The translations under genes were made by a program, and so were the position numbers. Below are positions 1-64,000 of a stretch of DNA of 64,000 nucleotides, in pieces (position 1 is the first letter of the stretch; each line of letters starts with the position of its first letter). The notes below the pieces were generated by a model. That model worked only from the letters and a program-made list of their open reading frames with translations, was not told where the DNA came from and ran no database searches. The DNA is from Antitrichia curtipendula. Taxonomy: Eukaryota; Streptophyta; Bryopsida; Hypnales; Leucodontaceae. The stretch spans positions 22,320,001 to 22,384,000 of the forward strand of contig OX579639.1 in assembly GCA_951230915.1 (NCBI GenBank). Reading direction: 5' to 3'.

Positions 1-867
1 TGTTTTTGGCGATTTGGTGCAAAATTGCACCAAATTTTTTGATCTAGCACCAAGCCTATAGGAAATTTTTAGTAAACTTTTGGATGAAATCGCCAAGAAA
101 CTTCAATTTCAAGAAAAATCTTGGATGAAATCACCACATTGTGAATGAAAATAGAATTAAAGATATGTAGTATCACATTTTCTATCCAATACGTGGATGA
201 ATGTTGAAACTTGGACACCACCGTAACATTTAATATTGCCAGTTCGCCACTTCATGGAAAATGAAAAAAAAAACACTAATGGGAAGTATCAAAGAAAACT
301 AAACCATTCATTGCCTTGGGATTAGTCTAAGGAGATGCCATTGGATATGTTTAGCACATGAAAAAATGAGTTAGACTAATAGAGGCTTCAATAAGTATAA
401 TATAGAGGTGGATTTTCATGTGGAGTCAAGGAGAAGTGAACCCATCATTGCCCAAGCTATTAAATTTTTTTATTTAAATTCTTTGATTTTATAATTGGAT
501 AGTTTTGTACTTATGACCTCTTTTTGCTAAATTTGAATACTAATCCAAATATAAATTCAGATTTTTAAAATTTTATCATTTGCTTTAAAGAATACACTTC
601 CAATGTATTTTTTCTAAGGGCAAAAAAAGAGTAAAATTTATTGAAATTTGGTTGAATGCCACGGAACTTGAAGTACAAATAAAATTGATTGAAATTTATA
701 ATGGCTTTTTAGCTTGCTTTGGTGGAGATAGGATTTGTTTTCCATTTTTCTTGACCACTAAAGATTCAAGACTATGTCTCACCAAAAAAACATCCCAAAA
801 TTGTCATTTCTAGTGCAAATAAACTATTTTTCTATTGCATATTTAATAGTAGAATCTTATATTGAAC
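1..867. other. AT-rich intergenic DNA
   Basis: No gene is visible. Near the start (about 14-35) there is a short palindrome with arms TTTGGTGCA and TGCACCAAA. Similar 'gcaccaaaatt' sequence recurs in the insert at 52.65-53.49 kb, so this may be the edge of a dispersed repeat. Confidence 0.5.
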
Positions 868-1800
868 TTAACCCCTAAAGGACAAGGGTGTTGTTTTGGC
901 AACATAAAAGTTTTGGGCAGGTATGTATGACTAAAGGTTTTCATATTTTTGGCCCAAATTTTAATAGAAGGTGTGGACAAGGAATATTTTTCATGTGCAC
1001 TAAATTTCAAGACATTTGGAAATATGAGTCAAAAGTTATGGCCTAATATGTGGTTTGTTTTTCAACTCGGGCAATTCCGGCAGATCTGAAAAAATCACTT
1101 TTTTTCAAAATTAAAAATTTGAAATTATTTTTTTAGATTTATGTATACATTGAAAGCTTTGAATCATTCCATTTTGATCAATGAGTCAAAAGCTATGAGG
1201 TGTTTTTGTTTGTGGGTAGTTATGGATTCTCTACTCTAAAATAAACTTTGAAGTCCTTTTACTCTATTTTCAATATTCTAGAAAAAAATAAAAGCATAGG
1301 ATGTAGATTGTTTATCACAACATTGCAACCATTGGAATTGGCATTTTTCAACTCCATAAATAAATTGTTAACAATTTTGTATTTTGAATCTTTCTCTACA
1401 TCTTTCTACTTATTATTCTTTTCCTATATGTTGTACAACTCCAAATGATCTGAAAATTTTCAAGCATGTAACTTAGTGAACTTGCCTTGAAGAATGAATC
1501 CAAAGGAGCACCACCATTTGAACATTTTTTCATACAAATTTGACCTTGTGAAGTGCAGCTGCCCGATGTTTTGCAGGGAACAAAAAAAGGGGTTTTGTCA
1601 CTTCAAACCCTGATATCTTGCAATCTACACAGTGGAAATTTATGAAAAAAGTTTCACATCTTCTCAATCTAGTGTACTACAAGATCCTACAGTTATATGT
1701 TTTCAAAAATGATATTTTTCAAAAATTTGGTACTTATATTAAAAAAGACATTTTTTGAGCACTTTTGGTGATAACATAGTCAAGGAACTTTAGGAGTTAA
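868..1800. mobile_element. piggyBac-like MITE, about 0.93 kb
   Basis: The left end reads TTAA-CCCCTAAAG (TTAA at 868-871). The right end, read inward on the other strand, is TTAA-CTCCTAAAG (TTAA at 1797-1800). TTAA target sites and C-rich short inverted ends are typical of piggyBac. No transposase is present. The interior resembles other copies of this family in the window (35.77-36.59, 46.0-46.6 and 50.1-51.0 kb), including a recurring 'gaagcTTTGATTCATTC'-like stretch. Confidence 0.6.
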
Positions 1801-2960
1801 ATGAAAATGAGAGGAAAAAGATTCAAAAACTTTGACCAAGCAAACTGTAAGATATTAATATTCAAATTGAAAAAGAGAGACTTCTACGGCACCTCACGAA
1901 ATTAGGTTTCTAAACTTTAAATGAATCTTGGCTTAAAAAATTTGCACTGTAGAATTTCAAGGTTTAAATCTTTGCTGTGGAAAATTGATTTGGAAATATA
2001 GGAAAATAATTCAAAAATAATGAATTGAATTTTCATTATTTCTAGAACTGTCAAGTAGAAGTACTAGAAATGTGGACATGAGTTGGGAGTCAAGGAAGAG
2101 TCTTTATAATTGTTACGACAGCGTTTATGGCGAGGTGGAGGGTCCCCTCTACGATTTTCATTCAAATAAATCATGGATGAATGAACTCTGTGACCACGGG
2201 AGTCATCCACTCACGATTGAATGCCGAGATGACACGCAGTCGCACATGTCGCCATCCATCACTGTCCAAATCGATTTCGTCACGATTTCTATCTACTACG
2301 TTCATCCACAGACGAGCTCAGTGACTTCGTCTCTCCCAGACCCGTTCACACGGGCAGCAGAAGATTGTTGCCGTTGCGTCTTTTTGCGTCTTTGCTTGCT
2401 TCGCTTGCCTTCCAGCAGTTGCAGCAATGCACCCTGGAATCTTTTTGTGGCATCTGGAATGAATCCCCTTTTGACGTTATGATTGTCTCCTTCACAATGC
2501 AGCAGCTGCATTTGTGGAAATTGGTGGTGTGAGGCGTTGCGGTGAAGCTCGTTAACGTGGTGATTACCTTACATTGCAAGCGGCTGTCCAGTGATCCGAG
2601 ATCTAGGCTTTGGTTAGCAAGCAATTCTCTGGTGAGTTTCGAATTCAAGGGTGTGGTTGAGAAGTGTGAAATCGTGTTACGTTTAATTTTTGGCTGCGTT
2701 TGTGGAGAGATTGCAATTCGGCTACAGATGAGATTAGAGGCGTCGTTGTTGAAGGGGAATGACTTTCAGCGAGTTGCATTGCGTGTATATGTATCACACA
2801 GGAATTTAGTGCGAGTGAAGATTTCGGAGGTGAAGTCCGGAGGTGAAGAGCTTAAGCGGTGCTCTGTTTACTTAGGTTTGCGAATCCTACATCTACTTTA
2901 GTTTCTGTGATAAGCGGATATGTGTTATTGCTTGTAGGGCTTGCAAGAGGGATATCAGCG
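1801..2960. other. Upstream region of the RNase T2 gene
   Basis: From about 2070 the base composition rises to gene-like levels and short ORFs appear on both strands, but none is recognisable. It probably holds the promoter and 5' UTR of the RNase T2 gene that starts at 2961. No convincing TATA box could be fixed. Confidence 0.35.
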
Positions 2961-4303
2961 ATGACGGCTAGAGTGATAGTGGCGTTGCTTGCTTGGAGTG
3001 CGATTTGCGGTACGGTGGTTCAGGCCACTAAGGACTTTGATTTCTTCTATTTCGTGCAACAGGTGCGTGCTCCATGCTTTGCCCTAGTCCCCTTTTTTTT
3101 ACTCCGCCGTTCCAGCTTCAATGTTAAAATAGATAATGTTTTATTTTAGGAAGAGACTGGTGAGAGAACAGAGCAATGGGATAAGGAGTTTGGGGCATCA
3201 TTCTACTGTCAAGCTAATATTATGAATGGTTGATCTGAGCAGTGGCCAGGTTCGTTTTGTGATACAAAGAAGGGATGCTGTTTTCCAATCAGCAGTAAAC
3301 CGAAGGCGGTGTTTGGCATTCATGGCCTCTGGCCCGACTACAATGACGGCTCTTGGCCTCAGTTCTGCGACAAAGAGCCTTTCAGCCCCAAGGAGGTATC
3401 TCACTGCTCCTCCTCCCTTCCGTCAATGAATTCCACAGCAATAATCCACCTATTCTTCAGAGCCACTAAATTAGGTCTGGTAAAACCAAGAGGCTCAGGA
3501 TACTGTAGTTTTTCCTTCAAATATCTGCAAGCAGGATGCGTTTACGTTTTAACCCCTAAAAGACAGCGAGGTTCAAATTGAGTCAAAGGTTTTTTTGAAG
3601 CGCTTTTGAGGGGACTGTTTTTTGTTCAAATTGATTCATTTTTTGACCAACATGTACATTGTTCTTCATTGCAGGTGTCGGATGTGATAGACGAGATGGA
3701 TGACGATTGGGGTTCATTGGCTTGCCCCTCGAGTGACAGTCATTCATTCTGGAAGCATGAATGGACGAAGCATGGCACTTGCTCGGGATTGGGCCAACGT
3801 GGTTACTTTCAGGCTGCCATCAACCTGTACGTCAAATACGACGTCACTGCTGCCCTTGCGGAAGCGGGTAAATGCTCTATATATATATTTATTGTTCATA
3901 AATTTTTCCCTGAAGTTTGCAAGAATGTTACGGGCAGTGATCGTTACCAAGAATTCCCAGTTGAAGTTCGATTGCATTTTATAACTGAAGACATATGTAT
4001 GTTATTGCAGGAATACATCCAGACGGCAAGCATTATGAAATCGAGCATGTTCGCAAAGCAATCAGCACTGTACTTGATGGCCATGTTCCAGGAATTGACT
4101 GCAACAAGGACGCCAAGGGTAACAGACAGATATACCAAGTTTGGATCTGCGTTGCCAAAGACGGATCTACTCTCATTCAGTGCCCCATCTTCCCTCGTAC
4201 AGAATGCAAGGGCTCTGTAGAGTTTCCAGAATTCGACCCATCAGGTCATCATCGACTCATTACAAATGGTGTGAACGCTACTGCAATGAAGAGCAGTACA
4301 TGA
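2961..4303 (+). CDS. S-like ribonuclease T2, four exons
   Basis: RNase T2 cleaves single-stranded RNA through 2',3'-cyclic phosphates. Plant S-like members are secreted or vacuolar and help in phosphate recycling and stress. Proposed exons: 2961-3062, 3243-3395, 3675-3867 and 4011-4303, all with GT-AG introns, giving 246 residues, a normal family length. Residues 1-22 look like a signal peptide, followed by FDFFYFVQQ. Both catalytic motifs are present: FGIHGLWP (His61) and WKHEWTKHGTC (His113, His118). Paired cysteines and the C-terminal IQCPIFPR and VEFPEF blocks match RNS1-type enzymes. The ATG at 2961 was chosen because it opens the signal peptide. Intron 2 holds a TTAACCCCTAAA end of a MITE at 3549. 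No break is seen, so it is probably a working host gene. Confidence 0.9.
3549..3564. repeat. Solo piggyBac-MITE-like end in RNase T2 intron 2
   Basis: The sequence TTAACCCCTAAAAGAC matches the terminus of the 0.93-kb TTAA family. No partner end was found within the intron, so it is a fragment or a chance match. Confidence 0.4.
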
Positions 4304-5303
4304 AATCCTTGATGCCGTGGTGTGCTTGTGACGTTTTAGGTGAATTCGGGTACTCAGCGAATATTGCAGCCCTTGGTAAGTGGTTAGCCTTGTCACCTTT
4401 GCATTAGGTGTTGTATCTATGATAGTCTGTAATTGCTTGGGCAAGCAACAACTTACGTGTGTGAGCCTGTGCAAACAACTCGCAACACATTCGTATTTGC
4501 TTGACAAATATCAAGTGCCATTGTTACACAAAGATTAGTTGAGGATTGTTTGGGTTGAAAGAGAAGCAGGTACTTTAGAGAAGCAAGTTCCACACTAGGA
4601 ACAAATTGCGTTCTTTAGTGTAGCTTCTATGTCTATGCGTGTAGCTTTTGAGAAAGCGCCGATAATTTGATTCTGGGAGACCCTGTTCTAATTCATGTAA
4701 CATTCTTGTACTGTATCACTATCACTGGATTATTTTTACTTTCCGAAAATATTGGTTTATAATAGACCTCCAATGTTGAAAGATAAAGTGCAACACTTGT
4801 GGTCCTATGAAATCGATTCAAATGTGAATGACAATCAGAGGTAAACTTTGATGTAGTTAACTAAGAATTTTAGCTTCCATACGCCAATAGATTGTAGAAT
4901 TCCAATGCTTGAGGGCACCTACATTAAAGTATTTGACAGTAAAATTAGAACTTCTCAGAATCGATGTTAGCTAACATAACTAGTCTTTTCTTCTGGGGCA
5001 TTTTTGAAGAGGTGCCATCTACCTTTTTAAACATAAAAATCACTTCTTAGATGTGTTGATGCCTACACTTTCTCGCTCGAATTTGGTGATTTCACTGACG
5101 TCTTTCATAAAAATGAAAGAAACTGAGCAAGAAGAGACTATTTTTGAGCACCCAAAAGTGCAATATTATTTTGAAATGGTGCAATTTGATTCCGTGGGGG
5201 AGAAAAAAAGGTCTCGAACTGGGTCCCGTGATCTACCTGATGCTGGCCTCGGTTATCTGTTCACAATATTATAAGTATTGGGTCATCCCAAAAGCATGTG
5301 ATC
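4304..5303. other. RNase T2 3' flank
   Basis: It contains the presumed 3' UTR of the RNase gene and then AT-rich spacer. No other gene is recognised. Confidence 0.4.
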
Positions 5304-5375
5304 GGGCATCTGGTCTAGTGGTATGATTCTTGCTTAGGGTGCAAGAGGTCGGGAGTTCGATTCTCCCGATGCCCC
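5304..5375 (+). tRNA. tRNA-Pro (AGG)
   Basis: A 72-nt cloverleaf. The acceptor GGGCATC pairs with GATGCCC. The D-arm carries TCTAGTGGTAT and the T-arm carries GTTCGATTC. The anticodon AGG is at 5336-5338 in the loop closed by TTGC/GCAA. It closely resembles plant nuclear tRNA-Pro. A run of T from 5377 serves as the Pol III terminator. There is no intron, and CCA is not encoded. Confidence 0.95.
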
Positions 5376-5381
5376 CTTTTT
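5376..5381 (+). terminator. Pol III terminator of tRNA-Pro
   Basis: A T5 run directly follows the tRNA body, as expected for RNA polymerase III termination. Confidence 0.75.
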
Positions 5382-5580
5382 GATATTTTTTGAAAAAATC
5401 TGAGTACTTGTGCTTGATTTGGGATATATCCTGAACCGAACAATAAAGGCTCTGTCCCTTCTGAATCTTTTGCCAATTTTTTATAATCTGTGAAGCTTTG
5501 TAGCATAGAGGACAAAACTCCTTGAAGCACCAAAATTGGGGTCTCATGGAGTTTGGAGTTGTGTTTCTTTTGTACTCTTA

Positions 5581-6468
5581 TTAACCCTTTAGTGACCGGT
5601 CGACCACTTTGTGGTCGATTTTGGGACTCTTGGTCTGATGCTATTCAAAATACATTTGATCACAAAAAACTCAAAGAGTAATGCAATTAGAGTGTCTTCA
5701 TGCGCTTCAATCAAAACTAATTTTAAGGGAATTGGAGCATTGATGAATTAGCTATGAGGTTGCAAACTCAAATGGCCTAGACCTTCAAATGAAAAGTGTT
5801 CAACAAAAATACAAAAAAATGTCAACCAAATTGTGAGATTTTTTTATAACTTGATGTCTTGACAAGGCATAAGTGTTTCTTTGTAATCTCATGAATGCCC
5901 AAAGTAAACTTATGCATTGGTATTTATGTAGCGCAAATTCTAAAGGATCATTCAAATCATTGATTTTTGAGAATTAAGGAAAGCAACTCAAACTCCAACA
6001 AGACTCTAGAAGCAAACATGATGGAGAGGTACATTTCACTTTCTTCAATGTACCAAATCTGCACATTTTAGAAGGGTATTCGCATTGATGACCACAGATG
6101 ATCATTTTTTGTGAACTTCAAAAATTTGTAACTAATTTCACAAAGCTTGAAAAAATATGAAACAACTTGGGTTAGATGCCTATTTGACTTGTCTTTTGTG
6201 GAAAATTTACTAAAAAGTATTAAAAGATGTTTCACCTCCCCAAAATTCATTTTTAGCCCTTAAAAGGTTCATTAATGGACCTTCTACCTTATTTATAGAG
6301 ATTTGTATTGTTAGATGAGTTTGATTTTTTGTTAGGTTGAAGAATCTCCCTTATGGAAACACCTTATACGGTTTGATCTAAGACTACATCTTTAGAGTGG
6401 CCACAAAGTTCACTTTCTTGAAAAACTACACCCGCCCCCCAAATCAACCACGGTCACTAAAGGGTTAA
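5581..6468. mobile_element. piggyBac-like MITE, 888 bp
   Basis: It begins TTAA-CCCTTTAGTGACCG (TTAA at 5581-5584) and ends with the exact inverse, CGGTCACTAAAGGG-TTAA (TTAA at 6465-6468). That is a 14-bp perfect inverted repeat between two TTAA target copies. Inside the left end is a small palindrome (GGTCGACCACTTTGTGGTCGA). No transposase is encoded, so it would need one in trans. Confidence 0.8.
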
Positions 6469-8127
6469 TTAAGCCTTCCTTGGTCTAGGGACACTCTTGG
6501 TACAAATTGGGGAGAACTTTACAATGAATTCTATTAATCTATTCCTTTGTTCAACTCAAATAGTGTTCTTATGTATTGCAACGGCAAACACGAATAAATG
6601 CCAATTTGTAATGTATATAGACTATCTTAAAGACACAATTCAAGAGGTGAAATGAGAGGAAAAAGATCACGGTGCTAGTGTTGGGTTTTGGTTATGAGGA
6701 TTTTAAGCCTTCATAGGCCTGTGAGATGCTCCTTTGAATAGGTTTAATATTGGAAAGATACGGCCCCCATGACCAAGGTAGTCACCAAAATGCTCTTATT
6801 ATTGAATCAATTGGTGCATTCTTTGTCTCTATAGGTAGTAAAGAAGTCATCCATTGGAGCTTTTAAGTCTACATGCTCTTAATAAGGTTAACTCTAAGTG
6901 TCTCTAGCATTTAGAGGTTTGAAAACATCATTGCTTTTGAAGCGTTATAAGTCTAAATATCTCTAAGGTATAGAAATCTCAACCATACAATCTTGTAGTG
7001 TACACATTGTAAATGATGTGAATCAAATTTGGCCACATTGATCGGGAGATTATAATGTTCCAATATTGAAAAAGAATGTTGAAATTTTCTTAGCAATACA
7101 ATAGAAGTGAAATTCAATTTATAAACCTACTTTAATGAAAAAATCCTAAAATATAAAATGCTTCAAAACTAATATATAAACATATTGGTGAAAGAAAATA
7201 TCTTTTAGTTAACTTACTGTGTTTGCAAAATGGCTTTGAAATGTCAAAAAATTGCCAAAAATTATCTAAGGTTGAACCCCATCCTATTAAAATGCTTATA
7301 AGACACTGATAACTTTTGGATTGATATGATATTTTAACCACACAAACTAGACCAACATGCGCAACTTTTTCAATAAATTTATTGAAAATGGATAACATAT
7401 GAAAAATAAGAAAGCTGCCAATAATCCAAAAATGTTCAAATTTTTGAACTTCAAATGGATCCTAAACATTCAAAAAAACTTGGATTGAAATGAAAATTTT
7501 ACTACAATAATTAGACTTCAAGAGGAATTGAACTCAATAAATTTTACTGAAAATGAGCATTGGATGAAAGAGCTATATACAAGCCTCCAAAGTTGCAACC
7601 ATCATAATGTAGTTTGGTGAACTGAACTTGAACCCATGAACTTTGAATGGCTCCCAAAAAATCAATAAATCTTGGATTGATCTGAAAATACCACCACGCA
7701 AACTATAAGGGAGAATACAAATTTTCCATTAAATATATTAAATTCAAACATCAAATGCAAAATTTATAGTATATATATTAGACTTTCAAGCTATGTGGGG
7801 ATACTTTGGTCACTTGGGGCATTTAGGGTTTAAGATCTCTAATGTAATGTTCTCTATACAAAAAACAACAACACTTTGTATGAAGTCTCTTGGCAATTCT
7901 TCTATCTACATATAGAACAAACTTTAACCGAGTCTTCAAAAAATCTTAGCATGGTCCTAGTATGGAAGGCCCCAGTGATTCAAATCATGAACCCTTTACA
8001 AAAAGATGGATAGTAAGTTGCTAAATGCAATTAGTGAGACTACCAACAAAGAGAAATTTGAGATAAATTAGGTTTTCTAGAGAAAATCAACCCAAGTGAG
8101 TTCCAAAAAAACTTCAAAAGTCTTTCA
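6469..8127. other. AT-rich intergenic DNA
   Basis: No gene or RNA is recognised. Short ORFs are scattered and unsupported. Confidence 0.4.
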
Positions 8128-8390
8128 CCAATAGTCTTCAATAGTTTATTTTTTGCCTTAGGTCTAGAACTTCCGCAGTCTTTGGAAGTCTTTCCTATCA
8201 CCAGGTGCGCCGATGATCCAGACCTAAAATCTCCTTATCCACCCACTATTTAGTAAGTTGAAGCACTTGAGGTAAAAATAAGCTATTGAAGATTATTGAT
8301 AAAAGTTATTGAAGATCTTAGGCACATAATAAATTTTGCCTCAAGTTTTCAATAGCTTTCACCGGTAGTCTTCAATTGCCTTTGCGTAAG
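8128..8390. repeat. Foldback of interleaved inverted and direct repeats
   Basis: The stretch near 8128-8162 (caatagtcttcaatag...) has an inverted, slightly diverged copy near 8266-8300. A third copy in the original direction lies near 8335-8385. The region would form a long hairpin. It is probably a foldback or MITE remnant. Confidence 0.5.
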
Positions 8391-8407
8391 GGCCACTTCA
8401 CACTTGT
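8387..8407 (+). repeat. Solo PIF/Harbinger-like terminus
   Basis: TAA-GGGCCACTTCACACT is nearly identical to the left end of the element at 60339. No matching inverted end was found to the right, so this is a lone terminus. Confidence 0.45.
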
Positions 8408-10570
8408 GCAATTGGACAGGTGATAGAAATTGAGCATTGATGACATTAGATTTTGCATTTATACTTGTGACAGCTATAGTAACTAATCTTACATCGCAAT
8501 TTGATGTAATGTTCCCAAACCAACATGTTCAATGCCATGATTACCAATTAATGAGACCTATTGTTGCAATTACTAAGAAATTTGCTCACATGTGGTGGTT
8601 GGATGAAAAGTCAAAAATCAACCCAAAACATAGATTTAAGGGGAAAAAAATGGGGTTTGTAAAAATTGACTACACCACCCAACCTTAAGTCTCTTTATCA
8701 CAACAATTATTTCCCTTATCAATGCTTTCATATTTATGTAGTGCGCAAAATTTTTTAGTGCATTCATCTAAGTGATTGCATTGCAATCTAGATTTTAAGT
8801 GCGTTTGTTAGAACAATTGCTGGTGCATTTGCAAGTATTTTCTAAATTGATAGCAAACACAACTTCTTGCAAAAGTTTTGACATGATGGATAATCCTATA
8901 GCAAAATTCTCTAACACTATCAACAATGGAGCTCCTTCAACAAGTTTGTAGATTGTAATTGCTACTCGAACACGGATAAGAATTGCTTGGCAAAACGTAG
9001 TATCTTATTTTTCAATGTAGGGCTACAGAATGCATACCAAATCAAAGACTACCCGCTTTGTCATCCTAAAGTTGTCTATCCATCACTCGTCATCATACAT
9101 GATGAGTAGAAAGATCAAGAACCAAACCTTTGAACATGGTTTTATCCACCAACTCAAGTCCTCGTCTAACAAAATCCCAACACTATTGATAAAAAAATCA
9201 TATAGTACAGAAGAGATAATATAATCCTTTTCATTCAAGGTATTATGCACATGATGGAAAAATTGAATCACTATCACATCTTCATCTCTTTCCATCTCCT
9301 AAGGTGAAGCCATGTCACAATGAATGTTTTGAAGTAGCATAATTAGGGTTGCAAGGAACCCTACAACCTTCGCAAGCTCAAAAACAATCATTTTTAAAGA
9401 CATTAAATGAATCATTGCACTAGAAACTCTAAAATCTAATCTCCTTCAAATTACTCAACACTTGAATCATCCAAAATCCAATTTTTATGTTGAACACCAT
9501 AGAAGTCTCCAAATTCATGTGTTGAAGAGCACCACGTCTCCTTCAAACTCACCTCTCAAAAGCACATGTCTGTGAACTCAAGAGCACACGTCTTTAAATT
9601 CCTTCAAATCAATTGAAATGAAAATTCTACACTCATTATAGGCACCTGAATTATTGCACTGAAGAACACTCTCCACCGCATAGAACATGTTCAAGAACAC
9701 CAAACAAAAAGCCACACAATACTCAAACCCTTGCAACTCGCAATACAATTTTCAGAATGAATCGCAAGAAATTTGGGTGCCCAAATGAGAAGGAATTTGA
9801 TTTTGAATATCAAATTCTTACTCAGTTGCGAGCTTAGAAGAGAAGAGAAGTTGCATGAAATTGACAATAGGTAATTAAAAAAACATTAAACCACTCTAGT
9901 GTGAAGCGTAAGAATCATAACCCTGCCTTAGCAAAACCCACGAACCTTTGTGAATTTGGAAAAAACAATTCCAGTACGTACCATGTGAACAGAACAAGAT
10001 ATTTCGAGAACTTGCAATATTAGACTATATCACTAATGCAATAAATTAGCCTGGTCTTTGCATAAAATCTTAGAGCCCATAATTCAAAGATTTGAGGGTG
10101 GAGTGCCCCATGCACATCACACAGGTACGTAAGTCTGGCTAGCAGATAGTGTGGCAGACAGTGAAGAGGTAAGAGGTATTTTTGCCAAATTTAAGCACAA
10201 GAGAACGAGAACAAGGTTACAATTGTTGATTGCCTAAAAATAAACTAGGTCGACTTGTAAAAACCAGTTCATGGTACACCAAGAGAAGTCAATTCAGAAT
10301 GAAATACAACAGTTTTATTTTAAAAACCAAACAACAGTTCTTGAGAAAGAAGGGACTACACCATCACTTGTTCTTTACAAGGTCTCATCTATTGGGTTCC
10401 GGGCAGCTAGGCCCCCATCCTTTACTGTCAGTGACAAAAGTTAATTGCTAAAGTGGATCTGGACGAGTGATCAAAGACCCTAAACCCTTTGAATTCTGCC
10501 AAAATATAACATGAAACACGTCCAGATTCACAGCATTCTACAAGTTCAACATTCCCAGTTGATCGAATGC
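8408..10570. other. AT-rich intergenic DNA
   Basis: No recognisable gene. Small ORFs at 8437-8688 and 9030-9295 have no supporting features. Confidence 0.35.
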
Positions 10571-10574
10571 AAAA

Positions 10575-10778
10575 CCAAACACTAAACCCTGGACAAAAGG
10601 ATCCGCAACCAAACCCTAAACCCTGAACAAAAAGGATCCGCAACAAACCCTAAACCCTGAACAAAAGGATCCGCAAAAACCCCTAAACCTTGGACAAAAA
10701 GGATCCGCAAAAAATCCTAAACCCTGGACAAAAAGGATCCGCAAAAAACTCTAAACCCTGAACAAAAGGGTCCGCAAT
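10575..10778. repeat. About six 34-bp tandem repeats with telomere-like core
   Basis: Degenerate units combine AAACCCTAAACCCTG with AACAAAAGGATCCGCAA. They lie directly downstream (minus-strand sense) of the tRNA-Arg gene. On the minus strand each unit supplies a T4-T6 run, so the array also offers serial Pol III stop signals. Confidence 0.75.
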
Positions 10779-10851
10779 CGCGCCAGGTAGGGGTCGAACC
10801 TACGACTTTCTGCTTAGGAAACAGACGCTCTATCCACTGAGCTACAGGCGC
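10779..10851 (-). tRNA. tRNA-Arg (CCT)
   Basis: A 73-nt cloverleaf on the minus strand. The 5' end is GCGCCTG. The D-arm carries AGCTCAGTGGATAGAGC, the anticodon loop TTCCTAA gives CCT, and the T-arm is GTAGGTTCGACCCCTAC. The acceptor has one T-T mismatch, which I recall as normal for plant tRNA-Arg(CCT). It lies only 4 nt downstream of tRNA-Val. Confidence 0.95.
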
Positions 10852-10855
10852 AAAG

Positions 10856-10929
10856 TGTCTGATCCCAGGTTCGAACTGGGGACCTCTAGTGTGTGAGACT
10901 AGCGTGATAACCGACTACACCAACCAGAC
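10856..10929 (-). tRNA. tRNA-Val (CAC)
   Basis: A 74-nt cloverleaf on the minus strand. The D-arm carries GGTGTAGTCGGTTATCAC, the anticodon stem-loop is CTAGTCTCACACACTAG with CAC, and the T-arm contains GTTCGAAC. Only 4 nt separate it from the tRNA-Arg gene, so the pair is probably made as one dicistronic Pol III transcript. Confidence 0.95.
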
Positions 10930-12450
10930 CGAAACTTCGGGGCTGCCACGAGGCAGACCCGATTTCTCCGGGTTACAACCGATGAACACGATCTTTCGAA
11001 ACACAGTGCCATCAACTCTCTCCTCTCCGGAGCTGCGTAACACAACCCCCTTGCAATTGAAACTTGTGCCAAAAAAACCCAGAAAACCCAGAGCACTATC
11101 CTTTTCAGAAACATAACTCTTATGACACGCAAAACGGCAGCAATAACCCCCGTTTCTCTGTTAAAATTCAACCCGATCCTATGTCAAGAGTTCAAGTTTG
11201 CGAATACCGAAGTCTTCTTTGTGATTAAAAAATGGGTGCCACCATTGACAGATTCGCCGTCAAACAGACGAAACATCAAAGCCGAAACTCTACTAGGAGT
11301 AGTAAGCGATTTTAGAATCGTGTTCCAAAACTGTATGAGAGGGCTAATACACTGAGGAAAGAAGAATCACTTTGTGCCCAATTTATTTACAGTCGTGCAA
11401 ATTGCGGAGCAGGAAGCACGGCGTGGCACACACCCTACTAGAAGGATAGAACTTTGGGTCTCTATTTATGCTGTCGACTCCTTCTGCAGATATGAATTGC
11501 TAGGTTTGAATAGGATTCTGACTATCGCGGTTCCTTGTGACAGTCCCAAAATCAGACTCGGGAGACGCTACTAAAATGGAATTGGTCTCAAGAGAGAGAT
11601 GAAATACTTGATTGACTACTAGTTCGAAAATGCAGGTGAAGGAACTACTCTATAAGCTCTGGTCGATTCTTGCGCCAAGAATTCTCGACAAGTGAAGACT
11701 TCTATAATGAAAATGGTATGTGATGTAGCTGACTTACCCGCTATTGAAGGGCTCGAATTGGACGACGAGTCATCGGAAGCTACATTGTGGATGACCTGAA
11801 GAGCAAGAGTGCAGATCAAAGGACATACCTGTAAGAGGTACACCAGGAGTAAACTAGGGACCTCTTCGGAGTATTGCCAAGCTCTCACCACTGATGCTAT
11901 TCACGGGAAAGCCTCTTAGCAGAAGAGAAAGAAAACATATGAAGTAAAACGGCATCTCTCTAGGGGTTGTCAGAGTTCTTGCCACTTCATCAACAGCAGC
12001 AGCTATCAGTACCAAACCTTCGATTGCATCGAAGGAAGAGCCACATATATGACTTGTGACCTTATAGCCAAGATATCGTTTCACACTACGAACTGCCGGA
12101 TCCTGCAATTGCCAGCCGCAAGAACGACCTCACTAAGAAAGAAAGAAAGCCTCGTATCCCATGTTTACCGATCGAACCCTAATGGCTAGCTGAGCCCTAC
12201 TATAAGCTATCTAAACCTCCAATTGCACTACCACCATCAAATCGAGAAGGGCAAGAAGGTGAGTCCGTGCTCTGAGAATTGACGCTAGCTCGAACTGAAA
12301 CTCAATTCGCAGATTTCGTGCTCACATTTCCATCGAGGAAGTCGAAGCCGGCATTCTTCTCAACTGCTCAACATCTTCCAGCGATCAATTCGTATATCCT
12401 TGGACCATGGATGAAATCTCAGAAAAGACCGCAGACCAAGCGGCACTAAG
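10930..12450. other. Exon-like region, gene not resolved
   Basis: Base composition is higher than in the flanks and short open stretches occur on both strands with plausible GT-AG sites. On the plus strand an intron-like GTGAGT (about 12261) to TTCGCAG (about 12314) is followed by an open stretch that encodes AHISIEEVEAGILLN and ends near 12452. On the minus strand an open stretch near 12108-11890 encodes SSFDAIEGLVLIAAAVDEVA. I do not recognise either protein and cannot choose the strand. It could be a host gene, its promoter, or a pseudogene. Confidence 0.25.
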
Positions 12451-14159
12451 TTGATAGGATAACTTCTCTTCTAGCGATCACCCATTCAAGGCAAGCTGAA
12501 GTGCAGCAGTACTCCACAAGAAGAAGGGTGGAAACTAAGAAGCTAGGTTTCATCAAAGAATGCCGCCGGTGGAACGAAACAAAGTACGTATAAGGTGGGT
12601 ACACCCAAAACCGCCACTTTTTGCTACTGAGCCTAATTACTATTAATAGACTGGGCAAATTTTCATATGTTCTTGTTGGCAAGTGAAAGCAGGTTGCCAG
12701 GTTCCAACGCACCAAAGAACGTGGCAATTGGATACTGTATGCAAAAATTATTAAGGAACAAAGTTTGGTTCTAAAAGCGTTTCTTCCACATAGGTACATA
12801 ATTGATTTTGGAGATGTACACAAAGTAAAGATGGCGGTTTAAGGTCAGTGGCACATTTGGGTGTACCTACTTTATATGCATCTTGTTGATTGTCCAAAAT
12901 TTGTGAGGTCAGGACATACAAAAGTAAATAGAAAATAGGGTAGTATGCTCTAAAAGTGACCATTTAAGGGCTGGTCTGCCTTTTTCATAGGTTTGCATGA
13001 ACATAAATATTTTTAACTCATTTTTCAAAGAAAGAAAAATAGATGCCAAACGTAACACAAGTGGTTTTGTATTTTTTGATGCATTTTTAAATTAGTTATG
13101 AAATTTTCAAAGATATATGTTGTAGGTACCTATTTGTGACCCTAGGTCCTCCAAAATGCATCTATTTGCAACTTCTAAAGGGATTTGAAGAAATCAAGGC
13201 CAATGATTGGCTCTTACAATAAAGAATATATATTTTTTTTATTCAATCAATAGCTAAAGAAGGCCATGTAAGGACCAAATCATATCCATTCAATACCTTT
13301 TTATAGGAGCCATTTCAAGAAGACGAGCACTATTAGAGCAAACTACCTTAGTACTTTGATTTTGCAACCTCATTGCAATGCTTGGCAAGCCATATTCACT
13401 ATTGAAGTGGATCTAAAAGGTTGAAACATTCCTAAAATTCTATTTTATTTGTCAACAATTCTCTCAAGACCAAACATGAGGGGCTTAACTTGTTGTTTAA
13501 AGGTTAAAGTAGGAAGTCCATTGTGGCCCCTTTGCCCAATAGGCATAAGACAAAAAATCAAGGTAACACCAGAAATATATGGATCAACTCATCTTTGAAA
13601 AAAGAAAGACACGTGGTACGCAGTCAAGCACAACAAAATAGCTTTCTATTGTAAATTCTAGGGGCTCCTAATTGCCCTTTTTGATGCTATTGTGACTCTC
13701 TTAATTTCCTACACACGTCCATTGACAATTCAAATGAAGCCCTTCAAATTGTAGAATAAGGAATCATTCTTACCATGTTTAGAAGTTGCATAGTGGTATA
13801 CATTGAATCCATTAATCCTTGAAGGTCCGGGGGTGTTTTTCAAGAAAAATTGTCAAAATTGCCATTTTTTAGTGTATTGCCTAAAATTGAAAATAAGAAC
13901 ATTTTTTTAACTTCAACCATACAAAAGTCTATTGTACTAGTATGATAATCTATTGAAAAAATTTCACCCATCTAACCACATGGATTGAAAATTTATAATG
14001 TTTGAAGTGAAAGAACAAAACTATTTTTCATTCTTGTGAAACATGGTTAGTAGACTTCAGGTCTTCTTGGAGTAATTTAAATCTCTCCACCATTGAGTTC
14101 TAAATCTTGCGTGAAATCTTGTTAGGCACGTTTATGCAAAATTTTAGAAGCAAGTATGG
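12451..14159. other. Intergenic DNA left of the giant element
   Basis: No gene is seen beyond the inverted-repeat element at 12589-12876. From about 12960 the sequence is AT-rich background. The stretch near 13830-14050 resembles the TTAACCCC MITE family. Confidence 0.4.
12589..12876. mobile_element. Small inverted-repeat element, about 290 bp
   Basis: The left arm TATAAGGTGGGTACACCCAA (from 12589) is matched in inverse by TTGGGTGTACCTACTTTATA (ending 12876), with two mismatches in 20. There is also inner similarity (accgcca / tggcggt). This looks like a MITE, but no target duplication could be fixed. Confidence 0.5.
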
Positions 14160-14167
14160 AGTTTAGC
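14160..14167 (+). repeat. Left target-site duplication of the outer element
   Basis: AGTTTAGC lies directly before the CAGGGTTGTC terminus. The partner TGTTTAGC is at 56363-56370. Seven of eight bases match, and 8 bp is the hAT superfamily target length. Confidence 0.75.
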
Positions 14168-14179
14168 CAGGGTTGTCTA

Positions 14180-14720
14180 TCCGGACGTGACGTGGGCTTT
14201 TCACGTCCGGATGTCATGACGCGTCCGTCCTGACGCGTCACAGCCCGTTGCTGATACTGACGGGACCATCCGGAGCGCGGATGAAGTCTGTCCATTCTGC
14301 GACGGCGTCGGGCCGTCTCCTGGACGGTGACTCCGTCGCCAAATGGACATCCGTCTCTTGGATGGAGAGCCCGTCTGTGGACGAAGAGGCCGTCCGCTGG
14401 ACGGAGAGTGGGTCGCTGGACGGTAAGCCGTCCTCTGGACGAAGAGTCCGTCGCTGCACGATAAGCCGTCCTTTGGATGGAGAGTCCGTCGCTGGACGGT
14501 AAGCCGTCCTCTGGACAGAGAGTCCGTCGCTGGACGGGAAGCCGTCCTCTGAATGGAGAGTCCGTCGCTGGACGATAAGCCGTCCTCTGGACGGAGAGCT
14601 CGTCTCTGGACGGAATTCTCATCTCCAGGACGGTAATCCGTCCTTTGGACGGCCTCTCCGTCCTCTGGACGGGAAACCGTCCCGTCCCCTGGACCGGAAT
14701 ATCACAGGACGGGACAGTCG
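14180..14720 (+). repeat. CGTCC-type array: outer left subterminal and hAT-A upstream array
   Basis: About 25 degenerate units of about 19-20 bp of the form CCGTCC-nnn-GGACGG, each a quasi-palindrome rich in CpG. They occupy the region between the left terminus and the hAT-A TATA box. Arrays of short motifs near the ends are the normal binding sites of hAT transposases. Confidence 0.85.
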
Positions 14721-14744
14721 CCGCTTGGACGGTTTCGTTGGCAA

Positions 14745-14815
14745 GGCTGCGGGTTTAGGGTCCATCCCATCAGCCGTCACTCCGTCTAGCTGGGTTTAGG
14801 GTTTAGAATTTTAGG
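14745..14815 (+). promoter_or_regulatory. Telo-box-like motifs before hAT-A
   Basis: GGGTTTAGGGTCC and GGGTTTAGGGTTTAG occur just upstream of the TATA-like box. AAACCCTAA telo-boxes are common near plant transcription starts. Confidence 0.45.
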
Positions 14816-14830
14816 GAGGGCTTCAAGGTG

Positions 14831-14839
14831 TATATTAAG
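14831..14839 (+). promoter_or_regulatory. TATA-like box of hAT-A
   Basis: TATATTAAG lies about 215 bp before the ATG at 15054. The position agrees with the TATA-to-ATG spacing of the other seven modules (about 150-230 bp). Confidence 0.6.
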
Positions 14840-15053
14840 GACTTCTGCCTATTCAAGATTACTTTCCCTTGCTGATTTTGCCTTTCATGACTTGGTTGGA
14901 GTACAACCATTGCAGTAGAGCGAAGTCCAAGAAGAGTGTGTTGTGGTGGCACTTGTTGTGAGAGCAACAAGTGTTGTTTCCACATCACATTTCAAACAGA
15001 ATACTAATCTTTTTTTTGGTGCAGGGGCAGGTAAAGGAGGACAGATAAGAGCA

Positions 15054-18000
15054 ATGGGTGGAGCAAGATCACAGTGGGAACCTTGGTACACACTACGGCC
15101 AGATGGAAAAGTTGTTTGCAAGTTTTGCGAAGCTTTGCTAAGCTATCGAAAGGATCGGTTGCTTTTCCATTTGGGATATAGACGAAATGACACCCTCTTT
15201 GGAGTGAGAGCGTGCACTAAAGTCAATGCAGCCGTGAAGGTAATGTTTTTTAATTGTGGAGGACATATACCTACGGACACTTCGCATGGAACTGGACGCG
15301 ACATGGAAGTGACATCACCATCAACGATACTACCAAGTGTAGTACGTGGTGAGCAATAACATGATGCTTCAATCTCGGCAAACGATGGAGGAGAAAACAC
15401 TGGGGGGCAAAGCTCTCAAGTACGATCATCGGAGGCGCCCAACCCTAGTTTGACCCATAGTTGATCGATGAGGCAACTGTCTCTACAAGAAGGACTGAAC
15501 GCATCAAATAAGCAAGTACTTGACAAGAAGTGGGCTAAGTTTTTCTACGAAGCCAATATACCATTCAATGTAGTGAGGCATCCTGCTTTTCTGGATGCAG
15601 TGAAATCAACATCGGAATCAAGAGTTGGCTACAAACCTCCAGCGTACCATGCACTTTGTACAAAGCTCATAAAATCTACAAAAGACGAAGTGGCAGCAAT
15701 TGTAGCAGAGAAGACGAGGGCACCAATCCACAAATATGGCGTTACAATATGCTCTGATGGATGGGACAACGTTATACATCGACCATTGATGAATGTCATG
15801 TTGGCATGTACAAGTGGAGAGTTTTTTCTTGGATCGATAGACACAACAGGCGAATGCAAAGATGCTACTCACGTGGCTAATTGCATGGGTGATTACATTG
15901 ACGAGGTAGGGGCACAGAACGTGGTACAAGTTTGTACAGACAATGCAGCAAACATGTTGGCCGCTGGCGCTCTGTTACTTCATAGATTTCCACACATATA
16001 TTTTCAAGAGTGTTCAGTACATGCACTTGACCTTCTACTTGAAGATTGGGGAAAACAAGATTGGATTACAAGTATGGTCAAGAAAGCCAAGTCAATTGTG
16101 AAATACATTCGAACGCATTACATGCCACTTGCAATCTTTCGACGACATTCTCCTAATCACGTTTTGAAAAATCTCGTTCAAACACGCTTTGCTACCATGT
16201 TCCTCATGATCGAACGTTTGGTGGAGGTGAGGGAAGCGATAGAATTGACAGTCCACAATCCGCAGTGGAATGAGTACACGCGGAGATTGGCATCCAATCA
16301 AAAGCAAAGAAAAGCTAACGATGTGCGACGATATGTGCGAACGGATGAATTTTGGAGGAAATGTTTGAACTTTGTGTACATAGTGGAGCCCGTGTTGATT
16401 GCTCTTCGAGAGTTTGATGGCAAGCACCCGTGCTTAGACAAGGCATGGCTTGTAATGAAAAAGGTGGAAAAGCATCTTTTATCTTTGGAGGATCCACCAT
16501 TTTCATTAGAGCGGAGATATGCAATTTCCGCCACCGATGATTTCTACAAGCGTTGGGACATGCTTAGGACAGATTTGCATTACGCTGGGGCTCTATTGAA
16601 TCTCTTTTTACTTGACGAAGTCATGCTAATGGATGATAATGAGGCAAGAGAAGCCATACTGAGAGTTTTGCGCAAATTGGCTGTTGGATATCAAGCATTT
16701 GCTTCAGCTTTGTCTGAGTACCAAGCATTAGAGATCGGCGAGGCATTTTCGGTGGACTTCCTGATGTAAACGCTTTGAATTTGCAACCTCACGAATGGTG
16801 GGACCTTCTCGGAGCCGGTGCTCGTACACTTGCACCGATTGCCAGAAAGATCCTCGCGCAAGTGTGTTCTGCATCATCCTGTGAACGCAATTGGAGCATG
16901 TATTCGTTTGTCCACAACAAATCACGCAATAGATTGACATCAGAGCGTGCTGAGGAATTGGTTTACATTTATACCAATTCCAAGACTCTTAGAGAAAGGG
17001 CTGTAGCAAATCCGACAAGGTGGTATACTGAAAACATGATGTCAGAGGATTCCATGACAGATGAATCTGATGGTCTAGACCGTGGTTCGGTTCTCTCTGA
17101 TCCCAATGATGACGATTCAGATGATAGTTCTAATGACGACGATGAGCCACCGTTTGATAGATTTCGTGGGGCGGGAGGAGTGTGTCCTCTAATTGATGCA
17201 TCCGTATTTGACTTTGAAGAGGGGGATAACAACGACAATGTATACGAGGGACATCAAAGAAGTCCACCACGAATGCCACAAACGTGGAATGCTGGGCCAA
17301 GTGGGGGCAATACAAATGAGGACGTTGTGGCACCGAGACCACTAAGTCCAGACCCTATGGATGTACAAGTTGATGCCACAATAGAAAGAGATGGTGTTGA
17401 CGTTCAAAGAGGACGTGAAGAAGACGTAGTAGTACCACCGTCATTGCCCATGAGGACCACCCGCAGTGAAGGGACCCCTCAAGGTGGAGAAGCACATATG
17501 GCCCCTCCAAATCGAGTCTCGGTTGCATAAAGGCAAATAACCCATATTTAACTAATTATGGACAATTACACCAAATGTGGACAAATTCATAGTCTAAATT
17601 CACCTGAAAAAACAGGAAAAAATGATTTGAATGGTAGAAAAGTGTCAGCGGCCCACCCATACATTGTCTACCTCAAGTGTTTGTCTAACAAAATGGATTC
17701 GAATAGGACCATTTGACTAATATAAATTCGAAGTGACATAACATAGTAATAAATGGAACAGTGATAGCAGAAGAGATGCCTATAACCGTGCCCCACGACT
17801 GTAAAAGCAAATCCTCAAAACAAATCCAATCAACAATATCAAATCATTTTCCAATCTCGAACATAAAACACCCTAAGCCCATAACATGTATCAGTCGGCA
17901 GCTGATAAGAGAGTCCATAATAACGGAAGAAGTCATACATAAACGGAGCAATGAATATCAGAGCAGTACCATTGAACAATCCAAGAGTGCAATAAATCCA

Positions 18001-19200
18001 AGTAGTGAGAAATTGCTCGTGCAGAAGCATCATATATAATCAAAGCAGATATGACAACACCGGCATATTAAGTATTGCACCAAAAGGCTAGCCGGAAGAC
18101 GACAAAAAAAGGAATAAATTAAGCTAATACTGCAGTGCCCACATAAGCTAACTGTGTTGGCCGTTTAGGCGACAGTAACTGCAAATAGCCGGGGCATCGC
18201 CCCCAAGAAAGGGTGATATAAAGTTACTCGGCAACATACAAGCTCACACCTAGCACCCCCATCCAAGTGCTAATATAGACGAACGGAGTCATCCGTAGAA
18301 CAAACATGAAGTACTGTTTCGGCTGACAGCTGAAACGCACATCGAAGTGCTGACGCCGACAAGTGAAGTAATCCACAGAATCGACAAGATGTACACAATC
18401 GGCTGGAAGCCGACACAAACTCGGAGGGCTAAGCCAGACGAGCAGAATCACATGCTGAACTGACGGTAAGTAATTCCTATCGGAGAAGATGTATTCAGTC
18501 TGAGACACCACCATCCAAGTATTACCGGGTCGACCGGAATCCTGAGAAGAACGGACCAAGACCGCTATATCGACTGGCAGCCGACATCCCCCGATAGGAT
18601 TTAATGCCAATATTGGAAAATCTACAAATCCAAAGTTCATCAAGGCCGTCTAGTTCCGACGTCCGTCCACACGAATCAACTTCGTCGATAGGTACACGAT
18701 TGGCTGGTATGGTGTCACAGCGTGTGACTAGAAATACGACTTCATTGCGGCCACCTGTACATGCCAATAATCGAGGGAAGCGTCCACGACCACAAGGTAC
18801 TACTAGTGAACGTGTGAGTAGTAAAACGCGTAGAAGGCTGAGGAGGGAAGAAGCGGCTTCCCAACCATTTTCAAGAGAAGTTCAAACAGGAGGACCCAAT
18901 ACAGATGGCATTATGGACGCAATGGGCCAACGACCTCTTCGGACGTTGTCTTCTATAGCTCGACCACAACGAAACCGCAATTCCGAGGCCTCCAGCGAAA
19001 GTAGTAGTGCAACATCCAATGATGATGGTGAATCCATCGGTGGTACTATAGGTGAAGATGGTGAGGTTCCAGGAGATAGTGATTACAGGGGGCCGGTGCC
19101 TCGACAAGGTCCACTCGAAGAAATTGGTGGTAGTGAATCAATAGTACAAGAAGCAAATGCAAATACTTCTATGCGCATTCTTAGGCATGGAAGACGTTGA
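15054..19200 (+). pseudogene. hAT-A transposase (BED, DUF659, hAT C-terminal), broken
   Basis: This would be the cut-and-paste transposase of the outer element. A BED-type zinc finger (VCKFCEALLSYRK...) follows the ATG at 15054. The RNase H-like DUF659 core lies in 15468-16769, with CSDGW (residues 95-99 of that stretch) and CTDNAAN. The C-terminal dimerisation block CSASSCERNWSMYSFVH lies in 16775-17530, and a charged tail with PNTDGIMDAM in 18604-19200. Breaks: in-frame TAA at 15357 and TGA at 15462, a frameshift at about 16735-16750, and a 1.07-kb insert at about 17530-18600. The order matches hAT-B (35316-32041), including the tail motif PNTDG. A T-rich stretch ending in GCAG before the ATG could be a 5' UTR splice acceptor. 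It is not functional as it stands. Confidence 0.88.
17530..18600. other. Insert in the hAT-A tail, about 1.07 kb
   Basis: The hAT-B tail is continuous, but here the equivalent coding sequence stops at about 17527 and resumes at about 18604. The insert is first AT-rich and then, from about 18060, contains repeated 'cggctg...gccgac' motifs. No ORF or clear terminal repeats were found, so its class is unknown. Confidence 0.6.
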
Positions 19201-20535
19201 ATGTTTTTGAAAAGACAATAGGGTCTTCATGTTTTCAAATGCAATGGTTTTAGCGGCTCAATACCTTGCATATTGAAATCAGCATTAATATGAAATATGA
19301 CTTTTGTTCCTTTCATTCTCATAGAACTGTTTACCCCTAAAGTCCCAAAGTCATTACACAAAAAAACCCGCAAAACTGTCTTTTCTCTTGCATTTGCCTC
19401 AACATACGGAAAAAATGTTTTTTACAACATCTAACCGTAAGATCTTATACTTCACATGTTTTTTATCACGTGGTAAAAATTTCATGACGTTTGACCGAAT
19501 AGATTGAAAGATATTAGCATTCAAACTTGGAAAAACTAGTTTTCTGAATGCTAGCTTTGCAATTTTAGATTAACTTTCACTGAGTGTGATTTATGGAAAA
19601 TTGGGCCTTTGGGGCACTATTGTTTTTGAATTATTTTTTTGAATATTCAAAAATCGAGTTCAAAATTTGAAAGGATTATTGCAATTGAAAACTATGTTTG
19701 CAATCCAAATAACACAGTGTGGTGTTTTTTTCATGTATGTTTTTTTTTTTTCAAATTTCATTAAAATTAAAATTATAAAACTATAATTTGTGTTCATTCA
19801 TTCATTCATTCATTTATGGCCCCAGTTTCAGATTATTCTCATACATATTATAATTGATAAAATTTGATTTCCATGTTTAGCTTTATAAAATCACAATAAA
19901 ATCAATTTTCCATTGAATTTTCTGGAAAAAAAAAGCATAAATAGAAAATGAATTCTTACGTATGTTGAAAAATATTAAAATATTATGCTGATTTTCAATA
20001 AAAATATAAATTTGGTTTGATAGTCAAATTTGACTTCAAGCTTTTCTTTGTGGTTGTTTACTAGTTTTGGGCATGAAAAATTAAATAAACAATTGAAAAT
20101 TTTTCTGACTAGAAATCTCTATTGATATTTGTACCTCTTGTAAAAAACTAAAAATTTAGAATCTCTTGAATTGTTTTTTCTATTTTTACTTATTTATGGC
20201 ATGAAGTGCAACAAAAATGTTGACAATTACAATTTTGCACAAAACTAATTGAAATTTCTTATAGTGATATACAATTCAAAGTTTTTAGTACTAAAGATAT
20301 AAGATGTGTGTTTACACGCAATTTAAATGATAAAGTTAGGGAAGACAAGAAATTTTTTACAACTCAATGTTTAGGTAAAATACATTTATAACTTTATATA
20401 AACCAAAATGAGTACAAAATGCATTGAAGCCACAAAGTGTGCTACATTGCTATGGATGTCCTCAAGCCCATACTATAATAACCGCATGTACTAAGTGAAC
20501 ACTAATTTTGCAACTACATGGTAATACACTATTAT
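19201..20535. other. AT-rich spacer inside the outer element
   Basis: It lies between convergent hAT-A and kinase A and holds no gene. It begins with a TTTACCCCTAAAGTCCC sequence (about 19331) like the TTAA MITE family and has an ATTC microsatellite at about 19793-19815. Confidence 0.5.
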
Positions 20536-22197
20536 CTAATCTTCATTGCGCGCCTGCTCTTCTTGAAGGTCTTGTTCTTTGCGGGCCTCGCGGTAGCAAT
20601 CCATGGGTGGTGTCCAAAACGTTGGAGCACCACTTAGACGTTGCACGACTCCAGTCACCGAGCGTCGTTGTAGTGGCTCCGCCTTGCACAATTCACCCAA
20701 CATGGTTTGAAACGTACCAAATGCCGTAAGGTCCGGAATCATATCTACATTTCCGTGATCTTTTTTCCATACCTTCATAGCCAATTTCCCTATGGAGTAT
20801 CCGTCCGTGTGTATACTAACACACGGTGGCTTAACCCTGCGAGTAGGAGATGATGAAGTTCCTGTCTCTTCAATCAAGTACATCAACTCAGGAGCCACCC
20901 ACCAACGTTGCGCTCGGGTTGCCTGAAACTTCCTTGGACAATTGAATTGGTAAAGAGAAGGGGTTTCTTCGTTGATGCGGCTACCCATTCCCCAATCACA
21001 TAGACCAATCCACACGGTTCTTCCATCATCATTCGGAAAATGAAGCATAATGTTCTCTGGTGTGATGTCATTGTGCAATACAGAGCACTGTTGCACTGCA
21101 TCCACAATGCAAATCATCGCCCACGCAAGTTCAGTGCGCTTGCGTCTATATGCCATGAGTCGTTTGGCTTCTTGCATTGATTGGGGAGTTGCATAGTAAG
21201 CCAACTCCCCAATTTCATCTGGATCTCGGTTCTTCTCATCAAGGGTAAACATGGCGCCGAGAGTACCGCCATTCCACCATTGCGAATAACACTCCATGGT
21301 CATGTCATTTATAACAAAGAATTTGATGACCCCTGCATGCTCGCATGGACATACCAATGCCTCGATGGACAACTTCTCCCTGGACTTCTTCAATTCATCT
21401 ACGCGCAAGGCTGACTTCCCAGCTAATTCCATATTCTCGGGAATATGTTTTGAATTTTGAACACATACTTTGTGCACCCTCCCATGCCCCCCTTGTTTGC
21501 TATGGCCAGACAAAGGAACCACCACCACTCCTCTTTCAAGGAAAACCACTCCTCCTGCAGCTTGTTGACCAAAGGCCAAGTTCTGACTTCGTTGAAACCA
21601 CGGAGCGGAACGGATGTTGCTTGAAGACAATCCACGCACTGCATCATGCCACCAATACACCTTCTTGTGCAACAAACTCAATGCTTGTTGTCTGGGCACT
21701 ACACTCTTCTCAAAGCCTTTTATTTTTTCCGCAACTTGGGCAAGGTTGAAGATACACGTTTGCACTTGTGACTCCAACCAATGATCGAAGCATTCTTTCG
21801 TGCGGTCTTCATGCCACTCATCCGCGCTCATTGTTGTCTAGAACATGTGGTGGAACTTTTGTTTAATGTTATCCACTCCCTGTAATCCGCGTGAGACGTA
21901 TATTGAGTTCAACTGCAAAATCGAATACTGATCAAAAAATTGCAACGCCACTTCATGCAATTTTTGCGTTGCACCTTTGCTTGGCCACTTCTCTGGATTT
22001 GTAGCCTTGTGCCTCCTTCGTTGTTTTTTCTTCCCCTTCAAAGACTCTCCGCCCCCCACAGCAGCTACAGACCCTTCTGCAGCTACGGCCTCTGAAACGG
22101 GCTCTGGTGATTCCGCATCCGGGTCCATAACCGGTGCATCTCCAACACCTGTCCACCAATCATCAACCTTTCTCTTCGAGAAATCGCGACCAGCCAT
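20536..22197 (-). pseudogene. Kinase A: HND-type protein kinase cargo, one in-frame stop
   Basis: A predicted Ser/Thr-type protein kinase with a long N-terminal extension. From ATG at 22197 (MAGRDF...) the frame runs 554 codons, against 551 residues for intact kinase B, with a single TAG at 21838-21840. The kinase fold is complete: glycine loop SKQGGHGRV, a Lys in AGKSA, the catalytic loop VLHNDITPENI (HND instead of the usual HRD), DWG instead of DFG, VAPE, then YSIGKL. The pre-kinase block VQTCIFN is shared with kinase B. The stop could be a nonsense mutation; the protein from MSADEW (21831) would still hold the whole kinase domain. It sits convergent to hAT-A and divergent from RING-A. Confidence 0.85.
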
Positions 22198-22397
22198 CGT
22201 GACAGTAACAAGTAACAAATAATCAAAATGAAAGGAATTAGGAATTCGGCTTCCACAAAGTGAAAAACCGCCCCCCTTATTCCTCAAAACAGCCTCTATC
22301 CAGCACCCGCGCTCGCAAGCAAGGACTGCAACCAATCCAAGACAAGAGAGCACCGTCAGAGCAGGAGAGACTATGGCGAAAGTACCCTAAAAACAGT

Positions 22398-22405
22398 CTT
22401 ATATA
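22398..22405 (-). promoter_or_regulatory. TATA box of kinase A
   Basis: TATATAAG on the minus strand, about 200 bp before the ATG at 22197 and directly downstream of the GC-rich array. Confidence 0.65.
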
Positions 22406-22619
22406 CCCATTTCACGTGGCCGGGGTGAACTGACTCCCTCGCTCGGCCCTCCGGGCCGACCTTGTTTTCCGCACCATTCCTTTTTTGCAAATTATGAATT
22501 CATAAAGACCCCTAATTAGTTCAATCACATCAATAATAACCCTGGATCGGCCGAAAATAGAGGGCTTTTTTTTATATGCACCCCTGGTAAGGCCGAGCGA
22601 GGGGGTCAATCCACCCCAA

Positions 22620-23150
22620 TCATTCACGTCGACGGACAGGCCGTCGAGAGGACGGACAGAGCGTCCAGGGCCGTCCAAGGCGTCCAGAGGACAGGAAGGC
22701 CGTCCAGAGGGCCAAGCCGTCTAGGGGCCAAGCCATCCAACCCGCGGACTGGCCGTCGAGAGGACGGGAAGGGCGTCCAGGGGGGGAGACCGTCCAGGGG
22801 CCAAGCCATCCAGCCCGCGGACTGGCCGTCGAGAGGACGGGAAGGCCGTCCACGGGGGGAGACCGTCCAGCCTGCGGTTTTAGGCCTGAGGACGGGAAGG
22901 CCGTCCAGCCCACGGACTGGCCGTCAAGAGGACGGGAAGGCCGTCCACGGGGGGAGACCGTTTTGCCTGCGGATTGCTTGGCCTGAGGACGGGAAGGCCG
23001 TCCAGCCCGCGGACTAGCCGTCCAGGGGGCCAAGCTGTCCAGCCCGAGAACTGGCCGTCGAGAGGACGGGAAGACTTTCGAGAGATGGGAAGGCCGTCGA
23101 GAAGACGGGAAGGTTGTCGAGAAGGCGGGAAGGTCGTCGAGCGGGCCATT
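22620..23150 (-). repeat. CGTCC-type array upstream of kinase A
   Basis: Tandem degenerate units (GGCCGTCGAGAGGACGGGAA type) arranged in larger repeats of about 70-80 bp. It is CpG-rich in an AT-rich setting. Long ORFs across it are artefacts of the repeat. Confidence 0.85.
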
Positions 23151-23153
23151 CAA

Positions 23154-25655
23154 AACAGTGCTGGCCGAGTGTAATTCATTTCTAATCCTTGTTCGGAGAA
23201 TTTTTCATTTATGTGGTTTGGCACTCTCAGACTTGTCAGGACATGTGTCTTCCCTCTCAATCAGGCATTAGACTACGGTGGCGGGTAGTTTAAGAGTGCT
23301 AACTTAATGTTCACACTTGTTTCAATTAGAGGACAAATAAATACCAGAGATGACATTCAAATGCTCAAAAAACAAGGTTTATTGCTCATTTAGAATGGAA
23401 TTATATTTTGTTGCACGTAAATAATGGAAAAAACATAGAAAAAACCATAGAAGGTCAAATTGAAAACTTCTTAATGTCAGTCCTAGAATGTTCTATTTGG
23501 ATGTTCATGTTAACATTTGATTCATTCTAATTGCACCCATTTTCACGAAAGTTGTTGGCATTGGCCAATGTTTTTTTTACAAAAATCCCAGAATCTCGCA
23601 ATCCCTTAAAATAATTTATATTCTGTAGGGCTCAAATTCGAATTCAAATGAATTTTATCAATTATAACTTGTACAATTTCACCTTTGGAATTATTGTATT
23701 TTGATTCCATCCTTCCCTGCATGTAAGTGCACCTGACAATTTAGTATTTTGTTGAATTTTAAACCCTGTCTACACTAATATACTAAACTCAAAGTCTCAA
23801 ACGTACAAACATTCAATAACTTACTAAGCTTGGATCAAATATACAAAGACCAAGACAAAAACCACCCTCTAAATGCTCTAGTTAAAGGTAGTAAGATTAA
23901 AACTCTGAAATGGTTAATTATGAAATAAGTGAAAGACCTCCTAAACAACATATGTCATATGCATATCATTGATTAATGTAAAACATTGTTTTGGCTTTCC
24001 ATTCATACATTACAAAAAAAGAATGTAGCCCTATACATCTAAACTTAAGAATGTTTTACCTTCTAAAGATATTGTTATGCTGTTTTTTGGTGTCTTCAAT
24101 ATGTTTTATAAAACTTTGATTTTAAATCATTAATCTATTTTTTTCCAATTCAAACTTCAAAGACTACATCTCGATCAAGTTTTGCACTTATAATGCCAAC
24201 TAAAAAAAGGAAGAACATTTTTCGTGGTTTCCGGTCCATGCTAGGTTTTGAAGTAAATCCTATAGGCCAATACCCTAAATCCCAAACCCTAAACCCTAAA
24301 CCCTCTTCACTGTTGCAATTTTAAGAGTATTTGATGTTCAAGTTTATGTAACTATAGCAAATAAGAGTGGATTGGTGTAATAAAATTGAAATGCAACATT
24401 GAGTATATGAACTTCACATTTTTATGGTCTCTATATTTTTTTTATGGCTTCTAAATTATAAAGCAACTAGCGGTGAATTATTATAGTTTTTCATGTGGAT
24501 TGTTTATTAATTGCTTATGTAGTACCGTATGTTAACCACTAAATTGACTAAAGTCCCAAGGCCTCTTTTCCATCCTATATCTGAAATAAATTGCCATTTC
24601 TATAGTAAAGAATGTAAAAAATAAAATGAATGTGTTTAGGACTTTAGGCCTTTAAGGTGCACATCTACTTGTAGTATGTAAGATCTCATACTAGAGTACT
24701 AGAGTAGTGTTCAATTGACCGGAAGAAATTTCACAAACTTTGCCTATATAGAATTGTAGATTGCAAGATATTTACAATAAACTTCAACCTCTGAACGCCC
24801 AACGACATCATTTAGTGCCAATTTGATGGCAATTCAATCACTTCAATGAGATGGAAAGATTGTAGAAGCGTTCAATTCATTTTTCGGGGACCTTCCATGT
24901 TGAATTACAAAGTGTATCCAAATGATTTTGTAGTCTTTCCGATATTTGCCTCCGCGTAATTTAGAGTTTAGGAAAAAAAAAAAAAAAAAAAATGCTACTT
25001 TAGTGTATCTTGGGAAGTTGTTGCTCCTTACTCTAAATCTGAAATTTCTCCCCCAAATTGATATTTTCTGAGTTTGAGTCTAACTAGCAAGCAAAAGTTC
25101 ATTTTCTCTAGTTCCTATTTTATGTAAAATCCCCCAACACGACCCTAAAAATGAAATTTCATTATTGCGATTTGCACTTCGAATGTGTTTTTAATGTCTA
25201 CTACATTTAGTACATTCTAAATAAATCATGAAATGGAAATTAAGTTTATACTATGATGGATTCTAATGTCATTATCCTTGTGATATAAGGTAAACCTGCC
25301 TATGACAGGCAGAATGACTGATTTGTTGTATTGCCTTTAGCAAAAATAATCAAATTTTTTCCATACAAAGACACATGTGAGAAATGAAGAACGCAACTGG
25401 AATTTTATTTTTTGGATTAAATATGATTTTTTTTTGAATTTTTGAAGTGTACTGTCCAGTAAGCCCAAAAGAGTTTGTAGACTACCCCAAATCAGCAGAA
25501 AATTGTTTCCATGATGGTCATCTTCCCACCTAAAACAGTCATAACATTTTCTAAGATGGCTACAAGACTTTCTAACATGGATATGACATGAAGAAATAAA
25601 AAAATTGCTTTTTACTAAAAATAAAAAATAAATTTTCAAAAAAATAAAAATAAAT
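23154..25655. other. AT-rich spacer between kinase A and RING-A
   Basis: No gene is recognised. It contains a short telomere-like AAACCCTAAACCCTAAACCC run near 24285-24304 and a poly-A tract near 24972. It separates two divergent cargo genes whose arrays flank it. Confidence 0.5.
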
Positions 25656-25659
25656 TTTT

Positions 25660-26230
25660 TAAAGGGCCGTCCAGGACGTTCGGCAGGCCGTCGAGAGGAC
25701 GGGCAGGCTGTCCCAAACCACGAACAGGCCGTTGAGAGGATGGGCGGGCCGTTCCCGACCAGCGACAAGCCGTCGAAGAGACGGGCACCCCGTCCTTTTG
25801 GACGGCCTTTCCGTCCAAGAGACGGGTAGGCCGTCCAGAGGACGGGTATCCCGTCACGGAGACGGGTTTGCCGTCCAGGAGACGGGTATTCCGTCGAGGA
25901 GACGGGTATGCCGTCCACGAGACGGGTATTCCGTCCAGGAGACGGGTATGCTGTAGAGGAGACGGGTATGCCGTCCAGGAGACAGGTATTCCGTCGAGGG
26001 GACGGGCAATCCGTTGAGGGGACGGGCAGGCCGTCGACGGAACGGGCAGACCGTCGAGAGGACGGAAAATCCGTCCGTCCAAGTCTCGGGTGGCGGTGTA
26101 ATTATTTCCTGAACCTGTCGACGGCGCCCTGAACCCGTTGACGGTGTCCCAACCCTGTGTTGGACCTTTGTGGACGTATCGGCCGTCTATTCCAGGGCTG
26201 TCCCACGCCCTGGACGGTCTGGATTCGGGG
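25660..26230 (+). repeat. CGTCC-type array upstream of RING-A
   Basis: About 20-bp units of the form GCCGTCCAGGAGACGGGTAT, roughly 20 copies, followed by more divergent GGACGG units to about 26230. They lie just upstream of the RING-A TATA-like box. Confidence 0.85.
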
Positions 26231-26287
26231 GGGGACGGGCTGATGTTATGTTAATTACCTTGCCTAATCGGGTCGGTAATTGGGGGG

Positions 26288-26295
26288 TATAAGTA
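26288..26295 (+). promoter_or_regulatory. TATA-like box of RING-A
   Basis: TATAAGTA follows a G-rich run and lies about 205 bp before the ATG at 26500. Confidence 0.55.
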
Positions 26296-26499
26296 AACTT
26301 TTTTGGACAGTTTACATGCTTCCTCTTTTGAGTTGCACTGTCCGAGCTTGAGAAAGCTTCGCTCTGCAATTTGAGGAGAAGTGTTATACATTTGACATTG
26401 TTTTGCCACATTTCAGTTGCCTTCACGCAACAGAAGGCAAAGCAAATTGTCATTGTATTCACATACAGTATCGCGTGTGTCATTTTCCAGGTATCAAGA

Positions 26500-28764
26500 A
26501 TGGACGCAGAGAATGTAGCAGGAGGTTCGGGATCTGGAGGTGACCCCCCAGGAGGTTTGGTTCCTGCAGGTGAACCCCCAAGTAGAAGGAAGAGAGGAAA
26601 CAGAACAACCTTGGATTGGGGCACACTTAATGCCGAAGAGGTTATAACAAAGCCTGGGTGGTTGGAGGCAGATGGCCCATGGACAAGAGTGATATGTCGT
26701 CAATATATAGATTGGGCCTACATCAACCGCCATTGGCCACATGACCGGTACGAGGTGCACGTGAAATCTGGCGTGGTAAATATTGACCAGTGCCAACATC
26801 CGCACTTCAAGAAGAGGATGATTGAAGTATCATTGGCACTTTGGGGGGCAAGATCCAAGAAAGACGGGACACTTTCATTGTGCCAAATGGCATATGCGGA
26901 GGTTTTTCTTGGCAAGGATGTGGACTAGAGCAGCTTTTTGGGCAAATCACGGAATAATGCATTTCCAAATTGAACTCGCCACATTGCACCAAATCCTGCT
27001 GTGCCATTGGACAATGTACCAAATCTTGCCGTGCCATTGGCTGATGTCCAAAATGTGCAAATGGACGTGGTTCCACTGGCGGAGCGTCCAGGGACGGAGT
27101 TGATGGAGGTAGAAGTTGGTCAGGGCAGCGGTCCAGATGTCAACCAACAAGCTATGATTGGTGGAGTGCAAGCTGACGGTGAAGAAGTAATTCGCTTGCG
27201 CCAATTAGTACAAACACTGCAAGCAGAAAAAGAAGAAACACGACGACAACATGCTGCAGTGTTGGAAGTTCATCATGCAAGGATGCGGGCCGTTCAAGAT
27301 GAAAATGTGCGCCTCATCGCACGTGAAGCCGAGCTCGTAGAGCGTGAAAGGCGGGTCAGCACAGACTCAGTTCCACCACTCGATCTTGTAGTGGAACGTG
27401 CTACATATGGTGCAGATGAAGACACACCAGGCCCGAGCAATAGATCTGAATTTGTGCTGCGATCACGATCCACTTTTCCAAGTTCAGAAAGTGCCACATT
27501 GGATATTATGCGTGCACATGCTGAGCGAGTTGAAGCAGAGCTTGGAAGTACTCGCACAAACATGGAAGAATTAACAAACGCCATGCGTGCTTTGGAACTT
27601 CGTGCCAACAACGCTGAGGCAGAGGTGGCGGTGCTGACTACAGCTCGAACAACCTTGGAGCATACCATGACCGCAATGAGTGCTCAAAATATGCGGTTGG
27701 TCCAAAATCCTTAGAAGGAGCAGAGGTTGCTTCAAATGTGCAACATGAAGTTGACATGCAGCTTAGCACTAAACGAGGCTGAGCAAATGCAACGTGAAGT
27801 GAGGAGAGTGGCTGCAGAATTCAATGATGGCGGTCAACGTTATTTTGGCTTGACCTCGTGGCCTCGGGTGGCAGAATTGTTCACCGATGATTTGCCAGCG
27901 TATAGGGAGAATTCAAGCATCGATTGGAATGCCCGTCCAGACTTGGAATTCCAATATAATATCGATCGCCAACGGTACGGGCCACCCAACCACGATGGCA
28001 TTACGCCACTAGTGTGGCCTTCCGTTCCAGATTTTGTAAAAGATGGAACAACATGTATAATGTGCCAACAATCGTTTGGCCCCGAGGGTGGATGGAATCT
28101 TGGTACATGTGGTCATCTATACCACCCCGTGTGTCTTATTCCACACATGGTCACCAGAAAGAGATGTGCGCAATGCAGGGCTCCATTTCATGCACGACTG
28201 TACAAAACGTTTGGCCTTTAAGACCACATGCCTCAACATTATGAGTACAATGAAGAAAATTTACCGGGCCCCGGTAATAGAGTACATTGGGGGTCCGACA
28301 TGACATGGCTTTGGAAGTGGGGCCACCACAACTGACACCTCCCGGTAGGAACGGTGGCTGACATACCATGGACGAGTGACGCCCAAGTGACAGAGGTGAT
28401 CAGGAGGGTGTTTGGAGACAGTGATCCAGGGCGTCGACTATATTTTGGTCAGATTGCCGGTGGACATTGGGACCCAGAACGCTTAATTTTTATATGCGCA
28501 CCACATCTACAACGCATCATGTTTAACTCTCAAGGCCAGCCAGTCGGATTTGAGGGGGAATTGAGCTATGAGGAAGAAATGGCGTACATTGAAGACAATA
28601 CCTTCCATGAGCCAGCCCTCGTGAATGACATTTTTTCCCACTTACATGATAGATACGATATAGAAACACTTCAGCTTCTGAGGACTTTTGAATCGCAACA
28701 AGAACTGCAACGATTTTTGAGAAATAGCATAGCACGCGGCGTTGTAATCGAAGATGTAGACTAG
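26500..28764 (+). pseudogene. RING-A: novel N-domain, coiled coil, RING-H2; five in-frame stops
   Basis: One reading frame of 755 codons from ATG 26500, with no frameshift but stops at 26926 (TAG), 26971 (TGA), 27712 (TAG), 28219 (TAA) and 28333 (TGA). Order: a low-complexity Gly/Pro start; an N-domain with WTRVICRQYIDWAYINRHWP and AYAEVFLGKDVD that is shared with CC-A, CC-B and RING-B; a long predicted coiled coil (about 27170-27710); a RING-H2 finger CIMC...CGHLYHPVC...CAQC, typical of E3 ubiquitin ligases; and a C-terminal block shared with RING-B (GRRLYF...PHLQRIMFN). The biological role is unknown; ubiquitin ligase activity is inferred from the RING only. A CCAG before the ATG (about 26490) could be a splice acceptor. 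Confidence 0.82.
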
Positions 28765-30954
28765 AATGTGTATAACTAGATAGATGTATAGAATTAAATA
28801 CTGGAAGTTGTACAAAGCAAACGTATGTAATTATGTAAAGCCTTTATTAGTTTACCATGTACTTCAACGGATTTATAAAATATGTACATTTATTGTTTTC
28901 TTTCCACCTCGTGTATTGTTGCTTCGCCTTTGTCAATTTTTGTAATCTATTGGACCTTTTTGTAATAGTATAGAAGAAGCTTGTATGCTTAGATGGTAGG
29001 TAAAAGAGTGTTCTATTTTATTTTTGGTGAAGTCCTAAAGTCTGAAGTCCATTTTTTGGCCCAAACCACCCTAAACCACCACTTTTGCTATGTTCACCTA
29101 TGAATTAAATTTTCCAATTTTTTTTTGGAATCGAACCAAAGGATCTTGTTCTACAATTATCTTAGATGACGTGATAAAAAATTTGTGATGTTTGACCGTA
29201 TGGATTGAAAGTTATTAGCATTCAAAGTGAAAGAACCAAATTTATTTTAAGAAGTTGCTAGGATTGCCCGCTCCACAAAAAACCCATAACTTTTCCATTC
29301 CTAATCCAAATGGGATAAATGAAAGCCTCCCATTTAAAAGAAAATATAATCCAACTGGAAAAAAAATATACAAATTTGTATTTCATTTTTTTGTGGATTT
29401 TTTTGTCTACCCGGAGTCTTGGACCGCCCGGTGTCCCGATCTCCCCTGTTTGAGGTTATTGTGGCATACCCTTTGCTCTTAGGCACCAATTGGAATAGAA
29501 ATTGTATTATGAATAAACTCATAAGTTTATCTATCATTCCATGTTATCATTCTTATGAAAAAGTTTTCAAAAGTTTCAGTAAAAAATGAGATCATAGGAG
29601 CCTATCGAAAATCCATTTTGTCCTTTGCAGCAAAGACAATGAGAGTATGTTACTCTAGGGGCTAAGAAACCTAAACAATGGAAATTCTTTACCAAAGCAA
29701 GAAATAAGTAACAAATTATTTGATTGCTTCATATTTGATGAAATCTCCTTTAAGTCTTTAGAATTAAACCAAAAAATAATTCACGTTTTGTAACTTTTGT
29801 TCTATTAGTTTTAATGTTTTTTTAGTTGAACTATTGATTGACTACTCCCTCATGTTTATTTTTAAATCCAAAGTTTACAAATTAAAGTATTGAACATTTT
29901 CCATTTTTTCTCAAATGGCATTATGGAAATCAAATGATCAAAGTTTAATATTTTGCAATTGCTAACTTGATAAGGTCACACTACATGAAATTTATTTGAA
30001 AATCAATTGAAATAAATGACTTTATGAATGGCGATCCTATACTTGAAAGTCTTAAATTGAATAGATTCTAATTTTTTTTTTTTCATTTCATTTCAAGGTG
30101 AACATGGAGAAATGCCAACTTGGATTTTTTTTTGGCAATAATTAGCATAGGGCCTACATGGCTACATGGATTAATATTTTTGAATTTCTTGCCATATAGT
30201 CAGTGTAAAATCAATTTAGCAACTTCTCTAATTCAAAATTCAATAACAAACTTTAATCCCTAGAATCCTAGATGCCCAAGGCATGTTTTGAGCTTCTACA
30301 AATTTGCTCTAAATTGAACAAAATGTTAACATTTTGATTAGGTGACTAGGCGTATCAATTAAAAAAAATTGTAACCATATAAATTCAAACAAGACATATT
30401 AGGGGCTCATAGGTTGCTAAAACACAACAATATCACTTATAGAGTAAAAGATTATAATGTTTGAACATGAGGGTGTTAAAACTACAAAAATGATGTGAAG
30501 TCTTCCAATCCTCTTTTCAGTTTTCACAAGTAAAATTAAAAAAATTTTAGACCACAAAAATATGAGGTTAAATTGCCGAACATGTATAACCCCAAACAAT
30601 TTATGGCTTTTAAAAATATACTCCATATTTTTTTTTAAATTAAAAAAAAAATTTGAATGTGATTTTTTCTCCAAGATCTTGTGTTTTTCGAGGCACATTT
30701 CCAAAAGCTCTCAATGCTACAAGAAGTCAAGATTGCAATGGGTACCCTTGCACAAAGTCTTGAAACGAAAAATCACTATAATTTATTTTTAAGAATAGAC
30801 TATTGATGCTATAACTAGACTTCAAGAAGAACTTACTAAAAATAGCAACTTGGATACTACTAAAAATAGCAACTTGGTTAGGTTTTATTTAACTTCAAAG
30901 TTTTGCCAACACCAGATTTGGGTGCTTCGGGCATTTAGGCAAAAAATCCAATCC
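28765..30954. other. AT-rich spacer in the outer element, right of RING-A
   Basis: No gene is seen. Parts at about 29024-29600 resemble the TTAACCCC MITE family. The stretch 30417-30790 is a copy of an AT-rich repeat also found near 37.0, 40.2 and 58.9 kb. Confidence 0.5.
30417..30790. repeat. AT-rich dispersed repeat, copy 1
   Basis: It shares an ordered series of motifs (ACAACAATATCACTTAT..., GATTATAATGTTTGA, CATGTATAACCCCAA, AATCAAGATTTGC-like) with copies near 37015, 40215 and 58905. Two copies are in the inner element, this one is in the outer, and one is in host DNA. No terminal repeats were defined. Confidence 0.55.
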
Positions 30955-31071
30955 CACCCGTCCAGTCTATTTTTTCGTCCACAAAACCGTCTAGTTATCC
31001 GTCCAGATGCCCGTCCACCCGCCCGTCCAATTACCCGTCTACTTACCCGTCCAGATGCCCGTCCACCCGCC
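30955..31071. repeat. Outer right subterminal array, part 1
   Basis: Units of the form CCCGTCCAnnnA. The sequence before 31072 closely matches the array that restarts after 55965 (both contain CACCCGCCCGTCCAATTAC), as expected for one array split by the inner element. Confidence 0.85.
31064..31071 (+). repeat. Left target-site duplication of the inner element
   Basis: CACCCGCC directly precedes CAGGGTTGTC. An identical copy directly follows the right terminus at 55966-55973. Confidence 0.92.
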
Positions 31072-31274
31072 CAGGGTTGTCTTGTCGGACGGGTTTCCGG
31101 GTTTCGGTGATGTATTAGACGTGTCGCGTCGCGTGTCGTGTATGACATGTGTCGAATATAGGCGACAAATGCGTCGCAAAAAAATTTAGGGTTTGGAAGT
31201 TTTTTACCCCATGGTAAATGGATTTGTCCTACGTGTCTGGTTGTCCGCAATGACGTGGAAAGACAGAACTACGT

Positions 31275-31548
31275 CAGCTTGGGCGACTGCGGGTTAGGGC
31301 GAGTGCGGATCGGGGTAGGGCGACCGTGGGTCCAAGAACCAGGGCGACTACGACTTCTATAAGTGGGGCGACTTCGGGTCTGCATGGGCAACTTCGGGTC
31401 CAATGTTTATGGGCGACCGCGGGTGGAGGATGGATTGGGCGACTTCGGGTTTCCAGTGTCTGGGCGACTGCGGCTGCGTGTGTGGGACGACTGCAGGGCC
31501 AAAGGCGATAGCGGTTGAGGGGGATTCAGGCGGCGACCGCGGGTGGCC
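31275..31548 (+). repeat. GCGACC-type array, inner left subterminal
   Basis: About 14 degenerate units of GGGCGACTGCGGGT / GGGCGACCGCGGGT, pointing inward from the left end. The mirror array at the right end (55545-55760) also points inward. The unit contains the inverted arms GACC...GGTC. Confidence 0.85.
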
Positions 31549-32040
31549 TCTGCTGTAATTGAACATGACATCTATTAAAATCTTCTTAAAACTACATGCT
31601 TAAAAAGCATTACATTGGCCGCTTATTCATAACGGCTTATACAATTTGCAATTTTGAATAATATACCTCATGAAATGTAGAATTCAATTCCTCTCATTTG
31701 AACGAATGCACAAAATCCAATACAAGTCCACAATAATTATTATAATTATATTAATAACTCATATATATATGGGTTAGGTCCGGGGTATATAAGTGAAGTT
31801 GTAATTGCATTGCACTTCCTACTACTTTGTTATGGTCACCATTCTAATGCTTGTGAAAGTCTACACACTCCAAAAAAATTCAAACCTTCCTATATGTTTC
31901 TCAGCCTCACATACTTTAATATGAGGATGTACAAAAAAGTCACACATAAACTATTAATCTATTATAATCTTCATCTACAAATTTCTGATACAAAAAAACG
32001 TATGTTGAATCCTTACAATAGTACTATACTATCTCCACAT
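31549..32040. other. AT-rich spacer after hAT-B
   Basis: It contains a plus-strand TATATAAG at 31786-31793, opposite to hAT-B. This could drive an antisense transcript, but no supported gene follows. Confidence 0.35.
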
Positions 32041-35000
32041 CTATTCACTAGGATCAAAGTTGTCATCATTTGACACTTCATCGGCGTTGGGGTCTGTATC
32101 TTCATGCGACTCGTCTCTATTCTCGTTGTCGGTCGAGCTCTCGTTCTCGTCTTCTTCTCTTGGCACTGGTATGTTTCGTACCTCTCGTTCTACCTCTGAA
32201 TTCAGATTCCGCACTTCAGTATCTACACCGGCAACGCCCTCTGTTTGCACCAGTCGTTTCGTGCGCCTCAACACGTCCGTGGTTCCATCAGTGTTGGGTG
32301 TACGGTATCGCCCTCCTCCACTTGATTGACCGACATTTTGATTGGAACATTCCGCCCCCATGCTGAACCGTTGGACAACTTGATTTGGACGTTTAGGATT
32401 TCTGTGGACCACCTCGTGAACCCTCCTAATACGCTTCCTTCCTCCACTGTTGTGTCTACGCGTGCCCAATGATGATGCCCCTGGGGCTAACGTTGATGAA
32501 GGTTGAGTGGGTTGTGGAGCTGAGGCATGGACTTCCTCATCAATGGTCCGTGGTGGACCTCGATGCACCGGCGGCCTTGGCAGATGGGTTGGAATAGACC
32601 TTGTGACCGTAGCCACGCTCTGACTTGCTCCTCGATTTAAGGGTGCATTACGATTCAAATTTAGAATAGCTTGTAGAGGCACATCTGAATCGTACTCCAC
32701 CGTTTCTGTTATTCGGGTGGTACGCGCATTCACTACTACAGGAATTGGGCACCCCTCACGTACAACCTCATCAATGTGTACTGCCTCTTCTTCTCTTTCA
32801 CTTTCCACAATAACTCGTGCAGCGCTCCGGAGATTTATTGGCATGCTTGAAGACGGATGTGCTAGTACTGGAGATCTTGCAAGCTCTTCTGGTGCAGGCA
32901 CTGGATTTTGTACGCCTTCGTTGTTGTCATCAAAAGTTCTTTCCCTCGGTAGCGGTGAATATGCGGTTGGAGCTTCATCCCATGCAAAGACGCGATTCCG
33001 TTCTGGTGTACGTAGGGGCTCCTCTTCACCAGAATTGTTCTCATCATTACCATCCGTAAAAGTGTGGCCGTAACGTCGTCTTGGCGGGAGGTCAACAGCA
33101 GCAGGCATTATTCCAACCCAAGGATTTTCATGCAAGCGCTCTTCTTCTTCCATACCATTATCGGCAGCCCAACCAACTCTAGAAACCACGTCATCTTCGT
33201 CACCCGAAGATAATGCCTTCTCGTTCTCTTCCTCGATATCTCCATCCATTAGGTACTTATCGTAAAAAAGGACAGGATTGTGTCCACGTTTCTCACGTTC
33301 GAGCTTGCTGTTGGCGTAAATATACACCGATGCCTCCGCCTTGGATGTGGCCAGGCGATTTCGCACTTTACTGTGTACAAACGAATACATGCTCCAATTC
33401 CTTTCGCATGAAGATGCTGAGCATGTCAAAGATAGAATTCTCTTTGCAATTTTCGGGAGAGCATTACCATCCACATGGTTCCACCACTGATGGGGCAGTA
33501 GTGTACCTTGAGTGATATCAGGAGCCTCCATCAAAGGGTCAAATGGACCTGTCTTTTCTTTGAATTCCACAAGCTCACTCATTGCCTCCATGGGTGACAC
33601 TCCCAATGGCTCGCTGAGTTTTCGTATGACTCGATTCAAGGCAGATTTGGCCTCCCCATTGTTTTGAATGGTTGCTATATCAAGCAAATATGGGTTCAAT
33701 AGTGCACCTGCATAGTACAAATCTGTGAGCATCAATTTCCAACAAGCGTCAAACTACTTCTCGTACTTGTCTGCAATCGCGGGGTCTAGAAAAAAAGGCT
33801 CATTCCTCAAAGAGTACATGTGCTCTTTCAAGCTCTGCATCACCATCAAAGCTTTGGGCATTGCCGGGATCTTCCCATCAAACACTCGAAGAGCAACGAG
33901 CACAGGCTGTACCATGTGCAGAAAATTCTCACATTTCACCCATAACGCTTCTGAAAGAATGTTTTGTCTTGCACGCACGGCTCGTCCTTGAACTATGTAT
34001 CCATTCTTCCGCTGGAACAAACTCATCTCAAAAGGCGCATACGTCTCATCCAAAATTACGTTGTGCAACGCCTGCTTGCAATCCACAAGACGATCTACCA
34101 TGAGGAAGTTGCAAGCAAACCGCGTTAAGGCAGGGAGTCTCAACACCTTGTTCGGTGAATATTTCCGAAACAGAGCCAAAGTGAGCTGATATTTTTTGAT
34201 GAACGTGCAAATTTTCCTACAGTCCTCCACCAATTCAGTCACCTTCTTTTTCTTTCCCCAGTCTTCCAAAAGTAAATCCAAAATGTGTGCTGCACACCCT
34301 TGTTTATACATGTGAGGTTACATTTCTTGCAACCTTGTCATGGCCCCTGTCATTACTGCGGCATTGTCCGTACATAGTTGAACAATGCTTGCTGGTCCAA
34401 CCTGGTCTATGTATTGTGCCATAATATCCGTGGTGTAGGCAATGTCCTTCCTCACCCCTGTACTATCTACCGAGCCCAAAAAAACATCCCCAGTAGGACA
34501 TACGAGCATCATATTCAACAAAGGACGAGTATTGGTATCAGACCATCCATCTGAACAAATAGTCGTTCCATACTGGTCAATAGAGTTCCTCGTCCGCTGG
34601 GAGACCATGTTCTCTACAGCTGCCTTTTTCACATCTATCATTTTCGTGTGCACTGCATTGTATGATGGCAGTTGATACACAAATCCAGCTATAGCGGTTT
34701 CTTTCACTACATTTATAAACGCAGGATGTCGCACGACGTTAAAGGCTATGTTGGCTTCGTAAAAAAAGGAAGCCCACATTTTATCTAACTTCTGTCGAAG
34801 GGCCAATTGTAATGCTTCATCCATACTTCTTTGACGGGAAATGGAAGGCACATTCCTCCTTCTCTCCACTATCGCTGGAGTAGAATCTACTGAGTCTGGA
34901 TTAGGAGTCGATGGTTCATTCGTACGACTAGGGTCCCCGGACCCTTCAAAATCCACCTCCACTTCAGGCCCAACAAGGGGCCCAACAACACCATCATCTG

Positions 35001-35316
35001 CATTGAGTGCAATCGGCGCATCGTACATTTCTTCGTAGCTCATGAATTTTGGAACAACCCCCATACAGTTCCTAAATTTTTCCAATACGTTTGGAGGGAT
35101 ACGTTGACAGAGATCATGTCTACGTGTGGCGCCAAATCCAAAGTGAGTCAATGCCCTCTTCCGTACAAATACTGTGCTCCACCCACAGAATCTGCATTTC
35201 TTTGGATACAAAGAGGCATCACCTTCAGTGCACGTTATGAGCCAAGGGTCCCACTCCTTTGTGGCCCTACGTGTATTGTTAGCAGGCGTTGTCCTCCCAC
35301 CACCTCGGCTAGCCAT
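32041..35316 (-). pseudogene. hAT-B transposase: one 1,092-codon frame with two in-frame stops
   Basis: The transposase of the inner element. ATG at 35316; all parts are in one frame, broken only by TAA at 34318-34320 and TAG at 33754-33756. Order: a BED-like zinc finger (KKCRFCGWSTVFVRKRALTHFGF); the RNase H-like DUF659 core with CSDGW (residue 254) and CTDNAAVM (residue about 314); the block PHMYKQGCAAHILDLLLEDW; the C-terminal dimerisation block CSASSCERNWSMYSFVH carrying the likely catalytic Glu; then a roughly 330-residue charged tail ending NDDNFDPSE. hAT-A reads through at both stop positions, so these are most simply nonsense mutations. It could also be a recently silenced copy whose intact relatives sit elsewhere. 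Confidence 0.9.
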
Positions 35317-35543
35317 CTTGCAGATCCGTAATGGGTCTCACAGAAAAATTACTTTATCGAAAAAACCGGACCAATCAAAAGAAGTAATGACAAAGCCACC
35401 CGCCAAGAGTGGTCCTATGAACCTCTCAAAGCTAGGTTGTTGCCCTCCGAAGAACCTAAACGTCCGCAGGAAGCCTCTTTAGAGGATTCAAGACAAGAGC
35501 TTTATCACCGGAGCAAGATGAGAGGCAATGGCTGCCCTTCAGG

Positions 35544-35550
35544 CTTTATA
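35544..35550 (-). promoter_or_regulatory. TATA box of hAT-B
   Basis: TATAAAG on the minus strand, 228 bp before the ATG and just downstream of the GCGACC array. Confidence 0.6.
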
Positions 35551-35564
35551 GTCCAAGAGGGGTT

Positions 35565-35735
35565 GTGGGTAAGGGCGACCTCGGGTACAGAGGCGACCTT
35601 GGGTACAGGCTGAGGGGGCGACCGTGGGTCCAGTAGGGCGACCGCGAGTCCCATGAAGGGCGACTTCGGGTGCCCGCCAGGCGACTGCACGTCCTTTTCT
35701 GGGGCGACCGCGACTCCAGTAGAATGCGACCATGG
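35565..35735 (-). repeat. GCGACC-type array upstream of hAT-B
   Basis: About eight units (plus-strand GGGCGACCGCGAGTCC type). Read in the direction of the gene, units end in GGTCGCCC, the same polarity as at the other inner genes. Confidence 0.8.
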
Positions 35736-35765
35736 TCCATGAATAAGCATGTGTGCAATTTTTTT

Positions 35766-36593
35766 TTCTTTTTAGGGCCGCTTGTGGAGCTTTGTGGATA
35801 TATAATTTTTATTTCAAATGGTGCCCGGGAGAAAAAGTTATGCCAAAAATAGAGTTTGGCGGGCAACACAAAAAAATCACAAAAAGTCAAAATAAATTTC
35901 TTAAATATTTTTTCCAAAATCTATGTCTTTTTGTGTACATTTGAAGCTTTGATTCATTCTACTTGGACTAAAAATGAAAAAGTTATGGACAATCTTAGCT
36001 TTTCGGGCAATCTAAGCATCTTCTTGAAAAAATAACTTTTAGGATTCATTTTTTAATGGAATTTTTTTCAATTTTCAGAAAAAAAATGTTAGACAAGGTT
36101 GAATTTGCTTGCTAGAACAATCTCACCGTTCGGATTATGGTATTTCAATTTTGCCTTCGAGCTATTAACGATTTAGTTATTCCTTCAATCTTGAACCTAC
36201 TTCTATTTAACAATTTTTTAATGAGTGAAAATTTAGTGTTTCTTTCTTGAATTTTTTTTCCTAGATTCTCAACTGAATTATTCAACATATAATCTTAGAA
36301 AATCAAAATCAGCAATACAAAAAATTTAAGTTAAATAGGTTCAAAACCCATAAATCTAGTCAAGCAAGCTGCAAAAAAACTTGTTTTCTTCACTTTGAAT
36401 GCAACTATCTTGCAATCTATGTGGTCAAAGTTTCTGAAATTTCTTGCATACATTCTTATACTAGTCTAGTATAAGATCCTACGGTTAGATATGCAAAAAA
36501 AAACAATTTTTATAGTTTTTTGCTCTTTGCAATAGAAGTGGCAGTTTTAAGTGTGTTTTGATGGAAAAAAGACCTCGGGGCTTTAGGGGTTAA
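35766..36593 (-). mobile_element. Truncated TTAA-family MITE
   Basis: The right end is CTTTAGGGGTTAA (TTAA at 36590-36593). The interior matches the inverse of the 50117-51045 copy (GGTGCCCGGGAG..., GCTTTGATTCATTCTA..., TTATGGACAATC...). The other end is missing where it meets the GC array. Confidence 0.55.
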
Positions 36594-37434
36594 TCCACAA
36601 ATCACCCTTAAAGTGATTTTTGGGCATTTCTTGTAGTTTTTTACTGCTGTGAATTTCATGAATTCAAATGGCATTTCTTGATCATGAGTCTACCTAATGC
36701 TTGGCACGCTTGTTACATACATTTTTTATTCTAATTGGAATATTTGAAATAATGCTAATTTTTACTATTTTATAGCAATATGAACTTTGGGCCTATAAGT
36801 ATGGTTTGTTATGTCTCCCATTTTAGCATGGCACGTCAACTTCGGTGTACATAATGATGTTATTAATCATAATATAATTCTATGGTGAAAATGTAAGATA
36901 TTTTGAGTATATTTTGTATGACATATGGAATTTCTTCATTATTTCCTAAAAAATGCATAGTAGTTTCAAATTCTAAAAAGAAAGACACATGCTCCACGTG
37001 TAAGGGCAAAACAAAACATAACAACATCACTTATGAGTTGGAAGATTACAATGTTTGATCATAACCATGTTCAAATTTTAAACCAATTTGATATCTTTTA
37101 ATTTTTTTTTCCCGTGTTCTACTTGAAGAAGTGGCCTCTTTAAAGATGGTCGGTTTTAAATGGCATAACATGTTGAACTACAATCAATTTATGTGTAATG
37201 AAATTGTAGTCCACAAATTTTGTAATTTAAATTATGATGTGATTTTTCTCCAACCTCTAATGTACAAAAGCCCTATTTCCTAGAGCCTTATATCCAAGAG
37301 CCCTCAACAATAGAAAATCAAGATTTGAAATGGACAAATTTGCATTAAATCATGAATATCAAATACATAATCCGCGGGTATATATACATGTTTACAAAAG
37401 CATATAGTCCTACAACAATTGCAACTAATCAAAA
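36594..37434. repeat. AT-rich spacer with dispersed repeat copy 2
   Basis: About 37015-37370 matches the repeat at 30417-30790. No gene is seen between hAT-B and CC-A. Confidence 0.5.
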
Positions 37435-38988
37435 TCATGCAATATCCTTCTTGTCCTTCTCTTTTCTTTTCTTTTTCTCGGATTCCAGCTCGACCATCAC
37501 CTCGTTCTCTACCCTCTTCAGATATGCGATGTTACGTTGCCCGAAGCTCTTAAAGTAACCTTGCCTCCAAGCTTTTCTCCACGATTTGGATAAATCAATG
37601 TGTTGGTTCAACTGATGCACGCTTCGTTGCAAATTCTCTTCCAACGAGAGACAAGTAGCTAACTTCTTCTTCAAGTCGGCTACTTCTGCTTGCGGTGTCC
37701 CATATAGCTTATCTACATCTTGGGCATCGAATTCGGAGACACGATCAAGAGAGGCCCGATCCCCGATTTCGGTCAGGTGAATTATCCTTGACCGTCCTTC
37801 CTCCACACTTCTCTTTGCAGTAATGTACCGATCTTCTTCCATCCTGCAATCTTCTATAATTTTGGAAAGCCAAGCCTTGGCTTCCTCACTGCCGCCAACG
37901 CTAGGCCCTCCGTCTGGACCACCGGAAAATTCCCGGTAAAATGCCTCCAGGTCTGCTATCTCTCTAGCTTGCACGGCCAAACGAGTTTGCCCACTTTCAA
38001 TTTTTGCTTGGAGGGTGGACACATATTCACCATCAAAAGTTTCCACAGTCTTCTTTTTGTAATTTTGACATGCTTCCTCTGTCCTTGCCAAATCTTCAAG
38101 AAGTTGATGAAGTTTCTCTTTGTAAAACTGTTTTTTGGCTTTCGTGGTATCTCGACGATAGGAACCTTCAACGTGTTCTTCCATTGCCGGTACTTCTTCC
38201 ACCCAAGGCAATGCCAACAAAGGCGGCACCACCTCCTCCTCCTCTATTTTGATCTCTCCATCCAGTCTATCAAGTGCTTCTATTTGGATGCATGCGAACA
38301 CATATTGCAATACTTCATCGTTTTCGGGATGATGAACCTGAAGTGGGGTAACATCCAATGGGATTACTTCCATTGCATCCATAGGAGCGCCCGAGGTAAG
38401 TTCTTCATCCGAGCTTTCTTCGCTAGCTGAACTCGCATGAGTTGACCACACGTATTCTTCATCCGCCACCCCTGTTTGGATCAACTTCTTCATTCCTAGC
38501 CCGTCCCATGGATTAGCGGAGGGACCCGCCCTCGGAATGTCTTTGGCTCTTGGAATGGTGATAAGCTTCGATGCCTTGACGGTAGTCCAATCTACCGTTC
38601 GCGCCAAGACTAGCTCTGCATACACCACTTGACAAATGAACAACGGGACCTCGCTCCTGACCACTGTTCGTGTGTTGTACAAATGTCGATGCACTTTGAT
38701 ACAACGTTGCACAAATGCGACATCCTTGCAGTAATGTAGATTTGCAGCATTCATCTTTAGATGCAACTTGTGTCGATGAAGAGGGAATAGCTTGTCAATA
38801 TGGCACCACTCCACAAACTTCTTGCAAATCACCATCGTCCAATTTCCGTTGATTCGATTCCAACCTTGAAATGCCACAGCCCCTGGATTAAGAAGGATGC
38901 GACGGATTCTATGTTGGCTATCTCCTTTCTTCTTAATCTTTTTCGTGTTAGCGTCCATCGTGGATGATTTCAACCTTGGGAACTCCAT
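37435..38988 (-). CDS. CC-A: novel N-domain plus coiled-coil cargo protein, intact
   Basis: An open frame of 517 residues from the ATG at 38988 (MEFPRLK); a second ATG at 38958 (MDANTK) is equally possible. The basic start leads into the N-domain: FQGWNR, WTMVICKKFVEWCHIDKLFP, HRHKLHLK, PLFICQVVYAELVLARTVDW. An acidic middle (SSASEESSDEE) and a long coiled coil to the C-terminus follow, ending in a Lys/Glu-rich tail. There is no RING finger. The N-domain is shared with CC-B, RING-A and RING-B, and I do not recognise it as a known family. Conserved Trp, Cys and His residues suggest a folded domain, perhaps for nucleic acid or protein binding (inference). It is intronless and lies next to its own array-TATA promoter, so it is a good candidate for an expressed cargo gene. 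Confidence 0.8.
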   Translation of the reverse strand: MEFPRLKSSTMDANTKKIKKKGDSQHRIRRILLNPGAVAFQGWNRINGNWTMVICKKFVEWCHIDKLFPLHRHKLHLKMNAANLHYCKDVAFVQRCIKVHRHLYNTRTVVRSEVPLFICQVVYAELVLARTVDWTTVKASKLITIPRAKDIPRAGPSANPWDGLGMKKLIQTGVADEEYVWSTHASSASEESSDEELTSGAPMDAMEVIPLDVTPLQVHHPENDEVLQYVFACIQIEALDRLDGEIKIEEEEVVPPLLALPWVEEVPAMEEHVEGSYRRDTTKAKKQFYKEKLHQLLEDLARTEEACQNYKKKTVETFDGEYVSTLQAKIESGQTRLAVQAREIADLEAFYREFSGGPDGGPSVGGSEEAKAWLSKIIEDCRMEEDRYITAKRSVEEGRSRIIHLTEIGDRASLDRVSEFDAQDVDKLYGTPQAEVADLKKKLATCLSLEENLQRSVHQLNQHIDLSKSWRKAWRQGYFKSFGQRNIAYLKRVENEVMVELESEKKKRKEKDKKDIA

Positions 38989-39051
38989 CAAAAAAAGGAT
39001 AGTCCGGTGACGCAAATTTGGTAGCAATTACAAGCCCCAAAATCCCAGAAC

Positions 39052-39166
39052 ACGAGCACGCATTCAGCCGCTCTGAGACGGATGAAAGACAATGCGCAGC
39101 GCTGGAATCAAAAGTGACGAGAATGGGAGGGGGCGACCTCTTATGTACCCGAAGTCGCCCTGGGCG
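39052..39166 (-). promoter_or_regulatory. Conserved promoter cassette of CC-A
   Basis: On the minus strand: GGGCGAC, 16 nt containing TACATAAG (39140-39147), then GTCGCCC, followed by a leader with GCGCATTGTCTTTCATCC and GGCTGAATGCGTGCTCGTG. The same layout and leader occur before kinase B and CC-B. Confidence 0.8.
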
Positions 39167-39560
39167 AGTACGGATCCGGGCGCGTACGCAAGACAGGGCG
39201 ACCGCGGGTCCAGGGCGACCGCGGGTTCAGGGCGACCGTGGGTTCAGGTTGACCGCGGATTCAGGAGGGAAGAAATTCAAGTTTTGAATTTCATGAACTT
39301 CAAGGCCTGGGCGACCGCGGGTGAGACGACTGCGGGTCCGGGAGGGAGGGAAAATTCAAGTTTCAAATTCACAAAATCCAAGTTAGGGGCGACCGCAGGT
39401 AGGGCGACCTCGGGTCCAGGAAGGAGGGAAATTCAAGTTTCAAATTCCCAGAATCCAAGGCAGGGGCGACCGCGGGTGGGGCAACCTCTTGTCCAGGAAG
39501 GAGGGAAATTCAAGTTTGAAATTCATGGAATCTAAGGCATGGTGACCACGGGTAGAGAGA
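39167..39560 (-). repeat. GCGACC-type array upstream of CC-A
   Basis: Units GGGCGACCGCGGGTCCA on the plus strand, some grouped into a larger repeat of about 65-70 bp with AAATTCAAGTTTCAAATTC. Read toward the gene, units end in GGTCGCCC. Confidence 0.85.
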
Positions 39561-41186
39561 TCAAAATCTTTCACTTCCTAAATCTAATTTTGGAAGCTCA
39601 TGGTACACTTTGAAATGAATTTTGAGGAAAACATGTCAACTACCACAATTAAAAATTTAGTAAGGTTCTACAAGACCACTAAGATTTTTCATCACCAAAA
39701 TGTGGAAGATAGGCCATGTGGGGTCTAATGGATGGAGGTTTAGTAAATCCATTCCTCATTTTATTACTTTCTCCTCCACCATTCATTTTAGTCATGTACC
39801 ATTTACTTCATTTCATTCAAAATTACATATAAAGGGAAAGGCCGTTGAATTGGAAAAAATTCACAATGAAAAATAAAATATGGATGTCACTTCTATATAT
39901 TTAGGTGACTTCTTCATAAAGAAGCAAAAGAAGTGGGATTACATAACTCTAGGCATGGTATACAAAATTAATAAACTTGGTATTAGGATCTAGGGTCTAG
40001 GGTCTAGGGTTTGAGAAGACCTTTTACATTGCACCAAATTATAATTCACTATGGACATTGTATTACTTCGCTATTCACTTGTACATGCCTTAGGCCTTTT
40101 CAGATCTTCTTTGAATTTGCTCTAAATTTATTCTAAACCAATGTTTGAAAACATTTTTATCAAATTTAGTTAACTCATGGCCATACGAATCCCAAATTGC
40201 ACATATAAGAGATCACGTAAAAAAAGGAAATACAACAATATCACTTATGGGCTGAAGGATTATAAAGTTTGATGAAGAGGTTGTCACTTTTCACCTACAT
40301 GAAATTGATTTGAAGCCTTCTAAACTTGGTATCACATTTCAAAACTACAATCTTAATCATCCCAAATATATGAGTTTAAAGGGCATAACATGCATAACCC
40401 CAATCAATTAGTGTCTTCTTAAAATAATTTCTCTTCATTTATTTCCAAATACGTTCTAATGTGGTATTTTCTTCAAATATTTTTGTCTTTAAGGCTCACT
40501 TTCAAGGGTTTCTCTTTTAGTTCAAAAAAGAAATGGGAAACCATAGCTTTAAAAAATAAAATAAAAAAGAAGCATTTACAAGAGCCCTAACCATAGGAAG
40601 ATAAAAATTTGTTATAGAGCCCCTGTCACAAAACATGAATATGAAGATCAAAATCTTTCACTTCCTAAATCTGATTTTGGATGCTCATGGTACACTTTGA
40701 AATGAATTTTGAGAAAAACATGTCAACTACCACAATTAAAAATTTAGTAAGGTTCTACAAGACCACTAAGATTTTTCATCACCAAAATGTGGAAGATAGG
40801 CCATGTGGGGTCTAATGGATGAAGGTTTAATAAATCCATTCCCCATTTTATTACTTTCTCCTCCACCATTCATTTTAGTCATGTACCATTTACTTCAATT
40901 TATTGAAAATTACATATAAAGGGAAAGGCCGTTGAATTAGAAAAAATTCACAATGAAAAATAAAACATGGATGTCACTTCTATATATTTAGGTGACTTCT
41001 TCATAAAGAAGCAAAAGAAGTGGGATTACATAACTCTAGGCATGGCATACAAAATTAATAAACTTGGTATTAGGGTCTAGGGTCTAGGGTCTAGGGTTTG
41101 AGAAGACCTTTTACATTGCACCAAATTATAATTCACTATTGACATTGTATTACTTTGCTATTCACTTGTACATGCCTTAGGCCTTT
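39558..41186. repeat. Partial tandem duplication, period 1,087 bp
   Basis: 39558-40099 and 40645-41186 are copies of about 541 bp at a constant offset of 1,087 bp, differing at roughly 15 sites by eye and without net indels. Each includes a short GGGTCTAGGGTCTAGGGTTT run. The spacer 40100-40644 includes dispersed repeat copy 3 (from about 40215). I see no LTR hallmarks, so a duplication is preferred over a miniature retroelement. Confidence 0.8.
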
Positions 41187-41220
41187 CAATTAGGTGTTTA
41201 ATGGACAATTGTCCTTTAGG

Positions 41221-41373
41221 GATTTATGCTATCATTTTGGAATGCAATTTCAACAAATCGACTTGTCAAAGGATTTATGCTATCATTTTGGAATGCAATT
41301 TCAACAAATCGACTTGTCAAAGGATTTATGCTATCATTTTGGAATGCAATTTCAACAAATCGACTTGTCAAAG
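41221..41373 (+). repeat. 51-bp tandem repeat, three copies
   Basis: The 51-bp unit GATTTATGCTATCATTTTGG... is repeated three times almost perfectly at 41221, 41272 and 41323. The unit is a multiple of three, so frames stay open, but coding is unlikely. Confidence 0.9.
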
Positions 41374-41480
41374 GATTTAATTTTGTTGTTACAATTATTT
41401 TACAATTGGATTATTGTATTTTGATTTCAGCTTTGAGCTATTATGATTTATATTTAATCTTGAGTCATTCTTTTGTCTTG

Positions 41481-42060
41481 GTCTCAAAATTGGTCGAATG
41501 CTGTGTTTAATGAGCAATTTTGGGTCTAGGCGACCGCAGGTAGGCGACCTCTTGTCTTGGGCGACCTCGGGTGGGTGTGGGTTTACTTCATGTCTCAAAA
41601 TTGGTCGAATATTGTGTTGAATGAGCGATTTCGGGTCTAGGCGACCGCAGGTAGAGGGCGACCTCTTGTCCTGGGCGACCTCGGGTGCGTATGGGTTTAC
41701 TTCATGTCTCAAAATTGGTCGAATGTTGTGTTCAAGGAGTGATTTCGGATCTAGGCGACCGTAGGTAGAGGGCGACCTCTTGTCCTGGGCGACCTCGGGT
41801 GCGTGTGGGTTTACTTCATGTCTCAAAATTGGTCGAATGTTGTGTTCAAGGAGTGATTTCGGGTCTAGGCGACCGCAGGTAGAGGGCGACCTCTTGTCCT
41901 GGGCGACCTCGGGTGCGTGTGGGTTTACTTCATGTCTCAAAATTGGTCGAATGTTGTGTTGAATGAGTGATTTCGAGTCTAGGCGACCGCAGGTAGAGGG
42001 CAACCTCTTGTCTTGGGCGACCTCTTAGGGCGACCTCTTGCCTTGGGTGACCTCTTGCCT
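41481..42060. repeat. Higher-order GCGACC array, 114-bp period
   Basis: The marker GTCTCAAAATTGG occurs at 41481, 41592, 41706, 41820 and 41934, so the period settles at 114 bp. Each unit joins two or three GCGACC motifs to AT-rich sequence. 114 is 3 x 38, so a minus-strand frame (41395-42003) stays open as 38-residue repeats. No promoter or start context supports a gene. Confidence 0.85.
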
Positions 42061-43724
42061 TGGAAGAGCTCGGGTGGGTGTGGGAGCCATTGAATGAATG
42101 GAGGAGACTTTGGGTCTTGGGTGACCTCGGGTGGGGATAGACCCTTTCTTCCTTCCCAAATGGGGGATCATTGGAGAACTCGGATCATTGCAGAACTTGA
42201 GTAGGGAGAGTCCTTTTCTGCCCAAATGAAGGAATGTAGGAGACATCGGGTTTGGGGCGCCCGCGGGATTGGGGCAATCTCGTCTTGGTTGACCGCGGAT
42301 AGAGAACGGAAGTTCAATTTGGAAGAGATGATTAGGAACAAGTAAAGAGACTTTCTGAATATGTGACACATGGAAGAAATGCACAATCAAATACAATAAT
42401 CCTATGAACAACCTCGTTGAGCCATACAAAGAATTTTATAGCAAGGTGGATCATAATTGGTATTTTTTAGTAAGCGTAAATAAAATTGCATTTTTCCTAA
42501 TTGGTGTGTAACATACTAAATTTGTGTTTTCAACAATAAAATTGCCTTTTCTATAAATTTTTTATTTTATACTCATGGATTTATATTTATAATTCAATAA
42601 AGTCATTGTTGTTGAAATATTTTAATTTGGTTGTGGACATATGTAGGAATCATTTGATTTATATCTTCCCCTCAATGAGTACTTCTTGCCGTTCTTGAAA
42701 AGTTTTACAATTCTTCATGCAAAGATTTCTATATTGAGGGGGTAGGAGCGATGTCAAAGTTTGTAAAATAGGTATTTCTTTATCATGCTAAGATTGTTAT
42801 ACTTGGCCCTCATAAGGTAAATAATTTTATAGATTTCAACAAGACAATACAATTATGGATTTATGTTGGCAAAATCTTGTTAATCAACATAGAAATATGT
42901 ATTTCACAAAGTTTAGTCATATGGCACCTCACATTGCACCCTTTGTATGTCATATAATTGTTACTGTAGAGAGTCATTTTTTAATATGGAAGATGTGCGT
43001 ATGCATATTCCGTACATATGTTTGAAATCGAATTAAAATATTGCAACGACAATATTTTTTGATACAATTTTATGTAAGTCCATGGGATTTGAATTTAATC
43101 CGGAGGATCGAAGGCCATTTTTTCCTCAAGAAGCATGAAGAATGCCATTTTTTAGCCATGAATTGTAAACTTTAGAAATTTCTGGCATTTTTGGCTGTAG
43201 ACTATTGTAATAGACTAGTATAATAATGTGTAGAAGAAATTTCAAAACCCTTTACCACGTAGATTGGAAGATATTTGAATTTGAAGTGAAGAAATCATTT
43301 GTTTGGGGATCTTCATTAACTACATTTGTTTGAATCTTCTTAATTTAGTATTTTGCCACCACCAATTTTTGTTTCTAAATTTTTTATAATGAAGTCGTGG
43401 ATTGAGAATTTAGGAACTAAAATTCAACTTAAAAACATTTGGTTTTCACTTTTCAAAAGTAATTGTTACATACAAGTAGGGTCAAGATGGAAGGCAAAAC
43501 TAAAATTTGAAGAGTTCTAAGATGGAAATGGAAAACAATAATCGCAAGATTGTTCTAGCAAGATTCATGAACTATGTCTATATATTTTTTAGTATAAATT
43601 GTGATCTTTGTATTCAAACATGAATTTAATTAGTTTCTTTTTCAAGAATGGTGGAAGTTCACCAAAATAGGAAGATTGTCCATAACTTCTTAAGTACTAA
43701 TTCAAAACAACGAGACGGGGAGAA
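42061..43724. other. Spacer between CC-A and kinase B
   Basis: Scattered GCGACC-like units continue to about 42300, then AT-rich DNA. Parts near 43100-43600 resemble the TTAA MITE family. No gene is recognised. Confidence 0.45.
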
Positions 43725-43862
43725 AACCCGCGGTCGCCCAAGACCCGCGGTCGGCCAGGTTCCGCGGTCGCCTGAACCCACGGTCTCCCAAGTTCCACGG
43801 TCGGCGAGGACCCGCGATCGCCTTGGTTCCGCGGTCGCCCTTTCCTGGAACCCGCAGTCGCC
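43725..43862 (+). repeat. GCGACC-type array upstream of kinase B
   Basis: About eight units of CCCGCGGTCGCCC polarity reading toward the gene, ending at the TATA cassette. Confidence 0.8.
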
Positions 43863-43865
43863 CTA

Positions 43866-43972
43866 GGGCGACTGCGAGTACTTAAGAAGTCGCCCCAACC
43901 CGCATTCTCCACTCCCGGCCTTGCGCACTGCCTTTCATTCGCCTCGAAGTGGCTGAATGCGTGCTCGTGGGC
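43866..43972 (+). promoter_or_regulatory. Conserved promoter cassette of kinase B
   Basis: GGGCGAC, 16 nt with the degenerate TATA-like TACTTAAG (43879-43886), then GTCGCCC. The leader with TTGCGCACTGCCTTTCATTC and GTGGCTGAATGCGTGCTCGTG matches CC-A and CC-B. The ATG follows about 178 bp after the TATA-like box. Confidence 0.8.
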
Positions 43973-44063
43973 CAGGGGGTGTGAGTTGGTACGGGAGGGG
44001 GAGTTTTTGCTTCTCTCAACTACGAACTTGAAGAAAGCAACGTGAGTATTTTTTCCGACCACA

Positions 44064-45719
44064 ATGGCTAATCCACAGAAAGGCAGCAGCTCAACACGGA
44101 AATCCATTTTTGATTTAGATGATGCGGCATTGTTTGCTCTGCAGATACCTGTTAGTGAGGCAACAGGGAGTGAAGGGCAAACGAAGAGGAAGAAGAAAAT
44201 CATAACGGCATATGACAAGGATTCAACCTATCCTCCTTCCAATTATGCAAACTATGCATTTGAGGGTTGCCTGTCCTGGTATGCGGGAAAAACTACACAA
44301 TTCTTGGAGGCCAATTACCTAAGGGACCCATCCCACGGCATCTTCAAATTGATTGCTGATTTGGAGGCAAGAATTTTAAGCAAGTGCAGAGCATCGCAAG
44401 ATTTTGGAGACGTGGAGGAGACGTACTTTTCCCAATACGAATTGTGGATTGAGAACACTGTAAAGACATGCATATTCAACACCAAGGAAATAATGCTACA
44501 GATGCGACCGGAAGTGCCAGGATTTGCAGGAGATGATGAAGCCAAGGAATTCCGTGAAAAGATGGCGTGGTGGCATGAAGTTGTGAAGAAACTTTCGAAG
44601 AATCATGTGAGGGGTATGAAGTGGAAAACGAACGCATTGAAGGCGGGTTTTGCACGAGAGGCTGGCTCCACTGTCACATGGATCTCTCCTCAGGCAAAAG
44701 TAATTGCCCTCACTGGATTTGACCGTCAAGGTGGGTATGGAATGGTGCGCAAGGTGCGCATTGAAGGGATGCAAACAATCCCGCCATACGTTGCTTTTAT
44801 TGGGAAAGTGCCAAAATCAAAGAACATGCGTGAAGCGAGGGAGCAACGATCCGTAGAGGCCTTGGCATGCCCCGTAAACCATCTTGGCATTATTAAGTTT
44901 TTTGGTATTCACGCCAAAACTATGGAAGCGTACACACTGTGGTGGAATGGCGGTACATGGCTTGAAATGCGAAGATTGGATGAGAAGGTGTCAGAGAGCG
45001 TTGATTGGCATGAAATAAAGCGGATGTGGAAACTTACAGAGGACAATCAAAAACATCTTAGCTTGTTCCGAAGGCACAAGGCAAAGTTGGCGTGGGCTTT
45101 AGTGTATGTGACACATCTCATGCACGAGTCTTTGGTGCTACACAATGACCTAAACCCTCAAAACATACTGCTGCATTTTCCCAATTATTCGGATGAAGTA
45201 ATCAACATCGGGATTTGTGATTTTGGAATTTCAAGTCGTTTTGATGAAGGAGCTCCTTCACATTATGGATATGATTCTGAGGAGAAGAAGCAGCAATCCT
45301 TACGAAGCCGTTGGTGGGTGGCTCCGGAGTTGTTTTATACGTTTGGTCCACGAAATTCCAGTACGAGCCTAGAGATTATGCAATCACAATATAAATATAC
45401 AGTGCAATCAGACTCGTATTCTATTGGAAAGTTGACCGAATGGATGAATCTTCTTAATATGGTCGAATACGATACGGACTTATTCAAGAGGCGCGAGGGA
45501 TCCATGTACTTTGCCATCAAGTTGGGTGAACTCACTAACCCTGATCCAAAGAAGAGACCGACATGTACTGAGGTTACAAAGTTGCTCATGGATAAACCGT
45601 GGTACATGAAGCCCCCGGAAGTAGTTTTCCGTGACTCAATTTGTAGTAGGACTATAGGAACTGATGTTATCAAGTCGGCTTCAAATTGTTGGCCACATTG
45701 TGCGCCTTTCATTTTGTAA
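44064..45719 (+). CDS. Kinase B: HND-type protein kinase cargo, intact
   Basis: An uninterrupted frame of 551 residues, predicted to transfer phosphate from ATP to protein. Residues 1-60 are polar, about 120-200 form a conserved pre-kinase region (NTVKTCIFN, KMAWWHEVVKKLS) shared with kinase A, and about 215-520 hold the kinase domain. Visible motifs: RQGGYG loop (221-226), Lys248, Glu265 region (VEAL), HND at 360-362 in place of HRD, Asn367, DFG at 386-388, APE at 420-422, then SYSIGKL. All core catalytic residues are present, so activity is plausible. The substrate is unknown. HND with following NPQNILLHFPN is shared only with kinase A here. It is intronless, with its own array-TATA promoter, upstream of and parallel to CC-B. 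Confidence 0.88.
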   Translation: MANPQKGSSSTRKSIFDLDDAALFALQIPVSEATGSEGQTKRKKKIITAYDKDSTYPPSNYANYAFEGCLSWYAGKTTQFLEANYLRDPSHGIFKLIADLEARILSKCRASQDFGDVEETYFSQYELWIENTVKTCIFNTKEIMLQMRPEVPGFAGDDEAKEFREKMAWWHEVVKKLSKNHVRGMKWKTNALKAGFAREAGSTVTWISPQAKVIALTGFDRQGGYGMVRKVRIEGMQTIPPYVAFIGKVPKSKNMREAREQRSVEALACPVNHLGIIKFFGIHAKTMEAYTLWWNGGTWLEMRRLDEKVSESVDWHEIKRMWKLTEDNQKHLSLFRRHKAKLAWALVYVTHLMHESLVLHNDLNPQNILLHFPNYSDEVINIGICDFGISSRFDEGAPSHYGYDSEEKKQQSLRSRWWVAPELFYTFGPRNSSTSLEIMQSQYKYTVQSDSYSIGKLTEWMNLLNMVEYDTDLFKRREGSMYFAIKLGELTNPDPKKRPTCTEVTKLLMDKPWYMKPPEVVFRDSICSRTIGTDVIKSASNCWPHCAPFIL

Positions 45720-46599
45720 TAGCAATGTCAATATACAAAAAGTTTTTATACCATGCGTAATGTCTTCCAAAAAAACAAGTATGTTGAATGCAGACCATCC
45801 CGTTCCGTTACTTCCATATATTGAATGTTGAATTTGGATTTTGGTGTTCAAACTTCATAGAATTGTTGGTTCAGATGTACTTGGCCACGTTTGCTTCCAA
45901 ACTATTGTGCCATAGAGTTTAGGAAACAGAAACAAAATTTGAGGCTCAAAAGATTTTCATCCAAAAGATGCCTTCTCGTAATGTCTTTTATAAATAATCA
46001 GACTTTATCCTATGACCCCTAAAGTTTCGGAAGTCCCCTTGGAGGACTCTTGAAAGTTTGGGCAAGCTTCTATGAGCTCAATTTTTGGTGAAACTTTTTG
46101 AAATTGTCTCATAAGATAGAGCAACTTATTATCTCTATGGAAATATAATTTTTACTTCAATCGGTGCCCGGGAGCAAAAGTTATGCTGTAATAACCTTAA
46201 ATCAGGTAAGACCGAGTAGCCCACAAAAATCTACAAAAAGTTGAAATCATTTTTTTTTTTTCTTATGCATTATATGTTTGTCTAAATGGGAATCTTTGAT
46301 TCATTCCATTTAGATTATTGATGTGAAAGTTCTGGAGATTCTTTTTTTTTCCAGACAATGAAAGCATTTTCTTGAAAAAAAAAATTTCTTTGACCTTGAA
46401 TGCTAATAACCTTCAAATCTTCAATCCGTAAGTTCAAAAATCACAAAATTTTTACCACATGATGTGAAATAAGTGTAGTAGAAGATCCTACGTTTGGATT
46501 CTAAAAAGATATATTTTTCCTACTTCCTTAAGTGAATGCAATAGAAATGGCAGTTTCGAGCAAATTTTGATGGAAAAAAGTTGTTGAGACTTTAAGGTT
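45720..46599. mobile_element. Spacer with TTAA-family MITE (about 46012-46601)
   Basis: The left end ATGA-CCCCTAAAG and right end CTTTAAGG-TTAA bracket a 0.59-kb relative of the 0.93-kb family (GGTGCCCGGGAG..., TTTGATTCATTCC...). The left TTAA has decayed. No gene is present. Confidence 0.5.
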
Positions 46600-46862
46600 A
46601 AACAAGGGGCCACTGCGGTCGCCCTGGATACGAGGTCGCCTGGACACGCGGTTGCCTGGACACGCGGTTGCCTGGACACGCGGTTGCCTGGACACGCGGT
46701 CGCCTGGACACGCAGTCGCCTGGATACGCGGTCGCCCTAGACACAAGGTCACCTGGACACGCGGTCGCCCTGGACACTCGGTCGCCCTAGACACGCGGTT
46801 GCTTGGTTCCCGCAGTCGCCCTCCCCTGCCTTCGGACCCACAGTCGCCCTCCGTACGCGCCC
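46600..46862 (+). repeat. GCGACC-type array upstream of CC-B
   Basis: About 17 units of CACGCGGTCGCCTGGA, oriented toward the gene. Several units carry GTTGCC or CAGTCGCC, which are C-to-T or G-to-A changes in CpG or CpNpG contexts. Confidence 0.85.
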
Positions 46863-46863
46863 C

Positions 46864-46970
46864 AGGCGACATCGGGTATATAAGAGGTCGCCCATCACCC
46901 GCGTTCTCCACTCCTGGCTTTGCGCATTGTCTCTCATCCGCCTTGAAGTGGCTGAGTGCTTGCTCATGAG
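46864..46970 (+). promoter_or_regulatory. Conserved promoter cassette of CC-B
   Basis: GGCGAC, 16 nt with a good TATATAAG (46877-46884), then GTCGCC. A leader with TTTGCGCATTGTCTCTCATCC and AAGTGGCTGAGTGC follows. The ATG lies about 161 bp further on. Confidence 0.85.
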
Positions 46971-47044
46971 CTAGGGGTCGGAGTTTTGGAGGGCGTATTT
47001 TGATCATTTTGGCATCAGGGGAAGGAATATTCATGTGTATTGCG

Positions 47045-48490
47045 ATGGAAGAGGAGGCCCAACCTTCGCCACCTACTGTACCGAGATCAGAAGATGGGAA
47101 AGAGTCCAAGGCGCTTCGAGGCAAGGATCGAAAAAAGAAAGGAAAAATCCACAAGAAGCGCAAGGCCATCTTGATCCATCCGAAGATTAAGGCTTTCAAG
47201 GGTTGGAGAGATGAACCCACGCCTTGGACTTATAAGACGGTTCAGAAATATGTGGATTGGTGCCACATCGACAAGTTATTTCCGTTGTATCGTCACAAGT
47301 TCCACTTGAAGTCGAACAAGGTAAATCTTGCATATTGCAAGAACACAGCCTTCCAAGAAAGATGCTGCGAGGTGTGGAAGGAACTCTATAAAGGCCTACA
47401 AACGTATCGAAACGACAATTTTTCTTTCTTTCTTGCAAGAATGGTGTATGTTGAAGTTGTATTGAAGAAGGAGGTGGATTGGTCAAGCATTAAGGATCTT
47501 CCGATCGGGACCCATCTAGGAGAATCAAGTATTCCTTGGGCAGATGTAGCGCCGGATGTGAAGGAATCGGTGACATCGGCAAAGCCTGGGAAGTTTTTCA
47601 TTTCTGATGAAAATGTAGTGTGGTCGGCGACTTCTAGCGAAGATGAACACACCCATGAATACGATGGATATTCTTTCCACAGTGACGATGACGACCTTCT
47701 CATGGAAGTCATGAACAAGGCTTTGGGTTTGGAAATGGATAGGAAGGAAAAAATGAAGGTTGACGAGCCCATCACAGAATCCCACGTTGATGTGCAAGGC
47801 ATGGAAGATGCAGGGCCTATGAAAGTGGAACATGTTGTTCTAGAGCGGAACCGCAGTGTTGATGGAAGCGATTCGGAAGACGACGTAGAGTTGTTGAGTG
47901 TCAAGGCGGCAAGTGTAAGATCTGCTTTGCGTAAGAAGATGAACGAACTCCGTCAATTAAATGAGAATGAACTCTCAGTACAAGTGGGACCCGTTGTCGT
48001 AGATGATTTGAAGAAGCAGTTGGAGGGAGTAACGAAAAGCATCCAAGAAAACGACAAGTACTTGAAGGATTTGAAAAAACATCGCGATTTTTATTTCAGG
48101 TAGCGTGAAAGTGGAAGGGTGCACTACATGGACGAGTATGTGGTATGGCAATCAAAGCGCGATCTCCTGGAACGTGAACGTTGGATTTACAAGAATGAAA
48201 GGCGAGACCTCGATGTAGCAATAAAGAAAAAAAAAAAAAAATATTGCATCGCCGCTGTTGAACATAAGCCAAGTACCAGTGCTGAAGAAGTGGCAAGGCT
48301 TCGTTCATTGGTGAAGCTACACTCCATGAATGCAATGGCGGTACAAGAATCGCTACGCCATTTGGAATCTGAATTTCGTTTTCACAAAGAATGGCGGAAG
48401 TTTCAGATGAGTACCATAGGAAAAACAGAGGCAGAGGTGGACGCAATGGGGCCGGGTCCCATTGAAAGCGACTTTGTTTTTAGCACTTAG
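47045..48490 (+). pseudogene. CC-B: N-domain plus coiled coil, one in-frame TAG
   Basis: A frame of 482 codons from ATG 47045 (MEEEAQ), broken only by TAG at 48101-48103. The N-domain reads FKGWRDEPTPWTYKT, YVDWCHIDKLFP, RHKFHLK, ARMVYVEVVLKKEVDW, close to CC-A. An acidic middle (ATSSEDEHTHE) and a coiled coil on both sides of the stop follow, with a poly-Lys run from an A-tract near 48230. An upstream ATG at 47033 is also in frame. The product could be a 352-residue truncated protein that keeps the N-domain, or the TAG could be a recent mutation. There is no RING. Confidence 0.8.
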
Positions 48491-50116
48491 TGGTACACAT
48501 AGGAGCAGAGTGGGAATTTTACATTTTGCCCACCCTTGTTTGGGATGTTAGACTATCAGTTACCTTGAGTAAATAAATAAATATAATATTTTCTCATTCA
48601 AAAGTGTTTATATTTCTTTTTTATGGCGTGTGTATGAAAACTTCTTAATTGGCATGTTGCCCCATATGGGGGTGAAGACATTTTATGAGAAGTGTAGAGC
48701 TCTAAATTTCAAAGGATCTATGAAACTTGAGTTGTAATGTTTGTGTTAAAAAAGAATTTTGATAACAAAATGAAGATAACTTTTATAGATATGAATTGTA
48801 ATCCTTGAAGGACTATGGAGTTTAGTTTGGTATTTCTGATAATTCTTTCATGCTCCATTGATACAATAATTTGAAATTTTGGCATGAATATTATAGGAAT
48901 GATGGCACCGCACCCCCCATAATGTAGTTGTGAAAGCTTGTTTCATGCCTCCAAAAATATTGTAGACGTTGGAGCAGATTTTCAAAGATTTGTTGTGAAT
49001 TTGGAGAGCGAATAAAAAAATTACCAAAAAAAATTAATTATTTTTTTTAGATTGTTTGCATTCATGGCTTGGTAGTTGGTACGGATTACCGAAAATTTGA
49101 ACTGCGGAATTCCAAATGACACCGATGAAAGTTAAAATAAGGAGTTTTATTTTGCGGACCTTGAAGGAAGGAAAAGCTTATGAATTGGTCTAACTTGTCT
49201 TTTGCTCTTTTATTTGAAAATTTCCAAATTAAAAAATAAAGAATGATAACCCATAAAAGAACGTTTAGTCTCTTGATGGATAAAAAGGATTCTGTGCAAA
49301 ACTCCAAATACATGTGCCTTTAATTTTGTAAATATATCTTGGAACTTTCTTGAAGAATATCTGAACATATCATCTTCTTAGGAATATATATTTTTAATTT
49401 GAATAAGTCCTAAAGAAGTAAGACTTATGCCAAAGAGTTTAAAAACCAATGAGACTAGACACTAATAGAGTAATAGATATAATTGACCTAAATTTTCTTT
49501 CTTGTTTCAAATAGATTTTCTCATACATTATATTCTTTGCTACATGAAAAGTTTTGATTAATTCTATTTTGATATTAAATGATGTGAAAGATATGGAGGA
49601 TCTTGGTTTTTGGACAATCATTTTTTGGCTTGCTACCTTAGGAATTAGTGAGTTTTAATTCTATCTTGCTAATATAAGTATTAAAAAAAATTTCAAGCTC
49701 GTATGGACTTCAACTTAAAAATAATTTTGAGCATTAAAAAAAAATTGCACAAATTAATTTCATTTTCCTACACGTTGCTCTAAATTCAGTTCTTTATTAT
49801 TTGGATTCAAACCTTATAACTTAGTATTGCTAGAAAACTTAAGTTAACCGCTGAAGTCCGAAGGCCTTATTTTCAAAAAGACCACTCAAAAGTATCACTT
49901 CTATTGCAAGGTGGCGAAGGTGTTGACAACTTTAATTTTTTGTTCCGGCATATCTAAGTAATCATATCGTAGGATCTTTTACTAGACTAGTATATAAATG
50001 TGTAGAAGAAATTGAAAAATATTTTACCATGTTCATTGTAAGATATTTACATTTAAAGTGAAGTAAGCGATTTTTTTTATACCTTGCTTGAATATATTTT
50101 TTGGCTTTGAATCATC
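48491..50116. other. AT-rich spacer between CC-B and RING-B
   Basis: No gene is seen. About 49380-49875 is a diverged relative of the TTAA MITE family (TTAACCGCTGAAGTCCGAAG near 49850). Confidence 0.45.
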
Positions 50117-51045
50117 TTAACCCCTAAAGTCCCAAAGCTATTTTCTGGCCCTAAACCACTGAAAATTGTCATTTCTGCTGCGTTCATCCAAGAAACCAAA
50201 AAAAATTAAAAAAAAAATTAAACCGTAGGATCTTGTACTTCATTTGTCTAAGATCATATGATAAAAATTTCATCAAATTTGACCGTACGGATTGGAAGAC
50301 ATCAGCATTTTGTAGTTGGAAAGTAGTGTTTTTGAATGCTTTTTTTCCAATTTCAGCTGACTTTGGTCGCCATTTGGAACAAAAATTTACTCTATGGACT
50401 CCAAGTTTAAAATTTTTGTATTGAAGAATTGTGTTGAGAACTTATGAAAAAAATTTCAAAAAATAAACACTCAATTTTCATTCTTTAAAAAATTGTTAAG
50501 TAGATATAGGTCCAAGATTGAATAAAAAACTAAATCATTAATAGCTCCAAGGTTGTATTGAAACACAATAATTCCAACGGTGAGATTGTTCTAGCAAGAA
50601 AGAACAACCTTATCTAATGTTTTTTTTTTCAAAATTCTAAAAATTGCATTCAAAAATGAATCCTAAAAGTTATTTTTCCAAGAAAATGCTTAGATTGCCC
50701 AAAAAAACAGGATTGTCCATAACTAATTCAATACTTGTCCAAATAGAATGAATCAAAGCTTCACACGTATATAGAAATTTAATATTTTAGGAAAAAAAAA
50801 ATTAAATTTTTTTTTGACTTCCTGTGATTTTTTTGGTGCTGCCCGACGAGTTTGGTTTGGGGCTTTTTGTGGTATAATTTTTGCTCCTGGGCACCAATTG
50901 AAATAAAAATTATATTCCCACAAAGATAATCAATTTTTCTTTCTTCAAAAAAAGCTTCAAAAAATCAAAACAAAAATTCAGCCTGTACGTTCCTGCCCGA
51001 AATCCCATTTGTCCCCCAAGGGGACAATGGGACTTTAGGGAGTAA
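50117..51045. mobile_element. TTAA-family (piggyBac-like) MITE, about 0.93 kb
   Basis: The left end is TTAA-CCCCTAAAGTCCCAAAG. The right end read inward is TTAC-TCCCTAAAGTCCCATTG, so the core CCCTAAAGTCCCA is an inverted repeat of 13 bp. The length matches the copy at 868-1800. The right TTAA carries one change. Confidence 0.65.
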
Positions 51046-51785
51046 CTTAGAATTTGGGCAATACTGATTTTGAATCTACTATTTTTTTATGTTGAAGAAT
51101 TGAATTTAAAGTTTAGTAAATTAAAAAAAAAAAAAAACTTCATTTTCACTTGTTAAGAAGCTGTTAAGAAGAAGTAAGTTCAAGATTGAAGGAAGAACTA
51201 ATGTGTTAAAAGCTCTAAGATGGAATTGAAATATAATAATTTCATTGGTGAGATTGTTCTAGCAAGAGATCTGTGGTTCAATTTTTTTATATGTATTGTG
51301 AACCCGTTTTCCTACTTATTCATTGAATTGTAGAAGTTACAAGACGTACGTTTTTTTTCTATAAATGTTGGACAACATTATTTCACCATCAATACAAGGT
51401 AGAGAAGTGTACAATTTCAATTTTAGGCACATTGAACTGGCAATTGGCTAGAATGATGAATCACAAATTTTTGAACAATGTACTTGAATAAGTGAAGCAA
51501 AAAATAGTTTGGGTTGCATCGGTTTAGAATTAAATATTGATGATGATTTCCAAATTTTGTATGGATGGCCTCATTTTTAAACAAGAAAGGCAAGGTAGTA
51601 TATATTGAAAACCAAAGCAATATAAAATTGCAGTACATAAGTATAAATTATAAAACGAAGCCACAGAAGTGGAATCGAAGAAGAAAAACAAAACTACTAA
51701 ACACTGCTCGCCATTGCTAGTGTAGATATAGTATGACCATATGCTAGGGGCCTTACAACACGTATACTATTACGCAAAAAGATGT
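51046..51785. other. AT-rich DNA downstream of RING-B
   Basis: No gene is recognised. It probably holds the RING-B 3' UTR. Confidence 0.4.
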
Positions 51786-54700
51786 TCACGTAAACAAAGA
51801 ACAAAAATGTTTAGATGATAACATCTGTGTCGTTTGAAAACCACTTCCTTCCCCACATTCGTAGGTGGATGACTCCCCAACACCAAGCTTACGCTTGGCA
51901 CGAGTTCGTGAAGCTGGTCCGTCCGCCTTCAAAATGGATTCCAGGACGTTGGAATTCTTTAGAGCTTCGAGGGTCTTTGTGGTCTTTGGAGAGTGTTCTT
52001 CCAACAGATAGTTGAGGGCTTGAGTTTGGTAATAAGGCCCGTATACAGAGTCTAAGTAAGACATGCTGTCCAATTCATCCATGGAGGCCGTTGCATCTTG
52101 ATTGGCCACCCTCAGTCCTTGAAAATTCCAACAGTGTCGTTGTGGATGAGGACCCCAATTGAAGGTTCCGGAGGTCTTATTGAAATATCCACCAAGGCAC
52201 TGGTAGAAGAATGCCCTCCTCCCTTCGCCTTGTGGCCCTTTTCCCATCAACTTGACTCCAATTCTGACAATTTCTTCCGGATCTGTTTCCCAATTCAATT
52301 GGGAACTAGCAACTCCCTTTTCCAAATCATGGTTTCCTTGTCTCCAGCTCCAGAGCAAGTCTCGTCCCCACATTCTGGTGTCTTCTGTGGTATCACTGCT
52401 GTGTTCCCAAGAAGGAGGCATGTAAGTCGTCAAGTTGAACATGATGTACAAACGATCATGGAATGGTGCTGAACACAAAACGCAACGACGTTTAATCAAA
52501 CAGTGCGTGATGAGACACTGAGGATGGTACACATGTGTACATGATCCAAGTGCCCAGCCACCTTCGGGACCAAATTGCTCTAGACATATGGGACATTTGG
52601 TGTGGTCCAAAACAAAGGGTGCAGGATGTGGCCACAGCAGTGGGTTTTTTTTAGGCGATAAAAAGACTAATCGCACCAAAAAATAATCTCATGCACCAAG
52701 GCCTTGGAAAAATTTGGAGGAATTTTTTTTTTAAAAGCCAGATCCAAATTTTGGATTACACCCTTGCATCCACTACCTCAACCATGACTCTTGGAGTTTG
52801 CCTTTTTGTCGCCACCTTTGTTGATGTTGATTCAACAACTTTTCATTTTCCATCGCCTAAAATACACCAAAGTTGACAATATGAGTAGAATATGTAGCCA
52901 TATGCATGGACAAAAGGTTTATACATTACAAGATTTTCCATATGAAAAGTGCTTTATGCAGTGGGTTAATAATGCAGATAACTATCAATATGGGATTCGG
53001 CGTAGTGTTGTGATAAGTGGTCTCTTCACATCATTCTATATTTTATGTTTTATAGGTTTGATGTTTATATCTTTTTAGATATGTTTTTTGTAGTTGCAAG
53101 TTTTCTTGTTGTAGATTTTGCTTGGCATTTCTTAGCAATTGCAATCTTTGAGGTTGCATTTTTGTTGTAGACAACATTTCAAACCTTAGACTTGTAGCAA
53201 TATCATTTTGATATTGCCGTGTAATCAAAAAATGGGATTTTTCAACTTATGAGTTGCAATCTTCCTAATTCATTTTGCACCACTCTTCAAAACTTTGCCG
53301 CCCTATTTTGCACCAGTGTAAGAGCTGAAATTGATAGAGATGTTTCTTGGATTTTGTTTTGGTGCCATATAACTCACACTAATTCTTAATTTGGAGCCAA
53401 ATTTTGCACCAAAAAAAACCTTGAGGGCACCTAACCTCAACCACTTACTTCTCACATGGAGCCTAAATTCAGATTCCCTTAAATTAAAAAAAAAAATCAC
53501 TGGGCCACAATAGCTTTTTTTCCTGCACTTCGATATGGCTGGACATTTGTTTTTTGTGGTCCCAACCATTTTCTGTCCAATCAGTGTCGGTCTTTTCCGC
53601 CAAGTCCATGTTAGTGGAGAACATGTCCTCCATCAATGCCCATGACGTGAGACCGCACTCTCGTTTAGGCTCTTGTGCAACGAAGTTTCTTGAAATTTTC
53701 TCCAATTCCTTTGCAACTTGTTGTGCTCTGTCCACTGAGAGGATACACGCGACCTTCCAATGATAGTATGTGGCCCCCAACTGTGACAACCGATCTCGAA
53801 GCATTCTATTTTCTTTTTCGAGGTCCAATCTCGACTGCAACTGTACGGAATGAGAAATCACAGGAAACAAGAGTGAATCTTGGATCTCCTGGAGATCATT
53901 TGTGGTAGTATCTTCCAGAATTGCCGTAAGAAGCGCATTTGGAGTCATTGAAGAATGCTTGGCACGCTTGGCAACAGGAGAATGGTGAAGCAAATCATCG
54001 GTGAGGTCGCCTACAACCTTGTCCAAATGATGTGAATCCGGCTCAAGAAAGGCATCATCCATGTCCGACAAAGTAAAAGTGTCTTGTACTTTGTCTCTGA
54101 GGCGTTGCAGTTCTATAGATTGTTGAGAGAGGAGACGATTTTTGTGTGCACACTGAGATTGCAACTTCTTGACATTGCTTTGCAGCAAAGCAATGTTAAT
54201 GTCCTTGGTCTTTAGGAGGTCGAAAGCCTTAGCTAGAGTCATAGCGTTGTCAGTTCGAGTCACTCTAGATTGAGGGATGGAAGCACGAACAACTGCTCCC
54301 ATGGGCATGTCATCGCTTGGACCAAATTCGAAGACGTTGTTGGCATCTTGTACTGGCAACGGTGGATGCGGACCTGCTGCTGAAGTTGATCATGGCCCAA
54401 TTTGCGTAGTTGAACGTCGCACCTTCGGGAGGTTTTTCACTCTTTGACCTTGTGACGCTGAACGATTATTGTCATTTTCAATCTGAACTTTGGCGAGGCC
54501 CACAGTGTCTTCTTTGTCTTGTCCTATCTTTGGCTTCCGCGTACCGTCAGAATCAGGATCTTCGTTGGAATCATCACTGTGAACTTCAGTAGCTATTCTG
54601 TTTCTAGGAGCACTTCGAATAGGCCCAAGTCCCCCGTCTGGAAAAGCCATAACACCTCTTGGTATTGATCCGCTTGTTGGACGTGCCACGTATGTAGTTT

Positions 54701-55157
54701 CCTTGACTGTGCTCCAATCGACCTCCTTTTGTAGGGCCACCTCAGCATATGCTCCTCTAGCGATGAAGAGAGGTACTTCATTCCTGTCTACGTTGGGAGT
54801 TTTATAAATAGCCTGCCACAATTCTATACACCTTTGAGTGAAGTCTGCATTTTCACAATGCTTCAAATTTGCCTTGTTAGTGTGACGGTTGTGATAATGG
54901 CGCCACGCCGGAAAAATCTTGTTGATGTGACACCATTCGATGTAGTCTTCGTAGGTCTGCATTGTCCATGGTTGTGGCTCCTCGTTCCACCCTTTAAAAG
55001 CAATGTGATTTTCACTATTCAATACATGTAACTGCTTCTTATGAATGGTGCCCTTGCGCTTCCGAGTCCTGTCTTTGGCAGCCTTGCTGAGGCAACCAGG
55101 AGTGCGCGTTGTCTGAGGGAGAGGAAGTGACCCCTCACTGTTGCCTCCGCTAGCCAT
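51786..55157 (-). pseudogene. RING-B: N-domain, coiled coil, RING-H2; one stop and an insert
   Basis: The inner counterpart of RING-A. From ATG 55157 (MASGGNSEG) the N-domain reads FKGWNEEPQPWTM, YIEWCHINKIFP, FIARGAYAEVALQKEVDW. After an acidic stretch comes an in-frame TGA at 54390-54392, then a coiled coil (54359-53600), then DTDWTENGWD. At about 53495 an insert of about 0.84 kb splits the gene. It resumes near 52650 with the RING-H2 finger CPICLEQ...CTHVYHPQC...CVLC and the shared C-terminal block (GRRAFFYQC...PHPQRHCWNF). Without the insert it would be about 845 codons. RING proteins usually act as E3 ubiquitin ligases; the target is unknown. As it stands it cannot make the full protein in one frame. 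Confidence 0.83.
52650..53495. other. Insert splitting RING-B, about 0.84 kb
   Basis: It is AT-rich. Its two edges both carry a TTGTGGCC/CTGTGGCC-like coding remnant (LLWP), suggesting a short duplication on insertion. Near both edges are 'gcaccaaaa' motifs like those at the window start. It holds a plus-strand ORF (52881-53078) of about 65 residues (MSRICSHMHGQKVYTLQDF...) of unknown nature, perhaps a captured fragment. Confidence 0.55.
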
Positions 55158-55318
55158 GGAATCTCTATACGTCGAGAACTTGCGATAACACAAGCTGGGA
55201 TGAATGAAAAGTGAGAAGTAAACATTCAATACAGGGATCACGCATGCAGCCAATAAAGGATACAAGACAGAGAGCCAAAATGGAGAATGAAGGTGAAGAA
55301 GACCGTACGGGCGCATGG

Positions 55319-55325
55319 ATATATA
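55319..55325 (-). promoter_or_regulatory. TATA box of RING-B
   Basis: TATATAT on the minus strand, 162 bp before the ATG. The flanks differ from the CC-A/kinase B/CC-B cassette. Confidence 0.6.
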
Positions 55326-55364
55326 GGTGGGCGAGCACGGGTACGCTTCTTTGAGCATGTGTTC

Positions 55365-55780
55365 TGGGCAACTTCGGGTCCAACTTGGGAGACCGCGGGT
55401 CCAGGAGGGGGTGACTTCGGGTCCAACATGGGCGACCGCGGGTCCAGGAGGGGCGACTTCAGGTCGAATAGGGCGACTTCGGGTCCAAGAGGAGGCGACC
55501 GCGGGTCCGAGCGTTCGCCTCAGCCGCGATCTCCCTTACCCGCATTCTCCCATACTTGTGTTCTCCTACCCAAGGTCGCCTCCATGCATGTTCTCCTTCC
55601 CGCGGTCGCCTACACCTGCGTTCTCCTATCCGCGGTCGCCCTTACACGAAGTCGCCCTACTTGAAGTCGCCCTACATGAGGTCGCCCTAACACGAAGTCG
55701 CCCTACCTAAGGTCGCCCTAACACGAAGTCGCCCCTATCCGCGGTCGCTGTGTACCCGAAGTCGCCCGTCCACGTCACAC
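55365..55780. repeat. GCGACC-type array, inner right subterminal and RING-B upstream
   Basis: The proximal half (to about 55525) has GGGCGACCGCGGGTCC on the plus strand. The distal half (about 55545-55760) has the inverse CGCGGTCGCCC. Polarity therefore switches near 55530. The proximal half faces RING-B as in the other genes, and the distal half points inward from the element end. Confidence 0.85.
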
Positions 55781-55965
55781 CCGCATGCGCCCCTAAAATG
55801 TGCCACGCGGATGCTACATGGCATCCACATAGCTTAGGTAAAAGGGGGGTAATTTTTTGAAAAGTCAAAGGTAAATTTGACTTTATGTGACGTCGCGGAG
55901 GGTCTCCTGGATGTCGCGTGACGTCTGTCTGTCGCGATGTCGCCATGTCGCGCAGAACAACCCTG

Positions 55966-56352
55966 CACCCGCCCGTCCAATTACTCGTCCACTTACCCGT
56001 CCACCCGCCCGTCCACATGCCCGTCCACCCGCTCGTCCAGTTTTCCATCCACATACCCGTCCATCCCGCCCGTCCAGATACCCGTCCACACAACTTCCCC
56101 CCCCCCCCCCGTCCACCCGCCCGTCCACATGGTCGTCTAGTTTTCCGTCCAGATACCCGTCCATCACGCCCGTTCCGTGCCCGTTGACGGAAGCTCGCCC
56201 ATCCAGCGCACCCGTCGGCGAAGAACGTCCATCCATTTCCATAGTTTTCATCCTCTGTCAACGGTTCTCGTCCATATTTCATCCTGACGGACGCCGGGGT
56301 TGAATCCTGACGTCCGTCCGGACATGTTGACAGACGGACAGGACGTGACGGG
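55966..56352. repeat. Outer right subterminal array, part 2, with target duplication copy
   Basis: It starts with the second CACCCGCC (55966-55973), then CCCGTCCA units as in 30955-31071, a poly-C run near 56098-56110, and GGACG/CGTCC motifs up to the outer terminus. Confidence 0.85.
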
Positions 56353-56362
56353 GACAACCCTC

Positions 56363-56370
56363 TGTTTAGC
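56363..56370 (+). repeat. Right target-site duplication of the outer element
   Basis: TGTTTAGC directly after GACAACCCTC. It pairs with AGTTTAGC at 14160-14167. Confidence 0.72.
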
Positions 56371-59300
56371 TTACAAGAAGGTTAAGTGAATTGACAATCC
56401 ACTAGTCATTTTTGGATGATTTTTTGTACAATAAAGAAAAAATTTATTTGAAATTTAAATGATGAAAAATAAGAATCAAGGGTAGTTGCAAGAAACACTT
56501 GCTGTTTTCTGGCCAAAATGGCTTTAGTACTGGAGTACTATGACCTTTTGGAATAATTTTTTTTAAATAAAATAAAAAATATATAATATCTAAAGCTTTT
56601 TAAATAATATATGGGTGAAAATTCAGGCCTAAAAAAATTTATCTCTAAAAGTTATGCACAAAAAAAGCATGATGGAAAAATACAAGAAAATAGATACTTT
56701 TGAATTTGATTTTTAGAAATTAGTAAAAAGATTCAAAAAAAATTCAAAAAAATTTCATTTTTACTAATATTAAGATGCTTCTTCTCAACCATTTTCATCT
56801 TGGGAAAACAAAATTGTGTTTTCTGCACGTGCGCAAAGGTAGTGCACTTTGAGCACATGTGGAAGGTGGAAAATTTACTATTTTAAGAAAATCCTTTGTG
56901 AGCTTGAGTAACTTTAGTAAAAATCCTTATACCCCAATTTAGAGCTTCAAAATTGCATTTTTGGATCAAAAATAGGACTAAAAACCTCCAAAATGGCCAA
57001 GATAGACATCCAATTGGGGGCAGTTTAAAAATAGTAAATAAATTTTTTTAAATTGAAAAAAATTAGAGAATGTCTAAAACTAGTACATGTACCTTATCTT
57101 CAAATTTTATAGAAAACAAGCATACGCTGCAAAAGTTATGAGCCAAAAACCACTTGTTCGAGACCAAGGGGACAAGAAATAGGACAAGTGTTTCTTGCAA
57201 TCACCTTCAAACATTTGGAATTTGAAGAAAAATTTCAATAACTTGGACTTCACAAATTACAAGATAATAGGACTCAAAGTTAGAAGAAAATGATTTTTCT
57301 TGAATTTGCCCTAACATAGCTAATAATATTTTACTTCTCTTAGAATGTGATTTGAGAACTAAAACTTGCTTTTTCTTTAATAATTTTATGCCACATGTTA
57401 TTAATTATATGCATGCCAAATCTCATGAGGATTTTGGCAAAATATGTGTAAAAGATGCCCAAATTGCCCATTTGGAGGGAAGGCAACATCTAATTTTTGA
57501 TTCAGGTACCCAATAGGAAAAAATATATTCCCACTAAGGGATACATGTTCACACCTTGGATCAAAATTTTGTGAACATTATTTAAAAATTGATTTTGTAG
57601 GAACCTACCTGAATTTTCAAGTATCTTTTGAATGGACAATTGGTCCTTTAAGGGTTAAATGGTGACTTTTCAACCAATTCCAACCCGTTGGACCCCGATT
57701 CCACACTTAATGCAATTTACACTACATTAGAATGCAAGAGAATGAAATTGGGTTTCTAGAATAGGGATCCGAATTGGATTGGGTTTCAGAATAGGTATAT
57801 ATATTTTTAGTGTACTTACCTTGTACATGTTTGCTATTGAATATCGGGACTAATTAGACCATAGAAGGATTTTTTTGGAGACAAACCCATGTCAATGTTA
57901 TTTCTTTAGAGTAGTAATGACAATTACATATTATGATGGAGTTCTTGTTAAAAAGCCTTTTAAGAGCTTCTATAATGCAAGTGAAAAGATTTCATAAGTT
58001 CTTGAATCAAATTAATGTTTTTGAGTCATACTAAAGTGGTGATATAACAAAGGTTGAACTAAGTAAGACTTTTGTCAAAAAATTTGATTATTCAATAATA
58101 ATAATTACTAGTGGTAAGTCAAAACACCACATTATGGCTAGTTCTTTTTTGTTTGAAATACTATTGAATTTTATGTAGGAATTTGAATAACTTTAGTCCA
58201 TGAAGCTGCAAAATTGAATAAATAACTCAAATGAATATTTAAAAAAATCATAATGACTACAAATATTTTCTATGATAAAATTTGTTATGATGTTGGAAGA
58301 AAATTATGGTAAGCAAGGGGAGTCTTAAAATTCTCCTTGTTCAAAGAAATTGTTTATCACTATTGTATATTAGAGATTTCAATGTATATACTAGCAATGG
58401 ACATTTCAAGGTCAAGAAGATTTTAGTGTATACCTCAAATTCTTAAATTAAAAAAAAATGCTTATTGTAGTACACCTTTCATTCCCCTTGAGGTCATTGT
58501 GTCTAAATGAAAATAGAATTGTTTATTATGGTACATTTTAGAGTTTGAAGTGCCCATTATTTCCTCATATTCTTCTATAGCTGCTACTAGTTTGGTTGGG
58601 AGTTAAAATGTTCGTGTATCCTGGTGTCTTACTTAGGAAAAAAAGAAGCCATGGCAATTGAAACTACTTTGCAAGATTTTATACTATCCAACACTCAACT
58701 GTTAGACTTGTCATTAAAGTGTCGTAGGCATTTCTATGTGAATTGAGACTCGTGAATTAGCACCTAAATGTACAAAGCCTATTTGGAGCTTCTTAGATTT
58801 TGTTTTGAACTATAAAAATACAAATGATAAACTTTATGTTTTGTTTTATTATTATTTCTATACAATTTCAAACTAGACATGTTATACATTACTTGAGAAA
58901 AGAAAACACAACAATAGCACATATAGATTATTGAAATGTTATAAAGTTCGGCCATGGAGGGATAAAACTTTGAAAGTGAATTGAAGTCTTTCAAGTGGCA
59001 TCTTCATTTTACATGTTAAATCTAAATTGTGGTCATTAAAAAAAATGGGATCCAAAGACTTAAGACATGTAACCATACACAATTTTCCACAACTCCAAGT
59101 CTATTGTACAATTTTATTATATAAATTTATAGTGCAATTTCCATCTTGAGGTCTAGTGTATTTGAAGTTCATTTCCAAAAGCCTTTAATTGTAGAAATTA
59201 AGATTTGCAATGCTCTTCCTTTAAAAAAAATCTTGAATAGAAAGTTGTAATAATTTTTTTTCAAGATTGGATTTTGAAGACTTTGAAAGGTGTTCATTTA

Positions 59301-60338
59301 TTAATAACCCTAAAGTGCTTTGATATTCAATTTTTGGATGATGAACATATTCATTTTCTTGTTTCTTGCTTGTTGTTGCTTGAATGCAAGTCATCCTAAT
59401 TTGTGGAGATACTTTATCAAATTTTTGTCCTATGTATCAATTGGATTTGATGTTATTAGAGTACATATTTTTCTAAAATTACAAATGTGAAAGTATGTCA
59501 AGTGGTTGACCACCCCAAAATTGCATTGACTGTAGTTCAAAACTAGATTTGTAAAAATGAAGTCATAGATGTAAAGAACACAAAAATTCCAAAAAATCAC
59601 TGTGACAAGAGAACCTCCTTTCAAATCCATTACAAAAAAAATTTTACTTCAAAAATGATAATATTTTGCTTGTAATTGAATTTTGAAGGAATTTTAAAAT
59701 TTCCCTTTTAAAATTCATAAAAAAATATTGGTGATAGCATTGGTGAATCTAACCGTATGGATGAAATCTAAAATTCAAAATCTACAACTTTCATTTGTAT
59801 ATCAATTCCAAATTGGTCTTCCAAATAATACATTATAATAATTTTTCCCAAATCATCAATTGTGGAGAAGACTCTAGACGTTTAGGAAGTAAAACAGATT
59901 AAAAATGGCGATTTGATAAGATTTCATTTCACTTCAAGTCTGCTGTCACCATAATGTAGTGCCTTATGGTACTTTTGCATCAGGCTTGTGGTGTATAGTG
60001 CAATTGGAAGGTAAGAAAGTCAAGGATCAAAGACCCGTAAGGTAACATGATCGATAATAGTTCGGGCATTAAGAACCGCCTACCTGTAAAATGTACACGA
60101 TTTGTACATGCTGTTTTTTCATAGCCTTCACTAATGTACAAACAATGTACATTTAAGGGGTAGACGATTTTGGAGCCCTATGCCAGTTCAACTTCAAAAT
60201 TTAATAACTAATTTCAAAAAGCTCCAAAAAAAATGAAACGACTTAGATTAGATGTCAAATCTACTTCTCTTTCGAGGAAAATTTATTGAAAAATATTTCA
60301 AGAAGTTTTGCCTTTCCAAAATTCGGTTTCAACTCTTA
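56371..60338. other. AT-rich host DNA right of the giant elements
   Basis: No gene is recognised. A lone piggyBac-like end CCTTTAAGGGTTAA lies at about 57645-57658. About 58905-59220 is copy 4 of the dispersed AT-rich repeat. GC-rich arrays of the kinds seen at 14-56 kb are absent. Confidence 0.5.
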
Positions 60339-60504
60339 GGGCCACTTCACACTACGGCACAAGGTCGAGAGTCCGTCAATTTCTACCAATCAGATTTCAG
60401 AAACCCAAGAATTCGGCCTCTTGAGCCTTCACACTAGGAGGCATAGTCCAAAGGCCATTGCCCTCAAAACTGACAATATGTCAGAAAAATTTACTCCATA
60501 TCAA

Positions 60505-60567
60505 CGGCCTCTCGACCTGAGTTTGGGTAGAGCAAAAATGGGAACCCAAACTCTGGTCGAGAGGCCG
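60505..60567. repeat. 24-bp-arm hairpin inside the Harbinger-like element
   Basis: Arm 60505-60528 (CGGCCTCTCGACC...) pairs with 60544-60567 (...GGTCGAGAGGCCG) at 23 of 24 positions around a 15-nt loop. CGGCCTCTCGAC also recurs near the right terminus. Confidence 0.85.
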
Positions 60568-60697
60568 TCGAATTTTGAAAAAATAAATTCAAAAAATTAA
60601 GAACTGAGAAAATCTCAGTCATTAGATCTTGGCAGATTGTTTTTGCAAGGCAGCAAGTAGGATGCGCCTTTGCCTTTGCCTTTGCGATCTTTTTTGA

Positions 60698-60825
60698 GTG
60701 TTAGGGGGCCAATTAGAGGACCAATTAGGGGACCAATTAGGGGCCAATTAGGGGGCCAATTAGGGGACCAATTAGGGGACCAATTAGGGAACCAATTAGG
60801 GAGCCAATTGGGGGGCCAATTGGGG
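60698..60825. repeat. GGGGACCAATTA minisatellite
   Basis: About ten degenerate units of 12-13 bp (GGGGACCAATTA, GGGGGCCAATTA). It creates a spurious IGPLIGPLIG ORF on the minus strand. Confidence 0.9.
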
Positions 60826-61385
60826 CCCTAAAGGCCTTTGCCTTTGCCGCGTGCCCGTTCCCGGACACCACGGCCCTCCTTTCCCCCCATTGTATATGCA
60901 AATGGGGTGTCGCCGGTTGGGTTTGAAACCTACTCTCCACCATCACAATGGAGAGACTTTGTATGGTATGGACAAACCCTCTACCTACCTCCTTCCCTTG
61001 ATGAATGACTCCTTCATTTCTCATTTATATCTTCCATAGTCTTTGTTTCACAGTGAAAGCAAGTGCTGTAATTATTCTTTCAATGTCGTTTTTGACTCCT
61101 TCTTCATGTTTTTTCAATGTTTTGCTAGTAGGAATTGATACCCAAAATGGCCAATGGCATTTCGGGCAATAACCGGCAAGAGAGCAAATTTTATGATGCT
61201 CTAGATGAATGGTACCAACAAGCCGGGCTTGGACTTTGGGCTTGGCCTTTGGAGGCTTCACACTATGGCCGGCCAAAGGCTCAAAATCCTATCATTTATT
61301 GCCCATTTTTTTGGACTCTCACCCAAAGTTTGTCCACTCAATCCCACGGCCTCTCGACTTGGTCGGCCATAGTGTGAAGCGGCCC

Positions 61386-62364
61386 TTAGGTGGGCGATTT
61401 CAGGACCTGTTCTTTAGTGCAGTTAACATATTTGGAAAGTATGTGCAGCAGTGAAGGTCTGACAGGTACTAATTTTAAAAAAAGAAGTGATTGGCGTGTT
61501 TAGATGAGAGGACATAGCAAGTAAAGAATAGGATACTTTACCTGTGAAAAAAAAATGCTTTTCATAGCAACACCAGATTGGATGTGGGTTCTTAAAGTTT
61601 CACTTTAGGTGGGTCCCTACACCGTTTGCCAACGTCGTAGTTAGAGTAGAAAAACATTTGCTTCATGGAAGTCAGAAATATAGTAGGGGTTGTTGTTGTT
61701 CTAATTTGATACATAAATGAAGTACATGTTGTCGTGAAGAGCAATTCAATTTTCCATTAGCACACCAAAGAGAGCAACATTGAATGTCTAGTGGCAATAA
61801 AGCGTTGAGTTCTGTTTTGGAGTATGTTCACTGATAGCAAAAAAATTAGTGGAAGAAAGCAACGTGTGGCCGGACTTCTTTCAAGACTACAATTATAGAG
61901 AGAGCCGCAAGCACTGTCATTCTACACTCCTGTAAGTAAGATGTCTTTACAACCACACTGGAAAATTCTGCATTTCATATTTGCTTGTTGTCTTCCTTGT
62001 AGTTGTTTCTCTGCCTTTTGATGAATTGTACAGTGTTGCTTTCTTCTTAATACGTTATTGCCAACTAGGTTATTAACGTAATGTAAAGCCATTCTGGTCT
62101 TTTGGCTAGGATTTTGTTGTTAGTGTTGTAGAGAAGCTTATTGTGCATGGTTGTTGTCAATGCCGTCCATACCATTTCTCTTCCATGATTGCAATGTCTC
62201 TCCGTGTTGAAGCTTTGGAATTCCTTATACTTCAAGTTTGTAAGGCATTGTTGTCAGTACTGCTTGTCATGGACCATGTTGATACTTCAGCACAAATGCT
62301 ATCTATGGCATCTCTGGTGTTGCTATTGCTCATGAACTGTCACCGAACTCTAGCAATTTCCTAT
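61386..62364. other. Intergenic DNA before the copia LTR
   Basis: No gene is recognised. The plus-strand ORF at 62143-62367 has no supporting features. Confidence 0.35.
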
Positions 62365-62597
62365 TGAAACTATGAAGAGTAGAAGCAAATGAAATAACTG
62401 ACTCCTTCTTAGACACAAACTCCCACATCATACATCACAGATTCTCACAAATACAAACTCATACGTGATTTGAATAATATCACTTGAGTGTATAAAGAAA
62501 GAATGGAAAACAATTATATACAACTAATCTAGGATGAATGTATCTACAGTAATACTGTAACTACAGTACGAGGTGGATGGATATAGGGGAATCGACA
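62365..62597 (-). repeat. Probable copia 3' LTR, about 233 bp
   Basis: On the minus strand a polypurine tract (GGTGAGGGGGGGGT, 62598-62611) is followed by TGTCGATTCC. A matching CA end is proposed at 62365 (...AGTTTCA). The boundaries are tentative because the 5' LTR is outside the window. Confidence 0.5.
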
Positions 62598-63068
62598 ACC
62601 CCCCCCTCACCGAGGTAACCCTAACAGGGGCAATGAATGTATAAACAAGTTTACAAAGCTACTATTACTCGTTTGAGTTTCAAAAATATCGAGCTCTCAA
62701 TTATGTCGATGATTGACATGATTTTGTTGGCAATCGTTCTGGTTCTTCTTCAACGTCTGTTTGATCGAGGGTTTGGTATGTTGTCTTTAACCTTCCGGAA
62801 GTTCCTGCATTGAGATCAGATGGCGATTGACTCTCAATCGTTGAACGTATCTAACAGTCAAGACAATAATGGCGTGCGTGCTCAAGTTTTTCCTAGTTGG
62901 AAGATATATGCAGTGAGGCGTGGCTTTAATCCAGGACTTTACTATAGCTAGCCAGAGTGTGAGAGAGAGGTGAGAGGATTTAGTAACTCAGAGTTTCGTA
63001 GTTTCCGGTCCTTGGTAGATACTAAGATATATCTTCGCAATAGATGCCAAGTTGCATCATTGTCCATT
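62598..63068 (-). other. Copia untranslated region between pol and the LTR
   Basis: Non-coding sequence between the pol stop and the polypurine tract. No ORF is supported. Confidence 0.45.
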
Positions 63069-64000
63069 TTAGTTGTCTTGTAGAGAACTGATGCTATAGA
63101 TATCCATCTCATCTCTCAACATCCATAATCTCTGCTTTCCCAACTGCTTTGTTAGAATATCGGCAACTTGATCTTGCGTTGGGATATATAATGCCTCTAC
63201 TGTACCGGTGACAACATTCTCTCTGATGAAGTGGAGCCATAACTCAATGTGCTTCAATTGTTTGTGATAAACTGATTTCCTGGCAACTTTGAGTGTGCTT
63301 TGATTGTCACAAAAGAGTGGAATTGGGTTTGGTGATAATCCTTGGATTTCTGCCGATAATATTCGTAGCCATATTGCTTCACGTATGCCTTCCGTAAGTG
63401 CCTTTGCTTCAGCGTTGGTTGATGATACTACAACTGTGTATTGTTTTTTGGAGGACTACGAAATGGATCCTCCCGCTGACTTGAAAATCCACCCTATGAT
63501 AGATTTGCGGTCAATTTTGCAGTTCCCCCAATTTGCGTCAGTATAACCCACCACTGATGCATCGTTGATCCTTTTTGTAGAATATCCCAAAGTCTAATGC
63601 TCCTTTTATATATCGTAAAACCTGATATGTTGCATCCATATGCGGGATTTTTGGATTGTGCATGAATCTGCTCAAGACTCCCACTGTGTAAATAATTTCT
63701 GGCATTGTATTGCACAAGTAGATGAGCATTCCGACAAGGCGTTGATATTTCTTTGTGTCAACACCAGGGGATTGTTCTTCTGCACTAAGTTGTCCACCTT
63801 CGTGCATTGGAACGGCAATTGGTGTGCAAGTTGACATATCAAATTCTTCAAGTATCTGCAATGCGTAGTTTTTTCTGAGACAAAAAATGCCTTGATTGGA
63901 GCGGATGAATTCTACGCCAAGATAAAATTTAACACCTTCCAAATCCGTCATCTCAAACTAGCTCATGAATCTTTGTTTGAGATTGTTGATGCCTTCAGTG
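63069..64000 (-). pseudogene. Ty1/copia pol 3' part (reverse transcriptase end and RNase H), broken
   Basis: The minus-strand reading enters from beyond 64000. 63951-63538 encodes the end of reverse transcriptase (VKFYLGVEF, YQRLVGMLIYL, ATYQVLRYIKG). 63560-63069 encodes RNase H (YTDANWGN, FCDNQSTLKVA, KHIELWLHFIREN, VADILTKQL), typical of Copia. A frameshift lies near 63560 and an in-frame TAG near 63465 (after GGSIS). The domain order and DNQS motif identify the family. It is a dead fragment of a host retrotransposon. Confidence 0.88.

Follow-up and report, generated by a model that had tools for sequence, protein, structure and literature searches.

hAT transposons are usually regarded as elements with a single gene and a length of a few kb, and the question raised by this locus of the moss Antitrichia curtipendula is why a unit of 24,894 bp with hAT-type ends should also hold kinase, coiled-coil and RING genes. 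The window, that is the whole stretch of 64,000 nucleotides that was analysed, was used together with related copies elsewhere in the genome. The explanation we favor, at a probability of about 0.78, is that the element is one of a lineage of hATs of giant size (about 15-25 kb) with a three-gene core, in which the same short boxes are shared by ends and promoters, and the kinase and RING protein would be accessory factors.

The following boundary features were placed in the window.

31072..55965, inner giant hAT element, 24,894 bp, defined by ends, duplications and recurring copies
31064..31071, left target-duplication copy CACCCGCC, direct reading
55966..55973, right target-duplication copy CACCCGCC, direct reading
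31072..31081, plus strand, left terminal inverted repeat (TIR) CAGGGTTGTC, boundary recurring in other matches
55956..55965, minus strand, right terminal inverted repeat CAGGGTTGTT, boundary recurring in other matches

The perfect 8-bp target duplication described in an earlier note was read at both flanks, and CAGGGTTGTC was confirmed at 31072. The right end, said to be its inverse, is AACAACCCTG, i.e. CAGGGTTGTT, and matches the left end in 9/10 positions. The window copy thus has the short terminal inverted repeats (CAGGGTTGTC / CAGGGTTGTT) and, in perfect form, the 8-bp target duplication that characterize hATs. The duplication alone is weaker evidence than it appears, since CACCCGCC occurs again at 31016, 56002 and 56114 inside the surrounding CGTCC array, and random positions in both array flanks gave an 8/8 match by chance in 173 of 30418 cases (0.57%). 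The ends themselves cannot be attributed to chance, because exact CAGGGTTGTC was found 1137+1165 times genome-wide vs 151+154 times for the reversed control, and because both boundaries recur. Among the matches listed, searches with the left and the right end each returned 39 other matches; the alignment started within 1 base of 31072 in 34/39 and ended within 1 base of 55965 in 35/39. Twenty same-strand end pairs were examined. Eight had perfect 8-bp duplications, seven had a 7/8 match, one more was perfect if one missing TIR base was allowed, and four had no duplication. The total with at least 7/8 was therefore 16/20 (nine perfect, seven with one mismatch), corresponding to 14 sites, as two pairs of copies have common flanks. 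Other loci that share these ends and differ in their duplications, which the earlier note had proposed to look for, are thus present. The spacing between ends was 22.5-26.4 kb in 8/20 end pairs, and the distance from kinase to right end was 10.6-11.2 kb in 26 of 39. The boundaries, duplications and recurring copies support the earlier assignment to a very large hAT-type transposon.

The inner element was itself found nested in another giant hAT, the outer element; it lies in the terminal array of the latter, and this array is what had been seen as the "CGTCC array".

14168..56362, outer giant hAT, 17,293 bp after subtraction of the inner element, near-duplication AGTTTAGC/TGTTTAGC (7/8)
15063..17086, plus strand, outer transposase pieces
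20584..22101, minus strand, outer kinase
26557..28722, plus strand, outer N-domain/coiled-coil (26557-26934) and RING (28006-28722) pieces
22650..23069, outer CCGTCC box cluster, upstream of outer kinase
25667..26238, outer CCGTCC box cluster, upstream of outer coiled-coil/RING gene

An empty site was found in E1.2M, a relative of the outer element, with one CACCCGCC and 30 identical bases across the junction. The expected single CACCCGCC without insert was thus recovered, although in a paralogous element and not, as had been envisaged, in another haplotype; a paralogous empty site shows insertion, not excision.

The genes of the window copy are as follows.

32041..35316, minus strand, transposase gene with DUF659 and hAT dimerisation region, SDGWSD, TDNAAV and CERNWS motifs, two in-frame stops
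37435..39027, minus strand, CC1, open frame with N-domain (WCHIDKLFP) and coiled coil, RING absent
44064..45719, plus strand, kinase gene retaining the catalytic residues, its tail in a different frame from that of the family
47000..48490, plus strand, CC1 paralogue CC2, interrupted by one in-frame stop
about 53484/53503..55358, minus strand, 5' part of the CC3-RING gene, N-domain plus coiled coil, one in-frame stop
52638..53502, insertion splitting the CC3-RING gene, 865 bp, CAGTG ends, near-duplication GGCCACAG/GGCCACAA (7/8)
51786..52637, minus strand, 3' part of the CC3-RING gene, RING finger, separated from the 5' part by the 865-bp insertion

The proposed DUF659-hAT transposase was borne out by Pfam scores above cut-off for PF05699 (hATC, 27.6 bits) and PF04937 (DUF659, 78.6 bits), in a frame interrupted by stops at residues 333 and 521. 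Within this frame SDGWSD, TDNAAV and CERNWS follow in that order, which we take to be the motifs with the usual hAT catalytic acidic residues. A BED zinc finger, also named in the earlier note, had no Pfam match in the window and reached 14.4 bits vs a cut-off of 20.6 in the related element E14.6M. The kinase had been called intact. Its domain is open, but the tail is frameshifted: all 20 of 20 relatives checked end in FRDSIL followed by a stop, and the window frame runs 24 residues further. Three coiled-coil paralogues (CC1, CC2 and CC3) were found instead of two, and the RING frame, previously taken for a gene of its own, proved to be the 3' end of CC3 detached by the insertion at 52638-53502, so that a stand-alone RING gene is rejected. 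The N-domain/coiled-coil part is present twice more without RING in both window-family copies read (n = 2), and a core promoter with 75-82% identity is common to kinase, CC1 and CC2. With stops in transposase, CC2 and CC3, a split RING gene and a frameshifted kinase tail, the copy in the window has decayed, and its movement would depend on intact relatives.

Convergent adjacent CAGGGTTGTC pairs 10-30 kb apart were then surveyed over the first 100 places listed, all on C1. Perfect 8-bp duplications were present in 7 of the 8 convergent pairs among these matches, and six of the seven were taken as whole elements (14.7-20.2 kb). Transposase, coiled coil and RING are encoded in all six and the kinase in five, E17.5M having none; identity to the window proteins was 26-57% per matched segment. 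Gene order and orientation vary between the four families examined. Open frames were found in relatives for a 953-aa transposase, a 469-aa kinase frame, and coiled-coil-RING proteins of 797 and 980 aa; the open transposase of E7.48M scored 33.4 bits for PF05699 and 121 bits for PF04937. The kinase of E7.48M has VPE and that of E14.6M lacks the APE motif. These comparisons point to a core of three genes, for the hAT transposase, for a divergent kinase and for a protein that combines a conserved N-domain with coiled coil and RING finger.

The recurrence bears directly on the view of the earlier note, in which an ordinary hAT carries captured host signalling genes as passengers, akin to Pack-hAT capture. 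Gene capture by hATs is documented, though rare (PMC3260210), and both the kinase and the RING domain are of a host-like type. Since the kinase, coiled-coil and RING genes recur together in divergent giant hATs of the genome, a one-off element with host-like cargo is rejected. Full-length frames in the relatives and the distance of the window kinase from kinases of solved structure (a 16-sequence profile gave a best E of 1e-6) speak against passengers as well. So does purifying selection on the kinase in the sole deep comparison available: dN/dS was 0.10 and 0.14 at dS 1.85 and 1.37, two values that are nearly one, since one sequence is common to both and the other two are closely related. We consider capture improbable. 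Within families, dN/dS was 0.32-1.16 for RING and 0.24-0.99 for the transposase, compatible with decay after insertion. Protein searches gave 32 kinase relatives, five of CC1 and three of the coiled-coil-RING protein (49-65% identity), and the kinase catalytic residues are invariant across the window copy and the 15 of these 32 that were compared. The N-domain/coiled-coil profile had two weak matches to solved structures, both in the coiled-coil region. The multi-gene content could also suggest a viral or virus-derived element using a hAT transposase; yet no viral structural or replication family was found among the ten window ORFs scanned, and six kinase peptide patterns, sensitive to close relatives only, matched no viral contig. 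Viral origin was rejected on these scans, and its probability is negligible.

The boxes were taken as words from the element ends and then located internally. The inner element carries these clusters.

31161..31537, left subterminal array, 9 GGCGAC boxes
35574..35708, GGCGAC cluster upstream of the transposase gene, 7 boxes
39132..39470, cluster upstream of CC1, 9 boxes
41529..42034, cluster in 114-bp tandem repeats, 15 boxes, no adjoining core gene
43733..43894, cluster upstream of the kinase, 6 boxes
46618..46892, cluster upstream of CC2, 11 boxes
55431..55944, right subterminal array, 15 boxes, doubling as the CC3-RING upstream region

Over all elements, 15/17 internal clusters lie 5' of a core gene at no more than 700 bp, where 1.98 were expected, and 0/20000 random placements reached this number. 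With one element per family the count was 10/12 (1.49 expected; 0/100000). The two without an adjoining core gene are that at 41529-42034 and one in E14.6M. The clustering upstream of genes does not extend to all families; E8.1M has one internal cluster, upstream of 1/3 genes.

Clusters adjoining genes could be explained if the element were a composite of smaller nested or fused hATs, each gene bringing its former ends, with the internal clusters as remnants of these. The variable gene order and orientation between families and the nesting at the window locus would agree with this. However, no exact TIR was found inside 31072-55965, the single match with one mismatch being at 50708. Moreover, the C3 copy is collinear with the window over 33862-55965 at 87-97% identity by block, apart from the 865-bp insert and local repeat differences, and the 22.5-26.4 kb end pairs recur. 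A composite of small elements was rejected on the lack of internal exact ends and the largely collinear copy; it is hardly likely and largely refuted for the present units, but may describe the first origin of the lineage.

A more serious possibility, though one we doubt, is that the boxes are promoter minisatellites, unbound by the transposase, and stand at the ends because genes sit there. Indeed, 4/14 end arrays double as the upstream region of the terminal gene, and E7.48M has boxes at its ends and no internal cluster (0/3 genes). Against this, 10/14 end arrays, including the left array of the window, adjoin no core gene start. GGCGAC is found at both ends and the promoters of the window family (seven clusters) and forms no cluster in seven other elements; CCGTCC clusters occur together with CGGACG clusters in five of these seven, so that clear-cut word specificity is confined to the window family. 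Subterminal repeats are also important for a hAT transposase, Kat1, in vitro (PMC4763223).

In the giant hAT lineage that we propose, an element-encoded DNA-binding protein, the transposase or another, would recognize the box. Boxes at the ends would assemble the transposition complex, and the same boxes 5' of genes would control transcription, leading to joint regulation of transposase and accessory proteins. We infer that the kinase and RING protein would be accessory transposition factors, which would probably phosphorylate and ubiquitylate the transposase or host proteins limiting movement. The broadest form of this proposal is put forward tentatively, at slightly less than even odds: a plant DNA transposon lineage might possess its own post-translational control circuit of kinase and RING ubiquitin ligase, with genes wired to the end boxes, one protein switching on accessory genes and assembling the transposition complex.

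With the hAT superfamily (Ac/Ds of maize, PMC3260210; Kat1, PMC4763223) the lineage shares 8-bp duplications, short TIRs, subterminal repeats and the DUF659/hATC transposase. Convergent end pairs at short spacing, resembling those of non-autonomous relatives, are present here as well. Members of the lineage differ from Ac (4.6 kb) in their length of 15-25 kb, in the kinase and RING genes that recur among them, and in promoters that bear boxes of the kind seen at the ends. Large CACTA elements, among them the soybean element Tgmt* of 20.5 kb (PMC2613891), are similar in size and subterminal repeats, and have a second function binding these repeats, whose counterpart here is proposed. Superfamily and transposase are different, and the abstract on Tgmt* mentions no kinase or RING gene. 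In Pack-hAT or Pack-TYPE elements (PMC8903248), hAT ends likewise flank non-transposase coding DNA, but these are non-autonomous, with captured gene fragments and no transposase, whereas relatives of the window element encode a recurring set of full-length frames together with the transposase. Fungal Starships and ToxhAT (now ToxTA) are also large elements with accessory genes (PMC12506042). Starships use a tyrosine recombinase, unlike the window element, where the Pfam scan of ten ORFs found no DUF3435 recombinase; ToxhAT is not a hAT, given its TA duplications and reassignment to Tc1/Mariner (PMC12506042). Among the papers listed in literature searches there was no plant hAT with conserved kinase and RING genes, a weak indication of novelty. 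The hAT superfamily itself is known; what appears to be new, as judged from sequence comparison, is the giant size and the recurring kinase/RING set in a lineage.

If true, this would mean that cut-and-paste transposons of eukaryotes are able to retain accessory genes with regulatory roles. The lineage would offer a direct system for studying how phosphorylation and ubiquitin control benefit a transposon, and boxes common to ends and promoters would provide a testable model of co-regulation.

The inner giant hAT element (window 31072-55965) is an insertion with an 8-bp target duplication, present in many copies in this genome and carrying a recurring gene set. The genome, of 400 Mb, gave 53 matches to chlorophyll a/b-binding proteins; for one of these proteins the top-scoring chains, among those matched once, were 8htu_U and 7xqp_a, from moss (Physcomitrium) photosystem structures, so that the source is probably a moss-like land plant. 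Its left end, CAGGGTTGTC at 31072, was in the sequence as the earlier note had claimed, and the duplication CACCCGCC was found flanking both ends. The right end had been described as the inverse of the left; the ends are inverted but not perfectly so, the right end being CAGGGTTGTT, with 9 of 10 bases matching. Since the element is flanked by a CGTCC array, in which random positions in the two flanks match at 8/8 with a chance of 0.57% (173 of 30418), the boundary required further evidence. A query of 489 bases of the left end and 12 flanking bases gave 39 other loci among the best 40 of 368 candidates, the window included. The alignments at 34 of these 39 start no more than one base from 31072, and the remaining five extend 2-8 bases into the flank, never reaching its end. 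Among the best 40 of 357 candidates for the right end, 35 of 39 alignments end no more than one base from 55965, and the rest fall between 3 bases short of it and 5 bases past it. Same-strand pairing of the listed ends at most 70 kb apart produced 20 pairs among the matches listed, 8 of 22.5-26.4 kb and 12 of 28-57 kb, the latter lengths being those expected of nested insertions.

For every one of the 20 pairs the 40-bp ends were examined (39 pieces, one common to two pairs). Duplications were perfect in 8 pairs, carried one mismatch in 7 and were absent in 4; one further pair has a perfect duplication if its right terminal inverted repeat (TIR) lost one base. One of the four pairs without duplication is a mispairing, its right end belonging to another copy, and in two others, both on contig C3, the flanks match crosswise:

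G000:C3:20510815-20632741, two family copies in opposite orientation, crosswise flanks TTTGCAAC (8/8) and GCTACAGA/GCTGCAGA (7/8)

This is the pattern expected after a rearrangement between the two copies, as judged from their flanks. The 16 duplication-bearing pairs represent 14 insertion sites, because two pairs of copies have common flanks, C9:25355065 with C10:23969329 and C10:23726897 with C4:46899018. All four of these copies lie within 1.7 Mb of contig ends, and the sharing would reflect a segmental or subtelomeric duplication or, alternatively, duplication in the assembly. The further copies with the same ends that the earlier note had suggested looking for were found, and most of those listed break within one base of the 31072 and 55965 boundaries, with duplications in 16 of 20 pairs.

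The array enclosing the inner element proved to be the terminal array of another, outer giant hAT, at window 14168-56362, which is 17,293 bp long without the inner insert, is flanked by the near-duplication AGTTTAGC/TGTTTAGC (7/8) and has transposase, kinase, coiled-coil and RING segments of its own. A relative of this outer element on C1, E1.2M, shares about 95-97% identity with it in the longest blocks and runs through the insertion point with a single CACCCGCC, 30 identical bases spanning the junction. Its alignment score against the joined flanks was 1138 with one copy of CACCCGCC, 1130 with two and 1121 with none; two other giant hATs did not discriminate (E15.5M: 704, 691 and 706; E17.5M: 259 for each version). 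The empty site anticipated in the earlier note therefore exists with one CACCCGCC, but in a paralogous element, not an allelic one.

The wider lineage was sampled from the first 100 CAGGGTTGTC places among the matches listed, all on C1. Eight adjacent convergent pairs lay 10-30 kb apart, and seven of them had perfect 8-bp duplications; six of the seven were retrieved whole and one at its ends only. Transposase, coiled-coil and RING segments were present in all six whole elements and a kinase in five, none being found in E17.5M. The eighth pair (29.8 kb) lacked a duplication and contained pieces of kinase and RING only. No duplication was found in the three pairs of 40-60 kb or in the four adjacent 2-8 kb pairs examined (2.1, 4.1, 5.3 and 6.7 kb), these counts leaving out one 62-kb and one further 2.1-kb pair; an alternative outer start 7.1 kb away gives the 6.7-kb pair a perfect duplication. 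One MITE-sized pair examined, of 235 bp, has CTATTCAA on both sides. A 2.1-kb end pair (G000:C1:327219-329330) resembles the left end of the window family and contains seven GGCGAC boxes; its flanks CACCTTTC/CACCTTCT form no exact duplication, and it is probably a short non-autonomous derivative. The C1 elements are 26-57% identical to the window proteins per matched segment and therefore represent deeply diverged families. Open frames, scanned with Pfam, encode a transposase of 953 aa and a kinase of 469 aa (both E7.48M), and N-domain/coiled-coil/RING proteins of 797 aa (E1.2M) and 980 aa (E14.6M). In the literature, gene capture by hATs is described as rare and Ac is 4.6 kb long (PMC3260210), a 20.5-kb CACTA element is known in plants (PMC2613891), Pack-TYPE elements are non-autonomous (PMC8903248), and ToxhAT moved to Tc1/Mariner (PMC12506042). 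No plant hAT with this kinase/RING gene set was found among the literature matches listed, which is weak evidence of absence.

The window copy has in-frame stops in the transposase (two), CC2 (one) and CC3 (one). CC2 and CC3 are paralogues of the N-terminal part of CC1, with 31% and 33% identity to it by alignment. A C3 copy matches the window from position 33862 as far as the right end, its blocks being 87-97% identical, and has coiled coil and RING in one frame, with later stops within the RING part; in the window they are split by an 865-bp insertion (52638-53502) with CAGTG ends and the near-duplication GGCCACAG/GGCCACAA of 8 bp, probably a small non-autonomous hAT from another family. The window also contains a 300-bp direct repeat (97%; 39558-39857 and 40645-40944, spacing 1087 bp).

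The window kinase retains K248, H360-N-D362, N367, D386-x-G388 and APE, which we take to be its catalytic residues and which are invariant in the window and 15 of 32 relatives from a protein search. APE is not conserved in other families here, being VPE in E7.48M, with no such motif in E14.6M. Among the best 79 of 1524 candidate kinase loci, all 20 rows that match residues 1-528 with a single stop terminate in IL-stop at the same place, so that their matched frame is free of further stops; the window kinase tail is out of frame relative to them. Three more rows match 1-527 free of stops. On C5, 9 of 12 kinase loci listed are 84-90% identical to that of the window, and nearly all of those listed off C5 are 93-97% identical; C5 is possibly a non-recombining (sex) chromosome on which older copies have been kept. 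The kinase dN/dS at moderate distance was 0.10 (470 codons, dS 1.85) and 0.14 (372 codons, dS 1.37), in two comparisons with one sequence in common and close relatives as the other two. The remaining kinase values below saturation were 0.20 to 0.49, and within families the ranges were 0.32-1.16 for RING, 0.24-0.99 for transposase and 0.25-0.75 for the coiled coil; in most between-family pairs dS was saturated and uninformative. By these values recent copies are decaying, and one deep comparison shows older constraint on the kinase.

Boxes, short repeated words, occur at both ends of the elements and at promoters. In the window, 72 of 81 GGCGAC boxes fall within seven clusters, all inside the inner element: two mark its ends, four lie upstream of genes (transposase, CC1, kinase and CC2), and one has no gene beside it. 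This last cluster lies in a tandem array of 114-bp repeats (41481-42112). Other families follow the same pattern in part with CCGTCC or CGGACG, the word for each element being the commonest non-A-rich word at its ends (the second commonest in E15.5M; that of the outer element adopted from E1.2M). Eight elements, four of them from one family, contain 17 internal clusters, and 15 of these sit at most 700 bp from a core gene (transposase, kinase or N-domain/coiled-coil/RING) on its 5' side, against 1.98 expected (0 of 20000 random placements); with one element per family the count was 10 of 12, against 1.49 (0 of 100000). These distances are approximate, because coiled-coil starts are those of matched segments. 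An upstream cluster was present at 5/5 genes in the window, 3/3 in E1.2M and in E14.6M, 1/3 in E8.1M and 0/3 in E7.48M. A box cluster at positions 6905-7180 of E14.6M adjoins no recognised core gene and may point to an additional gene or to one since lost. As a cross-check, seven GGCGAC clusters were counted in the window element and none across the seven other elements, and the overlapping words CCGTCC and CGGACG both cluster in five of those seven, so that word specificity is clean for the window family only.

Kinase, CC2 and CC1 also have a core promoter sequence of about 95 bp in common (82% and 75% identity). The boxes could be promoter repeats without connection to the transposase, a reading to which we give a lesser though appreciable weight. 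Subterminal repeats matter for Kat1, a hAT transposase (PMC4763223). In our preferred reading the transposase or another element-encoded protein would bind the boxes and so would regulate transcription, and the kinase and RING protein would serve transposition.
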